NCBI RefSeq assembly: GCF_001428505.1
Contig: NZ_LMHU01000001.1
Location: 1,567,813-1,631,812, forward strand
Length of the DNA: 64,000 nucleotides
Reading direction: 5' to 3'
Source of the DNA: Terrabacter sp. Root181
GTDB lineage: Bacteria; Actinomycetota; Actinomycetes; Actinomycetales; Dermatophilaceae
The notes under the pieces are model-generated. The model worked only from the letters and a program-made list of their open reading frames with translations. It made no database searches and was not told the origin of the DNA. How positions within the stretch are numbered: the stretch's first letter is position 1; each line of letters starts with the position of its first letter. Made by a program: the position numbers and the translations under genes. Of the stretch, positions 1 through 64,000 are shown piece after piece.

Positions 1-208
1 TGCCCACGCCGATCTCGACGACGACGTTGCGCCGCATCCGGATCGGCCCGAGGTAGCGGGCGTAGAACGGCAGGTAGCCGTGCGTCGTCTTGTCGGTGCC
101 GCCGTAGCAGCGCGCGGTCCAGTAGGGCTGGTTCACTGCCCCGAGGGCCAGGCCGACGGGGCGATGTCGAGCGGCGTCCCTGACGAGACGTCGGATGGTG
201 GGCTGCAT
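1..208 (-). CDS. SAM-dependent methyltransferase, N-terminal part (cut by left edge)
   Basis: Read leftwards from an ATG at 208, the minus strand stays open for 69 codons to the window edge. The translation holds YGGTDKTTHGYLPFY followed by VVVEIGVG. The second stretch is a class I methyltransferase motif I (SAM-binding glycine-rich loop); the first resembles the YGTDK...HY...Y region of macrocin/tetracenomycin-sugar O-methyltransferase-like proteins. Such enzymes usually methylate sugars or small molecules. The rest of the catalytic domain lies outside the window, so substrate and exact family are inference. It runs in the same direction as the next methyltransferase, 37 bases away. Confidence 0.6.
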   Translation of the reverse strand, partial: MQPTIRRLVRDAARHRPVGLALGAVNQPYWTARCYGGTDKTTHGYLPFYARYLGPIRMRRNVVVEIGVG

Positions 209-245
209 CGACGCAGTCTGACCGACGACGGCCCCGTGCGGGGCG

Positions 246-1073
246 CTAACGACGGACGGCCGAGACGCACGCCATCGGGACCGTGAGCTCGAGGGCGCCC
301 TGCTCGGCGGCGACGGCGTCGAGTCGGTCCGCCACGAGGTCGAGGACGCGGTCGCCCTCCGGCTCCGGCACGACGGAGCGCCAACCCGCCACGAAGCCGA
401 GCCGCACGAACCAGTGGGCGAGCAGGGCCCGACCGTCGGCGAAGCGCATCCGGAACGTGTCCGTCGCGACGTCGACGACCTCGAGACCGGCCTCGGCCAG
501 CTGGGCGGACACCGACTCCACGGTCGCCCGGTGCTGCTCCTGCGCGTCGAGGGCGGGCCGGTGTGCCTCGAGACCGAGCTCGGACAGCACTCCCCGGTAG
601 GCGGCATATACCTGCTCCATGTGGCCGACGAGGTTCGTCGTCGTCACGAGGACCCCGCCGGCGCGCAACACCCGTGCGCACTCCCGGAGCACGGCTGCGG
701 GGTCGTCGAGGTTGTTGATGCCGAGGTTGGAGACGACGAGGTCGACGGACGCGTCGGCCAGGGGGAGCCGCTCGGCCGGGGTGACGACGAGGTCGACGTT
801 GGCGAGCCCGAGGAAGGCGACCTTGTCGGCGAGGCGCTCCATCGCCGCAGCCCACGGGTCCACGGCGGTGACGTGCGACTCGGGTCCGCAGCGCTGCGCG
901 AGCTCGACGGTGACGAACCCCGTGCCGGCGCCGACGTCGACGACGACCTGGCCGCGGCGCAGGGGCACCCGGTCGAGGAGCATGAGCCCGAACGGCGCCG
1001 ACCAGAGCGGCAGCTCGTCGTAGTGGGCCGCGACCTCGGGGGTGGACCAGTCGATGTCCTCATGGGGCGTCAC
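246..1073 (-). CDS. Class I SAM-dependent methyltransferase
   Basis: A 275-residue protein if it begins at the GTG at 1073 (VTPHEDIDW...); longer open frame upstream reads through the tRNA and is not real. The fold signature is clear: motif I VVDVGAGTGFV at about residues 44-54, an acidic motif II region (VTAVDP), VDLVVSNLGINN as motif IV and a LRAGG post-motif. This pattern matches Methyltransf_11/UbiE-like enzymes acting on small molecules. No substrate-specific motif is recognised. It points away from the tRNA and lysA run and probably forms its own unit with the partial methyltransferase downstream of it. Confidence 0.85.
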   Translation of the reverse strand: MTPHEDIDWSTPEVAAHYDELPLWSAPFGLMLLDRVPLRRGQVVVDVGAGTGFVTVELAQRCGPESHVTAVDPWAAAMERLADKVAFLGLANVDLVVTPAERLPLADASVDLVVSNLGINNLDDPAAVLRECARVLRAGGVLVTTTNLVGHMEQVYAAYRGVLSELGLEAHRPALDAQEQHRATVESVSAQLAEAGLEVVDVATDTFRMRFADGRALLAHWFVRLGFVAGWRSVVPEPEGDRVLDLVADRLDAVAAEQGALELTVPMACVSAVRR

Positions 1074-1181
1074 GCCGCCATCGTGGCAGTCGCACGGGCC
1101 GGGAGGGTGCCGGGGCGGGGGTGCATTGAGCGTCGGCGCCGGTCTGCTGCTAATCTCACCGGGCGCACGAAAGTGCGTGCC

Positions 1182-1253
1182 GCCCCCGTAGCTCAGGGGA
1201 TAGAGCACCGCCCTCCGGAGGCGGGAGCGCAGGTTCGAATCCTGCCGGGGGCA
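1182..1253 (+). tRNA. tRNA-Arg (anticodon CCG)
   Basis: A complete cloverleaf can be drawn: acceptor GCCCCCG pairs with CGGGGGC; D-arm GCTC/GAGC; anticodon stem CCGCC/GGCGG with loop CTCCGGA, giving anticodon CCG; T-arm GCAGG/CCTGC with loop TTCGAAT. The discriminator base is A and no CCA is encoded. It reads the CGG arginine codon, which is common in such a GC-rich genome. In many actinobacteria this tRNA precedes argS-lysA; here it precedes an ArgS-related gene and lysA. Confidence 0.95.
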
Positions 1254-1259
1254 CACTCC

Positions 1260-1305
1260 GGGCCCAGTCACGGACCGACGCGAAGCGCGGTCCAGGGCTG
1301 GGCCC
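1260..1305 (+). terminator. Rho-independent terminator after tRNA-Arg
   Basis: GGGCCCAG (1260-1267) pairs perfectly with CTGGGCCC (1298-1305), and an inner stem GGACCG/CGGTCC extends it. TTTC follows directly. The position, seven bases past the tRNA 3' end, suits tRNA transcript termination. A second short hairpin (CGTCGGGG 1322-1329 with CCCCGACG 1337-1344) lies just downstream. Confidence 0.75.
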
Positions 1306-1357
1306 TTTCATGTCCCCTCAGCGTCGGGGAGTCGTCCCCCGACGAACGAGGAGGACG

Positions 1358-1378
1358 TCGGAGTCCTGTCGGGGGCAC
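1358..1378 (+). repeat. Decayed direct repeat of the tRNA-Arg 3' end
   Basis: The stretch TCGGAGTCCTGTCGGGGGCAC closely repeats tRNA positions 1235-1254 (TCGAATCCTGCCGGGGGCAC), with one inserted base and two substitutions. AGGAC/GTCCT around a six-base loop also mimics a T-arm. This looks like the leftover 3' portion of a duplicated tRNA or an old attachment-site repeat. It ends 15 bases before the next gene's start codon. Confidence 0.6.
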
Positions 1379-1393
1379 TCGTAGACTCGCCCC

Positions 1394-2188
1394 ATGACGC
1401 CGGAGCAGCTGCGCGCCCTCCTCGAGGAGGTCGCCGCGCAGGCGGCCCGGACGGGGGAGCTGCCCGACGAGGCGCAGGCCGGACCTCCCGTCGGTCCCCT
1501 CTTCCGGCCCACCGACACCAGGGTCGCCGGAGTCGTCGCCGACTGGGTGACGCCGGTGGCCCAGCGCTGGGCTCCCCAGATCGACATCGAGCCGCGCGAC
1601 CTGGCGCGCGTGCTCGCCCAGGGCCTGACCCGCCAGAAGCCGGTGGCCGCGGTCGAGGTCGCGCCGACGGGGCTCATCGCCCTCACCCTCGAGGACTCCG
1701 CGCGTTCCGCGATCGTCCCGCTCGTGATCGAGCAGCAGGACCACTACGCCCTCGCGGCGGGCGGGTCCCGGCACGACGTCGTCGAGGCGCCGGGTGTCCG
1801 GGCCGCGGACGACCCCGTCCGCACCGCGCAGCTCGCCCACGCCCGGCTGTGCCGCATCATCCGCAACGCGGAGGCCGCGGGCGTCGACCGGCGTCCCTCG
1901 ACGCGGCTCGGCGAGCTGACGCACGTGGCCGAGCGCCATCTCCTCGTCGCCCTCGCCGACCTGCCGCAGCGCCTCGCGACGCATGCCGACGACGAGGTCC
2001 AGCAGCGGCGCGCCGTGATCGACCTCGCAGCGCTCGCCGATGCGTGGGACCACCCCGTCCGGCCGACCGTCGTGGGGGTGCACCCCCAGTCGGTCCACGG
2101 TGCCCGGCTGCTCCTCGCCGAGGCGGTCCGCATCGTCTTGCGCAATGGACTGACCCGCCTCGGGGCGGCGGCCCCGGAGAGGATGTAG
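1394..2188 (+). CDS. ArgS-related DALR anticodon-binding-domain protein (NrtL-like)
   Basis: 264 residues. The C-terminal half (HARLCRIIRNAEAAGV; ERHLLVALADLPQRL; HGARLLLAEAVRIVLRNGL) is the helical DALR domain that class Ia arginyl-tRNA synthetases use to bind the anticodon. The HIGH and KMSKS signatures and the Rossmann catalytic core are absent, so it cannot aminoacylate by itself. Actinobacteria carry such stand-alone ArgS derivatives, annotated NrtL. It sits where argS normally stands, between tRNA-Arg and lysA, and ends two bases before the lysA ATG, so it is probably cotranscribed. A true argS is expected elsewhere. Function is unknown; tRNA-Arg binding is an inference. Confidence 0.8.
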   Translation: MTPEQLRALLEEVAAQAARTGELPDEAQAGPPVGPLFRPTDTRVAGVVADWVTPVAQRWAPQIDIEPRDLARVLAQGLTRQKPVAAVEVAPTGLIALTLEDSARSAIVPLVIEQQDHYALAAGGSRHDVVEAPGVRAADDPVRTAQLAHARLCRIIRNAEAAGVDRRPSTRLGELTHVAERHLLVALADLPQRLATHADDEVQQRRAVIDLAALADAWDHPVRPTVVGVHPQSVHGARLLLAEAVRIVLRNGLTRLGAAAPERM

Positions 2189-2190
2189 GC

Positions 2191-3609
2191 ATGCGCGCAC
2201 ACGAAGCCGGAGCGCTGCACGCCGAGGGCTATCGCGGCCCCGCGTGGCTCCAGACCCCCGTCGACGTCAACGCCCTCGTCCCGTCGCTCTGGGCGACGTC
2301 CGTCGGGCGGGGGAGCGACGGCGCCCTCACGGTCGGTGGGGTGAGCGTGACCGAGCTGGCACGCGAGTTCGGCACGCCGGCATACATCATCGACGAGGAC
2401 GACTTCCGTTCGCGCGCAAGGGATTTCAAGCAGACGTATGCCGAGGTGTTCGACGGCCTGTCGGGTGGCGCCGACGTGTTCTACGCCGGCAAGGCGTTCC
2501 TCTGCACCGAGGTCGCGCGGTGGGTCCACGACGAGGGCCTGCACCTCGACGTGTGCACGGGCGGCGAGCTCGCGGTGGCCAAGCGGGCCGGTGTCCCCGG
2601 CGACCGGATCGGCCTGCACGGCAACAACAAGAGCGTCGCCGAGATCCGCGACGCCCTCGACTACGGCGTGAGCCGCATCGTCATCGACTCCTTCGACGAG
2701 ATCGACCGCGTCGCCGCGGTCGCCACCGAGCTCGGGGTCGTCGCGCCGGTCCTCATCCGCGTCACGGTCGGGGTCGAGGCCCACACGCACGAGTTCATCG
2801 CGACGGCGCACGAGGACCAGAAGTTCGGTCTGTCCCTGTCGGGCGGTCACGCCTTCGAGGCGGCGCGTCGCATCCTCGACAAGCCGGAGTCGCTGCGCCT
2901 GCTCGGCCTGCACAGCCACATCGGCTCGCAGATCTTCGACACCGCCGGCTTCGAGGTGTCCGCCCGGCGCATCATCGGCCTGCACACCCAGATCGCCCGC
3001 GACCTCGGCGTCGAGCTGCCTGAGCTCGACCTGGGCGGCGGCTTCGGCATCGCCTACACGACCGAGCACGACCCCCTGCCGCCGAAGAACCTCGCGGCCG
3101 GGATGGCCGAGATCATCGAGCGCGAGTGCCGCGCCGAGCAGGTCGCCGTGCCGCGGATCTCCGTCGAGCCCGGTCGTGCCATCGCGGGACCCACCACCTT
3201 CACGCTCTACGAGGTCGGCACCGTCAAGCCCGTCGACCTCGACGGGGGCGCCCAGCGCGTCTACGTCTCCGTCGACGGCGGCATGAGCGACAACGTCCGC
3301 ACCGCCCTCTACGACGCCAACTACTCGTGCACGGTCGCGGGCCGCGCCTCGACGGCGCCCCCCGTGCTCGCCCGCGTCGTGGGCAAGCACTGCGAGAGCG
3401 GCGACATCGTCGTCAAGGACGAGTTCCTCCCCGCCGACGTCGCCGCGGGCGACCTCATCGCCGTCCCCGGCACCGGCGCCTACTGCCGCTCCCTGTCGAG
3501 CCAGTACAACCACACGCCCCGGCCACCCGTCGTGGCGGTCCGTGACGGGGTGGCCCGGGCCATCGTCCGGCGCGAGACGATCGACGACCTGCTCGCCCTC
3601 GACCTCTGA
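2191..3609 (+). CDS. lysA: Diaminopimelate decarboxylase
   Basis: Last step of lysine synthesis: PLP-dependent decarboxylation of meso-diaminopimelate in the cytoplasm. The 472-residue protein starts at the ATG at 2191, two bases after the preceding stop. It has the alanine-racemase-like barrel with PLP lysine in FYAGKAFL (about K101), HSHIGSQ, GGGFGI phosphate-binding loop and EPGRAI, then the C-terminal beta-domain containing the CESGD signature (CESGDIVVKD) that supplies an active-site cysteine from the partner subunit. Length suits actinobacterial LysA. It begins the lysA-hom-thrC-thrB run for the aspartate family. Confidence 0.97.
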   Translation: MRAHEAGALHAEGYRGPAWLQTPVDVNALVPSLWATSVGRGSDGALTVGGVSVTELAREFGTPAYIIDEDDFRSRARDFKQTYAEVFDGLSGGADVFYAGKAFLCTEVARWVHDEGLHLDVCTGGELAVAKRAGVPGDRIGLHGNNKSVAEIRDALDYGVSRIVIDSFDEIDRVAAVATELGVVAPVLIRVTVGVEAHTHEFIATAHEDQKFGLSLSGGHAFEAARRILDKPESLRLLGLHSHIGSQIFDTAGFEVSARRIIGLHTQIARDLGVELPELDLGGGFGIAYTTEHDPLPPKNLAAGMAEIIERECRAEQVAVPRISVEPGRAIAGPTTFTLYEVGTVKPVDLDGGAQRVYVSVDGGMSDNVRTALYDANYSCTVAGRASTAPPVLARVVGKHCESGDIVVKDEFLPADVAAGDLIAVPGTGAYCRSLSSQYNHTPRPPVVAVRDGVARAIVRRETIDDLLALDL

Positions 3610-3621
3610 TGCGTTCTGCAG

Positions 3622-3687
3622 ATCCTGCGTCACCGATGTCCGGATCGCGAAACAATGACCGTCCAGCACCCGGACAGACGGCAGGAT
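3622..3687 (+). promoter_or_regulatory. Long nested stem-loop between lysA and hom
   Basis: ATCCTGC (3622-3628) pairs with GCAGGAT (3681-3687), GTC with GAC, and TGTCCGG (3637-3643) with CCGGACA (3670-3676), giving 17 base pairs interrupted by a one-base and a five-base bulge around a 26-base loop. The right arm contains the AGGA that is the best ribosome-binding site for the hom GTG at 3695. The fold could hide that site or act as a terminator for lysA. There is no T tract, so translational control is the likelier reading, but this is inference. Confidence 0.5.
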
Positions 3688-3694
3688 TCGCACC

Positions 3695-5010
3695 GTGACC
3701 AGCGCCGTGAGTGACCCCCAGCCGTTGCGCGTCGCCCTCCTCGGGGCCGGCGTCGTGGGCGGAGCCGTCGCGCGCCTGCTCACCGAGCACGCGGACGACA
3801 TGGCGGCCCGCGTCGGGGCGCCGCTCGAGATCGTCGGCATCGCGGTGCGTCGCGCCGGCCGCGACCGGGCGTCCCTCGGGGTCGACCCGGCCCTCTTCAC
3901 GACCGACGCCGAGGACCTCGTGACCCGGGCCGACGTGGTCGTGGAGGTCATCGGCGGCATCGAGCCGGCCCGATCGCTCATCCTGCGTGCCATGGAGCAC
4001 GGCGCGTCGGTCGTCACGGCCAACAAGGCGCTCCTCGCGGAGGACGGGCCCGCCCTCTACGCCGCGGCCGCGGCACACGGCGTCGACCTCTACTACGAAG
4101 CCGCCGTCGCCGGGGCCATCCCGCTGCTGCGCCCGCTGCGCGAGTCCCTCGCCGGCGACGAGGTGCGCAAGGTGCTCGGCATCGTCAACGGCACGACGAA
4201 CTACGTCCTCGACAAGATGGACACGACGGGTGCCGGGTTCGCCGACGCGGTCGAGCAGGCGCAGGCCCTCGGCTACGCCGAGGCCGACCCGACGGCCGAC
4301 GTCGAGGGCTTCGACGCCGCGGCCAAGGCCGCCATCCTGGCCTCGCTCGCCTTCCACACCCGGGTCTCGGGCACCGACGTCTATCGCGAGGGCATCACCG
4401 AGGTGTCGGCCGCCGATGTCGCCGCCGCCCGCGAGATGGACTCCGTCGTCAAGCTGCTCGCGATCTGCGAGCGGACCGACAAGGGCGTCAGCGTGCGCGT
4501 GCACCCGGCGATGATCCCGCGGTCGCACCCGCTCGCCGGGGTCCGTGAGGCCTTCAACGCCGTCTTCGTCGAGGCGGATGCGGCCGGGGAGCTGATGTTC
4601 TACGGCAAGGGCGCCGGGGGTGACCCGACAGCCTCGGCCGTGCTCGGTGACCTCGTCGCCGTCGCGCGCCACCGTGTCGGCGGGGGTCTGGGGCCGGGGG
4701 AGTCGAGCTACGCCGACCTGCCCGTCCTGCCCATGGGCGACGCCTGGACGAGGTACCACATCAGCCTCGACGTCGAGGACCGCTCCGGTGTGCTCGCCCA
4801 GGTCGCGGCGGCCTTCGCCGACCACGACGTGTCGATCGAGACGGTGCGCCAGCAGCTCGTCCCCGCGGGTGACGGCGAGAGCGCCCGCGCCAACCTCATC
4901 ATCGTCACGCACTCCGCGAGCGACGCCGCTCTCTCGTCCACGGTCGAGCGACTGCGCACGCTCGACGTCGTCCGTGGTGTCAACTCCGTGATGCGCGTGG
5001 AAGGCTCGTG

Positions 5011-5011
<1 letters not shown>
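3695..5011 (+). CDS. hom: Homoserine dehydrogenase
   Basis: Reduces aspartate semialdehyde to homoserine, the branch point to threonine and methionine. 438 residues from GTG 3695 (AGGA eight bases upstream); GTG 3707 is an alternative. N-terminal Rossmann fold [15 protein letters not shown], catalytic domain with [12 protein letters not shown] and [11 protein letters not shown], and [15 protein letters not shown]-terminal ACT domain (about residues 355-430, [16 protein letters not shown]) indicates feedback inhibition by threonine, as in other actinobacterial Hom. Its stop overlaps the thrC ATG (ATGA). Confidence 0.97.
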
Positions 5012-6105
<1,094 letters not shown>

Positions 6106-6109
6106 CCGC

Positions 6110-7087
6110 GTGAACCGGGTGCCCGCGGGCCGCTCCGTCAGCGTGCGAGTGCCCGCGAGCAGCGCCAACCTCGGTCCCGGCTTCGACTCCATCGGCCTGG
6201 CCCTCGGTCTCTGGGACGCCTACGTCGTCACGACGTCCGAGTCCGCCGGCCTCGTCATCGAGGTCACCGGCGAGGGTGCGGGTGAGGTGCCCACCGACGA
6301 GCGCCACCTCGTGCACGCGACCATGCAGCACACGTGGCGCGCCCTCGGGGTCGAGCCCCCGGCAGGCCTGCGAATCGAGGCCACCAACGGCGTCCCGCAC
6401 AGTCGCGGGCTGGGCTCGTCGGCGACGGCCATCGTTGCGGGCGTCGTTGCCGCACAGGCTCTTTCGCTGGGCGTTGACGAGGGCGCGTATGCCGTGTGGC
6501 CGGCTCCCGGTGCCACCGTGCCCGTCGACCTCGGGCTGGCGACGCACTGGGCGAGCGAGCTCGAGGGGCACCCCGACAACGCGTCGGCCAGCGCCGTCGG
6601 CGGGCTGACGGTGAGCTGGATGCCGGACGGCACCGGGCTCGACCGAGGCGAGCGCACGGTGACCGCCTGCCTCGCCCCGCACCCGGACGTCGAGGTCGTG
6701 ATCTTCGTCCCCGAGACGCAGCTCGCGACGCGTACGGCCCGCGCCGTCCTCCCGGCCACCGTGCCGCTCGCCGCCGCCGCGGCCGGTGCCGGACGCGCGG
6801 CCCTGCTCGTGCACGCCCTCACGGCCGACCCGTCGCACCTGCACGCCGCGACGCGTGACTGGCTCCACCAGGAGGCGCGGCGCCCGTCCTACCCCGCCAC
6901 GATGGAGCTCGTCGACCTGCTGCGTGCCGAGGGGCACGCGGCCGTCGTGTCGGGGGCCGGGCCGAGCGTCCTCGTCCTCACGACGCGTGAGGTCGCCGCA
7001 GAGGTGCAGGCCGGGCACCTGGCGGCCGGCTGGCAGCGGCTCACGCCCGCGGTCCCGGCGTACGGGGCCACGGTGCACGCGCGCTAA
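6110..7087 (+). CDS. thrB: Homoserine kinase
   Basis: GHMP-family kinase phosphorylating homoserine for ThrC. 325 residues from the GTG at 6110, four bases after thrC. VRVPASSANLGPGFDSIGLAL is the GHMP N-terminal signature and PHSRGLGSSATAIVAG is the ATP-binding loop (motif 2). The C-terminal AAVVSGAGPSVL is motif 3. An unusual stretch (YAVWPAPGATVPVDLGLATHW, about residues 126-146) enlarges the loop that in other ThrBs leads directly to EGHPDN; it could be a family insertion. Last gene of the threonine run. Confidence 0.95.
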   Translation: MNRVPAGRSVSVRVPASSANLGPGFDSIGLALGLWDAYVVTTSESAGLVIEVTGEGAGEVPTDERHLVHATMQHTWRALGVEPPAGLRIEATNGVPHSRGLGSSATAIVAGVVAAQALSLGVDEGAYAVWPAPGATVPVDLGLATHWASELEGHPDNASASAVGGLTVSWMPDGTGLDRGERTVTACLAPHPDVEVVIFVPETQLATRTARAVLPATVPLAAAAAGAGRAALLVHALTADPSHLHAATRDWLHQEARRPSYPATMELVDLLRAEGHAAVVSGAGPSVLVLTTREVAAEVQAGHLAAGWQRLTPAVPAYGATVHAR

Positions 7088-7316
7088 CGGCGACATCCGG
7101 GACGTCCTTCACCCGTCCGACGGCCCTCGGGTGGTATCCTGAGCCCGCACCACACGCCGCGAGACCGCAGGCCGGTGCACCACCCCCACACTGAGGCGAA
7201 ATCCTTTGTCTCTGGGCGCGTTCTGCGCCGAAGTGGATCTCAGACGGCCAGGTCACCTGGTCCAAGTCCGGCCCGCTGGAATGTCCCGGGCCGCAAACGA
7301 GGGGGAAGGATCCTTC
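7088..7316 (+). promoter_or_regulatory. rho upstream region with putative promoter and leader
   Basis: 229 bases with no credible gene. TATCCT at 7134-7139 is a plausible -10 element, without a clear -35 at standard spacing. If used, rho mRNA would carry a leader of about 170 bases. The region holds several short inverted repeats and ends with AGGGGGAAGGA ahead of the rho GTG. Leader-dependent autoregulation of rho is known in other bacteria; whether it occurs here is inference. Confidence 0.4.
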
Positions 7317-9485
7317 GTGTCAGAAACAACCACCCGTCCGCTCTCTGGCCTGTCGGCCATGAAGCTGGACGAGCTCAAGGGCGTCGCGTCGTCGATGGGC
7401 ATCACCGGGACGACCAAGATGCGCAAGAGCGACCTCGTCGAGGCGATCAAGGCCCGGCAGTCCGGCGGTTCGTCCGCCCCCGCCGCGGCGCCGAGCCCGA
7501 CGGGCTCCGACGCCGCAGCCGCCACCGAGGCGGCACCGGCACGTGCCTCGCGCCGGTCCAGCCGTCCCGCCGGATCGGCCACGACCACGGAGGCGCCTGC
7601 CGAGGCACCCGCCCCCGCGGTGGCCACCGACGACCGCGGCCAGGACCGCGGCGACGACCGGGTCCAGGACCGGGGCGACGCCCCGGCCGAGGATCGCGCC
7701 CCCCGCGCCGAGCGAGCCGCCCGCGGCGCACGCGAGGGCCGGACGACCCGTGCCGACGCGCCCGACGCCCAGTCCTCCGAGCGCCCCGATGCCGACGACC
7801 AGCAGGCCTCCGAGGTCGACGACCGCCAGCGCGACCGCGGACGGGGACAGCAGCGCGAGCGCCAGCAGGGCGAGCGCCAGCAGGGCGAGCGCCAGCAGGG
7901 CGAGCGCCAGCAGGGCGAGCGTCAGCAGGGCGGCCGAGGCGAGCGCCAGGACCGCCAGCAGGGCGACCGCGGCCAGCAGTCCGACCGTCAGCAGTCACCC
8001 CAGCAGGACCGTCAGGACCGTCAGCAGGGCGACCGGCAGAACGACCGCGGCCAGCAGTCCGACCGCGGACAGCAGTCCGACCGTCAGCAGCCGCGCCAGC
8101 AGGACCGCCAGCAGGACCGCCAGCAGGACCGCCAGGGCGAGCACCAGCAGGACCGCCACCAGGGCGACGCGAACGACCAGAACCGGGGCCAGCAGTCGCC
8201 CTACGACGACGAGGGTGGCAGCCGACGCAGCCGCAACCGCCAGCGCAGCCGGGACCGCAAGCGCGGTCGTGGCCGTGAGGGTGGACAGGACTGGAACGAC
8301 GCCGACCTGCAGGTGGGCGACGACGACGTGCTCGTGCCCGTCGGGGGCATCCTCGACGTGCTCGACAACTACGCGTTCGTCCGCACGTCCGGCTACCTCG
8401 CCGGTCCGAACGACGTCTACGTACCGCTCGGCATGGTCAAGAAGAACGGCCTGCGCAAGGGCGACGCGGTGACCGGTGCCGTCAAGGCGCTGCGTGACGG
8501 CGAGCAGCCCTCGGGCAACGTCGGGCGCCAGAAGTTCAACGCTCTCGTGCGCCTCGACACGGTCAACGGGCAGAGCCCCGAGGAGGCCGCCAAGCGCGTC
8601 GAGTTCGGCAAGCTGACGCCCCTCTACCCGCAGCAGCGGCTGCGGCTCGAGACCGAGCCCAACGTGCTGACGACGCGCATCATCGACCTCGTCGCCCCGA
8701 TCGGCAAGGGCCAGCGCGGCCTCATCGTCGCACCGGCCAAGGCCGGCAAGACGATGATCATGCAGACCCTCGCCAACGCGATCACGACGAACAACCCCGA
8801 GTGCCACCTCATGGTCGTCCTCGTCGACGAGCGTCCCGAGGAGGTCACCGACATGCAGCGCGCCGTCAAGGGCGAGGTCATCTCCTCGACCTTCGACCGG
8901 CCCGCCGAGGACCACACGACGGTCGCCGAGCTCGCCATCGAGCGCGCCAAGCGTCTCGTGGAGCTCGGTCACGACGTCGTCGTGCTGCTCGACTCGATCA
9001 CCAAGCTGGGTCGCGCCTACAACCTCGCCGCCCCGGCGAGCGGGCGCATCCTCTCCGGTGGCGTCGACTCGGCTGCGCTCTACCCGCCGAAGAAGTTCTT
9101 CGGCGCGGCGCGCAACATCGAGAACGGCGGCTCGCTCACCATCCTCGCGACGGCGCTCGTCGAGACCGGCTCGAAGATGGACGAGGTGATCTTCGAGGAG
9201 TTCAAGGGCACCGGCAACATGGAGCTGCGCCTCAACCGCGAGCTCGCCAACCGCCGCATCTTCCCGGCCGTCGACATCAACAGCTCCGGCACGCGTCGCG
9301 AGGAGATCCTCCTCGCGAGCGAGGAGCTGAAGATCATGTGGAAGCTGCGTCGCGTGCTCGCCGCGCTCGACCCGCAGCAGGCCATCGAGCTGCTCATCGA
9401 CCGCCTCAAGAAGACGCGGACGAACTACGAGTTCCTCACCCAGGTCCAGCAGACGAGCAGCTCCAAGCTCGACGACGAGTCCTGA
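7317..9485 (+). CDS. rho: Transcription termination factor Rho with long disordered insert
   Basis: Hexameric RNA helicase that ends transcription at Rho-dependent sites. 722 residues from the GTG at 7317 (GGAAGGA upstream), against about 420 in Escherichia coli. Residues 1-45 are the Rho N-terminal helical domain (LSAMKLDELKGVASSMGI). Residues about 50-325 are a low-complexity insert of R, Q, D, E and G with short repeats. Then come the cold-shock-like RNA-binding domain (GILDVLDNYAFVRTSGYL), Walker A in APAKAGKTMIM (about residue 470), Walker B LMVVLVDERPEEVTDM, and the Q and R loops. High-GC actinobacteria often have such inserts, which add RNA binding. A terminator follows. Confidence 0.97.
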   Translation: MSETTTRPLSGLSAMKLDELKGVASSMGITGTTKMRKSDLVEAIKARQSGGSSAPAAAPSPTGSDAAAATEAAPARASRRSSRPAGSATTTEAPAEAPAPAVATDDRGQDRGDDRVQDRGDAPAEDRAPRAERAARGAREGRTTRADAPDAQSSERPDADDQQASEVDDRQRDRGRGQQRERQQGERQQGERQQGERQQGERQQGGRGERQDRQQGDRGQQSDRQQSPQQDRQDRQQGDRQNDRGQQSDRGQQSDRQQPRQQDRQQDRQQDRQGEHQQDRHQGDANDQNRGQQSPYDDEGGSRRSRNRQRSRDRKRGRGREGGQDWNDADLQVGDDDVLVPVGGILDVLDNYAFVRTSGYLAGPNDVYVPLGMVKKNGLRKGDAVTGAVKALRDGEQPSGNVGRQKFNALVRLDTVNGQSPEEAAKRVEFGKLTPLYPQQRLRLETEPNVLTTRIIDLVAPIGKGQRGLIVAPAKAGKTMIMQTLANAITTNNPECHLMVVLVDERPEEVTDMQRAVKGEVISSTFDRPAEDHTTVAELAIERAKRLVELGHDVVVLLDSITKLGRAYNLAAPASGRILSGGVDSAALYPPKKFFGAARNIENGGSLTILATALVETGSKMDEVIFEEFKGTGNMELRLNRELANRRIFPAVDINSSGTRREEILLASEELKIMWKLRRVLAALDPQQAIELLIDRLKKTRTNYEFLTQVQQTSSSKLDDES
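7856..7930 (+). repeat. Five tandem 15-bp repeats inside rho (ERQQG units)
   Basis: The unit CGAGCGCCAGCAGGG occurs five times in a row (7856, 7871, 7886, 7901, 7916), the last with one change, encoding ERQQG repeated in the disordered insert. Related DRQQ units continue to about 8165. Near-identical copies imply recent slippage, so copy number probably varies among strains. Confidence 0.9.
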
Positions 9486-9500
9486 CCGCCCACTCGGAGG

Positions 9501-9526
9501 GGGCGGCGCCGATCGGCGCCGCCCCT
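9501..9526 (+). terminator. Terminator after rho
   Basis: GGGGCGGCGCCGA followed by its exact complement TCGGCGCCGCCCC forms a 26-base perfect palindrome, then TTTCGGCGTTT. It starts 16 bases after the rho stop and separates rho from the next operon. Confidence 0.85.
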
Positions 9527-9540
9527 TTCGGCGTTTCATG

Positions 9541-9601
9541 GGCTATTCGGGTCAAATGTTCCTAAAATGGACGCATCACCCCGAATTCACCATGGAGAAC
9601 C
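9541..9601 (+). promoter_or_regulatory. Putative promoter of the receiver/HEAT/glycosyltransferase/kinase operon
   Basis: An AT-rich island unusual for this DNA contains TAAAAT at 9563-9568, a good -10 box. No -35 at 17 bases is convincing. ATGGAGAACC before the ATG at 9602 provides GGAG as ribosome-binding site. Start of transcription is inference. Confidence 0.35.
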
Positions 9602-10003
9602 ATGTCTGCGCCTGCCGGCGATCCCGATGCCAGCCCCGTCCGTGTCCTCGTGGCCGACGACGACGCCGACATCCGAGACCTCGTCGAGTTCAAGCTGACC
9701 CAGGCGGGGTATGCCGTCGAGGCCGTCCCCGACGGCATCAGCGCCTGGGAGGCGTTCGCCGCCGACCCGCCGCAGCTGGCGGTGCTCGACGTCATGATGC
9801 CGGGCCTGTCCGGCATCGACGTCCTCCGCAAGATCCGCGAGAGCGAGTTCTCGTCGGTGCCCGTGCTGCTCCTCAGCGCCAAGTCGCGTGACTCCGACGT
9901 CGACACCGGCTTCGCGGTCGGCGCCGACGACTACGTCATCAAGCCGTTCAGCCCCCGAGAGCTGCTCCACCGCGTCAACGGCATGCTCGCCCGGGCGCGA
10001 TGA
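9602..10003 (+). CDS. Stand-alone response-regulator receiver domain
   Basis: 133 residues, essentially only a CheY-like receiver: acidic triad at D19-D21 (VLVADDDADIRDLV), phospho-acceptor D63 in LAVLDVMMPG, S92 (LLLSAK), and K114 in DDYVIKPFSP. There is no DNA-binding or enzymatic output domain, so it must act through a protein partner. It heads an operon with a HEAT-repeat membrane protein, a glycosyltransferase and a GAF histidine kinase, and the gap to the next gene is 13 bases. It is likely phosphorylated by the kinase encoded at 12517-14682 and passes the signal to the HEAT protein or the synthase (inference). Confidence 0.9.
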   Translation: MSAPAGDPDASPVRVLVADDDADIRDLVEFKLTQAGYAVEAVPDGISAWEAFAADPPQLAVLDVMMPGLSGIDVLRKIRESEFSSVPVLLLSAKSRDSDVDTGFAVGADDYVIKPFSPRELLHRVNGMLARAR

Positions 10004-10016
10004 GCGGCGGGGCTTC

Positions 10017-11075
10017 GTGATCATCGGTGCGGCGCTGCTCGTCGGCGCGACGGTCGTCGTCCTCGGGGCCTGCGTCCTGCTGATCTTCGCCGTCGTGGCC
10101 GTGCGCGCGCGACGGCACAGTCGCAACCAGCGCGACGAGATGCTGCTGTCCCCTCTGCGGCCGCCGCTCATCACGGTGGCCTCGGGCGAGGACGACGACG
10201 GTGCGGCCGCCGAGGAGCTGACCTGGGCGACCGGGGTCTCGCGCACCGTGCTCGACCGCAACATCGTCGAGATGCTCACCAAGATCCGGGGCGTTCCCGC
10301 CGAGCAGCTCGTCCACGTGCTCGAGGTCCACGGCGCCGTCGACGCGGCGGTCGCCGACATGTCGAGCCGCTCCACCGTCAAGCGCGCCCGGGCCGCCCAG
10401 CTGCTGGGTCTCGCCCGCGCCGGGCACACGGTCCCGCTGCTCGTCGAGGCCCTCGGGGACGAGTCGGTCGAGGTGCGCAACAGCGCCGCCTACGCGCTCG
10501 GCCTCATCGGCGACCCGGCGGCCGCCGGCCCCGTGCTCGCCGCGATCGGCGCGCCCGAGCGCGGACTCCCGGCCGCCACCGCCGCCGAGGCGCTGCAGTC
10601 GATGGGGGTCGGCATCTCGGAGGTGCTGCGCGACGGCATGGCCGACGCCAACGCGCGCACCCGCATGGTCGCCGCCCACCTCAGCGGCGAGCGCAGCTTC
10701 ACGCGTGGGCTGCCCGAGCTGCGGCAGCTGCTCGACGCCGATCCCGACCTCACGGTCCGCGAGACGAGCGCCACGGCCATCGGCCGCCTCGGTCGTGCTG
10801 AGGACGTCGGCATCCTCGTGCGCCACTGCGTGCCGTCCGAGCCGTTGGCCCTGCGCCGGGCCTGCGTCGTCGCCCTGGGCGAGCTCGGCGAGGCCGAGGC
10901 GATCCCGGCGCTCGCCCACCTGCTCGCCGACTCGGACCCGCGCCTGGCCGAGCTGGCCGCGACCGCCCTGCTGTCGATGGGTCCCGACGGACGCGACGCC
11001 CTCGAGGGACACGGGGACGACCCGGCCGTGCGCACCGCACGCCTGCTCGCCAGCCTGCAGAAGGCGTCTGCATGA
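10017..11075 (+). CDS. Membrane-anchored HEAT-repeat protein
   Basis: 352 residues from GTG 10017. Residues 1-30 form one hydrophobic helix (VIIGAALLVGATVVVLGACV) followed by basic residues, so the rest should be cytoplasmic. From about residue 110 it has HEAT/PBS-lyase-type helical repeats (VPLLVEALGDESVEVRNSAA; ALGLIGDPAAAGPVLAAIG; VRETSATAIGRLGRAEDVG; VVALGELGEAEAIPALAHLL). Such superhelices are protein-binding scaffolds. It has no lyase or kinase motifs. Its place between a lone receiver and a glycosyltransferase, with a four-base overlap into the latter, suggests it links phospho-signal and synthase. That role is inference. Confidence 0.85.
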   Translation: MIIGAALLVGATVVVLGACVLLIFAVVAVRARRHSRNQRDEMLLSPLRPPLITVASGEDDDGAAAEELTWATGVSRTVLDRNIVEMLTKIRGVPAEQLVHVLEVHGAVDAAVADMSSRSTVKRARAAQLLGLARAGHTVPLLVEALGDESVEVRNSAAYALGLIGDPAAAGPVLAAIGAPERGLPAATAAEALQSMGVGISEVLRDGMADANARTRMVAAHLSGERSFTRGLPELRQLLDADPDLTVRETSATAIGRLGRAEDVGILVRHCVPSEPLALRRACVVALGELGEAEAIPALAHLLADSDPRLAELAATALLSMGPDGRDALEGHGDDPAVRTARLLASLQKASA

Positions 11076-12520
11076 GCTGGGACGGCATCGCCTCGGGCCT
11101 GCGGTCCTTCGTCCTGTGGATCATGGACGTCACCGCGGTCCCGATCATCATCTACTTCGTCCTCATCAACACCTCGCTGCTCGTGCTCATCGGGCTGGCC
11201 TACCTCGAGTTCCGCGCCCAGCAGCGCCGGCGATCGACGGCCGTGGCGTGGCAGGGCGCCGGCCTCGCGCCGGGCGTCTCGCTGCTGGTCCCCGCCTACA
11301 ACGAGGAGGCCGGCATCGTCATGGCGGTCAAGTCGTTCCTCACGCTGCGCTACCCGCGGCACGAGGTCGTCGTCGTCGACGACGGGAGCAGCGACCAGAC
11401 CTTCGCCCGTCTCGAGGAGGCCTTCGACCTCGTCCACGTGCCTCGCGAGCTACCCCACGAGATCCCGATCCGGGCCAAGGTCCTCGGCATCTACGTCCCG
11501 CGTGACGGGCGCACCCGCCTCGTCGTCGTCCGCAAGGAGAACTCCGGGCGCTCCGAGGCGATCAACGTCGCCATCAACGCCGCGAGCGAGCCGCTCGTCG
11601 CGATGATCGACGGTGACTCGATCCTCGAGCCCGACGGGCTGCTCCACGTCACCCGTCCCTTCGCCGACGACCCGACGCGCATGGTCGCGACCGGCGGGGC
11701 CATCCGACCGGTCAACGGCAGCCGGGTCGTCTCGGGCCGCATCGTGCGCGTCGAGATGCCGCAGACCTGGCTGCCGCGCATCCAGCTCGTCGAGTACCTC
11801 CGCGCCTTCCTGCTCGGCCGCACCGGGTGGTCGCGCCTCGGCGGCCTCATCCTGATCAGCGGTGCCTTCGGGCTCTTCCGCCGCGACGTCGTCGTCGAGG
11901 TCGGCGGCCTCGACCCGACCAGCATCGGCGAGGACTTCGAGCTCGTCATGCGCATCCACAAGCGGCTGCGCGACGAGGGACGTGACTACTCCATCGAGTT
12001 CGTGCCCGAGCCGGTGTCGTGGACCGAGGTCCCCGTCACCGCGAAGGTGCTGCGCAACCAGCGCCGTCGGTGGCACCGCGGTCTCTGGGAGACGCTCTGG
12101 GCCTACCGCTCGATGCTCTTCCGCCGCAAGTACGGCCGGATCGGCTGGCTCGCCCTGCCGTACTACTGGCTCTTCGAGCTCTTCGCGCCGCTGCTCGAGC
12201 TCTTCGGCATCGTCATCGTGCCGCTGGCGCTGGCCCTGGGCATCGTCAACGTGCCCTTCGCGATCCTCTTCCTCGTGCTCGCCTACGGGTATGCCGTGCT
12301 CGTGACCCTCTCGGCGATGGTCGTCGACGAGTGGGCCTTCCACAAGCACGACCGGTGGCGGGCCATCTGGCAGACGATCGCCGCGTCCGTCCTCGAGAAC
12401 ATCGGCTACCGCCAGGCCACCGTGTGGTGGCGCCTCGAGGGGTGGTGGTCGAGCCTGCGCGGGAAGAAGCACGTCTGGGGTGTCATGACCCGCACGGGCT
12501 TCGACGAGGAACCCGCGTGA
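11072..12520 (+). CDS. Processive family-2 membrane glycosyltransferase
   Basis: 482 residues. A transmembrane helix at about 20-45 precedes a cytoplasmic GT-A domain: VSLLVPAYNEEAGI, VVVVDDGSSDQT, MIDGDS (DxD-type metal site), GEDFEL (catalytic acid region) and QRRRW, the QxxRW motif of processive synthases. Two or more C-terminal membrane helices (about 355-430) follow. This architecture matches poly-beta-1,6-GlcNAc, hyaluronan or cellulose-type synthases that make and export a polysaccharide. The sugar cannot be read from sequence. Overlaps both neighbours (ATGA at the start, GTGA at the end), so it is part of the signalling operon. Confidence 0.9.
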   Translation: MSWDGIASGLRSFVLWIMDVTAVPIIIYFVLINTSLLVLIGLAYLEFRAQQRRRSTAVAWQGAGLAPGVSLLVPAYNEEAGIVMAVKSFLTLRYPRHEVVVVDDGSSDQTFARLEEAFDLVHVPRELPHEIPIRAKVLGIYVPRDGRTRLVVVRKENSGRSEAINVAINAASEPLVAMIDGDSILEPDGLLHVTRPFADDPTRMVATGGAIRPVNGSRVVSGRIVRVEMPQTWLPRIQLVEYLRAFLLGRTGWSRLGGLILISGAFGLFRRDVVVEVGGLDPTSIGEDFELVMRIHKRLRDEGRDYSIEFVPEPVSWTEVPVTAKVLRNQRRRWHRGLWETLWAYRSMLFRRKYGRIGWLALPYYWLFELFAPLLELFGIVIVPLALALGIVNVPFAILFLVLAYGYAVLVTLSAMVVDEWAFHKHDRWRAIWQTIAASVLENIGYRQATVWWRLEGWWSSLRGKKHVWGVMTRTGFDEEPA

Positions 12521-14682
12521 CGGGCGGGCTGCCGGCCGTCTCGAGGCGTTCGGTGGGCAGCCAGATCCGGCTGCTCATCGGCATCCTCGTCGTGCTCGTG
12601 CCGATCGGCGCCGTCATCTCGGTCGCCACGATCCACTCCCAGGGTGCCGCGGTACGGGCCCTCACACTGGCGCTCGGGCCTGCCCGCGAGGCCAACAGCG
12701 CCGTGCTGCTCGACATGACCCGGGCCGAGGGAGCCTGGCGCGAGGGGGTCGTCGGCGCCCCGGCACCGCTCGACCCGCTGTCGCTGCGCACCCGGGTCGA
12801 GCAGGAGCTCGACGAGGTGGAGGCGGGCACGCAGAGCCAGGAGCTCGCGGCGGAGGACCGGGCCCGGTTCGCGGCGCTCAGCGCGACGCAGCGCAGTGCC
12901 GTCGAGGCCTGGTTCACGGCCGCCGCGGCCTCGCTCGAGGACGCTCCCAGCGCACCCCCGACGGCAGCCCCGACCGATGCGCCTCCCGGCACGCCCGGTG
13001 GCCCGGCGCCCGGCGCCACGGGTGCCACGCCGACCACCCAGCAGACGCAGCAGCGCACCCGCGTCGAGACGGCATACGCCTCGTTCCTGCGGGCCAACAG
13101 CGCGATCGAGGCCTCCATCCGCTCCCAGCGCGACGCCGCGCGCGTGGAGTCGCGCGAGGCGACCGGCGTCACCTCGGGCGTCATCATCGCCGTCGCCGCG
13201 GTCGTCGTGCTCGTCCTCATCGCTGCCGGCTTCGGGATGGACCGCGCCGTCGGCCTCCCGCTCGCCCGCCTGCGCGAGGTGGTGCGCCGGCAGGCCGAGG
13301 AGGACGTCATCGCGATGGCGAACCAGGAGGAGGGGGCGCTGGAGGTCCGCATGCTCGCGCGCGACTTCAACGACCTGACCCGGGCCAACGCCCGGCTCGT
13401 CGACCAGCAGGCCGCCGTCCTCGAGATGCAGGAGCTCGTGCTCGACGTCGGCCGGGGCGCGCGGTCGGCCGTCGACGTCCACGAGGCGCTGCAACGCGTC
13501 ACGACCAAGCTCGGTGCCGGTCTGGGCGCCGACCGGGTCCTGCTCTACACGCTCGGCGAGGACGGCCAGACGATCGAGGACCGACTCCAGTGGCACACCG
13601 ACGACCTGCCCGACCTCCCGCCGCTCCCGCGCTCCCTCGCGCAGCAGGTGGGGGCCGTCAACGACGAGCTGCGCCGCGACGTCGGCTTCTTCGACCTCGG
13701 TGACCTCCTGGCGCACCAGGCCTACGACGACGAGCGCGCACGAGCCTTCCACCGGGCCACCGGCGCCCGCTCGCTGCTCATGCTCCCGGTCGGCACGGGA
13801 GGCCGGGGCCTCGGCATCCTGTCGGTGATGATGGTGAGCGCCCCGCGGCGCTGGCACCGGCACGAGATCCAGGCCGCGCAGCAGTGCGCGGCCATCGCCG
13901 CCCAGTCGATCGTCGCGCTGCGCCTCTCGCAGATGCAGGACGAGCAGGTCCGGCGGCTCACCGAGCTCGACCGCCAGAAGACCGACTTCATGGCGACCGT
14001 CAGCCACGAGCTGCGCACCCCGCTGACGTCGATCAGCGGCTACCTCGAGCTCCTCGTCGACGGCGACTTCGGCGACGTCTCCGACGGCCAGCACGTGGCC
14101 CTCGACATCATCGGGCGCAATGCCACCCGGCTGCGGGGGCTCATCGAGGACCTCCTCGTCCTCAACAAGATCGAGGTCAGCGGGCTCCAGGCCGTGTCCG
14201 AGGAGGTCGCCGTGCACCACCTGCTGCGCACCGTCACCGAGACCATGGAGCCCGTGGCGGCCGCGGGGGGCGTGCGGCTGCTCTGCACCGACGTGCCCGA
14301 CGACCTCGTCGTCCGGGTCGACCGCGGGCAGGTCGAACGGGCCCTGATCAACCTCGGCTCCAACGCCGTGAAGTTCACGCCCGAAGGAGGGAAGGTCCTC
14401 CTGTCGGCCGAGCGCGCCGGGGACTCCACCATCATCTCCGTGCACGACACCGGCATCGGCATCCCGGCCACCGACCTCGCGCGCCTGTCCGAGCGCTTCT
14501 TCCGGGCCGGCAACGCCACGGCCGCGGCCATCCCCGGCACGGGGCTCGGCCTCGCGATCGTGCGCGCCATCGTCGAGGGCCACGGCGGCGAGCTCGTCAT
14601 CGCCTCGGTCGAGGGGGAGGGGACCACGATGCAGGTCGTGCTCCCCGTCGCCCAGCCGGCCGCCGTCCCGGCGCGGCGGTGA
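12517..14682 (+). CDS. GAF-domain sensor histidine kinase
   Basis: 721 residues from a GTG overlapping the glycosyltransferase stop. An N-terminal helix (IRLLIGILVVLVPIGAVISV) and a second at about 220-245 bracket an extracytoplasmic region with a Pro/Ala/Thr-rich linker (about 145-180). Then a HAMP-like stretch, a GAF domain (about 320-470), and the kinase core: H-box FMATVSHELRTPLTS, N-box LINLGSNAVKFTPEGG, G1 VHDTGIGIP and G2 GTGLGLAIV. It should autophosphorylate in response to an external or small-molecule cue and phosphorylate the lone receiver encoded at the head of the operon (inference from operon context). Confidence 0.93.
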   Translation: MTGGLPAVSRRSVGSQIRLLIGILVVLVPIGAVISVATIHSQGAAVRALTLALGPAREANSAVLLDMTRAEGAWREGVVGAPAPLDPLSLRTRVEQELDEVEAGTQSQELAAEDRARFAALSATQRSAVEAWFTAAAASLEDAPSAPPTAAPTDAPPGTPGGPAPGATGATPTTQQTQQRTRVETAYASFLRANSAIEASIRSQRDAARVESREATGVTSGVIIAVAAVVVLVLIAAGFGMDRAVGLPLARLREVVRRQAEEDVIAMANQEEGALEVRMLARDFNDLTRANARLVDQQAAVLEMQELVLDVGRGARSAVDVHEALQRVTTKLGAGLGADRVLLYTLGEDGQTIEDRLQWHTDDLPDLPPLPRSLAQQVGAVNDELRRDVGFFDLGDLLAHQAYDDERARAFHRATGARSLLMLPVGTGGRGLGILSVMMVSAPRRWHRHEIQAAQQCAAIAAQSIVALRLSQMQDEQVRRLTELDRQKTDFMATVSHELRTPLTSISGYLELLVDGDFGDVSDGQHVALDIIGRNATRLRGLIEDLLVLNKIEVSGLQAVSEEVAVHHLLRTVTETMEPVAAAGGVRLLCTDVPDDLVVRVDRGQVERALINLGSNAVKFTPEGGKVLLSAERAGDSTIISVHDTGIGIPATDLARLSERFFRAGNATAAAIPGTGLGLAIVRAIVEGHGGELVIASVEGEGTTMQVVLPVAQPAAVPARR

Positions 14683-14742
14683 CCCGGGCGCGAGGCGGGT
14701 GCCGGTGGCGGGCCGGCGACGCCCGGCGTGGTCGCCCGGCCC

Positions 14743-15726
14743 TCAGAAGCAGCCACCTCTCGGGCGCTCGCGCAGTCCCTGCGTGACCGTCCATCCGGTC
14801 GCCGGGTCGTGCAGCACCGTCGGGGACGGCGTCGAGTGCCTCGTCGATCGCGTCCCGGTGCTCGTCGTCCGGGGTGAGCGGGCCGCGCCCGTGCGTGCGT
14901 CGAGCGACCAGCGCTCCGTGACCCAGACGGCCTCGCCCGTGACCGCCGCAGCCGTCGTCCGTGGGTACCACACCTCGACGACCACGTCGCGGCCCACGAG
15001 CCGCACGCTGACACCCGCGGGGGCGTCGGGGCGGGTCGGGAGCGAGCGCCAGGTCACCGAGCGGGAGCCGAGATCCACGCCGAGGACCGAGCCGTCAGAG
15101 CCGGGGACGACGACGTGCGTCTCGTCGGCCGCCGCGAGGGGCTCCAGGCGCCAGGCCCCGACGGGGAGCGGGACCTCGACGGAGTCCCGCGAGCCGGACC
15201 CGGGTGACCAGGCGACGAGCGACCGACCCCGCACCCCGACGATCCCGCCGCGGGTGACGACGGCCGACGAGCGGTAGCCCCGGTCCGCGTCCTCGTCCAG
15301 CGGCGACTCCTGCCACGACCAACCGCCCGGGGCGCCGTCGAGCCGCTCGGCGGTCACGATCGCGTCGCCCTCGGCAGGTGTCCCGACGGCATACCCCTGG
15401 ACGACGCCGATGACGTGGGCGAGGTCGGTCGGGGTCGAGACGGCACCGGAGGCGACGTCGACGACGTGGGTGGCGTGACAGCCGACGACGACGACGTGCC
15501 CGTTGCTGACGACCGGGGGCTCGGAGAGCAGGTCGGCCACCGGCGTCGTCCAGCGGACGGCGCCGGACGGGTCGGTGCCGGTGAGGCGTCCGACCTGCGC
15601 GGCAGGCACGTCGGGACAGTCGTCGAAGGCGCAGTCCGCGCCCGAGCAGGCCGTGGCCGCGAGCAGCACGGCGACCGCTCCGGCCACCGCCGCGCGGCGG
15701 CCGGCCACTCTGTCCCTGACCTCCAT
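14743..15726 (-). CDS. Lipoprotein with PQQ/beta-propeller-like repeats
   Basis: 327 residues from ATG 15726 (GGGGAGG six bases upstream). A basic start, hydrophobic helix and lipobox LLAATACSG indicate a lipid-anchored exported protein. The rest carries blades of the type [20 protein letters not shown] and [17 protein letters not shown], resembling PQQ-like beta-propellers without recognisable cofactor residues. It converges on the histidine kinase (60 bases apart) and diverges from rpmE. Role unknown; it might sense or bind an extracellular ligand, but nothing in the sequence proves a link to the neighbouring operon. Confidence 0.75.
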
Positions 15727-15967
15727 GAGTGCCTCCCCGTCGCCGGTCCGTCCCGTCGCCGATGAAGACACCGGACGGGCCCGGATCGATGCACGTCGGG
15801 CCCGGCTCTCCAGGGGTCGCGTGGGGGAATGCCGAGGGCCTCCCGTGCGTTTGGGAGGAGGTGCGCCTTTCTGGCACACTCTTCCTTTGGACCGGTTCAC
15901 GGGAGAGCAGCTCCCCAGCGTGAGCAGCGATGACACCGACCCGGCCGACTACCTCAAGGAGACAACG
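15727..15967 (+). promoter_or_regulatory. Divergent region between the lipoprotein gene and rpmE
   Basis: 241 bases with no supported gene. It must hold divergent promoters. AAGGAG at 15956-15961 is the rpmE ribosome-binding site and decides the TTG start at 15968. TTTGGAC and GTGAGC-type words occur, but I cannot assign -10/-35 boxes with confidence. Confidence 0.35.
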
Positions 15968-16183
15968 TTGAAGAAGGACCTTCACCCCGAGTACGTCGAG
16001 ACCACGGTGACCTGCACCTGTGGCAGCACGTTCGTCACGCGCAGCACCGAGACGTCCGGCAAGATCTCTGCCGACGTCTGCTCGCAGTGCCACCCGTTCT
16101 ACACGGGCAAGCAGAAGATCCTCGACACCGGTGGCCGCGTGGCCCGGTTCGAGGCCCGTTACGGCAAGAAGGCCGCCAAGTAG
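15968..16183 (+). CDS. rpmE: 50S ribosomal protein L31 (zinc-binding form)
   Basis: 71 residues, starting at a TTG preceded by AAGGAG with six-base spacing; the first residues ([19 protein letters not shown]) match the family exactly. CTCG and [10 protein letters not shown] supply the cysteines of the zinc-containing (C+) L31 rather than the zinc-free paralogue. Component of the large ribosomal subunit bridging to 30S. In most actinobacteria it follows rho directly; here a 6-kb block separates the two. A strong terminator follows. Confidence 0.96.
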
Positions 16184-16203
16184 GTCTCCCGCACGCCGGC
16201 TCC

Positions 16204-16240
16204 CACGACTTCGGTCGTCGGGAGCCGGCGTTCGTCTTAC
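16204..16240 (+). terminator. Terminator after rpmE
   Basis: CGCCGGCTCCCACGAC pairs with GTCGTCGGGAGCCGGCG around a TTCG tetraloop, with a single bulged C. TTCGTCTT follows. It lies 20 bases after the rpmE stop and ahead of prfA. Confidence 0.88.
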
Positions 16241-16271
16241 CCCGACCGTCCCCTGAGCCGAAGGGCCCACC

Positions 16272-17356
<1,085 letters not shown>

Positions 17357-17360
<4 letters not shown>

Positions 17361-18226
17361 CCGACCTGCGTGACGGGGTGCGGGCCGCCGCCGCGCGGCT
17401 GCGCGACGCCGGGGTGGCCTCCGCCGACGTCGACGCCGTCGAGCTCGCGGCCCACGTCCTGGACGTCGACCCCGCGGAGGTCCGTCGGCTGATGGTGCTC
17501 GGCGGGCGCACGCTCCCGGAGTCGTATGCCGTCCTCGTCGACGAGCGCGCCGGCCGGGTTCCCCTGCAGCACCTGACGGGCCGGGCCCACTTCCGGCGGC
17601 TGACGCTGGCGGTCGGCCCGGGGGTCTTCGTGCCGCGGCCCGAGACGGAGGTGCTCGTGGACCTCGCCCTCGGTGAGGTCGACCGGCTGCTCGCGGCCGG
17701 TGCGGCTCCGGTCCGGGTCGTCGACCTCTGCTCGGGTTCCGGGGCGATCGCCCTGTCGGTCAAGGCGGATAGTCCGGGCACCGAGGTGCGCGGGCTCGAG
17801 CTGTCGCCCGACGCGTACGCCTGGGCGGTGGCCAACCGCGACCGCCTGGGTCTCGACGTCGCCCTCGCGCAGGGGGACGCGACGCTGCCGTGCTTCGAGG
17901 ACTGGACCGGCGTCGTCGACGTCGTCACGGTCAACCCGCCCTACATCCCGGTCGGTGCCGTGCCCGTCGACCCCGAGGTCCGCGACCACGATCCCGCCGT
18001 CGCGCTCTACGGCGGCAGCGAGGACGGGCTCGCCATCCCGCTCGCCGTCGCGCGGGTCGCCGCCTCGCTGCTCCGACCCGGCGGTCTCGTGCTCGTGGAG
18101 CACGCCGACTCCCAGGGCGAGAGCCTGCCTCGCCGGCTCTCGGCGACGGGGGAGTGGGCCGACGTCGGCGACCACGTCGACCTGTCCGGCCGACCCCGGG
18201 TCACGACCGCCCGCCGCGCGGGCTGA
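17357..18226 (+). CDS. prmC: Release factor glutamine methyltransferase
   Basis: Methylates the GGQ glutamine of release factors with SAM. 289 residues from the GTG overlapping the prfA stop. N-terminal helical substrate-binding domain; [16 protein letters not shown] motif [13 protein letters not shown]; catalytic NPPY (VNPPYIPV), and [11 protein letters not shown]. Translational coupling with its substrate gene prfA is a conserved arrangement. Confidence 0.96.
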
Positions 18227-18257
18227 GCCGTCGCGACGTCGCGGCGGCATTCACCTC

Positions 18258-18440
18258 TCAGGGCATCCGCACGACGATCTTGTCGACGGTCTGCTGGTCG
18301 AGCACCGAGGCGAGGGCCTCACCGGCACGGTCGAGATCGACCACGTCGCGTCGTGGTGACCTGATGCGGCCCTGCGCGGTTGCCCGCTGCCGCCGCAGCG
18401 TCGAGGTGGGCGGCGTCGGGTCGAAGACGAGGGATCGCAC
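18258..18440 (-). pseudogene. Relic of a medium-chain alcohol dehydrogenase/quinone oxidoreductase
   Basis: A 60-codon frame starting at a GTG one base after the TetR stop. Its first residues (MRSLVFDP) look like the N-terminus, and its last (DRAGEALASVLDQQTVDKIV) like the C-terminus, of zinc-type/quinone oxidoreductases, but the roughly 250 residues between, including the GxGxxG nucleotide site, are gone. An internal deletion of the gene that once followed the regulator is the simplest reading. The fragment cannot be catalytic. Confidence in the family rests on short end matches. Confidence 0.55.
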
Positions 18441-18441
18441 G

Positions 18442-19032
18442 TCAGGCCGCGAAGCCGATTGCGGCGGTCACGAGCGCGCGCGCCGAGGCCCTGGCCACTG
18501 CGGGGGCCTCGGGGTCGGCATCGAGCGAACCGCTGGCAAGACCGCCGTCGAGCAACAGGGTCAGTGACCGGGCGAGGGTTGCCGGGTCGTGGGCGCCGGC
18601 CTGCTCCGCGAGGTCCTGCACCCAGGCCAGGACCGCAGCCTTGTGGGCGACCGTGCGATCGTGCACCGGCGTGCCCGGCTGCGACTCCGCGGCCGCGTTG
18701 ATGAAGGCGCAGCCCCGGTATCCCTCGCGGCGGCACGCGGTGCCGAGCGCGTCGAACAGGCCGACCAGCTGGGCTGCCGGCTCGTCGCCGGCGGCCAGGG
18801 CCGCGGCGTGCAGCTGCCCCGTCCAGACGCCGTCGACCTTGTCGAGGTAGGAGACGACGAGGTCGTCCTTCGAGGGGAAGTGCTTGTAGAAGGTCGCCTT
18901 GGCCACGCCCGAGTCCGCGATGATCAGGTCGACCCCGACGGCGCGGATGCCTCGCGCGTAGAAGAGCGAGAAGGCGGTGTCGAGGATGCGCTCGCGAGCG
19001 GCGCTGGGGCGGGTCGGCGTGGCGATGGACAT
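18442..19032 (-). CDS. TetR/AcrR-family repressor
   Basis: 196 residues from ATG 19032 (GAGG upstream; an ATG seven codons earlier is less likely). N-terminal helix-turn-helix: ILDTAFSLFYARGIRAVGVD...SGVAKATFYKHFPSKDDLV. The C-terminal part is the ligand and dimerisation domain, with the CRREGYRGCAFINAAAE signature of a common actinobacterial subfamily. It diverges from an F420-reductase-like gene, and two palindromes in the gap are likely its operators, so it probably represses itself and that gene. The gene behind it is a relic. Confidence 0.92.
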   Translation of the reverse strand: MSIATPTRPSAARERILDTAFSLFYARGIRAVGVDLIIADSGVAKATFYKHFPSKDDLVVSYLDKVDGVWTGQLHAAALAAGDEPAAQLVGLFDALGTACRREGYRGCAFINAAAESQPGTPVHDRTVAHKAAVLAWVQDLAEQAGAHDPATLARSLTLLLDGGLASGSLDADPEAPAVARASARALVTAAIGFAA

Positions 19033-19082
19033 CGGGCTCCTCGGCTGGTGCAACGGCTACGTCCCGAGTGTACCTTGCGCAT

Positions 19083-19096
19083 AGACAGATCTGTCT
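19083..19096. promoter_or_regulatory. TetR operator 1
   Basis: AGACAGATCTGTCT is a perfect 14-bp palindrome between the divergent TetR and F420-reductase-like genes. With the flanking T/G it fits the TAGACARRT..YGTCTA type of site bound by TetR proteins of this subfamily. Assignment to the adjacent regulator is inference. Confidence 0.7.
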
Positions 19097-19114
19097 GTTA
19101 GTTTCGGTCACCAG

Positions 19115-19132
19115 GTAGACAGGTTCGTCTAC
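19115..19132. promoter_or_regulatory. TetR operator 2
   Basis: GTAGACAGGTTCGTCTAC has perfect six-base arms (GTAGAC/GTCTAC) and matches operator 1 in its core (AGACAG...GTCT). It lies 33 bases upstream of the start codon at 19165, about three helical turns from operator 1. Confidence 0.7.
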
Positions 19133-19164
19133 TCCCATCCATCGGAGCAGCACCAGGAGCACCC

Positions 19165-19842
19165 ATGAAGATCGCAGTCCTCGGCACCGGCATGGTCGGC
19201 CAGGCCATCGCCGCCCGCCTCCACGGTCTCGGCCACGAGGTCGCCGTCGGCACGCGTGACCCGCAGTCCACCCTCGCGCGCACCGAGCCCGACGGCATGG
19301 GCAACCCGCCGTACGCTGCGTGGGCCGCGGACCACCGGCAGGTCCCGCTCGTCTCCTTCGCCGACGCGGCGGCCGGGGCCGAGCTCGTCATCAACGCCAC
19401 GAGCGGGCACGGCGCGCTTCCCGCGCTCGAGCTGGCCGGGGCCGACAACCTGGCCGGCAAGGTGCTCATCGACATCTCGAACCCGCTCGACTTCTCCCAG
19501 GGCTTCCCGCCCACCCTCTTCGTCAAGGACACCGACTCGCTCGGGGAGCAGGTGCAGCGTGCCTTCCCGCAGGCCCGGGTGGTCAAGACGCTCAACACGC
19601 TGACCGCCGACCTCATGGTCAACCCGAAGAACCTCGGCGAGGAGTCGTCGGTCTTCGTCTCCGGCGACGACGGGGCGGCCAAGGCCGTGGTGACCGAGCT
19701 GCTCCAGTCCTTCGGGCACACCGACGTCATCGACCTCGGGGACATCACCACGGCGCGAGGCACCGAGATGCTCCTTCCCGTGTGGGTGCGCCTCATGGGC
19801 GCCCTCGGCACCGCGTCGTTCAACGTCAAGATCGTTCGCTGA
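19165..19842 (+). CDS. NADPH-dependent F420 reductase-type oxidoreductase
   Basis: 225 residues. MKIAVLGTGMVGQAIAARL is an NAD(P)-binding Rossmann start, GTRDP is the NADP-phosphate region, and INATSGHGALPAL, VLIDISNPLDFSQGFPP and VVKTLNTLTADLMV are typical of the F420-dependent NADP reductase (Fno/NpdG) superfamily, many members of which have unknown substrates. It probably moves hydride between NADPH and F420 or a related substrate. Divergent from TetR with two operators in its promoter, and two bases before the next gene, so likely TetR-controlled together with the SDR gene. Confidence 0.8.
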   Translation: MKIAVLGTGMVGQAIAARLHGLGHEVAVGTRDPQSTLARTEPDGMGNPPYAAWAADHRQVPLVSFADAAAGAELVINATSGHGALPALELAGADNLAGKVLIDISNPLDFSQGFPPTLFVKDTDSLGEQVQRAFPQARVVKTLNTLTADLMVNPKNLGEESSVFVSGDDGAAKAVVTELLQSFGHTDVIDLGDITTARGTEMLLPVWVRLMGALGTASFNVKIVR

Positions 19843-19843
19843 G

Positions 19844-20707
19844 ATGACGGGTCCCATGGCCGGGCGGACCGTGCTGGTCACCGGCGGGACCGGTGGGATC
19901 GGGTTGGCCACGGCCGCCCGCCTCGCCGGTCTCGGGGCGCGCGTCGGGCTGGTCGGGCGCGACGGCGCCCGCGCCGACGCCGCGGCCGAGCGGCTGCGCG
20001 ACTCCGGCGGAGAGGTCGACGTCTTCCTCGCCGACCTCTCCGCCCAGCGCGACGTGCGCTCGCTCGCGGAACGCGTCCTCGCGGCGTACCCCCGCCTCGA
20101 CGTCCTCGTCAACAACGTCGGGGGCTACTGGGCGACCCGGCACGAGACCGCGGACGGCCTCGAGCGCACCTTCGCGGTCAACCACCTCGCGCCGTTCCTG
20201 CTCACGCACCTGCTCCTCGACCGGCTGCGCGCGAGCGCCCCGGCGCGCGTCGTCACCGTCTCGTCGGGCGCGCACGCCATGGGCCGCATCGACATCGACG
20301 ACCTGCAGGGTCGGCAGGGCTACAACGGGCAGCGGGCCTACAACCAGTCGAAGCTCGCCAACGTCATGTTCACCTACGAGCTGGCCCGACGTCTCGAGGG
20401 CACCGGGGTGACGGCCAACGTCCTGCACCCCGGCGTCGTCCGGACCGCCTTCGCGCAGGAGGACTCGGGACGGTGGATGCGGCTCATGCTCCCCGTCGTC
20501 CGGCCCTTCATGAAGAGCCCCGACCGCGGTGCCGACACGCCCGTGCTCCTCGCGTCCTCACCCGAGCTCGAGCACGTCTCAGGCCGGTACTTCGCCAACG
20601 GTCGGGTGAAGGACTCGTCCCGGGCGTCCCACGACACGGCGATGGCGGCCCGGCTCTGGAGCGTCTCGGCCGAGCTCGTCGGGCTGGCGCCATCCGGCAC
20701 GGCGTGA
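19844..20707 (+). CDS. Short-chain dehydrogenase/reductase (retinol dehydrogenase-like)
   Basis: 287 residues from ATG 19844 (ATG 19856 also possible). TGGTGGIGLATAARL is the glycine-rich NAD(P) site, NNVGGYW the NNAG equivalent, TVSSGAHAMG carries the catalytic Ser, and YNQSKLANVMF the YxxxK pair. This matches classical SDRs of the WWOX/retinol-dehydrogenase type. It follows the F420-reductase-like gene with no space, so both presumably belong to the TetR-controlled unit. Substrate unknown. Confidence 0.88.
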   Translation: MTGPMAGRTVLVTGGTGGIGLATAARLAGLGARVGLVGRDGARADAAAERLRDSGGEVDVFLADLSAQRDVRSLAERVLAAYPRLDVLVNNVGGYWATRHETADGLERTFAVNHLAPFLLTHLLLDRLRASAPARVVTVSSGAHAMGRIDIDDLQGRQGYNGQRAYNQSKLANVMFTYELARRLEGTGVTANVLHPGVVRTAFAQEDSGRWMRLMLPVVRPFMKSPDRGADTPVLLASSPELEHVSGRYFANGRVKDSSRASHDTAMAARLWSVSAELVGLAPSGTA

Positions 20708-20772
20708 CGCCTCCCGTCGGTGGGGCGGGGAGCGGCGACGGCCGGCGCTGCCGACGCCAGTAGGCTCTGCCC

Positions 20773-21690
20773 GTGAGCGAGCGCTACGACTGCACCGACC
20801 CCGACGGGCGCGCCGAGGGCATCCCGGCGGCAGCATCGGCCGTCCGACGAGGCGAGATCGTCGTCCTGCCGACCGACACGGTCTACGGCATCGGTTGTGA
20901 CGCCTTCGACGCCACCGCCGTCGCCTCCGTCCTGGCGGCGAAGGGCCGCGGTCGCGACATGCCGCCGCCGGTCCTCATCCCGACCGCGCGCACGGCCCAG
21001 GGCCTCGCGACGCAGGTCCCCGACTACGCCCAGCGGCTCATGGAGAAGTTCTGGCCCGGCCCGCTGACGCTCGTCCTCAAGGCGCAGACGTCGCTGCACT
21101 GGGACCTCGGCGAGACCAACGGCACGGTGGCACTGCGCGTGCCAGACCACGAGATCACGCTCGAGCTGCTCGGCGACATCGGTCCGATGGCGGTCACGAG
21201 CGCCAACACGACCGGAGACCCGGCCGCGCGCACGGTCGAGGAGGCCGTGGGGATGCTCGGCGAGTCCGTCGGGGTCTACCTCGACGGCGGTCCCGCCGGG
21301 GAGGGGCAGCCCTCGACGATCGTCGACTGCACCGGCGAGACGCCGGTGACGCTCCGCGTCGGCGCCATCGCCCAGGACGAGCTCGACGCCGCCCTCGTGC
21401 CCGAGCCGGTGCTCGAGGCTCCCGAGCCCGACGCCGAGCCGGCCGCCGAGGCCGACGCGACGCCCGCCGCGGACCCCGTCACCGACCCCGTCACCGAGTC
21501 GGCTCCCGAGGTCGTCGCGGAGACGTCCGCCGAGCCCGAGCCGTCCGTGACGTCGGCCGCCGCCGAGGCGTCCGACGTGCCCGAGACGTCCGACGTGCCC
21601 GAGCCGTCCGACGAGCCCGAGACGCTCGGGGAGTGGCACGACGTGTCCACGACCGAACGGCCATCCGACAGCTCCAGCACGACGCAATAG
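20773..21690 (+). CDS. tsaC: L-threonylcarbamoyladenylate synthase with acidic tail
   Basis: Makes threonylcarbamoyl-AMP from threonine, bicarbonate and ATP for the t6A37 modification of ANN-decoding tRNAs. GTG 20773. The first 205 residues are the YrdC/Sua5 fold: IVVLPTDTVYGIGCDAF, KGRGRDMPPPVLI, KFWPGPLTLVL, VALRVPDHE, TSANTTGDPAA and STIVDCTG. Residues about 210-305 are a low-complexity tail of E, P, A, D, T and S with repeats such as VPETSD/VPEPSD, not the Sua5 domain of long homologues. Conserved position after prmC, though an inserted module separates them here. Confidence 0.93.
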   Translation: MSERYDCTDPDGRAEGIPAAASAVRRGEIVVLPTDTVYGIGCDAFDATAVASVLAAKGRGRDMPPPVLIPTARTAQGLATQVPDYAQRLMEKFWPGPLTLVLKAQTSLHWDLGETNGTVALRVPDHEITLELLGDIGPMAVTSANTTGDPAARTVEEAVGMLGESVGVYLDGGPAGEGQPSTIVDCTGETPVTLRVGAIAQDELDAALVPEPVLEAPEPDAEPAAEADATPAADPVTDPVTESAPEVVAETSAEPEPSVTSAAAEASDVPETSDVPEPSDEPETLGEWHDVSTTERPSDSSSTTQ

Positions 21691-21738
21691 AGTTGGCTCG
21701 CGCTCGCGCCCCACTCCCGACCCACCCGGAGAACTCCC

Positions 21739-23016
21739 ATGGCTGACGACACGTTCTACGGCTCCGACTTCGGTGCCCTGCAGTCCTTCGACCCCGACAT
21801 CGCGGGGGTGCTCCTGTCCGAGCTCGACCGCATCCGCGGCGGACTGCAGCTCATCGCGAGCGAGAACATCAGCTCGCCCGCCGTGCTGACGGCCCTCGGG
21901 TCGACGCTGTCCAACAAGTACGCCGAGGGCTATCCGGGTCGCCGCTACTACGGCGGCTGCTCCGAGGTCGACAAGGCCGAGACCATCGCGATCGAGCGGG
22001 CCAAGGCACTCTTCGAGGCCGACCACGCCAACGTCCAGGCCCACTCCGGCGCGAGCGCCAACCAGGCCGTCTACGGCGCCTTCATGGCGCCCGGCGACAC
22101 CATCCTCGCGATGGCGCTGCCGATGGGCGGCCACCTGACGCACGGCACGAAGGTCTCCTTCTCCGGCAAGTGGTTCAACGCCGTCCACTACGGGGTCGAC
22201 AAGCAGAGCGAGGACATCGACTACGACCAGGTCGAGGCGCTCGCCCGCGAGCACCGTCCCAAGGTCATCTGTGCCGGTGGCTCGGCCATCCCGCGGCTCA
22301 TCGACTTCGAGCGCTTCCGAGCGGTCGCCGACGAGGTCGGCGCGATCCTCTGGGTCGACGCCGCCCACTTCATCGGTCTCGTGGCCGGCAAGGCGATCCC
22401 GTCGCCCGTTCCGTACGCCGACGTCGTGACGTTCACGACGCACAAGGTCCTGCGTGGTCCCCGCTCCGGCGCCCTCGTGTGCAAGGCCGAGCACGCCGCC
22501 GCGATGGACAAGGCGATCTTCCCGATGATGCAGGGCGGTCCGCAGATGCACACCATCGCGGCCAAGGCGGTCAACTTCAAGGAGGCCGCGACCCCCGAGT
22601 ACGCCCAGTACGCCAAGGACGTCATCGCCAACAGCCGGCAGCTCGCGGCGAGCCTGCTCGAGGTCGGCATCCGACCGACGACGGGCGGCACCGACACCCA
22701 CCTGTCCCTGCTCGACCTCCAGGGCGTCGGCGTCACGGGCAAGGAGGCCGAGGAGCGGGCCGACGCGGCCGGCATCGTGCTCAACAAGAACGCCATCCCC
22801 TTCGACCCGCAGAAGCCCAACATCGCCTCGGGCATCCGGGTCGGCACGCCGTCGGTCACGACCCAGGGCATGGGCCTGGAGGAGATGAAGCAGATCGCCA
22901 CGCTCATCCACAAGGCCGTGACCCAGGGCGACGCCGACCCCGAGCACGCGGTGAGCAAGGACGTGCGCGCGGAGGTCACCAACCTCGTGACGCGCTTCCC
23001 CGCATACCCTCGCTGA
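21739..23016 (+). CDS. glyA: Serine hydroxymethyltransferase
   Basis: PLP enzyme interconverting serine and glycine with tetrahydrofolate, main source of one-carbon units. 425 residues. LIASENISSPAVL, NKYAEGYPGRRYYGGC, SGASANQAVYGAF and the PLP lysine in TTHKVLRGPRSG (about K235) are hallmark motifs. Upstream CGGAGAACTCCC supplies the ribosome site. Standard neighbour of the tsaC/wecA/atp block in actinobacteria. Confidence 0.97.
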   Translation: MADDTFYGSDFGALQSFDPDIAGVLLSELDRIRGGLQLIASENISSPAVLTALGSTLSNKYAEGYPGRRYYGGCSEVDKAETIAIERAKALFEADHANVQAHSGASANQAVYGAFMAPGDTILAMALPMGGHLTHGTKVSFSGKWFNAVHYGVDKQSEDIDYDQVEALAREHRPKVICAGGSAIPRLIDFERFRAVADEVGAILWVDAAHFIGLVAGKAIPSPVPYADVVTFTTHKVLRGPRSGALVCKAEHAAAMDKAIFPMMQGGPQMHTIAAKAVNFKEAATPEYAQYAKDVIANSRQLAASLLEVGIRPTTGGTDTHLSLLDLQGVGVTGKEAEERADAAGIVLNKNAIPFDPQKPNIASGIRVGTPSVTTQGMGLEEMKQIATLIHKAVTQGDADPEHAVSKDVRAEVTNLVTRFPAYPR

Positions 23017-23061
23017 GTCATTCCCACTCGCCAGCGTCGGCGCCCGAGCGAAGGTCGGTAG

Positions 23062-24159
23062 GTGCACGAGTACGTCCTCGTCCTCATCGTGGCCGCTGCG
23101 GTCACGTACCTCGCCACACCCTTCGTCCGGAGCCTCGCCGTGGCGACGGGCGCCTTCACGGCGGTCCGGGAGCGTGACGTCCACAAGACGCCGATCCCGC
23201 GGCTCGGGGGAGTGGGCATCTACATCGGCTTCGTCGCGGCAGCACTCGTGGCGCGGGCGCTGCCCTACCTCGGCACGCTCTTCTCGACGAAGCAGATCTT
23301 CGGCGTCGTCGTCGCCGCCGGCATCGTGTGCCTGCTCGGGGCCTTCGACGACATCCGCGAGCTCGACTGGCTGACGAAGCTGGCGGGACAGATGCTCGCC
23401 GCGGGCCTGATGGCCTACACCGGGGTGCAGCTGCTGTCGCTGCCGATCTTCGGCACGACCATCCTGCCGACACCCGTGCTCGTGCTCTTCACGGTGCTCG
23501 TCGTCATCGCGTCGACGAACGCCGTGAACTTCATCGACGGGCTCGACGGGCTCGCCGCCGGTGTCGTCGGCATCGCGTCCTTCGCGTTCTTCGTCTACAG
23601 CTACATCGTCTCCCGCTCGTTCGTCCCGGCCAACGTCTTCTCCACGGCGACCTTCATCTCGGCCGCCCTCGTCGGGTGCTGTGCGGGCTTCCTGCCGCAC
23701 AACTTCCACCCGGCCCGGCTCTTCATGGGCGACTCCGGGGCGCTGACGCTCGGCCTGCTGCTCTCGGCGGCGACGATCACCCTGACGGGCAACGTCGACC
23801 CCGGACAGGTCAGCGCCAACGACGTCTCCGCCGCGTTCCTGCCGATCCTCGTCCCGCTCGCGGTGCTGCTGCTGCCGCTGCTCGACATGCTGCTGGCCGT
23901 CGTCCGACGGACCCGCGCGGGCCAGCGACCGTGGCATCCCGACGCGATGCACCTGCACCACCGCATGCTGCGCATCGGCCACGGCCACCGCCGGGCCGTG
24001 CTGATCCTCTACCTGTGGGCCGCCATCGTGGCCCTCGGTTCGGTGTCCTTCGTCATCTGGGACGGCCCCCGTCCGCTCGCGGTCGTGGGGGCGGCCGCCG
24101 CGATGGGTGTCGTGCTCACCGTCTGGCTGCCGCGGTGGAGGCCGTCCGAACGCTTGTGA
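23062..24159 (+). CDS. Undecaprenyl-phosphate sugar-1-phosphate transferase (WecA-like)
   Basis: Polytopic membrane enzyme (about 10-11 helices, 365 residues from GTG 23062) of the MraY/WecA family that transfers GlcNAc-1-phosphate or a similar sugar to polyprenyl phosphate, starting cell-envelope polymer synthesis. Seen motifs: KTPIPRLGGVGIY, GAFDDIRELDW (Asp-rich), NFIDGLDGLAAG, LFMGDSGALTLG and the cytoplasmic MHLHHRMLRIGHGH. The sequence fits WecA/Rfe rather than MraY. Last codons overlap the Rex-like operator of the atp genes. Confidence 0.92.
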   Translation: MHEYVLVLIVAAAVTYLATPFVRSLAVATGAFTAVRERDVHKTPIPRLGGVGIYIGFVAAALVARALPYLGTLFSTKQIFGVVVAAGIVCLLGAFDDIRELDWLTKLAGQMLAAGLMAYTGVQLLSLPIFGTTILPTPVLVLFTVLVVIASTNAVNFIDGLDGLAAGVVGIASFAFFVYSYIVSRSFVPANVFSTATFISAALVGCCAGFLPHNFHPARLFMGDSGALTLGLLLSAATITLTGNVDPGQVSANDVSAAFLPILVPLAVLLLPLLDMLLAVVRRTRAGQRPWHPDAMHLHHRMLRIGHGHRRAVLILYLWAAIVALGSVSFVIWDGPRPLAVVGAAAAMGVVLTVWLPRWRPSERL

Positions 24160-24171
24160 TAGCATTCACAA
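24154..24171. promoter_or_regulatory. Rex-type (NADH/NAD+ sensing) operator upstream of the atp operon
   Basis: TTGTGATAGCATTCACAA matches the Rex consensus TTGTGAAnnnnTTCACAA at 13 of 14 specified positions, and the inverted repeat extends to GCTTGTGA/TCACAAGC (24152-24173). It overlaps the wecA-like stop codon, 130 bases before the first atp-cluster gene. In Streptomyces coelicolor Rex represses respiratory operons including atp when NADH is high. No rex gene lies in this window, so the regulator is inferred. Confidence 0.7.
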
Positions 24172-24303
24172 GCACCTGAGGGGAGTCTGGGAAGACCACC
24201 ACAGGAGCTCGGAAGTCCTTTCCGCACAACCGATCCGAGCATCATCCGGATCAGCCCGAACCCCGCCCGCACTACGCCTCACGACGCACCCAGGCAGGTT
24301 TTC
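24172..24303 (+). promoter_or_regulatory. atp operon leader region
   Basis: 132 bases with no gene. It should contain the atp transcription start, downstream of or overlapping the Rex-like site, but I see no clear -10 hexamer. GGAAGTCCTTTCC and ATCCGGAT are short inverted repeats. Confidence 0.3.
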
Positions 24304-24813
24304 TTGAGCGCCACACCGGCACGCGACGCATCACAGTCAGATGCCTTCGCGCAGCTCCTCCGGGGCTCCCTGCTGCCGACGGCCGTGGCCGGTCTCGTCT
24401 GCGTCGTGGTCGGGCTCTTCTCGAGCCCCAAGGCCGCCTGGTCGGCTGCGCTCGGCGCCGCGATCGTCCTCTTCTTCTTCAGCCTGACGCTCCTCGTCAT
24501 GAAGCGCACGGCCGACCTGCCGCCCACGACGACGATGATGATCGTCATGGCCACCTACACCTTCAAGGTGCTGGTGCTCGGCGTCGTCATGTTCGCCCTG
24601 CGCGACGTGACGTGGGCCTCGGGCTTCGCGATCGGCCTGTCGATCACGGTGTGCGCCGTCGTCTGGCTCTTCTTCGAGATGCGCGCCTACAAGCGGCTGA
24701 GGATCTTCGCGTACGACCCCGACGGCGCGGCCTCGCTCGACGCCACGTCCGAGACGTCGGCCGACGCGGCGCCCGAGGCGGATCCCCACCGGGAGCCGCG
24801 TGATGAGCCGTGA
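24304..24813 (+). CDS. Small membrane protein at head of atp operon (AtpI position)
   Basis: 169 residues beginning with a TTG at 24304 after GCAGG. Four hydrophobic stretches (about 22-42, 45-66, 78-98, 104-124) are followed by an acidic Ala-rich tail. It matches the small hydrophobic protein encoded just before atpB in actinobacteria (equivalent of M. tuberculosis Rv1303), thought to help assembly or ion supply of the ATP synthase. The TTG start should limit translation. It overlaps the next gene's upstream region by a few bases. Confidence 0.75.
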   Translation: MSATPARDASQSDAFAQLLRGSLLPTAVAGLVCVVVGLFSSPKAAWSAALGAAIVLFFFSLTLLVMKRTADLPPTTTMMIVMATYTFKVLVLGVVMFALRDVTWASGFAIGLSITVCAVVWLFFEMRAYKRLRIFAYDPDGAASLDATSETSADAAPEADPHREPRDEP

Positions 24814-24827
24814 CACCGGAGGTCGAC

Positions 24828-25094
24828 ATGACCACACCCACGACGCCCGAGCCGTCGGAGCCGACCGAACCGACCGCCGAGGACAAGGCCGAGGAGCTGC
24901 GGCGGTTCAACAGCCGAGAGCAGGACTCCGCCTGGCGTGCCGTCGCGTACATGCTCACGGGTCCGCTCATCTACGGCGGTCTCGGTGCCTTGGCCGACCA
25001 CTGGCTGGGCACGACCTGGCTCGTCGGGGTAGGGATCGTAGGTGGAATGGCCCTGTCGCTCTACCTGATCTGGTTCCGATACGGTACCCATTGA
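24828..25094 (+). CDS. AtpZ/AtpI-family membrane protein
   Basis: 88 residues from ATG 24828, chosen because CGGAGG lies six bases upstream; a GTG at 24810 overlapping the preceding stop would add six residues. A charged N-terminal half (EDKAEELRRFNSREQDSAWRA) precedes two membrane helices (LIYGGLGALADHWLG; VGIVGGMALSLYLIWFRYG). This is the AtpZ/AtpI pattern of small proteins cotranscribed with ATP synthase, linked in other bacteria to magnesium or calcium supply and c-ring assembly. Confidence 0.75.
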   Translation: MTTPTTPEPSEPTEPTAEDKAEELRRFNSREQDSAWRAVAYMLTGPLIYGGLGALADHWLGTTWLVGVGIVGGMALSLYLIWFRYGTH

Positions 25095-25242
25095 GCCCGA
25101 CGGCCCCCGTGCCGCACGTCAGCGCGTCGCCCGCCGGCCCGCCGACCTGGAGCCCCACCGGGAGCCCGCTCCCGAGCACCGACTCTCCATCCCTGACGCA
25201 GGTCGTCAGCCGAAGTGCCCAGAACCTACAAAGGAGTAACCC

Positions 25243-26025
25243 GTGAGCATCGTGGCCGCCGCCCCGACGGACTACACCGCCCCCGGCATCGAGGAGTTCT
25301 GGCAGCCCCTCTTCGGGACCGACGGGCCGTTCGCGATCACCCGCCCGATCCTGCTCATGGTCCTGGCCACCGGCCTTGTCGCGTGGTTCCTGCTCGCCAC
25401 GACGAAGAAGAAGGCTCTCGTGCCCGGCCGCGGCCAGATGGGCACGGAGGCCGTCTACGGCCTCGTGCGCAACGGCATCGCCAAGGACCTCATCGGCAGC
25501 AAGGAGTTCATGCGGTTCGTCCCGCTGCTCTTCGCGCTCTTCACGACGATCCTCGTCAACAACCTGTTCGGCGTCATCCCGCCGATGAGCTACCCGACGA
25601 TGAGCCGTATCGGCTTCCCGATCGCGCTGTCGCTCATCGTCTGGGTCGTCTTCCACGTCGTCGGCATGCGCAAGCACGGCTTCATCGGCTACTGGAAGTC
25701 GCTCGTGCCCGCGGGTCTTCCCAAGGCGATGATCCCCGCGATCTTCTTCCTCGAGCTCATCACCGACCTCTTCACGCGCCCGGTCACCCTCGCCCTGCGA
25801 CTCTTCGGCAACATGTTCGCCGGCCACATCCTCATCGTCCTGTTCATCACGGGTGGCTGGTACATGCTCACCAACGGCGGCATCCTCGTCATCGCCGGCG
25901 GCGTCACGTGGATCTTCGCCTTCGTCATGACGCTCTTCGAGATCCTGGTCCAGTTCCTCCAGGCCTACGTCTTCACCCTGCTGGCCGCCCTCTACATCGG
26001 CGGCGCGGTCGCCGACGAGCACTGA
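25243..26025 (+). CDS. atpB: ATP synthase Fo subunit a
   Basis: Membrane stator subunit forming the two proton half-channels. 260 residues from a GTG with AAAGGAG nine bases upstream. The essential arginine is in PVTLALRLFGNMFAGH, and the C-terminal helices have ILVQFLQAYVFTLLAALYI with the conserved Gln/Glu region. First canonical gene of the operon; 148 bases without a gene separate it from the AtpZ-like gene. Confidence 0.97.
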   Translation: MSIVAAAPTDYTAPGIEEFWQPLFGTDGPFAITRPILLMVLATGLVAWFLLATTKKKALVPGRGQMGTEAVYGLVRNGIAKDLIGSKEFMRFVPLLFALFTTILVNNLFGVIPPMSYPTMSRIGFPIALSLIVWVVFHVVGMRKHGFIGYWKSLVPAGLPKAMIPAIFFLELITDLFTRPVTLALRLFGNMFAGHILIVLFITGGWYMLTNGGILVIAGGVTWIFAFVMTLFEILVQFLQAYVFTLLAALYIGGAVADEH

Positions 26026-26151
26026 GGCCGCGGTCTCCTTGCGCCTCCGGCGCCCCACGAACTGCACCACCGCACGAGCACCACACCCCAGCTTCGCCCC
26101 CGCCCGTCTGGTAACCGCCAGCCGGACAAGACAAGAAGGAATGGAATAAAC

Positions 26152-26361
26152 ATGACTGGCAACATCGCCATCCTCGGTTACGGCCTCTCCGCCATCGGCC
26201 CCGGTATCGGTGTCGGTCTGATCTTCGCCGCCTACATCAACGGCGTCGCCCGTCAGCCCGAGGCTCGCGGCATGCTGCAGCCGATCGCCTTCCTGGGCAT
26301 GGCCATCACCGAGGCGCTCGCCATCTTCGGTATCGCGCTCGCGTTCGTCTTCAAGGGCTGA
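26152..26361 (+). CDS. atpE: ATP synthase Fo subunit c
   Basis: Proteolipid of the rotary ring. 69 residues, two helices joined by the ARQPEARG polar loop. The proton-binding acid is E54 in [13 protein letters not shown]; no sodium-type Gln/Ser ligand set is seen, so the enzyme should be proton-driven. Strong ribosome site AAGGAAT upstream. A small hairpin follows the stop. Confidence 0.97.
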
Positions 26362-26362
26362 C

Positions 26363-26377
26363 GCCCCTTTCCGGGGC
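26363..26377 (+). terminator. Small hairpin after atpE
   Basis: GCCCC (26363-26367) pairs with GGGGC (26373-26377) around TTTCC, directly after the atpE stop. It is too weak for a full terminator. In other bacteria, stem-loops here stabilise the highly translated atpE message or attenuate downstream genes. Confidence 0.4.
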
Positions 26378-26417
26378 AGCCCGAAGCACCGATCGTCTTT
26401 CTCTCTAGGAGAACCTC

Positions 26418-27020
26418 ATGCAAGCAGTGACCGTGACCGCCGAGGGCGGCGAGGGCGGCTTCTGGGCCACCGCGGCACCGATCATCCCGCACCCGCTCGA
26501 GTTCTTCTTCGGCCTGGCGTGCTTCGCGATCCTCTACGTCGTCGTGAAGCAGAAGGTCGTGCCGCGCCTCGAGCAGATCTACGCCGAACGCACTGCTGCG
26601 ATCGAGGGCGGGATGAACAAGGCCGAGGAGGCCCAGGCGCAGGCCCAGGCCGCGCTCGAGCAGTACCAGGCGCAGCTCATGGAGGCTCGCTCCGAGGCCG
26701 CCCGCATCCGTGAGGACGCCAAGGCCCAGGGCGCGCAGATCATCGCCGAGATGCGCGAGCACGCGGCCTCCGAGGCGGCTCGGATCTCCGAGACGTCGCA
26801 CAAGCAGATCGAGGCCGAGCGCCAGCAGGCGGTCGTCTCGCTCCGCAGCGACGTCGGCCGCATCTCGACCGACCTCGCGAGCCGGATCGTCGGTGAGTCC
26901 CTCCACGAGGAGACCCGTCAGAAGGGCATCGTCGAGCGTTTCCTCGCCGAGCTCGAGTCGGGCGACGTCGTGCGCGAGAAGGTCGGCGGCGCCGCCGGCA
27001 GCCAGGGCGGGGACGCCTGA
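26418..27020 (+). CDS. atpF: ATP synthase Fo subunit b
   Basis: Peripheral-stalk subunit: one membrane helix (about residues 22-42, FFFGLACFAILYVVVKQKV) and a long charged coiled coil rich in Ala, Glu and Gln to residue 200. TAGGAGA precedes the ATG. Ends overlapping atpH by ATGA. Confidence 0.96.
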   Translation: MQAVTVTAEGGEGGFWATAAPIIPHPLEFFFGLACFAILYVVVKQKVVPRLEQIYAERTAAIEGGMNKAEEAQAQAQAALEQYQAQLMEARSEAARIREDAKAQGAQIIAEMREHAASEAARISETSHKQIEAERQQAVVSLRSDVGRISTDLASRIVGESLHEETRQKGIVERFLAELESGDVVREKVGGAAGSQGGDA

Positions 27021-27832
27021 TGCAGGGACCCTCACGCGCAGCAGCGGCGGCGAGCCGCGAGGCTTTCACCGGCGTCCTTGCTGCCGGTGCCGACCGCTCG
27101 CGGTTGGCCGAGGAGCTCTTCGCGGTCATCGCCGTCATCGACGGCAGCGCGACCCTGCGTCGCGCCGTGGCCGACCCGTCCCGCGAGGGCGCCGACAAGG
27201 CCCAGCTCGCCGAGCGGCTCTTCGCGGGCAAGGTCAGCGCCGAGGCGCTGGTCGTGCTCAAGGGTGCCTTCGCGCAGCGCTGGAGCTCCGAGCGTGACCT
27301 GACCGACACGGTCGAGTCGTATGCCGTCGAGGCCGTCATCGCCCAGGCCGAGGCCGGCGATCGTGCCGACCGCGTCGAGGACGAGCTGTTCCGCTTCGAG
27401 CGGATCGTCGCCGCCGACGCGGCCCTGCGCACGGCCCTGGCCGACGCGCAGGCTCCCGCCGACAAGCGCGCCGACCTCGTGTCGTCGCTCCTGCGGGAGA
27501 AGGTCGCCCCCGAGACGCTCGTGCTCGCCCGTCAGGCCGTGGTCGCCCCGCGCGGCCTGCGCTTCGACCGGGTCCTCGAGAGGTACCTCGAGACGGCATC
27601 GCGCCGCCGCGAGCAGCAGACGGCCACCGTCACCTCGGCCGTCCCGCTCACCGACGACGACCGTGCCCGCCTCGCCGCGGGCCTGGCAGCCATCTACGGC
27701 GGCACGGTCCACGTCAACACCGTCGTGGACCCCCGGGTCATGGGCGGGGTCAAGGTCGAGATCGGTGACGAGCTCATCGACGGCACCGTCATCCGCAAGC
27801 TCGACGCGGCCCGCCGGGCCATGGGTGCCTGA
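27020..27832 (+). CDS. atpH: ATP synthase F1 subunit delta
   Basis: Connects the peripheral stalk to the top of F1. 270 residues, the usual length for actinobacterial single-domain delta (longer than about 177 in Escherichia coli). The conserved C-terminal segment (HVNTVVDPRVMGGVKVEIGDELIDGTV) is present, with helical repeats before it. Overlaps the atpF stop, so translation is coupled. Confidence 0.95.
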   Translation: MQGPSRAAAAASREAFTGVLAAGADRSRLAEELFAVIAVIDGSATLRRAVADPSREGADKAQLAERLFAGKVSAEALVVLKGAFAQRWSSERDLTDTVESYAVEAVIAQAEAGDRADRVEDELFRFERIVAADAALRTALADAQAPADKRADLVSSLLREKVAPETLVLARQAVVAPRGLRFDRVLERYLETASRRREQQTATVTSAVPLTDDDRARLAAGLAAIYGGTVHVNTVVDPRVMGGVKVEIGDELIDGTVIRKLDAARRAMGA

Positions 27833-27901
27833 GGCACCCACCACCAGCTGTGATCAACCACCGGCCCGTCCTGCGGGTCGAAACCGAGGAGAAGATCTGA
27901 C

Positions 27902-29533
27902 ATGACGGAGCTTTCGATCCGTCCGGAGGAGATCCGGGACGCTCTGGACTCGTTCGTCCAGTCCTACGAGCCCGGCGCGGCCTCCCGCGAAGAGGTCGGC
28001 CGCGTCACCGACGCCGGTGACGGCATCGCTCACGTCGAGGGTCTTCCCTCGGCCATGACCAACGAGCTGCTCCAGTTCGAGGACGGCACGCTCGGCCTCG
28101 CGCTGAACCTCGACGTCCACGAGATCGGCGTCGTCATCCTCGGTGACTTCGCCGGCATCGAGGAGGGCCAGACCGTCAAGCGCACGGGCGAGGTCCTCTC
28201 GGTCCCGGTCGGTGACGACTTCCTCGGCCGTGTCATCGACCCGCTCGGCAACCCGATCGACGGTCTCGGCGACATCACGTCCGAGGGGCGTCGCGCCCTC
28301 GAGCTGCAGGCGCCCAACGTCGTCCAGCGCAAGTCGGTGCACGAGCCGCTCCAGACCGGCATCAAGTCGATCGACGCGATGACGCCGATCGGCCGCGGTC
28401 AGCGCCAGCTCATCATCGGCGACCGCCAGACCGGCAAGACCACGGTCGCGATCGACACGATCATCAACCAGAAGCGCAACTGGGAGTCCGGTGACCCCGA
28501 CGCCCAGGTCCGCTGCATCTACGTCGCCATCGGCCAGAAGGGCTCGACCATCGCGTCGGTCCGCGGCACCCTCGAAGAGGCCGGCGCGCTGGAGTACACC
28601 ACGATCGTCGCGGCTCCCGCGTCCGACTCGGCGGGCTTCAAGTACCTCGCGCCCTACACCGGTTCGGCCATCGGCCAGCACTGGATGTACCAGGGCAAGC
28701 ACGTCCTCATCGTCTTCGACGACCTGAGCAAGCAGGCCGAGGCCTACCGCGCCGTGTCGCTCCTGCTGCGCCGCCCGCCGGGCCGTGAGGCCTACCCGGG
28801 TGACGTCTTCTACCTGCACTCGCGCCTGCTCGAGCGTTGCGCCAAGCTGTCCGACGACCTCGGCCACGGGTCGATGACGGGTCTGCCCATCATCGAGACC
28901 AAGGCGGGCGACGTCTCGGCGTACATCCCGACCAACGTCATCTCGATCACAGACGGCCAGATCTACCTGCAGGCCGACCTGTTCAACGCCAACGTCCGTC
29001 CGGCCATCGACGTGGGTGTCTCGGTCTCCCGAGTCGGCGGTGCCGCGCAGATCAAGGCCATGAAGTCGGTCGCCGGTCGACTCAAGCTCGACCTCGCGCA
29101 GTTCCGCGCCATGGAGGCGTTCGCGATGTTCGCCTCCGACCTCGACCCCGCCTCGCGCGCCCAGCTCGCCCGTGGTGCCCGGCTCGTCGAGCTGCTCAAG
29201 CAGCCGCAGAGCTCGCCGTACCCCGTCGAGGAGCAGGTCGTCTCGATCTGGACCGGCACGACCGGCAAGCTCGACGACGTCGCCGTCGAGGACGTCCGGA
29301 CCTTCGAGTCCGAGCTGCTCGAGACGCTGCGGCGTGACGGCAAGATCCTCCAGACGATCCGCGAGACCCTCAAGCTCGACGAGGACACCGAGACGGCTCT
29401 GTCCAAGGTGGTCGACGAGGTCAAGTTCACCTTCCGGGGCACCGGCAGGGACGGCCTCGAGGCCGGCAACGAGGAGTTCGACGAGATCGCCGACGACCAG
29501 ATCACCCAGGCGAAGATCGTCAAGCAGAAGTGA
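27902..29533 (+). CDS. atpA: ATP synthase F1 subunit alpha
   Basis: Non-catalytic nucleotide-binding subunit of the F1 hexamer. 543 residues with P-loop [14 protein letters not shown] (about 175), [18 protein letters not shown], the [15 protein letters not shown] arginine-finger region and the DELSEEE-type C-terminal domain. GAGGAGA upstream. A 36-base perfect hairpin containing two copies of the GTATGCC word stands between it and atpG. Confidence 0.98.
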
Positions 29534-29539
29534 CCAGAT

Positions 29540-29575
29540 CCCGTATGCCGCCCGGCCAGCCGGGCGGCATACGGG
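29540..29575. terminator. Perfect 17-bp hairpin between atpA and atpG
   Basis: CCCGTATGCCGCCCGGC (29540-29556) is followed by CA and then its exact reverse complement (29559-29575). Each arm contains GTATGCC/GGCATAC. There is no T tract, so it may be an mRNA-processing or stability element or a partial attenuator setting the atpA to atpG ratio rather than a true terminator. Confidence 0.75.
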
Positions 29576-29637
29576 AGTGGGCGTGAGCCCACCCTGCAGG
29601 CAACCACAGACTTAAGAGACCAAGAGAGGCGGAGCAC

Positions 29638-30576
29638 ATGGGAGCGCAGATGCGGATCTACCGCCAGCGCATCAAGTCCGTCAACTCCATCAAGAAGATC
29701 ACCAACGCGATGGAGCTGATCGCGGCCGCACGCGTCGTCAAGGCCCGCCAGCGGGCCACCGAGGCGATGCCGTACACGACCGCGCTGACGCGCGCCGTGT
29801 CCGCGGTGGCGACCAACACGAACGAGGACCACCCGTTGACGACGGCGAAGGAGACCGCCAAGCGGGCCGGCGTCGTCATCATCGCTGCGGACCGCGGACT
29901 TGCCGGTGCCTACTCCGTCGCGGCGATCAAGGAGAGCGCGGAGCTCATCTCCAAGCTGACCGCGGAGGGCAAGGAGGTCGTGCCCTACCTCGTCGGTCGC
30001 AAGGCCGTGAGCTACTACAAGTTCCGCAAGCGCGACTATGCCGCCGAGTGGACCGGCTTCTCGGACGCCCCGACGTTCGAGAACGCCAAGGAGATCGCCG
30101 ACCGCATCACGGCCGACTTCCTCAAGGACACCGACGAGGGCGGTCACGACGAGATCCACGTCGTCTTCACCCGCTTCCGCTCGATGGTCCGGCAGGACCC
30201 GTTCGTGCTGCGCCTGCTGCCCCTCGAGGTCGTGGAGGCCGACGAGGCGGGCGACGACGAGAGCCTGGACCTCAGCGTGAACCGCTACGAGGAGGGCCAG
30301 ATCCCGCCGGAGTACTCCTTCGAGCCGAGCGCGTCCGAGGTCCTCGACCTGCTCCTGCCGAAGTACGTCCGCAATCGCATCTTCACCGCGCTGCTCAGCT
30401 CGGCGGCCTCCGAGCTCGCCGCCCGCCAGCGGGCGATGAAGTCGGCCACCGACAACGCGACGGAGCTGATCAAGACCTACCAGCGCCTCGCCAACCAGGC
30501 CCGCCAAGCCGGCATCACCCAAGAGATCAGCGAAATCGTGGGCGGCGCCAACGCCCTCGCGGACGCCAAGAAGTAA
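29638..30576 (+). CDS. atpG: ATP synthase F1 subunit gamma
   Basis: Central rotating shaft. 312 residues: N-terminal coil [21 protein letters not shown], middle Rossmann-like domain with [11 protein letters not shown], and C-terminal coil [12 protein letters not shown]-type segment ([20 protein letters not shown]) that packs in the alpha/beta barrel. GAGAGGCGGAG precedes the ATG. Confidence 0.97.
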
Positions 30577-32064
<1,488 letters not shown>

Positions 32065-32069
32065 CCTGG

Positions 32070-33884
32070 ATGGTTCGTCTCACCCGACGACGGGGAGGTG
32101 CCCACTGGGCCCTCCCCGTTCGTCGTCCGTGGGTGCCGCTCTGCGCGGTGGCGCTGGCGGCCGCCGCGATCGTCCGCGCCCGCTACGGGGTCGACCTCAG
32201 CGACAGCTCGCACGCCGTCGAGCTGACGCTGCGTCTCGCGCGGGGTGACGTCCCGTTCCGGGACGAGATGAACGTCCAGGTGCTCGGTGCCTGGCCGGCG
32301 GTCCCGTTCGTGTGGGCCTGGCAGCACGTCGTCGGGCTCGACGGGATCGTCCTCGCCTCCCGGGTGTGGTTCGTCCTCGTGTGCGCCGGCGTCGCGGCGG
32401 TGTCCTGGCGCGCGATCGCGCCGCCGTTCGGTCGGGGGACGAGCGCGTGCGCGCTGGCCGTGGCGCTCGTCCCGGCGGCATACAACCAGCAGGTCGTGTC
32501 GTACAACACGACGCCGGCGCTGATGTACCTCCTCGCGGTGTCCTGCGGCGTGGGGGCGAGCGTCCGGTGCGTGCGTTGTGCGCGTCCGTATGCCGTGTCG
32601 GCAGGGGCGGCGACCGCGCTGGGGGCGGTGAGCCACCCGGTGACGGCGCCGGCGGGGGCGGCGCTACTGGCCGTGCTCGCCGTGCTGCTCTCGCGCCTCG
32701 ACGTGTCGCCGTCGAGGTGGGTGCCGTCCCCGGCCGCGAGCGCCACCGCGGTCCTCCGCACCGTGAGGGCGAGACCCGGTGTGCTGGCGGTCGGCACCGG
32801 GGTGCTCGTCGTCGCCGTCGTCGTCGGGGTCGTCGCCGTGGCGGTCTGGGGGGTGGCCAACGTGTCCGACACCATGTCGTTCACCGACGCGTACCAGGCC
32901 AACCGCCCGAGCCGGTGGGACCGGCTCGCCCGGTGGACCTCGCAGGTGGGGGCCGCGCTCGCGGGCCCGTGGGTGCTGCTGGCCGTCCCGCTCTCACTGC
33001 TCGCCGCGGTGCCGGCCGCCCGCCGTCTGCGGCTGCCGCTCGTCCTGCTGGCCGTGGCGGCCGTGACGGTCCAAGCGCTCCAGGGCGGTGTCACGGCCAC
33101 CACGTTCACGGTCCTGTCGTGGCTCACCCCGCTGCTCGGCAGCGTCCTCGTCGTCGTCCTCCTCCCCGTGCTCGTCGTCTCGGCGCGGGACCGCGGTCCG
33201 GTGGCGCGCCTGGCCGCTCTCGGGCTGACCCCGACCCTCGTCGGGATGCCCTTCCTCGCGGCCTTCACCTCCTCGGGGCCCGTCTGGGGCGCGACCGGGG
33301 CGGTGCTCGCCCCGGGCCTGCTGGCGGTGACGGTGGCCACGCTCGTGTGGGTGGGCACCCGGCCGGCCAAGGTGGCCGTCGCCGGGCTGCTGCTGGCCGG
33401 GCTGGGGACCGTCCACGCCCTCAACAGCTTCCGCGACGGACCACCGGCCGCGCTCGTGGCGGACGCCCCAGACGGAGCCTTCGCGGGCCTGCGCACCACC
33501 GAGCAGCACCGCGCCGACCTGCAGGCCAACCAGCAGGCGGTGCAGGCCTGCGCGCGCCCTGGCGACGGCGCCCTCGACTACGTCCACCCCGCGGCGTTCC
33601 TCTACGCGGACCTCCGCTTCGACACCCCCATCGTCTGGATGGACTTCTTCGGTTCGACCAGCCAGCAGGTGCTGCACTGGATGCAGCGCTCCGGACGCGT
33701 GCCGGAGTGCGTGGTGGCGGCACGAGACTTCTGGCCCGGCTACGGCCACCACCGCTACGTCGACGACCCGGACCCGCTGCGTGACTGGGTGGTCGCCCAC
33801 TACCGCGTCGTGTCGCAGAGCTCGCAGCTCGTCGTCCTGAGGCGCGACGGGGATGCCCGTGACTCCCCGGCACCGCCCGTGTGA
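32070..33884 (+). CDS. Polytopic membrane protein, GT-C glycosyltransferase-like, inserted after atpD
   Basis: 604 residues from ATG 32070, with no good Shine-Dalgarno, so translation may depend on coupling with atpD. About 11-12 hydrophobic segments, and a first outside loop with DLSDSSHAVELTLRLARGDVPFRD, resemble the acidic first loop of GT-C lipid-linked-sugar transferases. A soluble C-terminal part of about 150 residues (from FRDGPPAALVADAPD) lies outside. No specific family is recognised. Codon use matches its neighbours, so a recent import is not evident. A role in envelope glycan synthesis is inference. Confidence 0.7.
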   Translation: MVRLTRRRGGAHWALPVRRPWVPLCAVALAAAAIVRARYGVDLSDSSHAVELTLRLARGDVPFRDEMNVQVLGAWPAVPFVWAWQHVVGLDGIVLASRVWFVLVCAGVAAVSWRAIAPPFGRGTSACALAVALVPAAYNQQVVSYNTTPALMYLLAVSCGVGASVRCVRCARPYAVSAGAATALGAVSHPVTAPAGAALLAVLAVLLSRLDVSPSRWVPSPAASATAVLRTVRARPGVLAVGTGVLVVAVVVGVVAVAVWGVANVSDTMSFTDAYQANRPSRWDRLARWTSQVGAALAGPWVLLAVPLSLLAAVPAARRLRLPLVLLAVAAVTVQALQGGVTATTFTVLSWLTPLLGSVLVVVLLPVLVVSARDRGPVARLAALGLTPTLVGMPFLAAFTSSGPVWGATGAVLAPGLLAVTVATLVWVGTRPAKVAVAGLLLAGLGTVHALNSFRDGPPAALVADAPDGAFAGLRTTEQHRADLQANQQAVQACARPGDGALDYVHPAAFLYADLRFDTPIVWMDFFGSTSQQVLHWMQRSGRVPECVVAARDFWPGYGHHRYVDDPDPLRDWVVAHYRVVSQSSQLVVLRRDGDARDSPAPPV

Positions 33885-34045
33885 CGAGGACCGCACCCCC
33901 TGGGCGCCTCCGGTGTCGCCGACGGGGCATGTGGGTAGCACCCACGGTGTTGACTGATGTGGAGCCGTCAGCGCCGACGAGCCCAGCACCTCAGAGCAGG
34001 ACAGCTCGAGGACAGCTCCAGGACAGCTCTAGGACAAGGAGAATC
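33885..34045 (+). promoter_or_regulatory. ndh upstream region
   Basis: 161 bases without a gene. It contains a small hairpin GTGGG/CCCAC (33931-33945), a -35-like TTGACT (33950-33955) with no matching -10, and the 11-bp repeats listed separately. AAGGAGA at 34036-34042 is close to the ndh GTG. Confidence 0.45.
33997..34039 (+). repeat. Three and a half 11-bp tandem repeats upstream of ndh
   Basis: The unit nAGGACAGCTC occurs at 33997, 34008 and 34019, followed by a partial TAGGACAAGG at 34030. An 11-base period places every copy on the same face of the helix. The last copy merges into the ndh ribosome-binding site. This could bind a regulator cooperatively or be a slippage product. Confidence 0.75.
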
Positions 34046-35425
34046 GTGAGCACGCCCACCCAGCAGGCCCCGCGCCACCGGGTCGTGGTCATCGGATCGG
34101 GCTTCGGCGGACTGTTCAGCACGCAGAAGCTGAAGCGCGCCGACGTCGACGTGACCCTCATCGCCCGCACGACGCACCACCTCTTCCAGCCGCTGCTCTA
34201 CCAGGTGGCGACCGGCATCCTCTCCGAGGGCGAGATCGCTCCCTCGACGCGCGAGGTGCTGCACCGGCAGGACAACGCGCAGGTGCTGCTCGGTGACGTC
34301 GAGACGATCGACCTCGAGGCGCGCACCGTGACCCACTCGGCGGTCGGCCGTCGGACGGTCACGCCCTACGACTCGCTCATCGTCGCCGCAGGCGCCGGCC
34401 AGTCGTGGTTCGGCAACGACGATTTCGCGCGGCACGCCCCGGGCATGAAGTCGATCGACGACGCCCTCGAGCTGCGCGGCCGGATCTTCGGCTCCTTCGA
34501 GCTCGCCGAGCTGGCCTCGACGCAGGCCGAGGTCGACCGTCTCATGACGTTCGTCGTCGTCGGTGCCGGACCCACGGGTGTCGAGATGGCCGGCCAGATC
34601 TCGGAGCTCGCGCGGCGCACCCTCAAGCGCGACTTCCGCCGGATCGACCCGACCAAGGCCCGAGTCGTCCTCCTCGACGCGGCGCCCTCGGTGCTCGGCT
34701 CGTTCGGGGAGAAGCTCGGCGACCGCGCCGTCAAGCGCCTGACCGAGATGGGCGTCGAGGTGCGGCTCGGCGCGAAGGTCGTCGACGTCGACTCGACCGG
34801 CATCGAGGTCGAGCACGGCGACGGCAGCCGCGAGCGCATCGAGTCGGTCTGCAAGGTCTGGGCCGCGGGCGTGAGTGCGTCGCCGCTCGGACGCCAGCTC
34901 GCCGACCAGTCCGGCGCGCGGCTCGACCGGGCCGGCCGCGTCGAGGTCCAGGACGACCTCACGCTCCCCGGTCACCCCGAGGTCTTCGTCGTCGGCGACA
35001 TGATGGCGCTCAAGGGCCTGCCCGGGGTCGCCCAGGTCGCCATCCAGGGCGGCCGCTACGCGGCGGAGCAGATCGTGCGACGGCTCGAGGGGCGGGAGCC
35101 GAAGGGCCCGTTCGAGTACTTCGACAAGGGATCGATGGCCACGATCTCGCGGTTCTCGGCCGTCGCGTCGGTGGGCAAGGCGCAGTTCAGCGGGTTCTTC
35201 GCCTGGATCCTGTGGCTCGCCGTCCACCTCGTCTACATCATCGGCTTCAAGCACCGCATCACGACGCTGCTGCACTGGGTCGTCACCTTCATCGGTCGCG
35301 GCCGCTCCGAGCGCGTCGTCACCGAGCAGCAGGTGTTCGCCCGACAGGCGATCGCCGACCTCGGCGACGAGTACGGCCCCGAGCTGCCGCGCCTCGCCGA
35401 GGACCGCCCGCACGACGATTCCTGA
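34046..35425 (+). CDS. ndh: Type II NADH dehydrogenase (NDH-2)
   Basis: Single-subunit flavoprotein moving electrons from NADH to menaquinone without pumping protons. 459 residues from GTG 34046. FAD-binding HRVVVIGSGFGGLF, second nucleotide motif FVVVGAGPTGVEMAG for NADH, VFVVGDMMAL and GVAQVAIQGGRYAA for FAD and quinone contact, and a C-terminal hydrophobic anchor FAWILWLAVHLVYIIGFKHR. Placed inside the ATP synthase gene set between atpD and atpC, which ties NADH oxidation to ATP synthesis at the genome level. Its own repeats and terminator suggest separate expression. Confidence 0.95.
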   Translation: MSTPTQQAPRHRVVVIGSGFGGLFSTQKLKRADVDVTLIARTTHHLFQPLLYQVATGILSEGEIAPSTREVLHRQDNAQVLLGDVETIDLEARTVTHSAVGRRTVTPYDSLIVAAGAGQSWFGNDDFARHAPGMKSIDDALELRGRIFGSFELAELASTQAEVDRLMTFVVVGAGPTGVEMAGQISELARRTLKRDFRRIDPTKARVVLLDAAPSVLGSFGEKLGDRAVKRLTEMGVEVRLGAKVVDVDSTGIEVEHGDGSRERIESVCKVWAAGVSASPLGRQLADQSGARLDRAGRVEVQDDLTLPGHPEVFVVGDMMALKGLPGVAQVAIQGGRYAAEQIVRRLEGREPKGPFEYFDKGSMATISRFSAVASVGKAQFSGFFAWILWLAVHLVYIIGFKHRITTLLHWVVTFIGRGRSERVVTEQQVFARQAIADLGDEYGPELPRLAEDRPHDDS

Positions 35426-35443
35426 CCGTCCCCGGGCACACGA

Positions 35444-35475
35444 CCGGGCCGGCTCCTCGAGGGGAGCCGGCCCGG
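35444..35475 (+). terminator. Terminator after ndh
   Basis: CCGGGCCGGCTCC pairs with GGAGCCGGCCCGG around a six-base loop. It lies 18 bases after the ndh stop, followed by a GGCATAC word. It stands between convergent genes and could serve both. Confidence 0.8.
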
Positions 35476-35515
35476 CGGCATACGTGCTCGGTGGACCCGC
35501 GCAGCGGGCGACGCG

Positions 35516-35953
35516 TCAGGGGACGAGACTCTCCACGGCGGCGCCGAGACGGGGGAGCGCCGCCACGACGTGGCCCTTGGCCTTGCCGCGCAGCGAGCCG
35601 TAGACCTTGGCGGCCGAGCCGTGCGAGGTGTTGGCGGCCTTGGCGTCGGTCACCGCGAGGAGGGCGTCGGCCGCGGCGTCGGGCTGGGCCGCGAGGTGCG
35701 ACCCGAACGACGACTCGCCCTTGGTGGCCCAGAACGGGTCGAGGGCGCTCGCGAACTGCGGGAGCAGGCGGTCGGTGGCGCTCGTGACGAAGTTGCCACC
35801 GAGCTTCTTGGCGGCGGCGTAACCGGCCTTGACGGCGGCGCCGCCCAGTCCGGACTTGTCGGCCACCTCGGCGTCGATGACGTCGGTCAGGGTCTCGACG
35901 GCCACCGGGCGGCGGGTCGGCTCGAGGAGGGCGTCGGACACGGCTGTGCTCAT
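35516..35953 (-). CDS. DUF6918-family protein
   Basis: 145 residues from ATG 35953. The sequence (DVIDAEVADKSGLGGAAVKA, FASALDPFWATKG, AAQPDAAADALLAVTDAKA, VAALPRLGAAVESLV) looks like the short helical DUF6918 family of actinobacteria, whose function is unknown. No signal peptide, helix or catalytic motif is seen. It is on the opposite strand between ndh and atpC, so it breaks the atp transcript and its promoter is shared with atpC. Confidence 0.75.
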   Translation of the reverse strand: MSTAVSDALLEPTRRPVAVETLTDVIDAEVADKSGLGGAAVKAGYAAAKKLGGNFVTSATDRLLPQFASALDPFWATKGESSFGSHLAAQPDAAADALLAVTDAKAANTSHGSAAKVYGSLRGKAKGHVVAALPRLGAAVESLVP

Positions 35954-36071
35954 GGATAGGACTCCTGTGGAGGGTGGGGAATCGGCGCGAGCGGCCTGCG
36001 CCACCTCGCGTACGGAGCATCCTTGCAGAGGCACTAAACTGCAGATCACACCCCCACGATCCGGAGGAAAC
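35954..36071. promoter_or_regulatory. Divergent promoter region for the DUF6918 gene and atpC
   Basis: 118 bases between divergent starts. TAAACT (36035-36040) is a candidate -10 for atpC, and TGCAG/CTGCA flank it as a small inverted repeat. CCGGAGGAAA is the atpC ribosome site. Because the preceding gene is antisense and ndh ends in a terminator, atpC must rely on a promoter here. Confidence 0.5.
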
Positions 36072-36347
36072 GTGAGTTCGCTCAAGGTTGAGATGGTTGC
36101 CGCCGACCGGAAGGTCTGGGAGGGCGAGGCCAAGTTCGTACGCGCCCGGTCCATCTCGGGCGAGCTGGGCATCCTGCCCGGCCACGCGCCGTTGCTCGGA
36201 GTCCTCGTCGAGGGCGAGGTCTCCATCGAGTCCCTCGAGGGCGAGCGTCGCACCGTGACGGTCGACGGCGGGTTCCTCTCGGTCGACTCCGACGTGGTGA
36301 CGATCGTCGCCGAGCACGTCGACGCCTCCTCACTGCAGACGAGCTGA
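36072..36347 (+). CDS. atpC: ATP synthase F1 subunit epsilon, short form
   Basis: 91 residues from GTG 36072 with GGAGG upstream. It contains the whole N-terminal beta-sandwich (KVEMVAADRKVWEGEAKFV, ISGELGILPGHAPLLGVL, TVTVDGGFLSVDSDVVTIVAE) but stops before the C-terminal helical hairpin that in Escherichia coli (139 residues) inhibits ATP hydrolysis. M. tuberculosis epsilon is about 120. Short epsilons occur in some actinobacteria. It is separated from atpD by 4 kb. Confidence 0.95.
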   Translation: MSSLKVEMVAADRKVWEGEAKFVRARSISGELGILPGHAPLLGVLVEGEVSIESLEGERRTVTVDGGFLSVDSDVVTIVAEHVDASSLQTS

Positions 36348-36355
36348 GGTCCCGC

Positions 36356-36793
36356 GTGCCGTCCGTTCTCGTCTCGACCGAGATCGTGATCGGCACGCTG
36401 CTGGTGGTCGCGGTGGCCGTCCTCGCCACGACCTTCCTGCGCCGCCGCTACATCGCGAAAGGCCTGCCCCTGACGCTGTGCGGCATGCGCCGCTCGGAGT
36501 CCGACCGCTGGCGCCTCGGGCTCATCCGGTTCGGTGACAACGCCCTCGAGTGGTACGCCCTCGGGGGCGTCTCCGTGCGCCCGAAGCACCGCTGGCTGCG
36601 CCAGCGCCTGCTGCTCGAGGCCCCTGAGCCGCTCCACGGCAGCGACTCGATCCCGCTCCTGCCCGACGCGAACCGCGTGCCGTGCAGCGACGGCGACAGC
36701 GACTTCGAGCTGGCCCTGCAGGGCCCGGCCTACACCGCACTGCGGTCGTGGCAGGAAGCCGCGCCTCCCGGCTACAACGTCAACGTCGCCTGA
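36356..36793 (+). CDS. DUF2550 membrane-anchored protein
   Basis: 145 residues from GTG 36356, eight bases after atpC. One N-terminal helix (IVIGTLLVVAVAVLATTFL) then a soluble domain with RRRYIAKGLPLTLCGMR and WRLGLIRFGDNALEWY, typical of DUF2550, which follows atpC throughout actinobacteria (Rv1312 position). Function unknown; cotranscription with atpC is likely. Confidence 0.88.
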   Translation: MPSVLVSTEIVIGTLLVVAVAVLATTFLRRRYIAKGLPLTLCGMRRSESDRWRLGLIRFGDNALEWYALGGVSVRPKHRWLRQRLLLEAPEPLHGSDSIPLLPDANRVPCSDGDSDFELALQGPAYTALRSWQEAAPPGYNVNVA

Positions 36794-36986
36794 GGCCACG
36801 TCCGCCCGGCCGCCCCGTCCGCCCGTCCGCTCGTCCGCCCCCCCGCCGCGCCCGTCCCGCCCCGCCCGCCCGTCCCGCCCGTCCAGCCTGACCCGCCCGC
36901 CCCGCTCGCTGGTCGCGGACGAGATCGCGCACCTGCGGCGTCTTGGCCACCCGAACTGCGTGATCTCGCGCAGCATCACAGCTCAG
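36794..36986. other. Pyrimidine-rich low-complexity tract and inverted repeat
   Basis: From 36797 to about 36912 the plus strand is a run of CCGCCCGTCC-type units with very few A or T, repeated irregularly. Then GAGATCGCGCA (36921-36931) pairs with TGCGTGATCTC (36957-36967), one mismatch. No gene is supported. It separates the DUF2550 gene from a convergent gene and may hold Rho-type or structural termination signals. Confidence 0.6.
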
Positions 36987-37675
36987 GGTCGTCCTAGGAC
37001 GACCGTCGCGTGACGGGTCGAACTCCCAGCCAGGGGTCGCGTGGGGTCGCCACGACATTCGCGCGCACCCCTGACGCCCGCGCCTCGCGATAGGCCGTCT
37101 CGATCCGCGCCCGGACCCAGCGTGGTCGCGAGCGGATCGAGTGCGGCGTCGCGCCGACGGGCGAGGTCGCTCAGCCGTGCCTTGCGAGACTGGGCCGCGG
37201 CGACCAGGACGGCTCGTGCCTGTTCGTCCGACGGTGCGGCAGCTGCGGCGTCGACGGCCGCACGGGCGGGACACGAGAGGCGGAGCGGACCGCGCCGGTA
37301 GATGGGCTCGTCGAGCAGCGTCGTGTTGCGGACGAGGACCCACGCGTGAGCTCGGGCGCGCAGGGGAGCCGGGACCAGGGCCTGGATCGGGTTGGACACC
37401 GCACGTCCCGCGATGCCGTGAACCGCTCGGGCCGAGGAGCCTGCGAGCCAGCTTCTCGGCCCGGCGAAGAGCAGGGCGGCCATCAACCGCTGCTGTTCGG
37501 AGGGAACTCCGTTGGACAGCAGGACGACGCCCCGAAGGACCAGCCGCCACTCTCGCCCGAGCCTCGTGCGCAGCTGAGCCTGCGTCAGACCGCCCTCGAG
37601 GAGCTGTCGTCGGGTCAGGACGCCGAGCTGGTGCAGGGCGAGCTCGTGCAGCGGTCCGGGGAGTCTGGGGTCCAC
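36983..37675 (-). CDS. AbiEi-like winged-helix protein, probably frameshifted near its end
   Basis: 230 codons. The first 150 residues (LHELALHQLGVLTRRQLLEG, LVLRGVVLLSNGVPSEQQRLMAALLFAGPRSWLAGSSARAVHG) match the type IV toxin-antitoxin AbiEi/transcriptional-regulator N-terminal family common in actinobacteria. After RLSDLARRR (about 37160) this frame becomes Gly/Arg-rich, with codon third positions less GC-rich, whereas the alternative frame reads RWVRARIETAYREARASGV to a stop at 36994. A one-base indel is likely, so the gene may be inactive. No toxin partner gene is adjacent. Confidence 0.55.
   Translation of the reverse strand: MDPRLPGPLHELALHQLGVLTRRQLLEGGLTQAQLRTRLGREWRLVLRGVVLLSNGVPSEQQRLMAALLFAGPRSWLAGSSARAVHGIAGRAVSNPIQALVPAPLRARAHAWVLVRNTTLLDEPIYRRGPLRLSCPARAAVDAAAAAPSDEQARAVLVAAAQSRKARLSDLARRRDAALDPLATTLGPGADRDGLSRGAGVRGARECRGDPTRPLAGSSTRHATVVLGRP
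36987..37004. terminator. Perfect 18-bp palindrome at the 3' end of the AbiEi-like gene
   Basis: GGTCGTCCTAGGACGACC is fully self-complementary. It covers the end of the AbiEi-like gene in either frame (the CCTAGG centre includes the alternative stop) and may act as terminator or protein-binding site. Confidence 0.45.
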
Positions 37676-37879
37676 CCGAGCAGCATGCGCTCCGGCGGGG
37701 CGTCGGTCGCGCCTCCGCAGGGACGGTGTGGACGGTGCGCGTCAGGCGTTCGGGGGGTGTGGACGACGCCGTGGTCGGGCGTGTGATCGCGCGTCGGCTG
37801 CGGCCCGGCGACACCGAGTGCGCGGCCGAGTGCGCGACCTCGTGCGCGGCCAGGGTGCCGAGGGCCGGACCGTGTCGGG

Positions 37880-38524
37880 TCAGTGCTTCTTCGGGCGCTC
37901 GGGCTTCTCGACGCGGCCGCCGCCGGGCTGCCACAGCACGTCGCCGCCGACCGGCTTGTTGGCGATGCGGGCGAGGATGAAGAGCAGGTCCGAGAGGCGG
38001 TTGAGGTACTTCGCGGTGAGGACGTTGACGCCGCCGACACCCTTCGCGTCGGTGCCCTCGGGCGCGGGTTCGGTGCCGTGCTGGTCGACGGCCGCCCAGG
38101 CGGAGCGCTCGGCGCGACGAACGATGGTCGTCGCGAGGTGCAGGTGGGCCGAGCCCGCCGTGCCTCCGGGGAGGATGAACGACCTGAGCTTCTCGACCTG
38201 CTCGAGGTAGTGGTCGCAGTCGGTCTCCAGGTCGTCGATCCAGGGCTGCTCGACGCGCAGGGGCGGGTAGTCGTAGGCCGGTCGCAGCGGCGTCGACAGG
38301 TCGGCGCCGACGTCGAAGAGCTCGTTCTGCACGCGCTGCAGGGTGGCCCTCACCTCCTCCGGCAGGTCGCCGCACGCGACCGCGATGCCGATGGCGGCGT
38401 TGGCCTCGTTGGAGTCGGCGTACGCGTGGAGCCGGGCGTCGTTCTTGCTGACCCGCGAGAAGTCGCCGAGGCTCGTCGTGCCGTCGTCGCCGGTGCGCGT
38501 GTAGATCCGCGTCAGGTTGACCAT
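37880..38524 (-). CDS. pduO: Cob(I)alamin adenosyltransferase, PduO type
   Basis: Attaches adenosyl from ATP to cob(I)alamin, making adenosylcobalamin for the B12 mutase encoded at 40473. 214 residues. [21 protein letters not shown] is the N-terminal ATP-binding motif, [11 protein letters not shown] the conserved contact, and [25 protein letters not shown] and [14 protein letters not shown] the helical-bundle motifs. Position next to murA is conserved in actinobacteria (Rv1314c). Divergent from murA by 66 bases. Confidence 0.95.
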
Positions 38525-38590
38525 GGGGCCACTCTCTCACCCGCGCCGGAGGGTCCGTCGGTCGGTCGGCGCCCCGATAGGGTTCGGTGG

Positions 38591-39877
38591 GTGAGAGAGC
38601 GATTCCGGGTCGTCGGTGGTGCCCACCTCGTGGGCGAGGTCGCCGTCGTCGGCGCCAAGAACAGTGCCCTCAAGCTGATGGCCGTGGCGCTGCTGGCCGT
38701 GGGCCGCACGACCCTGACGAACGTCCCGGCCATCGCCGACGTGACGATCATGGCCGAGCTGCTACGCCGTCTCGGTGTGGGCGTCGACTACGACCCGGCC
38801 GCCGGGGTCGTCGTCCTCGACGTGCCCGAGCGCATCGGTCACCGCGCCGACTACGAGCTCGTACGCGCACTGCGGGCCTCCATCTCCGTGCTCGGTCCGC
38901 TCGTCGCCCGGGTGGGGGAGGCCGACGTCGCCGTGCCCGGTGGCGACGCCATCGGCTCGCGCGGGCTCGACCTCCACGCCGCCGGTCTCGAGGCGCTGGG
39001 GGCCGAGGTTCACGTGACGCACGGCTACCTCGTCGCCACCGCTCCGAACGGTCTGCGCGGCGCCGACATCCGGCTCGACTTCCCGAGCGTCGGCGCCACC
39101 GAGAACATCCTCACCGCGGCGGTCCTGGCCCGCGGCACGACGACGATCGACAACGTCGCCAAGGAGCCCGAGATCATCGACATCGCCGAGATGCTCGTCT
39201 CGATGGGCGCCCGCCTCGAGGGTGCCGGCACGTCGCGCATCACCGTCCACGGCGTCGACGCCCTGGCCCCGACGCGGCACGCGGTCGTGTCCGACCGCAT
39301 CGCGGCCGGCACCTGGGCCTTCGCGGCCGCCACGACGCGCGGCGACATCGAGGTCGTCGGCGGCGTCGCCCAGCACCTGAGGGCCCCCCTCGGCGCCCTG
39401 GAGGAGGCCGGCTGCCACGTCGAGGTCACCGGCCGCGGCTTCCGGGTCTCCGCCGTCGAGCGACGCCCGCGAGCCTTCGACGTCGCGACCCTGCCCTACC
39501 CGGGCTTCCCGACCGACCTGCAGCCCTTCGCGCTGTCCTACAACGCCGTCGCGGACGGCTCGGCGATGGTCACCGAGAACCTCTTCGAGGCCCGCTTCCG
39601 CACGGTCCAGGAGCTGGCCCGTCTCGGGGCCGATGCCCAGATCGACGGGCACCATGTCATGACCCACGGCGTCCCGATGCTCTCCGGTGCCCCGGTCGAG
39701 AGCAGCGACATCCGCTCCGGCGCGGCCCTCGTGATCGCCGGCCTCGTGGCCGAGGGCGACACCCTCGTGAGCGGCGTGCACCACATCGACCGCGGCTACC
39801 CGCGCTTCGAGCAGGCCCTGCGTGCACTCGGTGCCGACGTCACGCGCGAGCCCGACGACGAGCCCCCGTTCGAGTAG
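38591..39877 (+). CDS. murA: UDP-N-acetylglucosamine 1-carboxyvinyltransferase (Asp active site)
   Basis: First committed step of peptidoglycan synthesis: enolpyruvyl transfer from PEP to UDP-GlcNAc. 428 residues from GTG 38591. [11 protein letters not shown] carries the KN pair. In the mobile loop, [18 protein letters not shown] has Asp (about D119) where Escherichia coli has catalytic Cys115. Same Cys-to-Asp exchange as M. tuberculosis, where it prevents fosfomycin alkylation. FPTDLQPF and [10 protein letters not shown] confirm the family. Confidence 0.96.
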
Positions 39878-40072
39878 GTCGGCCACCCGCTCCCGGAGGT
39901 CGGCGCCGCGGAACGTCCGTTTTGTCGGGAGCGCTCAGGGCTCGCACGGAACGTCGCGACGTTCTTCGCTCGATGTTCGTATTTTCTTGACCACTTCTTG
40001 ACTCCTAGGGGCAACGTTCTGGCTGGCTGAGGCGTCATCATGGGTGACGGCACAGCGTTGAGAGGGGTCTAC
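39878..40072 (+). promoter_or_regulatory. Regulatory region before the STAS gene
   Basis: 195 bases. GCTCCCG (39889-39895) pairs with CGGGAGC (39926-39932) around a 30-base loop ending in TTTTGT, a possible murA terminator. GAACGTCGCGACGTTC (39949-39964) is a perfect 16-bp palindrome, a likely protein-binding site. An AT-rich stretch with TTGACC (39987-39992) and TTGACT (39998-40003) suggests a -35 region. The region ends with GAGAGGGG before the ATG at 40073. Confidence 0.5.
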
Positions 40073-40432
40073 ATGACGCTGAACACCCACCGCAGGGGTC
40101 CGGTCAGAGTGCTCGAGGCACCCGACGGCCACGATGTCATCATCGAGGGGCGTCTCGACGTCCACACGGTGCCCGACATCCGTGACGCGATCCACGCGGT
40201 CATCATCCAGGGGCCCGGCGAGCTGCGCCTGCACCTCGGCGATGCCGAGATCGGCGACGCCACGGGCCTCGGCGTCATCGTCCACCTCCACCGGCGGGCC
40301 ACCCGCGCCGACCGGCGGCTGCTGCTCGTCGACGCGAGCGACCGCACGACGCGGCTGCTGCGCGGCTGCCGGCTCGAGCGCATCCTCGCCCCGCGCCACC
40401 CCGCCCTGACTGTGGCGCCTCTCACCGCCTGA
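40073..40432 (+). CDS. STAS-domain protein (anti-sigma-factor antagonist-like)
   Basis: 119 residues from ATG 40073, chosen for GAGAGGGG seven bases upstream. VIIEGRLDVHTVPDIRDAIHAV is the STAS N-terminal strand-helix. In the phospho-site region the sequence is LGDAEIGDATGLGVIVHLHRR: the usual Ser after the Asp is an Ala-Thr pair (DATG), so the acceptor would be Thr if it is phosphorylated at all. Such proteins release sigma factors by binding anti-sigma kinases. No kinase gene is adjacent. Confidence 0.85.
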   Translation: MTLNTHRRGPVRVLEAPDGHDVIIEGRLDVHTVPDIRDAIHAVIIQGPGELRLHLGDAEIGDATGLGVIVHLHRRATRADRRLLLVDASDRTTRLLRGCRLERILAPRHPALTVAPLTA

Positions 40433-40472
40433 GCGCCTCCCCGCAGCTGCACCCCGCCGCTACCGTCGAGCC

Positions 40473-42554
40473 ATGTCTTCGACGGAGAGCACGCCGCAGC
40501 CGGACGCCCGGGTGACGCCCGACCGACCGTGGGTCATGCGCACGTATGCCGGCCACTCGAGTGCCGCTGCGAGCAACGCGCTCTACCGTCGCAACCTCTC
40601 CAAGGGGCAGACCGGGCTCTCCGTCGCCTTCGACCTGCCGACCCAGACCGGCTACGACCCCGACCACCTGCTCTCGCGCGGCGAGGTGGGCAAGGTCGGT
40701 GTCCCGATCAGCCACATCGGCGACATGGCGGCGTTGTTCGAGTCGATCCCGCTGCGCGAGATGAACACCTCGATGACGATCAACGCGACGGCGATGTGGA
40801 TGCTCGCGCTCTACCAGGTCGCGGCCGAGCGCCAGGCCGAGGCCGCAGGCGAGGACCCCGCCACGTGGGTGCACGCCCTGGCCGGCACGACGCAGAACGA
40901 CATCATCAAGGAGTACCTCTCCCGGGGAACCTACGTCTTCCCGCCCGCTCCGTCCCTGCGGCTCATCACCGACATGATCACCTACACGGTGCGCGAGATC
41001 CCGAAGTGGAACCCGATCAACATCTGCAGCTACCACCTGCAGGAGGCCGGGGCGACGCCCGTGCAGGAGATCGCGTACGCCATGTCGACCGCGGTCGCGG
41101 TGCTCGACGCCGTGCGTGACTCGGGGCAGGTGCCACCCGAGGAGTTCGCGAGCGTCGTCGCCCGGATCTCGTTCTTCGTCAACGCCGGCGTGCGCTTCGT
41201 CGAGGAGATGTGCAAGATGCGCGCCTTCGTGCAGCTCTGGGACGAGCTGACGCGCGAGCGCTACGGCGTCACCGACGCGAAGGCCCGGCGCTTCCGGTAC
41301 GGCGTGCAGGTCAACAGCCTGGGCCTCACCGAGGCGCAGCCCGAGAACAACGTGCAGCGCATCGTCCTCGAGATGCTCGCCGTGACGCTCTCCAAGGACG
41401 CGCGCGCCCGCGCGATCCAGCTGCCGGCGTGGAACGAGGCGCTCGGCCTCCCGCGGCCGTGGGACCAGCAGTGGAGCCTGCGCATGCAGCAGGTGCTCGC
41501 CTACGAGTCCGACCTGCTCGAGCACGACGACCTCTTCGCCGGGTCGGTCGTCGTCGAGGCCAAGGTCGCCGAGCTCGTCGCGGGGGCCAAGGCCGAGATG
41601 GCCCGCGTCGAGGAGCTGGGCGGTGCGGTCGCCGCGGTCGAGTCCGGCTACATGAAGTCGGCGCTCGTCGCCTCGCACGCCGAGCGTCGCCGTCGCATCG
41701 AGTCCGGCGAAGCGGTGATCGTGGGTCTCAACCGCTTCGAGACCACCGAGCCCAACCCGCTCACGGCCGACCTCGACACGGCGATCCAGACCGTCGACGC
41801 CGACGTGGAGCGGCACGCCTCCGAGGCCGTACGCGAGTGGCGCGAGACCCGTGACGCCGACCCCGAGCGCCGGGCGAGGGCCGCGGCGGCCATGGAGCGC
41901 CTGCGCACCGACGCGGCGTCGGACGCCAACCTCATGGCGGCCTCGCTCGAGTGCGCCCGCGCCGACGTCACGACGGGGGAGTGGGCGGGCGCGCTGCGCG
42001 AGCGGTTCGGGGAGTACCGCGCCCCCACCGGGGTGTCCGGCTCGGTCGGGGTCGGTTCGAGCGAGCCCGGCGACGCCCTGTCCCACATCCGCGAGCTCGT
42101 CGCCCGCACCGGCGAGGAGCTCGGCGAGAAGCTGCGCATCCTCGTCGGCAAGCCCGGCCTGGACGGCCACAGCAACGGCGCCGAGCAGGTGGCGGTGCGG
42201 GCCCGCGACGCCGGCTTCGAGGTCGTCTACCAGGGCATCCGGCTCACCCCTGAGCAGATCGTCGCGGCCGCCGTCGCCGAGGACGTCCACCTCGTCGGGC
42301 TCTCGATCCTCAGCGGCTCGCACATGGAGCTCGTCCCCGAGGTGCTCCGGGGGCTGCGCGAGGCGGGTGCCAGCGACGTGCCGGTCATCGTCGGCGGCAT
42401 CATCCCCGAGTCCGACGCCGCGGCGCTGCGGGCTGCCGGGGTGGCCATGGTCTTCACGCCGAAGGACTTCGGGCTCAACGACATCATGGGCGAGATGGTC
42501 GGTGTGATCCGTGCCGCACGTGGTCTTGCACCCCTCGAGTCCGCGCCCGCCTGA
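40473..42554 (+). CDS. ecm: Ethylmalonyl-CoA mutase (B12-dependent, MeaA type)
   Basis: Adenosylcobalamin radical isomerase turning (2R)-ethylmalonyl-CoA into methylsuccinyl-CoA in the ethylmalonyl-CoA pathway. 693 residues. N-terminal TIM barrel (MRTYAGHSSAAASNALYRRN, FDLPTQTGYDPDH, NICSYHLQEAGATP) and C-terminal cobalamin domain (from about 545) with GKPGLDGHSNGAEQ (DxHxxG cobalt ligand), SILSGSH and GGIIPESD. The GLDGHSNGAEQ form and the single-chain fusion distinguish Ecm/MeaA from methylmalonyl-CoA mutase. Related pathway genes lie at 44447, 49783, 52945, 53522 and 54747. Confidence 0.92.
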   Translation: MSSTESTPQPDARVTPDRPWVMRTYAGHSSAAASNALYRRNLSKGQTGLSVAFDLPTQTGYDPDHLLSRGEVGKVGVPISHIGDMAALFESIPLREMNTSMTINATAMWMLALYQVAAERQAEAAGEDPATWVHALAGTTQNDIIKEYLSRGTYVFPPAPSLRLITDMITYTVREIPKWNPINICSYHLQEAGATPVQEIAYAMSTAVAVLDAVRDSGQVPPEEFASVVARISFFVNAGVRFVEEMCKMRAFVQLWDELTRERYGVTDAKARRFRYGVQVNSLGLTEAQPENNVQRIVLEMLAVTLSKDARARAIQLPAWNEALGLPRPWDQQWSLRMQQVLAYESDLLEHDDLFAGSVVVEAKVAELVAGAKAEMARVEELGGAVAAVESGYMKSALVASHAERRRRIESGEAVIVGLNRFETTEPNPLTADLDTAIQTVDADVERHASEAVREWRETRDADPERRARAAAAMERLRTDAASDANLMAASLECARADVTTGEWAGALRERFGEYRAPTGVSGSVGVGSSEPGDALSHIRELVARTGEELGEKLRILVGKPGLDGHSNGAEQVAVRARDAGFEVVYQGIRLTPEQIVAAAVAEDVHLVGLSILSGSHMELVPEVLRGLREAGASDVPVIVGGIIPESDAAALRAAGVAMVFTPKDFGLNDIMGEMVGVIRAARGLAPLESAPA

Positions 42555-42574
42555 GCAGGCGTAGCGTCGCAGGT

Positions 42575-42922
42575 ATGAGCGACCTGCAGTGCGCCGCGCG
42601 CATCATCGTCGTCAACCCACCGGCGCTCACGGACGTCCCGTGGCTCGCTTCGACGATCCACCTCGAGAAGGTCCAGGCGGTGTATGCCGCCGACGACGTC
42701 CCTGACACCGGCCCGGTCGAGTCGCTGGCCGACGACCTCGGCGTCCCCTCGCACCTCGGCCACGGCGACCTGCACGACGGCACGTCGGGCCTCGAGGAGC
42801 TCGTCGACCGGCACCGCGGCGAGACCGTCGTCGTCGTGCGCGGCGGCGACGACACCGACCCGGTCCTGCTCCTCGTCGACGCCGACGGGGTCACCCGACA
42901 GCCGATCGAGGGCCTGTCCTGA
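42575..42922 (+). CDS. Small protein resembling a degenerate histidine phosphatase
   Basis: 115 residues. The order of elements (IIVVNPPALTD at the start, WLASTIHLEKVQAVYAAD, GLEELVDRHRGETVVVVRGG near the end) recalls the phosphoglycerate-mutase-like fold, but the RHG loop is VNPP and the second catalytic His (SHG) is RGG, so catalysis is not expected. Similarity is weak and by pattern only. It overlaps the AlkD-like gene (ATGA) and follows ecm by 20 bases, so it shares a transcript. Confidence 0.6.
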   Translation: MSDLQCAARIIVVNPPALTDVPWLASTIHLEKVQAVYAADDVPDTGPVESLADDLGVPSHLGHGDLHDGTSGLEELVDRHRGETVVVVRGGDDTDPVLLLVDADGVTRQPIEGLS

Positions 42923-43611
42923 TGGCGGTGGCGGCGACCGCCGACGTCGTCGTCGCCGAGCTCGAGGCCGAGCGATCCCCGGACGCGCTCGCCGCGGTGC
43001 GGGGGCGACTCACGCCCGACGAGGAGGCCTTCGGGGTGCGGATGGGCACGCTCTTCGCCGTCGCGAAGCGGCACACGGGCCTGCCCCTGGCCGAGGTCGT
43101 GCGGCTGCTGGCCCATCCGGCGTTCGAGCCGCGCATGGCGGCTATGTGCATCCTGGACTTCAAGGCCAGGCGCAAGCGTCCCGGCCACCACGAGCGGGGC
43201 ACGCTGGCGCGGACCTACCTCGGCCACCACGACCGCATCACGACGTGGGACATGGTCGACCGCGCAGCGCCCCGGGTCGTCGGGCTCTGGCTCGTCGGTC
43301 GCGACAAGCACCTGCTGCACGACCTCGCCGTCTCGCCGGAGCCGCTGCGTCGGCGCACCGCCATGACGGCGCCCCTCGGGTTCCTCGGCACCGACGACCT
43401 CGAGGCGGGCTTCGACGTCGCAGCGCTGCTCTGTGCCGACCCGGATCCCTTGGTGCACAAGCCGGTCGGGATCTTCCTCAAGCACGCCGCCGTCCACGAC
43501 GCGGCGCGCGTGTCGGAGTTCCTCGACGAGCACGCGGGGCAGATGAAGAGGCCCGTCGTGCGTCTGGCCGTCGAGAAGCTGGGGCCCCAGGTGCGGTCAC
43601 GCTGGGTGTGA
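42922..43611 (+). CDS. DNA alkylation repair protein (AlkD-like HEAT fold)
   Basis: 229 residues. The family signature runs GVRMGTLFAVAKRHTG, LLAHPAFEPRMAAMCILDF, YLGHHDRITTWDMVDRAAP and LVHKPVGIFLKH. AlkD-type glycosylases use ALK/HEAT-like repeats to excise alkylated purines without flipping the base. Trp and Asp in TWDMVDRAAP correspond to the conserved catalytic region. Overlaps the previous gene by ATGA; convergent with nucS, another DNA-repair gene. Confidence 0.85.
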   Translation: MAVAATADVVVAELEAERSPDALAAVRGRLTPDEEAFGVRMGTLFAVAKRHTGLPLAEVVRLLAHPAFEPRMAAMCILDFKARRKRPGHHERGTLARTYLGHHDRITTWDMVDRAAPRVVGLWLVGRDKHLLHDLAVSPEPLRRRTAMTAPLGFLGTDDLEAGFDVAALLCADPDPLVHKPVGIFLKHAAVHDAARVSEFLDEHAGQMKRPVVRLAVEKLGPQVRSRWV

Positions 43612-43623
43612 CCGCGAGAGCGA

Positions 43624-43650
43624 GCCGGGTCGGAGGGCCCGCCACCCGGC
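43624..43650. terminator. Weak hairpin between convergent AlkD-like gene and nucS
   Basis: GCCGGGT (43624-43630) pairs with ACCCGGC (43644-43650). A GGCATAC word follows at once. With no T tract, function as bidirectional terminator is only suggested by the convergent setting. Confidence 0.4.
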
Positions 43651-43666
43651 ATACGCCCTCGGTGTG

Positions 43667-44362
43667 TCAGAAGAGACGCGACTCGGCGTCGTCGATGCCC
43701 TTGAGGGCGTCGTAGTCGAGGACGACGCAGCGGATGCCGCGGTCCTCGGCCAGTGTGCGCGCCTGCGGCTTGATCTGCTGGGCGGCGAAGACGCCGGTCA
43801 CGGGCGCGAGGTGCGGGTCGCGGTTCATCAGCTCGAGGTAGCGGGTCAGCTGCTCGACGCCGTCGATCTCGCCGCGGCGCTTGATCTCGACCGCGACGCT
43901 GGTGCCGACCGAGTCCCTGGCGAGGATGTCGACCGGACCGATGGCCGTCATGTACTCGCGGCGCACGAGCGACCAGCCGTGGCCGAGGGTGTGGATGTGC
44001 TCGGCGAGCAGGCGCTGCAGGTGGGCCTCGACACCGTCCTTGACGAGGCCCGGCTCGACGCCGAGCTCGTGGTCCCAGTCGTGCAGGACTTCGTGGATGA
44101 GGACCGTGAGGCGGTCCTCGCTCTTGGCGTGCTGCACCCGCCAGACGGCCATGATGCCGTCGGCGGTCTGCCCCTCGTCGGGCTCGACCTCGGCCATGGT
44201 GCACGGTGGCGACATCCAGTTGAGCGGCTTGTAGGAGCCGCCGTCGCTGTGGACGAGCACCGACCCGTCCGCCTTGACGACGAGGAGCCGGGTCGCGAGC
44301 GGGAGGTGGGCGGTGAGCCGACCGTCGTAGTCGACGCTGCACCGGGCTATGACGAGACGCAC
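43667..44362 (-). CDS. nucS: Endonuclease NucS (non-canonical mismatch repair)
   Basis: Actinobacteria lacking MutS/MutL use NucS to cut mismatched DNA and lower mutation rate. 231 residues from GTG 44362: N-terminal dimerisation/DNA-binding domain ([21 protein letters not shown]), RecB-like nuclease motifs ([29 protein letters not shown], with the D/ExK triad), and a C-terminal ESRLF tail suited to beta-clamp binding. Confidence 0.95.
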
Positions 44363-44446
44363 CGGACCACCCTAGAGGAGCGCGCGTGGGCAGCGTCACG
44401 CCCCGGGCGGGTGTGGGCGGCGCACACCCTCTGCGAGACTCCACCC

Positions 44447-46225
44447 ATGGCTCGTGAGTTCACCAAGGTTGGCGTCATCGGACTCGGCACCATGGGTGCC
44501 GGCATCGTCGAGGTCTTCGCACGCAACGGCATCGACGTCGTCGCGGTGGAGGTCACCGACGAGGCGGTCGAGAAGGGCAAGGGCGTCCTGCAGCACTCGA
44601 CCGACCGGGCCGTCTCCCGCGGCAAGCTGTCTGCCGAGGACCAGGCCGCGCTCCATGCGCGGGTCCTCTTCACGAGCGACATGGCCGACCTCAAGGAGTG
44701 CCAGCTCGTCGTCGAGGCCGTGCCCGAGCACCTCGACCTCAAGAAGGACATCTTCGCCAGGCTCGACGCGATCGTCTCCGACGACGCGATCCTCGCGACC
44801 AACACGAGCTCGCTGCCCGTCACCGAGATCGCGGTCGCCACGATCAACCCCAAGCGCGTCGTCGGCATGCACTTCTTCAACCCGGCGCCCGTGCTCCAGT
44901 TCGTCGAGGTCATCAAGACGGTCATCACGAGCGACGAGATCTTCGAGGACGTCAAGGCGCTCGCCGAGCGGTTGGGCAAGAAGCCCGTCATCGTCGGCGA
45001 CAAGGCGGGCTTCATCGCCAACGCCCTCCTCTTCGGCTACCTCAACCACGCCGTCGCGATGTACGAGAGCAAGTACGCCACGCGCGAGGACATCGACGCC
45101 GCGATGAAGCTCGGCTGCGGCTACCCCATGGGCCCGCTCGCCCTGATGGACCTCATCGGCCTCGACACCGCCTACGAGATCCTCGACACGATGTACAAGC
45201 AGGGCCGCGACCGCCTGCACGCCCCGAGCCCGATCATCAAGCAGATGGTCAGCGCCGGGCTCAAGGGCCGCAAGAGCGGCCGCGGCTTCTACACGTACGC
45301 CGCGCCCGGCAGCTCGGCGGTCGTCGACGACGCGCTGACGCCCGCGGCCCCGGCGGACTCCACGGCCGGGACGCGTTCGATCCGCACGGTCGGCGTCGTG
45401 GGCTCGGGCACGATGGCGACCGGCATGGTCGAGGTCTTCGCCAAGGCCGGCCTCGACGTGACGTTCGTGGCGCGCAGCGATGCCAAGGTCGAGGCCGTGC
45501 GCTCGGCCCTCGCCAGGAGCCTCGAGAAGGCCGTCCAGCGCGGCAAGGCCACCGAACAGGACCGCGATGCGGCCCTCGCCCACGTGCGCGGCACGACGCG
45601 CCTCGAGGACCTCGCCCAGGTCGACCTCGTCGTCGAGGCGGTCGTCGAGGACCTCCCGGTCAAGCGGGCGCTCTTCGAGAACCTCGACGAGATCTGCCGC
45701 CCCGGCGCGATCCTCGCCACGACGACGAGCTCCCTGCCCGTCGTCGAGTGCGCGGCGGCCACCACGCGCCCGCAGGACGTCATCGGGATGCACTTCTTCA
45801 ACCCGGCACAGGTGATGCGGCTCGTCGAGGTCGTGCACACGGTCTCGACCGCCGACGACGTCGTCGCCACGGTGCAGGCCCTCTGTGCGACGGTGGGCAA
45901 GCACGCCGTGACGTGCGGCGACCGGGCCGGTTTCATCGTCAACGCCCTGCTCTTCCCCTACCTCAACGACGCCGTGAAGATGCTCGAGGCCAACTACTCG
46001 ACGGCCGACGACATCGACACCGCGATGAAGACCGGCTGCGGCCTGCCGATGGGCCCGTTCGAGCTGCTCGACGTCGTCGGCCTCGACGTGTCCCTCGCCA
46101 TCGAGCGCGAGCTCTACCTCGAGTTCCGCGAGCGTGGCTACGCCCCGGCGCCGCTGCTCGAGCACCTCGTCACCGCCGGCTACCTCGGCCGCAAGACGGG
46201 ACGGGGCTTCCGCACGTACGCCTGA
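44447..46225 (+). CDS. Tandem-fused 3-hydroxyacyl-CoA dehydrogenase
   Basis: 592 residues from ATG 44447, made of two complete 3-hydroxybutyryl-CoA dehydrogenase units of about 285 residues each. Each has an NAD site (VGVIGLGTMGAGIVEVF; VGVVGSGTMATGMVEVF), TNTSSLPVTEIA or TTTSSLPVVECA, the catalytic-His motif GMHFFNPA, and a C-terminal domain ending GRKSGRGFYTY or GRKTGRGFRTY. It reduces acetoacetyl-CoA or oxidises 3-hydroxyacyl-CoA. Both catalytic histidines are kept, so both halves may be active. It fits the acetoacetyl-CoA to hydroxybutyryl-CoA step before crotonyl-CoA. Confidence 0.92.
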   Translation: MAREFTKVGVIGLGTMGAGIVEVFARNGIDVVAVEVTDEAVEKGKGVLQHSTDRAVSRGKLSAEDQAALHARVLFTSDMADLKECQLVVEAVPEHLDLKKDIFARLDAIVSDDAILATNTSSLPVTEIAVATINPKRVVGMHFFNPAPVLQFVEVIKTVITSDEIFEDVKALAERLGKKPVIVGDKAGFIANALLFGYLNHAVAMYESKYATREDIDAAMKLGCGYPMGPLALMDLIGLDTAYEILDTMYKQGRDRLHAPSPIIKQMVSAGLKGRKSGRGFYTYAAPGSSAVVDDALTPAAPADSTAGTRSIRTVGVVGSGTMATGMVEVFAKAGLDVTFVARSDAKVEAVRSALARSLEKAVQRGKATEQDRDAALAHVRGTTRLEDLAQVDLVVEAVVEDLPVKRALFENLDEICRPGAILATTTSSLPVVECAAATTRPQDVIGMHFFNPAQVMRLVEVVHTVSTADDVVATVQALCATVGKHAVTCGDRAGFIVNALLFPYLNDAVKMLEANYSTADDIDTAMKTGCGLPMGPFELLDVVGLDVSLAIERELYLEFRERGYAPAPLLEHLVTAGYLGRKTGRGFRTYA

Positions 46226-46241
46226 CACCTACGCTGGAGCC

Positions 46242-46550
46242 ATGCCCTCGCGTCGTCGTCCCAGCAAGCACGCGCGCGAGCACGTGCCGCTCGACGTGAC
46301 GCGGATCCAGGGTGGCTCGACGCGCGAGGAGTCGTATGCCGGCACGCGCTGGACCGTGCGCTCGGTGAGCGGCGCGTCCGCCACCCGTGACTACCTGTGC
46401 CCGGGCTGCCAGCAGGACATCCCGCCGGGTCTGCCGCACGTGGTCGCGTGGCCGGCCGAGGGCGTCGGCGGGCTCGGTGACCGGCGCCACTGGCACACCG
46501 GGTGCTGGCAGCGGCGCGACGCTCGTCCGCCGGGCAACGCCTACCGCTGA
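46242..46550 (+). CDS. Small zinc-ribbon-like protein
   Basis: 102 residues from ATG 46242. A basic N-terminus is followed by YLCPGCQQDIPPGLPHVVAW and RRHWHTGCW. The Cys-x2-Cys...His...His-x2-Cys spacing suggests a treble-clef/HNH-like zinc site without full nuclease residues. This small family occurs widely in actinobacteria under vague names such as ATP/GTP-binding protein. Function unknown. It follows the dehydrogenase gene by 16 bases and ends at a strong terminator. Confidence 0.75.
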   Translation: MPSRRRPSKHAREHVPLDVTRIQGGSTREESYAGTRWTVRSVSGASATRDYLCPGCQQDIPPGLPHVVAWPAEGVGGLGDRRHWHTGCWQRRDARPPGNAYR

Positions 46551-46562
46551 CGACTCGTCCGG

Positions 46563-46604
46563 TCGATGTATCCGGCGGTCACCCGTGACCGCCGGATACA
46601 TCGA
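46563..46604. terminator. Bidirectional terminator (20-bp perfect stem)
   Basis: Bases 46563-46582 (TCGATGTATCCGGCGGTCAC) are followed by CC and the exact reverse complement (46585-46604). It sits between the convergent zinc-ribbon and TetR genes. Confidence 0.85.
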
Positions 46605-46633
46605 ACCGCGGAGGGCTTCGGGGCGTGAGGGGC

Positions 46634-47212
46634 TCAGGCGTCGAGGACAGGGGCTAGCTCGCGCGACACGAGGCGCAGGGGAGCGGTGTCGTGCTGGGCT
46701 CGGGCGAGCACGATGGCCCCCTCGAGTGCGCACAGCATGAGGGTCGAGAGCGCCTGCGCCCGTCGAGGGCCACGGCCCATCGCGACCAGGGCTGCGGCGA
46801 TCGGGCGCTGCCACGTCTGCAGGGCCGAGGCCGCCGCCTCCCGCACGGTGGCGTTGGTGTCCGCACAGTCGACGACCGCGGCGGCGACCGGGCAGCCTCG
46901 TTCGTAGTCACGCGACTCGAGGTCGGCCGCCCAGTCCTCGGCGATCGCCGCGAAGAGCCGCGCCGGGGTCGGACGCCGCATCCGTGCGACGTGCTCCTCG
47001 ACGCGTGCCGCAGCCCAGGTGCCGGCCCAGCCGAGCGCCTCGCCGACGAGCTGGTCCTTGCCGCCGGGGAAGTAGTGCTGGAGCGACCCCCGCGGGGCGC
47101 CGGCGTCGGCGACGACCTGCCGCAGGCCCGTGCCACCGACCCCGGCGCGGCGCAGGTGCTGGGCAGTCTCGTAGACGATGCGCTCGCGGTGTCCGCGGGT
47201 GCTGGCTGACAT
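46634..47212 (-). CDS. TetR-family regulator (LmrA/YxaF-like)
   Basis: 192 residues. Helix-turn-helix: RIVYETAQHLRRAGVGGTGLRQVVADAGAPRGSLQHYFPGGKDQLV; the PRGSLQHYFPGGKDQL recognition helix is that of the LmrA/YxaF group. Its C-terminal domain has RGCPVAAAVVDC. Divergent from a dehydrogenase gene, with two matching palindromes in between, so it probably represses both (inference). Confidence 0.92.
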   Translation of the reverse strand: MSASTRGHRERIVYETAQHLRRAGVGGTGLRQVVADAGAPRGSLQHYFPGGKDQLVGEALGWAGTWAAARVEEHVARMRRPTPARLFAAIAEDWAADLESRDYERGCPVAAAVVDCADTNATVREAAASALQTWQRPIAAALVAMGRGPRRAQALSTLMLCALEGAIVLARAQHDTAPLRLVSRELAPVLDA

Positions 47213-47241
47213 GTCGCCTCCGGTGCTCGGGTGATGACTCG

Positions 47242-47261
47242 ACTATGACAGTCGTCATGAT
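47242..47261. promoter_or_regulatory. TetR operator A (divergent region)
   Basis: ACTATGACAGTCGTCATGAT is an imperfect copy of operator B, keeping the ATGAC...GTCAT arms. It lies about 30 bases before the TetR start and 28 bases centre-to-centre from operator B. Confidence 0.65.
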
Positions 47262-47269
47262 TCACCGCT

Positions 47270-47289
47270 ACTATGACGGTCGTCATAGT
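47270..47289. promoter_or_regulatory. TetR operator B (divergent region)
   Basis: ACTATGACGGTCGTCATAGT has perfect nine-base arms around GT. It is 24 bases upstream of the GTG at 47314, where it would block the dehydrogenase promoter. Binding by the adjacent TetR is inference. Confidence 0.72.
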
Positions 47290-47313
47290 AGGCACGACTG
47301 GCTGGAGGTCGCC

Positions 47314-48261
47314 GTGGAGGCTCGGGTCGGGTTCATCGGTCTCGGCATCATGGGGCACCCGATGGCAGCCAACCTGCGTCGTGCGGGTGTCCCTCTCTCC
47401 GTGTGGAACCGGTCGCCGGAGCCCACATCGGACCTTGCAGTGCTGGGTGCCGTGGTGCACACCTCGCCCGCAGCACTCTTCGACGCCAGCGACGTCGTGC
47501 TGCTCATGCTCGCGCATGCGTCCGCCGTCGACGAGGTCCTGCAGCGGGGGAGTGACGGCTTCACCCGGATGGTGCGGGGCCGCACGGTCGTGCACCTCGG
47601 CACGACCTCGCCCGGCTTCTCGGCGGGGCTGGGTCGTGACGTCGAGGCCGCCGGCGGCGACTACGTCGAGGCGCCGGTGTCGGGCTCACGCATCCCGGCC
47701 GAGCGCGGGGAGCTCGTCGCCCTCGCCGCCGGTCGACCGACCGTGCTCGACCGTGTCGAGCCGCTTCTCGCCCCGATGTGTCGCGAGGTCCTGCGCTGCG
47801 GGTCCGTCCCTGCGGGCACGGGCACCAAGCTCGCCGTCAACCTCTACCTCTGCACCATGGTCGCGGGGCTGGCCGAGGCCTACCACCTGGCCGACCGTCT
47901 CGACCTCGACCTCGACGTCTTCCGGCAGGCCCTCGACTCCGGTCCGATGGCGAGCGCGGTGTCGGCCGTCAAGCTCGCCAAGCTCGTGGCGCGCGACTTC
48001 GAGGCCCAGGCCGCGGTCCGCGACGTCCACACGAACACCCGGCTCATCGCCGAGGCGGCCCGGGCCGTGGGAGCAGCGAGCCCGCTGCTCGACGCGACCC
48101 GCGAGCTCTTCCGCGCCTCGGAGGCCGCCGGGCTCGGTGCGCTCGACATGGCCGCCGTCGTCACCGCCCTCGAGGGCCGCGACCCCAGCCCGGCCGGGAG
48201 GTCACCGCACGACACCTCCCCGGGCACACGGCATACGCCCTCGGGGGACGCCGGCTCCTAG
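47314..48261 (+). CDS. NAD(P)-dependent 3-hydroxyisobutyrate dehydrogenase-family enzyme
   Basis: 315 residues from GTG 47314, chosen because GGAGG lies six bases upstream. VGFIGLGIMGHPMAANLRRAG is the beta-hydroxyacid dehydrogenase cofactor motif, VEAPVSGSRIPAE the substrate motif, and GTGTKLAVNLYL the catalytic-Lys region (K in GTKLAVN). Substrate unknown; related enzymes reduce succinic or glyoxylic semialdehyde. TetR-regulated. The stop overlaps the stop of the opposite AI-2E-family gene (CTAG). Confidence 0.9.
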   Translation: MEARVGFIGLGIMGHPMAANLRRAGVPLSVWNRSPEPTSDLAVLGAVVHTSPAALFDASDVVLLMLAHASAVDEVLQRGSDGFTRMVRGRTVVHLGTTSPGFSAGLGRDVEAAGGDYVEAPVSGSRIPAERGELVALAAGRPTVLDRVEPLLAPMCREVLRCGSVPAGTGTKLAVNLYLCTMVAGLAEAYHLADRLDLDLDVFRQALDSGPMASAVSAVKLAKLVARDFEAQAAVRDVHTNTRLIAEAARAVGAASPLLDATRELFRASEAAGLGALDMAAVVTALEGRDPSPAGRSPHDTSPGTRHTPSGDAGS

Positions 48262-49670
48262 TGCCGGCGCTGGCGCGGGACGAGGACCTCCTCGTAGAGC
48301 AGCAGCGCGCCCGCGGCGAACGGGATCGCGAGCAGCGCGCCGAGGATGCCGAGCAGGGCGCCCCCTGCGAGGGCGGCGACGACCGTCACGGCACCCGGGA
48401 CCGCCACGGTCCGCTGCATGATGCGCGGCATGACGGCGTAGTTCTCGATCTGCTGGTAGACGATGAAGTAGATGATGACGATGAGCGCCTTCTTGGGCTC
48501 GTCGAAGAAGGCGACGATCGCGACGACGGTCGCCCCGAGGGTCGCGCCGATCATCGGGATGAGCCCGAGGAAGCCGACCAGCACCGCCAGCACCGCCGCG
48601 AACTGGAGCCCGATGAGACTCATCATGATCCAGGCGAAGAAGGCGTTGATCGCGGCGACGGCGACCTGGCCGATGGCGTACGACCCGACCCGACGCATCA
48701 CCTCCTCGGAGAGCGAGACGGTCCGCGGGCGCCGGGTGGCCGGCACGAGGGCGTAGGCCGCCTGCTTGACCGCCGGGAGGGACGCGAGGAAGTAGAGGGT
48801 GAGGACGAGGACGGTCAACCCGCTGAAGACGCCGGTCGCGATGACCTTGCCCGCATCGAGGACGCCACCGAAGACGCCGGCCCACAGGTTGCCGTCGGCG
48901 ACGCGCTTGTTGACCTCCTCCTGGATGCGCTGGACGAGCTGGTAGCGGTGGTCGACGTCCTGCACCCACGGGTTGGCCAGGAGGTTGTCGAAGAGCCGCG
49001 GGGCGTTCGTCGCGAGCTCGCTGCCCTGCTCGGCCACCGGCGGGATGACGACCCAGCCGACGAGCGCGAAGACCGCGAGCACGGCGAGGAACACGATGGT
49101 GACCGCCCAGCCGCGACGGAGGTTGCGACGGGCCAGCGCCTCGACGAGGGGGTTGAGGGCGAGTGTGAGGAAGAAGGAGATGACGAGCAGCGTGATGACC
49201 GTGCCGAGCCGGCCGACCGCCTGCACGACGGCATACGCCGTCAGCACGCCGATGGCGCCGACGAAGCCGATGTAGAAGGGCGACTGCCGGTTGAAGGGGG
49301 TGCCGCTCGGACCGAAGTCGCGGCGGGCGCCCTTGCCGCGCTTGCCTCCTCCGGTCGGCGCCTGTGCCTTCTCCGGCGCGACGGGACCGGGCGGCGGGAG
49401 GTCACCGCCGGGTGGCGGCCCGGTGCCCCGTCCCGCGTCCGACGGGGCGAGCGGGAGGGTGCTCGCGAGCAGGTCCTGCTCGGGCTGCGGGGCGTGATCG
49501 GGCTGATCGGGCTGATCGGGCTGATCGGGCTGATCGGCCCGGGAGGGCTCGAGCCCGCCGTACGCCGCCCGCGAGGCCTGCTCGTCGAAGCCCAGGTCGC
49601 GGGCCCGGAACTCGTCCATCCGGGCGCGCTGGGCGCGGCGGTACCGCGTCCACCGTCCCCAGATGCTCAC
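48258..49670 (-). CDS. AI-2E transporter family (TqsA/PerM-like) membrane protein
   Basis: 470 residues from GTG 49670. A soluble N-terminal segment of about 125 residues with DQP repeats and Pro/Gly-rich sequence precedes about eight helices. FLGLIPMIGATLGATVVAIV and the C-terminal VAALAGGALLGILGALLAIPFAA are the family signature. Members export autoinducer-2 or other small solutes or act as ion antiporters; substrate cannot be told here. Confidence 0.88.
   Translation of the reverse strand: MSIWGRWTRYRRAQRARMDEFRARDLGFDEQASRAAYGGLEPSRADQPDQPDQPDQPDHAPQPEQDLLASTLPLAPSDAGRGTGPPPGGDLPPPGPVAPEKAQAPTGGGKRGKGARRDFGPSGTPFNRQSPFYIGFVGAIGVLTAYAVVQAVGRLGTVITLLVISFFLTLALNPLVEALARRNLRRGWAVTIVFLAVLAVFALVGWVVIPPVAEQGSELATNAPRLFDNLLANPWVQDVDHRYQLVQRIQEEVNKRVADGNLWAGVFGGVLDAGKVIATGVFSGLTVLVLTLYFLASLPAVKQAAYALVPATRRPRTVSLSEEVMRRVGSYAIGQVAVAAINAFFAWIMMSLIGLQFAAVLAVLVGFLGLIPMIGATLGATVVAIVAFFDEPKKALIVIIYFIVYQQIENYAVMPRIMQRTVAVPGAVTVVAALAGGALLGILGALLAIPFAAGALLLYEEVLVPRQRRH
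49495..49537 (-). repeat. Tandem 9-bp repeat (DQP units) in the AI-2E-family gene
   Basis: TGATCGGGC repeats in tandem four to five times, read on the minus strand as DQP-DQP-DQP-DQP in the disordered N-terminus. Perfect copies suggest copy-number variability. Confidence 0.85.
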
Positions 49671-49782
49671 GCCCGCGAGCCTACGTCAGGCGGCTCGTGC
49701 GGCTCGGGTCGAGCGTGGCGTGTCAGCCCGCGGGACACCTCGCGAGGCGTCCCGCAGGTCGGTGGGACGGAGTGCGCGCCGG

Positions 49783-51123
49783 TCACTGGTTGGCGAAGCG
49801 GTTGATCGCCGACTCGAAGCCCGCGCGCTTCTCGGGGTCGGTGACGCCGAGGCCGGGCTCGGGGGAGAGCGTCAGCACGCCGACCTTGCCCTGGTGGGCG
49901 TTCTGGTGGACGTCTAGCGCTGCCTGGCCGACCTCGTCAAGCGTGTACGTCTTGCTCAGCGTCGGGTGGATGAGCCCGCGGTTGACCAGCTCGTTGGCCT
50001 CCCACGCCTCGCGGTAGTTGGCGAAGTGCGAGCTGACGATGCGCTTGAGGTTCATCCAGAGGTAGCGGTTGTCGTACTCGTGCATGTAGCCCGACGTCGA
50101 CGCGCACGTGACGATGGTGCCGCCCTTGCGCGCCACGTAGACGCTCGCGCCGAACGTCTCGCGGCCGGGGTGCTCGAAGACGATGTCGACGTCGTAGCCG
50201 CCGGTCAGCTCGCGGATCTTCTTGCCGAGGCGCTGCCACTCGCGCGGGTTCTGCTCGGTGCCCTCGTCGTTCCAGAAGCGGTAGTCCTCGGCGTTGCGGT
50301 CGATGATGAGCTCGGCGCCCATGGCGCGGCAGATCTCGGCCTTCTCGGGCGAGGAGACGACGCAGATCGGGGTCGCTCCGCCCGCGAGGGCCATCTGGGT
50401 GGCGTAGGAGCCGAGGCCGCCCGACGCACCCCAGATGAGCACGCGGTCGCCGAGCTTCATCGCCGCGCCGTTCTTGGAGACGAGCTGGCGGTAGGCCGTG
50501 CTGTTGACGAGGCCGGGCGAGGCGGCCTCCTCCCACGTCAGGTGGCCGGGCTTGGGCATGAGCTGGTTGGCCTTGACGATCGCGAGCTCGGCGAGGCCGC
50601 CGAAGTTCGTCTCGAAGCCCCAGATACGCTGCTGCGGGTCGAGCATCGTGTCGTTGTGGCCCTCGGCGTCCTCGAGCTCGACGGACAGGCAGTGCGCGAC
50701 GACCTCGGTGCCGGGCTTCCACTTCGTCACGCCGGGGCCGGTGCGCAGGATGACGCCCGCGAGGTCGGAGCCGACGACGTGGTAGGGCAGGTCGTGGCGC
50801 TTGGAGAACTCGGACATGCGGCCGTAGCGCTCGAGGAAGCCGAACGTCGAGACCGGCTCGAAGATCGAGGTCCAGACGGTGTTGTAGTTGATCGCACTGG
50901 CCATGACGGCGACGAGCGCCTCGCCCGGCGCGAGCTCGGGCACGGGGACCTCGTCGATGTGCAGCGACCTGCGCGGGTCCTTGTCGCGCGTGGCGAGACC
51001 CTCGAACATGCCGACCTCGTCCTTGTGGACGGTCGCGCCCCGGTAGGTCCCGGGGATCTCGATGTTCGCGTAGGTCTCCTGGGTGCGGTCGCCGGAGAGG
51101 ATGGCGTCGCGGATGGCCTGCAT
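49783..51123 (-). CDS. ccr: Crotonyl-CoA carboxylase/reductase
   Basis: Reductive carboxylation of crotonyl-CoA with NADPH and CO2 to ethylmalonyl-CoA, the key step of the ethylmalonyl-CoA pathway. 446 residues, ATG 51123 with AAGGA upstream. Medium-chain reductase fold with WGASGGLGSYATQMAL cofactor motif. The CO2-pocket residues known from Kitasatospora Ccr are present: N81 (AINYNTVW), F170 and E171 (WGFETNFGG), and His at about 366 (SSHFANYREAWEAN), so it should be a true carboxylase, not just a reductase. Confidence 0.96.
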   Translation of the reverse strand: MQAIRDAILSGDRTQETYANIEIPGTYRGATVHKDEVGMFEGLATRDKDPRRSLHIDEVPVPELAPGEALVAVMASAINYNTVWTSIFEPVSTFGFLERYGRMSEFSKRHDLPYHVVGSDLAGVILRTGPGVTKWKPGTEVVAHCLSVELEDAEGHNDTMLDPQQRIWGFETNFGGLAELAIVKANQLMPKPGHLTWEEAASPGLVNSTAYRQLVSKNGAAMKLGDRVLIWGASGGLGSYATQMALAGGATPICVVSSPEKAEICRAMGAELIIDRNAEDYRFWNDEGTEQNPREWQRLGKKIRELTGGYDVDIVFEHPGRETFGASVYVARKGGTIVTCASTSGYMHEYDNRYLWMNLKRIVSSHFANYREAWEANELVNRGLIHPTLSKTYTLDEVGQAALDVHQNAHQGKVGVLTLSPEPGLGVTDPEKRAGFESAINRFANQ

Positions 51124-51425
51124 TGAAGGTCCTTACGTCGCAGCGTCATTGGTGAATCGAACGTGGGCGGTGTGCCAACGAACGTAGCGAGACGTGACCC
51201 GCGGGTAGCCGCTTCTGAGACGGCCACCACAGGTGACCTGGGTCACGAGGGCGGTGCGACGTGGGCGGCCGCTCCGACGGACCGCCACGACGTCGTATGC
51301 CGTGTCGCCGGCGAGCGTCGACGGGCGCCCGCGCGCACGTGGTGGCGGTCCGACGGTCCGGTCCATCCGCGCGCGGGGCCGGCGGTGCCGGGGCTGGTGC
51401 GGCGGGCGGCCGATACGGTCGGCGC
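51124..51425. promoter_or_regulatory. ccr upstream region with palindrome
   Basis: 302 bases between divergent ccr and the DUF998-like gene; no supported gene. GTGACCTGGGTCAC (51233-51246) is an inverted repeat with six-base arms and could bind a regulator of ccr. A GTATGCC word is at 51295-51301. Confidence 0.45.
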
Positions 51426-52085
51426 GTGCGACGGACGACGGCGGGTCTCGGGTGCTGGCTCGTGCAGCCGGGCTACCTGCTCGTCGAGCTGCTCGTGGCT
51501 GCGGGCGCCTCGGCGGCGTACAGCCTCCGCGACGACACGATCAGCGCGCTCGGGATGCTGACCTGCGCCCCCGGACACGCGGGGGCGGTCGTCGACGTGT
51601 GCTCGCCCGGGCACGTGGCCCTCGACGTGGCATTCGTCGTCTTCGGCCTCCTGCGGGCGGCGGGAGCCGTCCTGCTGCGACCCCGGCTCGGTCCTGGCAG
51701 ATGGGCGCTCGCGACGGTGTGGCTCTGGGTCGTCTCGGCACTCTTCGCGGCCGCCGTCGGGCTCGCGCCGGTCGACCGCCGGCCGGGGTGGCACGTCGTC
51801 GTGGCGCTGCCCGTCTTCGTCCTGCAGCCGCTCGCGGTCCTCGCCACCGCCGAGGCGCTGCGGAGGTCGGGCGCCGTGCCCCGGGCCGTCGCCGTGTCGG
51901 GCCTCGTTCTCGGCGGCCTCATGCTCGCGGCGGCCGTCGCGTTCGGTCTGCTGCTCGGCAGCCCGACGTGGGTCGGGGGGCTCGAGCGCCTCGCCCTGTG
52001 GCCGACCTACCCGTGGCTCGCCGTCGTCGCCTGGGCGCTGGCTCGTTCGACCCGTCGACACGTCAACGAGCCGACCGCGACCTGA
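51426..52085 (+). CDS. DUF998-type integral membrane protein
   Basis: 219 residues from GTG 51426. Six hydrophobic helices; the first is followed by a long outside loop (SLRDDTISALGMLTCAPGHA...VCSPGH) with paired cysteines, as in the DUF998 family (compare the YSLRDNTISDLG-type motif). Function unknown. 46 bases before the deacetylase gene. Confidence 0.75.
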   Translation: MRRTTAGLGCWLVQPGYLLVELLVAAGASAAYSLRDDTISALGMLTCAPGHAGAVVDVCSPGHVALDVAFVVFGLLRAAGAVLLRPRLGPGRWALATVWLWVVSALFAAAVGLAPVDRRPGWHVVVALPVFVLQPLAVLATAEALRRSGAVPRAVAVSGLVLGGLMLAAAVAFGLLLGSPTWVGGLERLALWPTYPWLAVVAWALARSTRRHVNEPTAT

Positions 52086-52131
52086 CCGCAACACCCTGCG
52101 CGCCCACGGGTGCCTGCGTCACACTGTCGCC

Positions 52132-52935
52132 GTGCAGTCAGGGGACGTGTTCGAGACCGTATCGAGGCGGTCGGTCGTGCTCGGCGCGGCGAGCCTGTGC
52201 GCACTCGTCGCGTGGCCACGGGTCGACGAGGCGCTCCATCCCGGCGGTCCGGGCCGCGAGACCGACAGTCCGGCCCTCCGGCACGACGTCGACCCGCACG
52301 GGATCACCCGGGTCGCGACGACGCGACCGTGGGTGGCCCTGACCTTCGACGACGGGCCGGATCCCCGCTACACCCCTGCCGTGCTCGACAGATTGCGCGA
52401 GTTCGGATGTCGTGCGACGTTCTTCGCGGTCGGCAGCAACGTCGAGGCGCATCCTGATCTTGCGGCGCGGATCGTCGCGGAAGGACACCGTCTGGCGAAC
52501 CACACGCACGACCATCTCTGGCTCGACCGGGTGGACCAGGCCACGGTCAGCGACCAGCTCCGCCGGGGCGCGGCTGCGGTCCAGGCCTTCGACCGCAGCG
52601 CTGCCGAGCTGGTCCGCCCTCCACGTGGGTGGACGTCCCGGGCGGTCGCAGCCACGACGCGCGGCCTGGGTCTCCGGTCGGTCTTCTGGAGTACGTGCCT
52701 CGAGTCGGCGCTGCGGGACGGGCCGGGAGCCGCCGGCGACGAGATCGGTGCAGGTCTTCGTCGGGGGGATGTCGTCCTGGCCCACGACGGGGGGCGGGTG
52801 GTGGGCCCCAACCCGCAGGACATCGACCGCTCACGCACGGTCGAGGCCCTGCCGGCTCTTCTCGAGAGGCTCCGGGGTGCAGGCCTGCGGGGAGTGCCGG
52901 TGCAGGAGCTCGTCGCGGCCGGCCGTCCGCGCTGA
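52132..52935 (+). CDS. Polysaccharide deacetylase (NodB/CE4), exported
   Basis: 267 residues from GTG 52132. N-terminal RRSVVLGAASLCALVAW looks like a signal or twin-arginine-type leader. NodB motifs: ALTFDDGPDPRYTP (catalytic DD), RLANHTHDHLWL (metal HxxxH), RPPRGWTS and VLAHDGG. It removes acetyl groups from envelope or extracellular GlcNAc polymers. Codon use is somewhat less GC-biased than its neighbours (AGATTGCGCGAG, GGATGTCGT), a mild hint of transfer. It might modify the polymer made by the 11072-12520 synthase, but that is speculation. Confidence 0.88.
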   Translation: MQSGDVFETVSRRSVVLGAASLCALVAWPRVDEALHPGGPGRETDSPALRHDVDPHGITRVATTRPWVALTFDDGPDPRYTPAVLDRLREFGCRATFFAVGSNVEAHPDLAARIVAEGHRLANHTHDHLWLDRVDQATVSDQLRRGAAAVQAFDRSAAELVRPPRGWTSRAVAATTRGLGLRSVFWSTCLESALRDGPGAAGDEIGAGLRRGDVVLAHDGGRVVGPNPQDIDRSRTVEALPALLERLRGAGLRGVPVQELVAAGRPR

Positions 52936-52944
52936 CATCGGGAG

Positions 52945-53385
52945 TCAGTGCGCGGTGCCTGAGGGCTCGACGAGCTCGACGAGGACCCCGCCGGCGTCCT
53001 TCGGGTGGATGAAGTTGACCCTGCTGTCACTCGTGCCGCGCTTCGGGGTGTCGTAGAGCAGGCGCAGGCCGCGCTCGCGCAGCGTCGCGCACACGGCGTC
53101 GATGTCGGTGACGCGGTAGGCGAGCTGCTGGATGCCCGGGCCGCTGCGGTCGAGGAACTTCGCGATCGTCGACTCGGGGGAGAGCGGCGCGAGCAGCTGG
53201 ATGCACGACCCGGAGTCGCCGACGCCCATCATCGCCTCGCGGACACCCTGCTCCGCGTTGGTCTCCTCGTGGAGCAACCTCATGCCGTAGGTCCCCTCGT
53301 AGAAGGCGATGGCGGCGTCGAGGTCGGGCACGGCGATGCCGACGTGGTCGATGTGGGTGAAGAGGGGGGCGGGAGTCGCGCTCAT
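52945..53385 (-). CDS. Methylmalonyl/ethylmalonyl-CoA epimerase (VOC fold)
   Basis: 146 residues from ATG 53385. Paired VOC modules: FTHIDHVGIAVPDLDAAIAFY with metal His, SCIQLLAPLSPES with Gln, GIQQLAYRVTDIDAV and GVLVELVEPS with metal Glu. It interconverts 2R/2S forms of methylmalonyl- and ethylmalonyl-CoA, linking Ccr product to the mutase. Divergent from the thiolase gene; same adjacency as Rv1322A-fadA4 in mycobacteria. Confidence 0.93.
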   Translation of the reverse strand: MSATPAPLFTHIDHVGIAVPDLDAAIAFYEGTYGMRLLHEETNAEQGVREAMMGVGDSGSCIQLLAPLSPESTIAKFLDRSGPGIQQLAYRVTDIDAVCATLRERGLRLLYDTPKRGTSDSRVNFIHPKDAGGVLVELVEPSGTAH

Positions 53386-53410
53386 GCTTCCAACGTAGGG
53401 CGGCGTCACG

Positions 53411-53436
53411 GCACACGGCACGGGTATGCCGTGTGC
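53411..53436. promoter_or_regulatory. Inverted repeat between epimerase and thiolase genes
   Basis: GCACACGGCA (53411-53420) and TGCCGTGTGC (53427-53436) are exact reverse complements around CGGGTA, and the right arm holds a GTATGCC word. In a divergent promoter region it is more likely an operator or structural element than a terminator. Confidence 0.5.
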
Positions 53437-53521
53437 GCTTGGTCATGCTCCTCGCGGGCCCCGCGGGGCCCCGTCTACAGTTGTCGGGACACCCCCAATG
53501 ACGTCGGAAGAGGCTTCACCC

Positions 53522-54727
53522 ATGACTGCTGACCGTCCCACCTCCGTGATCGTCGCCGGTGCCCGGACCCCCATGGGTCGGCTGCTCGGCTCGCTCAAGG
53601 ACTTCTCCGGATCGGACCTCGGTGGCGTCGCCATCAAGGGCGCTCTCGAGAAGGCGGGCGTGGCCCCGGAGCAGGTCGAGTACGTCATCATGGGCCAGGT
53701 GCTGCAGGCCGGCGCCGGCCAGATACCGGCTCGCCAGGCCGCCCACGCCGCCGGCATCCCGATGACCGTCCCGGCCCTGACGATCAACAAGGTCTGCCTC
53801 TCGGGCATCAACGCCATCGCCATGGCCGACCAGCTGATCCGCGCCGGCGAGTTCGACGTCGTCGTCGCCGGCGGCCAGGAGTCGATGACCAACGCGCCGC
53901 ACCTCATGACGAAGTCGCGCGAGGGCTACAAGTACGGCGACGTGACGATGCGCGACCACATGGCCTTCGACGGCCTCTGGGACGCCTTCACCGACCAGGC
54001 CATGGGGCTGCTCACCGAGCAGGCCAACACGGGCGACCAGGCCTTCACGCGCGAGGAGCAGGACGAGTTCTCGGCGCGCAGCCACCAGCTCGCCGCCAAG
54101 GCGTGGAAGGACGGCCTCTTCGACGACGAGGTCGTCAGCGTCTCGATCCCGCAGCGCAAGGGCGACCCGGTCGTCTTCAGGAACGACGAGGGCATCCGCG
54201 CCGACACGACGACGGCCTCGCTCGGCGGGCTGCGTCCGGCCTTCAGCAAGGACGGCACCATCACCGCCGGCTCCGCCTCGCAGATCTCCGACGGCGCAGC
54301 GGCCGTCGTCGTCATGAGCAAGGCGCAGGCCGAGGAGCTCGGCCTCACCTGGCTCGCCGAGATCGGTGCCCACGGCGTCGTCGCCGGCCCCGACTCGACG
54401 CTCCAGCAGCAGCCGGCCCGCGCCATCGCCCGCGCCTGCGAGAAGGAGGGCATCACGCCGGCCGACCTCGACCTCGTCGAGATCAACGAGGCCTTCGCGG
54501 CCGTCGGCCTCGCCTCGGCCAAGGAGCTCGGGATCGACATCGACAAGGTCAACGTCAACGGCGGCGCCATCGCGCTCGGCCACCCGATCGGGATGTCCGG
54601 TGCCCGCATCGCCCTGCACCTCGCGCTCGAGCTGAAGCGCCGGGGTGGCGGCGTCGGCGCGGCCGCACTCTGCGGCGGCGGCGGTCAGGGCGACGCCCTC
54701 ATCGTCCGCGTCCCCGCGTCCGCCTGA
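53522..54727 (+). CDS. Acetyl-CoA C-acetyltransferase
   Basis: Condenses two acetyl-CoA to acetoacetyl-CoA. 401 residues from ATG 53522 (GGAAGAGG nine bases upstream; ATG 53498 possible). Catalytic Cys in [12 protein letters not shown], His in [10 protein letters not shown], and second Cys region [10 protein letters not shown]...[12 protein letters not shown]. Closest in context to FadA4. First step of the ethylmalonyl-CoA or hydroxybutyrate route; meaB follows by 19 bases. Confidence 0.95.
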
Positions 54728-54746
54728 TCGCTCGGGCACCCTCCGC

Positions 54747-55712
54747 GTGGCACGCCGATCCGTCGACGTCCCCGCCCTGGTCGAGTCGGCCAGGGCGGGT
54801 TCGCCGCGTGCCGTCGCCCGGCTGATCTCCCTCGTCGAGGACGGCCACGAGTCGCTCCGCGAGGTGATGGCGGCGCTCGCGCCGTACAGCGGCAACGCGT
54901 GGGTCATCGGTCTCACCGGCTCCCCGGGTGTCGGCAAGTCGACGACGACGACCGCGCTCGTCGGCGCCTTCCGTGAGCGTGGCCTGCGCATCGGCGTGCT
55001 CGCCGTCGACCCGAGCTCACCCTTTTCCGGCGGCGCGCTCCTCGGCGACCGGGTCCGCATGCAGGACCACGCTCTCGACCCCGAGGTCTACATCCGGTCG
55101 ATGGCCTCGCGTGGGCATCTCGGCGGGCTGTCGTTCACCACACCGCAGGCCATCCGGGTGCTCGACGCGGCCGGCTGCGACGTCGTCCTCGTCGAGACGG
55201 TCGGCGTGGGGCAGTCGGAGGTCGAGATCGCCGGCCTCGCCGACACCTCGGTCGTGCTGCTCGCACCCGGCATGGGTGACGGCATCCAGGCCGCGAAGGC
55301 CGGTATCCTCGAGATCGGCGACGTGTTCGTCGTCAACAAGGCCGACCGCGACGGCGCCGACGCGACCGTCCGCGACCTGCGCCACATGATCTCGCTGGGC
55401 GACCGCAGCGAGCCGGGTCTGTGGCGCCCGCCGGTCGTGAAGACCGTTGCGGCACAGAAGGTCGGGATCGACGAGGTCATGGACGCGCTCGACAAGCACC
55501 GCGCCTTCCTCGAGGAGAACGGCGAGCTCGTGCGGCGCCGCGAGCGCCGCGCGGCCGACGAGATCGAGACCATCGCACTCACGGCGCTGCGCGCCCGGCT
55601 CGGCCACGTCGGGGGACACGAGGGGGTCGCAGCCCTGGCCCGTGACGTCCTCGCCGGCCGCACCGACCCCTATGCCGCCGCCGACCGTCTCGTCGAGCAG
55701 CTCGGCACCTGA
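54747..55712 (+). CDS. meaB: MeaB/ArgK-family G3E GTPase (B12 mutase chaperone)
   Basis: 321 residues from GTG 54747. P-loop IGLTGSPGVGKSTTTTALVG, switch region VDPSSPFSGGALLGDRVRM, ETVGVGQSEVEIAG and NKADRDGAD (NKxD). Loads and protects adenosylcobalamin in acyl-CoA mutases by gating cofactor transfer from the adenosyltransferase. Partners here would be Ecm (40473) and the PduO-type enzyme (37880). Confidence 0.95.
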   Translation: MARRSVDVPALVESARAGSPRAVARLISLVEDGHESLREVMAALAPYSGNAWVIGLTGSPGVGKSTTTTALVGAFRERGLRIGVLAVDPSSPFSGGALLGDRVRMQDHALDPEVYIRSMASRGHLGGLSFTTPQAIRVLDAAGCDVVLVETVGVGQSEVEIAGLADTSVVLLAPGMGDGIQAAKAGILEIGDVFVVNKADRDGADATVRDLRHMISLGDRSEPGLWRPPVVKTVAAQKVGIDEVMDALDKHRAFLEENGELVRRRERRAADEIETIALTALRARLGHVGGHEGVAALARDVLAGRTDPYAAADRLVEQLGT

Positions 55713-55767
55713 GGCGCGGCCCGGTAAATCGATGGCGCCGCGGACGCCGCGGTGTCACCGTCGAGGG

Positions 55768-56784
55768 ATGGACATCATCCCGCTCGACCATGACGACGAC
55801 GTCATGCTCAAGGAGCTCTTCGGCGTGGCCACGCGCAGCGAGTCCGTGTCCCGCGTGCAACCGATCCAGCGCACGGAGGAGGAGTTCCTCAAGATGGTGC
55901 GCTTCCAGTTCCCGGGGGAGCGGCAGGAGGGCGCGGTCGCCGTCGTCGACGGTTCGCCCGTCGGCTGGGCCCTCGTCTTCTTCCCCGAGCGCGACAACCT
56001 CGACAAGTGCTGGTCGCACGTCGAGGTCGACCCGCAGCACCGCCGACAGGGGGTCGGGTCGGCCCTCGTCGAGTGGCTGGAGGAGCGGGCCAGGGCCGCC
56101 GGGCGCGAGATGCTGCTGGCCGAGGTCTTCGTACCGGTCGGCGACCGTCAGTCGCACGCGGACCGCGAGTTCGCCCTGCAGCGCGGTTTCTCCGTGTCGA
56201 GCGTCGAGATCGTGCGCTCGCTCCCGCTGCCGGTCGAGCCGCAGGTCATGGACCGCCACGAGCGTCGCGCCGCCGAGGCGATGGGCGACGCCTACGAGCT
56301 GAGCGTGTACGTCGACGGCGTGCCGCACGAGCTCCGCCAGGGCGTGTGCGACGCCTCGAACCGGCTCATCCTCGACGCCCCCACGGGCGACGTCGAGTTC
56401 GAGCCCGAGTCGATGACCGTCGAGGACTACCAGACGATGCTCGACCACCAGCGCGACACCGGGCGCACGGTCATCACGGCCGTCGCCGTCCACCGCGAGA
56501 CGGGCGTCGTCGCCGCCTACACGGACCTGTCCGTGCCCACCGGCGACCCCCACGTCGTCTTCCAGTGGGGCACGCTCGTCCTGCCTGAGCACCGCGGCCA
56601 CCGGCTGGGCATGGCGGTCAAGGTCGCCAACCTCAGGGAGCTGGCCCGCCTTGCGCCGAAACGCCGTTCGGTGCAGACCATGAACGACGAGCAGAACCCG
56701 TGGATGGTCCAGATCAACAAGGACCTGGGGTTCGCCATCATCGAGGAGGCACTCACGATGAAGAAGTCCTTCCTGGCCGGATAG
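55768..56784 (+). CDS. Double-GNAT acetyltransferase
   Basis: 338 residues from ATG 55768. The first GNAT domain (about 1-155) has the acetyl-CoA loop VEVDPQHRRQGVGSALVEWL. The second (about 175-335) has LVLPEHRGHRLGMAVKVANL and ends with VQTMNDEQNPWMVQINKDLGF, typical of mycothiol-synthase-like or actinobacterial tandem GNATs. Substrate unknown. Not MshD by obvious motifs. Confidence 0.87.
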   Translation: MDIIPLDHDDDVMLKELFGVATRSESVSRVQPIQRTEEEFLKMVRFQFPGERQEGAVAVVDGSPVGWALVFFPERDNLDKCWSHVEVDPQHRRQGVGSALVEWLEERARAAGREMLLAEVFVPVGDRQSHADREFALQRGFSVSSVEIVRSLPLPVEPQVMDRHERRAAEAMGDAYELSVYVDGVPHELRQGVCDASNRLILDAPTGDVEFEPESMTVEDYQTMLDHQRDTGRTVITAVAVHRETGVVAAYTDLSVPTGDPHVVFQWGTLVLPEHRGHRLGMAVKVANLRELARLAPKRRSVQTMNDEQNPWMVQINKDLGFAIIEEALTMKKSFLAG

Positions 56785-56834
56785 GCAGCCGGGGCGGCCG
56801 GGCGACGAGGACGGCGGCGGCATACGGTGGGGTC

Positions 56835-57149
56835 ATGCTGATCGCCTTCTCCGTCGCCCCCACCGTCGCGGCCGACGACACCGGATCGGTGTCCGACGCC
56901 GTCGCCCGAGCCATCCGCGTCGTGCGCGACTCGGGTCTGCCGCACCGCACCGACGCGATGTTCACGACGATCGAGGGGGAGTGGGACGAGTGCATGGCTG
57001 TCGTGAAGCAGTGCTGCGACGTGCTGGCGGAGACCTCGCCGCGTGTCGGGCTCGTGCTCAAGGCCGACATCCGTCCGGGCTGGACCGGCGAGCTCGACGG
57101 CAAGCTCGATCGGCTCGAGGATGCGCTCGGCCGTCAGCAGGATGACTGA
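56835..57149 (+). CDS. MTH1187/YkoF-like thiamine-binding family protein
   Basis: 104 residues from ATG 56835. Beta-alpha-beta fold MLIAFSVAPT...SVSDAVARAIRVVRDSGLPHR, DAMFTTIEGEWDECMAVVKQ and RVGLVLKADIRPG match the MTH1187 family, which binds thiamine-like ligands or has unknown function. Overlaps the next gene by eight bases. Confidence 0.85.
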   Translation: MLIAFSVAPTVAADDTGSVSDAVARAIRVVRDSGLPHRTDAMFTTIEGEWDECMAVVKQCCDVLAETSPRVGLVLKADIRPGWTGELDGKLDRLEDALGRQQDD

Positions 57150-57699
57150 GGGCGACTGGGAGCTCCGACCGCTCGCGCCCGAGGACTGCGACGAGCTCGC
57201 CCGGGTGCACATGGCGGTCTGGCGCGACGCGTACGCCGGTGTCATGCCGGCGGACTACCTCGACGGGCTGAGCGACGAGCGCTGCGCGGACCGCTGGCGT
57301 GAGAGCGCCGCCCGGCCCGAGGACGCGCCCGAGCGCACGCTCGTCGTCGTCGACCCCCAGGGACGCCTCGCCGGGTTCGGCAGTGCGGGCCCGACCCGGG
57401 ACGAGGACGCCCCCACCGAGTGGGAGCTGTATGCCGTCAACCTCGCCGCGCGCGCTCGTGGCACCGGCCTGGCGGACCAGCTGCTCGACCGCCTCGTGGG
57501 CGACCGCGACGCGACCCTCTGGGTCATCGAGGGCAACGCACGGGCCAGGGCCTTCTACACACGCCGCGGCTTCCTCGACGAGGGCGGGCGTGACGTGCAC
57601 CCGGCGACCGGCACCCCGGAGATCCGGATGGTCCGTCGCGCCAGACGGGTGCAGGACACTCTGCGCATGACGGGCAGAGGGCGCAGAACCCCGACGTGA
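57142..57699 (+). CDS. GNAT-family N-acetyltransferase
   Basis: 185 residues from ATG 57142, overlapping the preceding stop. ELARVHMAVWRDAYAGVMP, YAVNLAARARGTGLADQLLDRL (acetyl-CoA loop) and VIEGNARARAFYTRRGF are GNAT motifs A and B of the common small-molecule or protein-terminus group. Substrate unknown. Confidence 0.9.
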   Translation: MTEGDWELRPLAPEDCDELARVHMAVWRDAYAGVMPADYLDGLSDERCADRWRESAARPEDAPERTLVVVDPQGRLAGFGSAGPTRDEDAPTEWELYAVNLAARARGTGLADQLLDRLVGDRDATLWVIEGNARARAFYTRRGFLDEGGRDVHPATGTPEIRMVRRARRVQDTLRMTGRGRRTPT

Positions 57700-57867
57700 C
57701 CGGCCTGACACGGGGAGGGCGCCCGTGCCCGATCCGCGTCGGTAGTGTCCGGAAATGTCCTCGGCGAGCCGCTACCGCGGATTGGGGAAGCAGCACGGTC
57801 CGTGCGTATCGTGGGTCGCGGCCGAGCGTGATCGGCCGGTCCCCCTGTGTCATCGAAAGGCTCTTCC

Positions 57868-58860
57868 ATGCCCCGCACCGCGACTCGTCGACGTGCTCTT
57901 GCCGCCGCGCTCGCCTGCGCTGCCATGCTCTCTGCCTGCACCGGCAACTCCGACGACGGCACCGCCGGCACCGGCGTCTCCGTCACCCCCGTGGTCGCCG
58001 CGGACGTCGCGGACAGCTCCGCAGCCTCGGCGGTCAGGGCTGCGGCGACGTCGTCGCTCGACGCCACGGCGGCAGGCCGGGCAGCACGGCAGAAGGCCTT
58101 TGTCGGCGCCGCGCTCCAGTCCGCCAACGCGTACGCCAAGACGCTGCCGGGGCGGACCGCTGCGGAGAAGGCCGATGCCGAGCTGGCCACGACGGGTGTC
58201 AAGGTCCTCGCCCTCTCGCGCGCGGGGGACAACCCGGCCCAGGTGCTCGCCCAGACGACCCTGAAGAAGACCGGCGCCGCCGTCCTCGTGCTGCTCGTCG
58301 GCGACACGTCGGGCACGGGGTTCAAGGCGGCGGCCGTCACGCCGATGCTCCCGGACGCCAAGCTCGACGCCCTCGACCCGACGAGCGACGGCTCGGCCGC
58401 CATCGCGGACGGCAAGGGCCTCAGCGCCAAGCCCGACGACGTCGTCTCGGCGTTCGCGGCCTCGGTGAAGTACCCCGACCCGACGACGACCAAGGTGCTG
58501 GCCGACGACCCGCTCTCGGAGCAGCTGCGCCAGTCGGCTCGCGCCCAGTCGCAGGCCCTCAACAACCAGGGCGCCTTCACCCAGGAGCACGAGCCCAAGG
58601 GCGTCCTCGGCGGCCTGCGCCTCAAGGACGGCAACGGCGCCATCGTCTTCGCCCACCTCGTGCGCAACGACGCCATCGCCATGCGGACGCCCGTCAAGCT
58701 GACGCCGGCCAAGGACCTGACGCTCCTGACCGGCATCAAGCAGATCACGACGGAGGCCAACCTGACCTCCAACGAGATCGTCGCCATCGTCATCCCTGCG
58801 TCCGGGCCGGCGCGCATCGTCGCCGCATCGGACCAGCTCGTCGCCGGCTCGGGTCGGTGA
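57868..58860 (+). CDS. Secreted lipoprotein of unknown function
   Basis: 330 residues from ATG 57868 (GAAAGG upstream; GTG 57847 possible). Lipobox AAMLSACTG. The mature part (SLDATAAGRAARQKAFVGAAL, TGVKVLALSRAGDNPAQVLA, GAIVFAHLVRNDAIAMRTP) shows no catalytic motif I recognise. It repeats an alternating helix/strand pattern that may be two related domains. It precedes a CnoX-like gene by 14 bases, so the two are probably cotranscribed. Upstream, TTGGGG/TATCGT at 57782-57812 is a weak promoter candidate. Confidence 0.75.
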   Translation: MPRTATRRRALAAALACAAMLSACTGNSDDGTAGTGVSVTPVVAADVADSSAASAVRAAATSSLDATAAGRAARQKAFVGAALQSANAYAKTLPGRTAAEKADAELATTGVKVLALSRAGDNPAQVLAQTTLKKTGAAVLVLLVGDTSGTGFKAAAVTPMLPDAKLDALDPTSDGSAAIADGKGLSAKPDDVVSAFAASVKYPDPTTTKVLADDPLSEQLRQSARAQSQALNNQGAFTQEHEPKGVLGGLRLKDGNGAIVFAHLVRNDAIAMRTPVKLTPAKDLTLLTGIKQITTEANLTSNEIVAIVIPASGPARIVAASDQLVAGSGR

Positions 58861-58874
58861 GGCAGGATTGATCT

Positions 58875-59822
58875 ATGAGTCACCAGCCATTCACCGCAGC
58901 AGCACTTCGCGGTGCCGTCGACCTGTCATCGCTCAAGCGTCCGGCCCAGCCGGCTGGCCCCGCCTCCGGCGCGGCCTCCACCACCGCGGACGGTGCCGGC
59001 CTCGTCATCGAGGGCACTGACGCCTCGATCCGCGACGTCATCGCCGCGTCCGACCGGCACCCCGTCGTCATGGTGCTCTGGTCGCCACGACTGCAGGAGT
59101 CGGCCGACTTCGTCACGACGCTCGGCTCGGTGGCCCGCCGCTACGCGGGTCGCTTCCAGCTCGTGACCGTCGACGTCGACGCGAACCCCACGATCCTGCA
59201 GGCCTTCCAGGTCCAGGCCGTCCCGGTGAGCTTCGCGTTCGTGCAGAGCCAGCCGGTACCGCTCTTCGAGGGCGTGCAGCCCGAGGCGCAGGTCACGGCC
59301 GTCATCGACCAGGTGCTGCAGCTCGCGGCGCAGCACGGGGTCACCGGCACCGTCACAGTGGGCGACGACGCCCCGGCGGCAGCGGACGAGGCGCAGGAGG
59401 AGCAGCCGCTGCCCCCGCTGCACCAGCAGGCCTTCGACGCCATCGAGTCGGGCGACCTCGACGGGGCCGCCGCTGCCTACCGCGAGGCTCTCGCGCAGAG
59501 CCCCGCCGACACCGACGCCAAGCTCGGCCTCGCCCAGGTCGGGCTCATGCAGCGCACGCAGGGCGCCGACCTCCAGGCGGCTCGAGCCGCAGCGGCCGCC
59601 GCCCCGACCGACGTCGACGCGCAGATCCTCGTCGCCGACCTGGACCTGCTCGGCGGCCACGTCGAGGACGCCTTCATGCGCCTCATCGACACCGTGCGGG
59701 TCACGGCTGACGCCGACCGCAACACGGCTCGCGAGCACCTCGTCGAGCTCTTCGAGGTGGTCGGCACGAGCGACGAAAGGGTCGTCAAGGCCCGCAAGTC
59801 GCTCATGAGCGCTCTCTTCTGA
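58875..59822 (+). CDS. Thioredoxin-fold/TPR co-chaperone (CnoX/YbbN-like), no CxxC
   Basis: 315 residues. A thioredoxin-like domain (about 45-150: VVMVLWSPRLQESADFV, LVTVDVDANPTILQAFQVQAVP with cis-Pro) has SPRL where thioredoxin has CGPC, so it cannot do disulfide exchange there. C-terminal TPR repeats (about 180-315: AFDAIESGDLDGAAAAYREAL). This is the CnoX/YbbN architecture of redox-linked holdases. Same locus position as Rv1324. Confidence 0.88.
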   Translation: MSHQPFTAAALRGAVDLSSLKRPAQPAGPASGAASTTADGAGLVIEGTDASIRDVIAASDRHPVVMVLWSPRLQESADFVTTLGSVARRYAGRFQLVTVDVDANPTILQAFQVQAVPVSFAFVQSQPVPLFEGVQPEAQVTAVIDQVLQLAAQHGVTGTVTVGDDAPAAADEAQEEQPLPPLHQQAFDAIESGDLDGAAAAYREALAQSPADTDAKLGLAQVGLMQRTQGADLQAARAAAAAAPTDVDAQILVADLDLLGGHVEDAFMRLIDTVRVTADADRNTAREHLVELFEVVGTSDERVVKARKSLMSALF

Positions 59823-59839
59823 GCGGTCGCGCGCCGGGC

Positions 59840-59918
59840 CGGCAATCCAGCCGTGGCTGAACGGATGTCACCACGTCGCCCGCTCTTCGACGGCCATCCA
59901 GCCGCGGCTGGATGGCCG
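59840..59918 (+). terminator. Perfect 28-bp palindrome with a degenerate upstream copy
   Basis: CGGCCATCCAGCCG (59891-59904) is followed directly by its reverse complement (59905-59918). An imperfect version with the same ATCCAGCC...GGCTG core lies at 59840-59864. The pair follows the CnoX-like stop and probably terminates it; the duplication suggests a mobile or repeat-derived hairpin. Confidence 0.65.
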
Positions 59919-60039
59919 CTGCGGACCACCGATTCGGGATATCTGCTGACGCCAGTGTCCGGATGGGTCACCATCGAAGGACGTCGTTCGGTCCACAGGG
60001 GCCGCTCGGGGAGCGGACGTTGCCTGGAGGGTGAAAATC

Positions 60040-60477
60040 ATGATGGGACGAGTTGCAGGCCGCGCCATGGGCGCACTCGCACTCTCGGGAATGCTGGTCG
60101 CCGGATCCGGTGTGGGGGCCTGGGCGCACGAGTGCTTCAACGCCAGTCGTTCGGAGCAGGGGAACGCCAGTGCGGGCAGCCACTCGCAGGCGTGGGTCAC
60201 GATCGCCATCGCGGACCTGATTGCCGGTGACGTGGCCGCCGGCCTCTATTCGGAGGAGGACGGCGCCTGCATCTACGAGGCCTACTCCGCAACCGGATCG
60301 CCGCTGACCTTCACGCTGATGGTCAAGGGCGCCCGAGGGAGCGACGGCGTCATCGGGGCCAAGAACAAGAACGAGTGGCTCCACAGCGACGGCAAGGGCA
60401 TCGATCACCTCTTCGACGCCTACGGCGGAGCGATCGTCGGGTCGTTCGAGGCGTGCGGAGTGACCCCGCCGTTCTGA
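60040..60477 (+). CDS. Orphan secreted protein
   Basis: 145 residues from ATG 60040 (GGAGG nine bases upstream; in-frame GTG 60031 and ATG 60043 are alternatives). Signal peptide with cleavage after GAWA. The mature part has three cysteines (ECFNAS, DGACIYEA, FEACGVTPP) and no known domain. Codons are less GC-biased than nearby genes, with GTT, AGT and GAT used often, so it may be recently acquired. Function unknown. Confidence 0.65.
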   Translation: MMGRVAGRAMGALALSGMLVAGSGVGAWAHECFNASRSEQGNASAGSHSQAWVTIAIADLIAGDVAAGLYSEEDGACIYEAYSATGSPLTFTLMVKGARGSDGVIGAKNKNEWLHSDGKGIDHLFDAYGGAIVGSFEACGVTPPF

Positions 60478-60509
60478 GCGCACGTCACCGCCGAGCCGCC
60501 GCTGAGCCG

Positions 60510-61001
60510 TCAGCCCGGCTCGGCGGTGACGACCCGGGTGTCGTCCAGGTGGTCCAGGACGTGCGTGCTCGTCTCCTCGGCCGACCGGTCGTCATCGTCG
60601 ACCCAGAGTCCCCAACGCGGGGTGTCGGGCGCGAGCGACGGGTGCCGCAGCACGACGAGATGGACCGTCTCGGGGGCGGCGAGGTCGAGGAAGTCCTCGA
60701 GATGGGCGCCCTGCACGTCATCGGTGACGACGGCGTCGAAGCCCTCGAGCTGGAAGGTCTCCGCCGCAGCGAGCGCCGCCGACCACCGCAGCAGCAGCTG
60801 GCCGAGTCGCTCGGCGGTCAGGGCGCCGTCGGTGGGCACCCGCCCCGACACGAGCATGCCGTCGATCACCTCGCCGTCGACGACGGCACTCCGGTCGAGC
60901 GCTCGCGCCAGTGACACCGCCACGGCGACGCGCTCGACGGCGTCGGGACCGGTGACGAGGAAGAGCCGGCCCCGGGCCGGGTCGGGGCCGGCCTCGCTCA
61001 T
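60510..61001 (-). CDS. P-loop kinase-like protein with degenerate Walker A
   Basis: 163 residues. The start LFLVTGPDAVERVAVAVSLARALDRSAVVDGEVI has the strand-loop-helix of a nucleotide kinase, but the loop reads GPDAVERV rather than GxxxxGKS/T, so ATP binding is doubtful. FQLEGFDAVVTDD is a Walker B-like strand. It overlaps pgm by ATGA, so it is translated with the glycogen genes. Function unknown; a dead regulatory subunit is possible. Confidence 0.65.
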   Translation of the reverse strand: MSEAGPDPARGRLFLVTGPDAVERVAVAVSLARALDRSAVVDGEVIDGMLVSGRVPTDGALTAERLGQLLLRWSAALAAAETFQLEGFDAVVTDDVQGAHLEDFLDLAAPETVHLVVLRHPSLAPDTPRWGLWVDDDDRSAEETSTHVLDHLDDTRVVTAEPG

Positions 61002-62644
61002 CCTCCGAGGGCCGCCGAGACGACGTCCTTGGCCTCGGCCTGGACGCGCGCGAGGTGTTCGGCGCCCTGGAAGGACTCGGCATAGATCTTGTAGACGTCC
61101 TCGGTGCCCGACGGGCGCGCGGCGAACCAGGCGCTGTCGGTCGTCACCTTGAGGCCGCCGATCCTGGCCCCGTTGCCCGGCGCCTCGGTCAGCTTGCCCG
61201 TGATCGGCTCGCCCGCAAGGGTCTCGGCCGTCACGTCGTCGGGGGAGAGGGCGCCGAGCTTGGCCTTCTCCTCGCGTGACGCAGCCGCGTCGATGCGGGC
61301 GTATGCCGGGTCGCCGTGTCGCGCGGTGAGCTCGGCGTAGTGCTGGCTGGGGGTGCTGCCGGTGGCCGCGAGGATCTCCGAGGCCAGCAGCGCGAGCAGG
61401 ATGCCGTCCTTGTCGGTCGACCAGACCGCGCCGTCCCGGCGCAGGAAGCTCGCGCCGGCGGACTCCTCGCCGCCGAAGCCCACCGAGCCGTCGAGCAGCC
61501 CGGGCACGAACCACTTGAAGCCGACCGGGACCTCGAGGAGCGTCCGGCCGAGGTCGGACGCGACGCGGTCGATCATCGAGGACGACACGAGGGTCTTGCC
61601 GATGGCGGTGGTCGCGGGCCAGTCCGGCCGGGCCCCGCCGTAGAGGTACTGGATGGCGACGGCAAGGTAGTGGTTGGGGTTCATGAGACCCGCGTCGGGC
61701 GTGACGATGCCGTGCCGGTCGGCATCGGCGTCGTTGCCCGTCGAGATGTCGTAGGCGTCCTTGGCGTGGATGAGCGAGGCCATCGCGGACGGGGAGCTGC
61801 AGTCCATCCGGATCTTGCCGTCCCAGTCGAGCGTCATGAACGCCCACTGGGGGTCGACGCGCGGGTTGACGACGGTGAGGTCGAGGCCGTGACGTTCGCC
61901 GATCTCGCCCCAGTAGGCCACGGCCGCGCCACCCAGCGGGTCGGCGCCGATGCGGACGCCGGCCTCGCGGATGCGCGCGAGGTCGACGACGTTCGGGAGG
62001 TCGTCGACGTAGGTGCCCATGAAGTCGTAGGAGCCGGCCTCGTCCCTCGCCTTGTCGAAGGGGACCCGCTTGACGTCCGTCAGGCCACCGCGGATCAGGT
62101 CGTTGGCGCGCGTGGCGATGACGGACGTCGCATCGGTGTCGGCCGGGCCGCCGTGCGGCGGGTTGTACTTGAAACCGCCGTCGGCCGGCGGGTTGTGTGA
62201 CGGCGTCACGACGATGCCGTCGGCGAGACCGCTTGCCCTCGAAGCCTTCCCGCGGTTGGCGCGCAGGATGGCGTGGGAGACGGCGGGGGTGGGCGTGAAG
62301 CCGTCCCGGTCGTCGACGAGCACCTGCACCCCGTTGGCGACGAGCACCTCGAGGGCCGAGCGCCAGGCGGGCTCGGACAGCCCGTGCGTGTCGCGACCGA
62401 TGAAGAGGGGCCCGTCGAAGCCCTGCGAGACGCGGTAGTCGACGATCGCTTGCGTCGTGGCGAGGATGTGGTCCTCGTTGAAGGCGGTGCGCAGGCTCGA
62501 GCCCCGGTGGCCCGACGTCCCGAACGCGACCTGCTGGTCGGGGTCGTCGACGTCGGGGTGCCGGTCGTAGTAGGCCCCGATGAGGGCGTCGACGTCGACG
62601 AGGTCCTGCGCCTCGGCCGGCTGGCCGGCGCGTGGGTGGGTCAT
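60998..62644 (-). CDS. pgm: Phosphoglucomutase (alpha-D-glucose-phosphate specific)
   Basis: Interconverts glucose 1- and 6-phosphate for glycogen and sugar-nucleotide supply. 548 residues from ATG 62644. [10 protein letters not shown], the phospho-Ser loop [12 protein letters not shown], metal loop [24 protein letters not shown] sugar loop and [16 protein letters not shown] phosphate site are all present. Start overlaps the glgB stop (ATGA) and stop overlaps the next gene, so three genes are coupled. Confidence 0.97.
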
Positions 62645-64000
62645 GAGGGGTCTCCGTTCGTCGTCGGGACGGCGTCGTCGCCCGAGCCGGTCCCGGCGGG
62701 GAGGTCCGGGGCGGTGGGCTCGTCGACGGGGACGAGCCAGACGGTCGACAGGCGCGGGACCGTCAGGTCGGCGGCATACGGCTGCTGGTGCCAGGCCTCC
62801 TCGCGTGCCTCGACGACGATGCCGGTGCTGCTCGGGGCGTCCGGGTGGTAGCCCGCGGTGTCGAGGACGACCGTCCACCTCCCGCCGCGCGGCAGGCCGA
62901 TCCGGTAGGACTGCTGCGTCTCGCCGCTGAAGTTCATGACGCACGCGACCACGGGTGCGTCGGTTGCCCGGTCGCCGGTGCCGAAGCGCAGCCACGAGAA
63001 CGTGTTGTGGGCCGCGTCGTCGGCCTCGAGCCACTCGAAGCCCGAGCGGTCGGCGTCGAGCTCCCACAGCGCACGGTTGCCCCGGTACAGGCCGTTGAGG
63101 TCCTTGACGAGGTTGTGGACGCGGTAGTGGAGCGGTTGCTCGAGCAGCCACCAGTCGAGGCTGCGGCCCTCGGACCACTCGGACTCCTGCCCGAACTCGC
63201 AGCCCATGAAGAGCAGCTGCTTGCCGGGGTGGCACCACAGGTAGGCGAGGAAGGCCCGCAGCGTCGCGACCTGCTCCTCGCGGGGACCCCGCGACTTGCG
63301 CAGCAGCGAGCCCTTGCCGTGGACGACCTCGTCGTGGCTGATCGGCAGCACGAAGTTCTCGTCGAACGCGTACATGAGCGAGAAGGTCAGCTTGCCGTGG
63401 TGGTAGCTGCGGTAGATGGGCTCCTCGCCGAGGTACTTCAGCGAGTCGTTCATCCAGCCCATGTTCCACTTGAAGCCGAAGCCGAGGCCGCCCTCGTTGG
63501 TCGGCTTCGTGACGCCCGGCCACGTCGTCGACTCCTCGGCGATCGTGACGATGCCGCCGACCCGCTTGTACGCGGTGCCGTTGGTCTCCTTGAGCAGCTC
63601 GACGGCCTCGAGGTTCTCGCGCCCCCCGTCCTTGTTGGGCACCCACGCCCCGGCGTCGCGGGCGTAGTCGAGGTAGAGCATCGAGGCCACGCCGTCGACG
63701 CGCAGTCCGTCGAGGTGGAACTCCTCGAGCCAGTAGATGGCGTTGGCGACGAGGAAGTTGCGCACCTCGGGCCGGCCGTAGTCGAAGATGTTGGAGCCCC
63801 ACTCGGGGTGCCAGCCCTTGCGGGGGTCCGGGTGCTCGTAGAGCGGCAGGCCGTCAAAACGCGCGAGGGCCCACTCGTCGGTGGCGAAGTGCCCGGGCAC
63901 CCAGTCGAGCAGCACCCCGATGCCGGCCCGGTGCAGCTCGTCGACGAGGAAGCGGAAGTCGTCGGGTCGCCCCCAGCGTGAGCTCGGCGCGTAGTAGCCC
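62641..64000 (-). CDS. glgB: 1,4-alpha-glucan branching enzyme, C-terminal part (cut by right edge)
   Basis: The frame is open to 64000 and continues beyond. GH13 motifs: [26 protein letters not shown] (nucleophile Asp), [31 protein letters not shown] (transition-state residues) and [11 protein letters not shown], then the C-terminal beta domain with [20 protein letters not shown]. Introduces alpha-1,6 branches in glycogen. Heads an operon with pgm. The N-terminal CBM48 region is outside the window. Confidence 0.97.

Follow-up and report, generated by a model that had tools for sequence, protein, structure and literature searches.

The window, i.e., the whole 64,000-nucleotide stretch of Terrabacter sp. 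Root181 DNA analyzed here, carries among its called genes prfA (16272-17360, plus strand), atpA, an acyl-CoA mutase gene (40473-42554, plus), and a thiolase open reading frame (53426-54727, plus); an Rfam scan returned one tRNA. These genes and the gaps between them are dotted with the octamer GTATGCCG. Sense copies on the plus strand lie at 2436-2443 (called gene 1849-3609, plus), 6487-6494 (6053-7087, plus), 12289-12296 (11072-12520, plus), 16382-16389 (prfA), 27319-27326 (27020-27832, plus), 32588-32595 (32007-33884, plus), 40544-40551 (the acyl-CoA mutase gene), 42682-42689 (42575-42922, plus), and 57429-57436 (57043-57699, plus), as well as at 51295-51302, in another frame of gene 51261-52085 (plus). 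On the minus strand, sense copies occur at 15387-15394 (14743-15936, minus), 49229-49236 (48258-49670, minus), and 62772-62779 (62641-63999, minus), and antisense copies at 2378-2385 and 32476-32483, within the plus-strand genes 1849-3609 and 32007-33884, respectively. A further plus-strand copy (53424-53431) overlaps the ATG of the thiolase reading frame. Outside called genes, the word is found at 9709-9716, 17524-17531, 46334-46341, and 61301-61308 (plus) and at 13070-13077, 35476-35483, 43647-43654, 48229-48236, and 56818-56825 (minus), and two copies form the arms of a hairpin after atpA (29543-29550, plus, left arm; 29565-29572, minus, right arm).

An earlier note on this DNA had singled out the heptamer GTATGCC, listing about 26 starts by eye against about six expected. 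Each of the 26 starts matches exactly, and a further copy at 2379 (minus) brings the total to 27 (16 plus, 11 minus). The mean of 100 dinucleotide shuffles of the window is 1.85 copies, and the largest count among them is 6; the over-representation is thus real, and the figure of about six was conservative. The heptamer falls short of the actual unit: the next base is G in 27 of 27 copies, which gives GTATGCCG.

The enrichment extends beyond the window; confinement to it was one of the two outcomes that the note had named as fatal to its claim. The whole genome holds 1172 + 1152 copies of GTATGCC versus 217 + 201 of the reversed word. When the 8-mers in 445 kb of this genome (the window plus 20 further stretches) were ranked against an order-2 Markov model, GTATGCCG came first (178 vs. 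8.7 expected), as did GTATGCCGT among the 9-mers (95 vs. 1.55). The other fatal outcome, a ratio near one under a codon-aware model, is not seen either: when synonymous codons were shuffled within each of 293 called genes, 115 copies of GTATGCCG stood against 11.6 expected (sd 3.0; codon-pair bias not separately modeled), and the largest count in 200 rounds was 20. Like uptake sequences of known systems (DUS/USS), the word is therefore strongly over-represented genome-wide beyond codon use, and the earlier note had, if anything, understated the effect.

Biased use of codons or codon pairs is scarcely credible as the source of these copies, and so is a repeat element spread by copying. GC-rich sister words of GTATGCCG (described below) do have sizeable background counts, and the reversed control word GCCGTATG also exceeds its codon-aware expectation (14 vs. 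5.0), although far less than GTATGCCG. Apart from the shuffling result, the in-gene copies occupy all six frame/strand arrangements, bearing out the observation that the word occurs in more than one frame, and others lie outside called genes, which argues against codon-pair bias. The commonest frames are N-TAT-GCC-G (61 of 115) and antisense NNG-GCA-TAC (33 of 115). The flanks hold little information, with little seen past position 10 across the 445 kb, so the word does not belong to any longer element such as a copied repeat. In this genome, 120 of 186 copies fall inside called genes (74 sense, 46 antisense), a sense-strand preference that is not general across the genomes sampled. The gene caller is simple: it called 74-75% of the sample from this genome coding, it failed on one genome (G022, 4% called coding), and missed genes inflate the non-coding counts.

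The two strands carry the word evenly in 11 of 11 genomes (heterogeneity p 0.21-0.99; sampled stretches, not origin-mapped), i.e., both orientations occur without chromosome polarity, as in DUS/USS. This speaks against both Chi and KOPS, two of the four kinds of motif proposed in the earlier note, and both were set aside. A Chi-like hotspot of recombination, at which a helicase-nuclease of the RecBCD or AdnAB type acts, would resemble GTATGCCG in being an over-represented non-palindromic octamer, and the lower density of the word in low-GC stretches recalls the higher density of Chi in core genomes (PMC8022716). Chi, however, is described in the same source as polarized on the leading strand; the missing replication-strand polarity in the stretches sampled from all 11 genomes, together with the excess of inverted pairs, makes this explanation very improbable. 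A chromosome-organization word, either a KOPS-like translocase guide or a site bound by a nucleoid protein or a global regulator, is similarly improbable, if a little less so. Genome-wide spread and even spacing statistics (gap CV 0.97 between copies in this genome) favor it, and the sister word CGAAGGGG resembles KOPS in composition. KOPS must be polarized, whereas none of the words, CGAAGGGG included, shows polarity toward dif (judged from the strand split of sampled stretches, with the dif position not located), and most copies lie in called genes.

Copies lying at most 60 nt apart are inverted in 48 pairs (26 convergent, 22 divergent) versus 10 same-strand pairs, and 95 of 958 copies belong to close inverted pairs. 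A minority of copies in hairpin-forming pairs is also a feature of DUS/USS, and perfect hairpins arise from inverted word pairs in several dialects. The hairpin copies noticed earlier were located at 29539-29576 (plus strand), after atpA, where a 17-bp stem has inverted GTATGCCG copies as its arms and the segment 29535-29585 folds at -39.2 kcal/mol (z -5.75). In several congeners, this stem is kept with paired changes; in some, it persists with the word absent, and the atpA hairpin is therefore kept for another reason. Such hairpins might suggest that the word arises secondarily, as the stem arms of RNA hairpins or terminators. The perfect hairpins and the conserved atpA stem fit this idea, but single in-gene copies make up the bulk of the word and only the minority just given is paired, which renders it exceedingly improbable. 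The word is also depleted from low-GC stretches, used as no more than a proxy for foreign or mobile DNA (0.18/kb, 18 in 100 kb, vs. 0.46/kb elsewhere, 168 in 363 kb; p 2.4e-5); one such stretch has an IS110-family transposase.

Presence in related genomes, a check proposed by the earlier note, was confirmed: the word occurs in 9 of 9 genomes of the genus, and its forward copies number 200 or more in 82 of 149 family genomes. Outside the family, all 290 sampled genomes (45 other families) have at most 196 copies per strand. Family genomes lacking GTATGCCG often hold sister words, i.e., GGATGCCG (1104-2258 forward copies in 7 of 149 genomes), GTACGCCG (501-2125 in 11 of 149), and CGATGCGG and CGAAGGGG, found as dominant sister words in genome samples. 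These, too, exceed codon use in the codon-aware test. They differ from GTATGCCG by one to a few bases and keep the same positions; aligned by eye, the words have in common a dialect core of A-3, G-5, and G-8, and dialects with a shared core among relatives are likewise characteristic of DUS/USS. The weakest fit is CGAAGGGG, which has only positions 3, 5, and 8 (often 9) in common with GTATGCCG and could be unrelated to it. The word even switches within one genus (g26), where two genomes (G033, G102) use GTATGCCG and another (G076) uses GTACGCCG. A word of this shape was not found in six sampled family genomes (G049, G057, G066, G097, G129, G137).

A codon-aware scan of 21-kb loci from named organisms (loci under 14 kb or N-rich left out) found GTATGCCG six times versus 0.8 expected in a locus of Ornithinimicrobium cerasi (L031) and at most twice in the other loci. 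The same scan found GTACGCCG 11 times versus 3.4 in one Streptomyces locus (L048) and GGACGCCG 26 times versus 8.5 in a Propioniciclava locus (L045). In a Propioniciclava metagenome-assembled genome, GGACGCCG, a word of the same shape, has 2779 + 2719 copies versus 293 + 268 of its reversed control, which hints at a system reaching beyond the family; close inverted GGACGCCG pairs are not in excess in that genome (4 inverted, 5 same-strand).

The main rival to uptake is a methylation word like cyanobacterial HIP1, in which a DNA methyltransferase, perhaps with the mismatch-repair bias proposed for HIP1, creates and maintains the word, and other methyltransferases give the alternate words of relatives. 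HIP1 is likewise a very abundant octamer that alternate HIPs, with matching methyltransferases, replace in some cyanobacterial lineages (Elhai 2015, PMC4390886); uptake sequences are thus not alone in being replaced lineage by lineage. Most one-mismatch variants of GTATGCCG lie at or below codon-aware expectation, and this lack of near-match enrichment also suits a HIP-like origin. HIPs, however, are described as palindromic and tied to methyltransferases (PMC4390886), whereas neither GTATGCCG nor any sister word is its own reverse complement. The small steps by which the words differ, with the same positions kept, and the excess of close inverted pairs weigh in the same direction, and we regard this explanation as unlikely.

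Even strands, inverted pairs, and dialects are typical of genomes that carry DNA uptake sequences, and the low-GC depletion may be a further such sign. That selection, as the earlier note proposed, or a drive acts on the word as DNA is supported by the codon-aware test, the family-wide occurrence, and the sister words in relatives; among the kinds it named (Chi, KOPS, uptake, and methylation motifs), uptake is supported as the best fit. Thus, GTATGCCG(T/C) is probably an actinobacterial DNA uptake sequence. We infer that these organisms are competent and that, as they take up DNA, a pilus minor pilin or ComEA reads the word. Competence machinery preferring a short non-palindromic tag, present about once per 2.2 kb, would lead cells to take up mainly DNA from their own kind. 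As tagged fragments would enter and recombine more often than others, the tag would rise in frequency, within genes as well as between them and in either orientation. Shifts in receptor specificity between genera could give rise to the dialects GTATGCCG, GGATGCCG, GTACGCCG, CGATGCGG, and CGAAGGGG, and to weaker ones. Such a drive might be expected to leave a halo of near-matches, and the mostly unenriched one-mismatch variants count against uptake.

The genome of Terrabacter sp. Root181 encodes ComEA, ComEC, and the CpaE-like, TadA-like, TadE_Rv3655c, and Rv3654c-like proteins of a Tad/Flp pilus locus, i.e., the kind of machinery that transformation of Micrococcus luteus requires (PMC6370729, PMC8467076). 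As for known uptake sequences, competence genes are thus present, yet they also occur in genomes with no detected word. Neither ComEC (145 of 149 family genomes) nor a Tad-like ATPase (147 of 149, of which 135 above cut-off; the model also matched 13 of 14 control genomes weakly, one over cut-off) discriminates genomes with the word from those without. A PilM-type type IV pilus was rejected as the machine: PF11104 occurs in 5 of 149 family genomes and is absent from this one. Across 16 word-carrying genomes (105 pairs for seven proteins, 91 for the eighth), dialect showed no significant covariation with ComEC, ComEA, CpaE, TadA, TadB, Flp, TadE, or the Rv3654c-like protein. ComEA came closest (partial r 0.28, p 0.057 uncorrected; partial fragments), in a test that is weak because several proteins were recovered as fragments (61 residues for ComEA of this genome). 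Counted against uptake are the occurrence of ComEC and the Tad ATPase regardless of word, the lack of a dialect-tracking receptor, the six word-less genomes, the atpA stem, the sense-strand preference of this genome that other genomes do not generally share, and the possibly unrelated CGAAGGGG.

A broader proposition is about evenly poised, namely that Actinomycetota, a lineage lacking an outer membrane, have an uptake system of their own, in which a word built on an A-G--G core is read via Tad/Flp pili or ComEA; a single family would use five dialects or more, with a switch within one genus. Among the papers listed in searches of the open-licence PMC literature, no actinobacterial uptake sequence came up, and GTATGCC and GGCATAC are absent from the main text of PMC2843746, on abundant oligonucleotides. 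In the literature covered, uptake sequences have been described so far in Neisseriaceae and Pasteurellaceae. If the uptake reading is true, self-selective DNA uptake evolved elsewhere too, in high-GC Gram-positives, and requires neither an outer membrane nor a PilM-type pilus. Competence would be predicted in dozens of genera, adding the right word to donor DNA would be a simple improvement of genetic tools, and natural dialect switches, even within one genus, would help to find the receptor. The resemblance to the self-recognition tags by which Neisseria and Haemophilus select the DNA they import, together with the dialects of related genera, points to possible selective DNA uptake in this bacterial group.

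Known systems offer several points of comparison. Micrococcus luteus belongs to the same phylum and shares ComEA, ComEC, and Tad/Flp pili; the covered parts of PMC6370729 and PMC8467076 mention no uptake sequence for it. The Pasteurellaceae USS (van Passel 2008), as in Haemophilus influenzae, has a similar density and no orientation bias. About a tenth of H. influenzae USS lie in inverted repeats, close to the 95 of 958 found here, and one orientation is preferred in reading frames, as with the 74 sense and 46 antisense copies of this genome; the USS has an AT-rich extended motif, whereas little is seen here past position 10. The DUS of Neisseriaceae (Frye et al. 2013, PMC3630211) differs in sequence and phylum, and here no PilM-type pilus is encoded in the Terrabacter genome and the role in uptake is a candidate one. 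Neisseriaceae likewise carry a short non-palindromic word in hundreds to thousands of copies; some relatives have no word at all, and the dialects of related genera share a core, CTG (PMC3630211), just as A-3, G-5, and G-8, aligned by eye, are shared here.

The heptamer GTATGCC (reverse complement GGCATAC), flagged in the earlier note as over-represented, occurs 27 times in the window, compared with 1.85 copies expected from dinucleotide shuffles (largest shuffle, 6). All 26 starts counted in that note are present, with one further copy at 2379 on the minus strand; the enrichment stands, and the expectation falls below the roughly six copies the note had assumed. Every one of the 27 copies reads GTATGCCG, an octamer that is also the most over-represented 8-mer in 445 kb of the genome containing the window (178 versus 8.7, order-2 Markov model), the top 9-mer being GTATGCCGT (95 versus 1.55). 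Of 185 GTATGCC sites in this genome, 177 have G at position 8, and T (99 sites) and C (55 sites) predominate at position 9; flanking preference is confined to these two positions, with little information elsewhere. The enrichment extends well beyond the window: the whole assembly (4.94 Mb in 12 contigs) holds 1172 forward and 1152 reverse copies, versus 217 and 201 for the heptamer read backwards. Density falls from 0.46/kb where GC is at least 0.70 (168 copies in 363 kb) to 0.18/kb in five stretches of lower GC (18 copies in 100 kb; p = 2.4e-5), despite the word being less GC-rich than the genome. One of the five encodes an IS110-family transposase.

Codon usage is not the source of this excess. 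Permuting synonymous codons gene by gene (293 called genes, 200 rounds) yielded 11.6 copies of GTATGCCG (sd 3.0, largest 20), against 115 observed within called genes, in agreement with the earlier proposal that selection acts on the DNA word rather than on codons. The majority of one-mismatch variants lie at or below the codon-aware expectation, and neither GTACGCCG (43 versus 54.0) nor GTATGCCC (0 versus 4.4) is enriched; ATATGCCG (4 versus 1.0) and GGATGCCG (71 versus 48.1) exceed it, as does the reversed control GCCGTATG (14 versus 5.0). In-gene copies fall chiefly in the frames N-TAT-GCC-G and NNG-GCA-TAC, and all six arrangements are found, so the word does occur in more than one reading frame, as had been noticed.

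Presence in related genomes, raised as a check, was found. All nine genomes of the genus carry 703 to 1200 copies of GTATGCCG per strand, and counts across the family (149 genomes, 53 genera) are bimodal, with at least 200 forward copies, a cut of our choosing, in 82 genomes and 5 to 185 in the remaining 67. Outside the family, no genome exceeds 196 copies per strand (290 genomes from 45 other families, in a class-wide sample of 296), and GTATGCCG is at background in all 27 named genomes reached via AtpA loci. Two named genomes, those of Mobilicoccus massiliensis and Dermacoccus abyssi, match two of the family genomes count for count, and the family is probably GTDB's Dermatophilaceae. Among named loci, Ornithinimicrobium cerasi has 12 copies in 21.6 kb.

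Several relatives lacking GTATGCCG are dominated by a different word, as revealed by ranking all 8-mers in 80-kb samples of 20 relatives under an order-3 model. The dominant word is GGATGCCG in genomes G034 (80 versus 8.1) and G109 (82 versus 10.6), GTACGCCG or its one-base shift in G048 (60 versus 12.0) and G088 (56 versus 11.3), CGATGCGG in G065 (50 versus 11.5), and CGAAGGGG in G081 (82 versus 9.3). In G130, CGAAGGGG (34 versus 8.2) ranks below the overlapping GAAGGGGG; G018 has GGACGCCG (45 versus 13.6), and G105 bears two words, GTATGCCG (26 versus 2.3) and GTATGGCG (21 versus 2.7). The codon-aware z of the main word is 14–37 in eleven genomes and, on 19 kb each, 8.8 (G024), 9.1 (G047), 5.7 (G033), and 3.1 (G031), while the G105 pair scores 11.6 and 11.8; the main word is weak (3.3 to 4.0) in G018 and G076, and G022 was left out owing to inadequate gene calling. 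No similar-shaped word is prominent in samples of G049, G057, G066, G097, G129, and G137 by 8-mer ranking and the codon-aware test. As a side observation, CGAAGGGG(T/G) dominates G081 (loci L200-L203, L220) and G130 (L140-L143, L221) with long perfect hairpins, and G is preferred two bases upstream.

At the whole-genome level, GGATGCCG reaches 1104 to 2258 forward copies in seven of the 149 family genomes (next highest, 674) and GTACGCCG 501 to 2125 in eleven (next, 436); at these cuts, 97 of the 149 have at least one of GTATGCCG, GGATGCCG, and GTACGCCG. Word use also differs within genera: in g26, G033 and G102 use GTATGCCG (543 and 1829 forward), and G076 has 737 forward copies of GTACGCCG and 10 of GTATGCCG; in g36, one of five sampled genomes, G129, lacks GTATGCCG (17 copies). 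A Propioniciclava metagenome-assembled genome, presumably of a different order, contains 2779+2719 copies of GGACGCCG versus 293+268 of its reversed control over 3.1 Mb, the greatest density among 28 genomes searched, with 26 versus 8.5 codon-aware at locus L045; close inverted pairs of GGACGCCG are not in excess there. Having the same shape as the family words, it offers a lead, and only that, beyond the family.

Other over-represented words were also encountered. The palindrome ATCGCGAT occurs 8–12 times versus ~1 in each of several unrelated actinobacterial loci (L033, L036, L042, L054, L080) and 24 versus 4 in the G088 sample. CGATGCCG slightly exceeds codon-aware expectation in several family genomes, whether or not they carry a dialect word (e.g., G000, 154 versus 92.5; G097, 34 versus 14.2); AGGGCAAG is enriched in G048, G097, and G105 samples (13–15 copies versus ~2), and CTCCCCCG, dissimilar to the dialect words, in that of G066 (L188-L191; 20 versus 2.3). 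Within the window, the family-model match of the 759-aa Rho (7206-9485) spans residues 47-748 versus 411 model positions and therefore includes long additional sequence. The region 40473-54727 encodes an acyl-CoA mutase, crotonyl-CoA carboxylase/reductase, thiolase, and an 853-aa fusion with two 3-hydroxybutyryl-CoA dehydrogenase stretches, which we take to be a portion of the ethylmalonyl-CoA pathway.

The strand skew raised as a check did not appear: in 11 genomes, plus and minus copies are evenly represented over the sampled stretches (p for heterogeneity, 0.21 to 0.99). Chi and KOPS were rejected for this lack of strand polarity. Word pairs at most 60 nt apart (15 genomes, scored for their respective words) are convergent in 26 cases, divergent in 22, and same-strand in 10 (binomial p = 4.7e-5 for the inverted excess), versus 242, 217, and 351 at 301–1500 nt. 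Copies in close inverted pairs lie outside called genes more often than others (50 of 95 versus 228 of 863, p = 3.5e-7, counts that missed genes may affect), and several pairs form long perfect hairpins, across different dialects. The most serious rival is a HIP-like word upkept by methylation, because alternate HIPs with matching methyltransferases are described (PMC4390886); the words here, however, are non-palindromic, differ between dialects by small steps, and are paired in inverted orientation.

Several copies were said to lie in short intergenic gaps or hairpins, and the two arms of a strong hairpin (17-bp stem) at 29539-29576, between atpA (27902-29533) and the next gene (called at 29638, same strand), do hold inverted copies of the word. 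The comparison covered eight of the nine genus genomes, G005 having no match there. G001 and G004 keep the word in both arms, with an adjoining stem pair altered on both sides; the arms are GTGTGCCG/CGGCACAC in G002, G003, and G008; G007 has the word in the left arm alone, and G006 is more diverged. Given these paired changes and arms without the word, the stem is conserved independently of the word, which appears and disappears on it. Comparable hairpins were matched elsewhere in congeners. The conserved atpA hairpin may itself serve the atp operon as an RNA element.

The general interpretation of selection on the word itself is supported, and its closest match is an uptake sequence; judging from sequence, the word is probably an actinobacterial uptake sequence with dialects. 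Transformation of Micrococcus luteus requires ComEA, ComEC, and Flp/Tad pili (PMC6370729, PMC8467076), and the same kinds of machinery are encoded here, as known from genes: at L204, a ComEC that carries a metallo-beta-lactamase domain and a ComEA that combines SLBB and helix-hairpin-helix domains, and CpaE-like (under its own cut-off), TadA-like ATPase, TadE_Rv3655c, and Rv3654c-like proteins at L228. Of the 149 family genomes, 145 encode ComEC and 147 the ATPase (135 exceeding the cut-off), and therefore neither accounts for which genomes have a word; comparing partial sequences of eight proteins with the dialects singled out no reader. Uptake sequences are described as non-palindromic, without orientation bias, and ~10% in inverted repeats (Bakkali 2007), comparable to the balanced strands and the 95 of 958 copies in close inverted pairs (12 genomes) reported here. 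They also favor one orientation in reading frames (van Passel 2008), a preference shared by this genome (74 sense versus 46 antisense) and overall (374 versus 306, 12 genomes), but not by four of the 12 (three opposite, one even). Finally, Neisseria dialects retain a CTG core (PMC3630211), and the dialect words here, aligned by eye, share A at position 3 and G at positions 5 and 8, with CGAAGGGG fitting worst.
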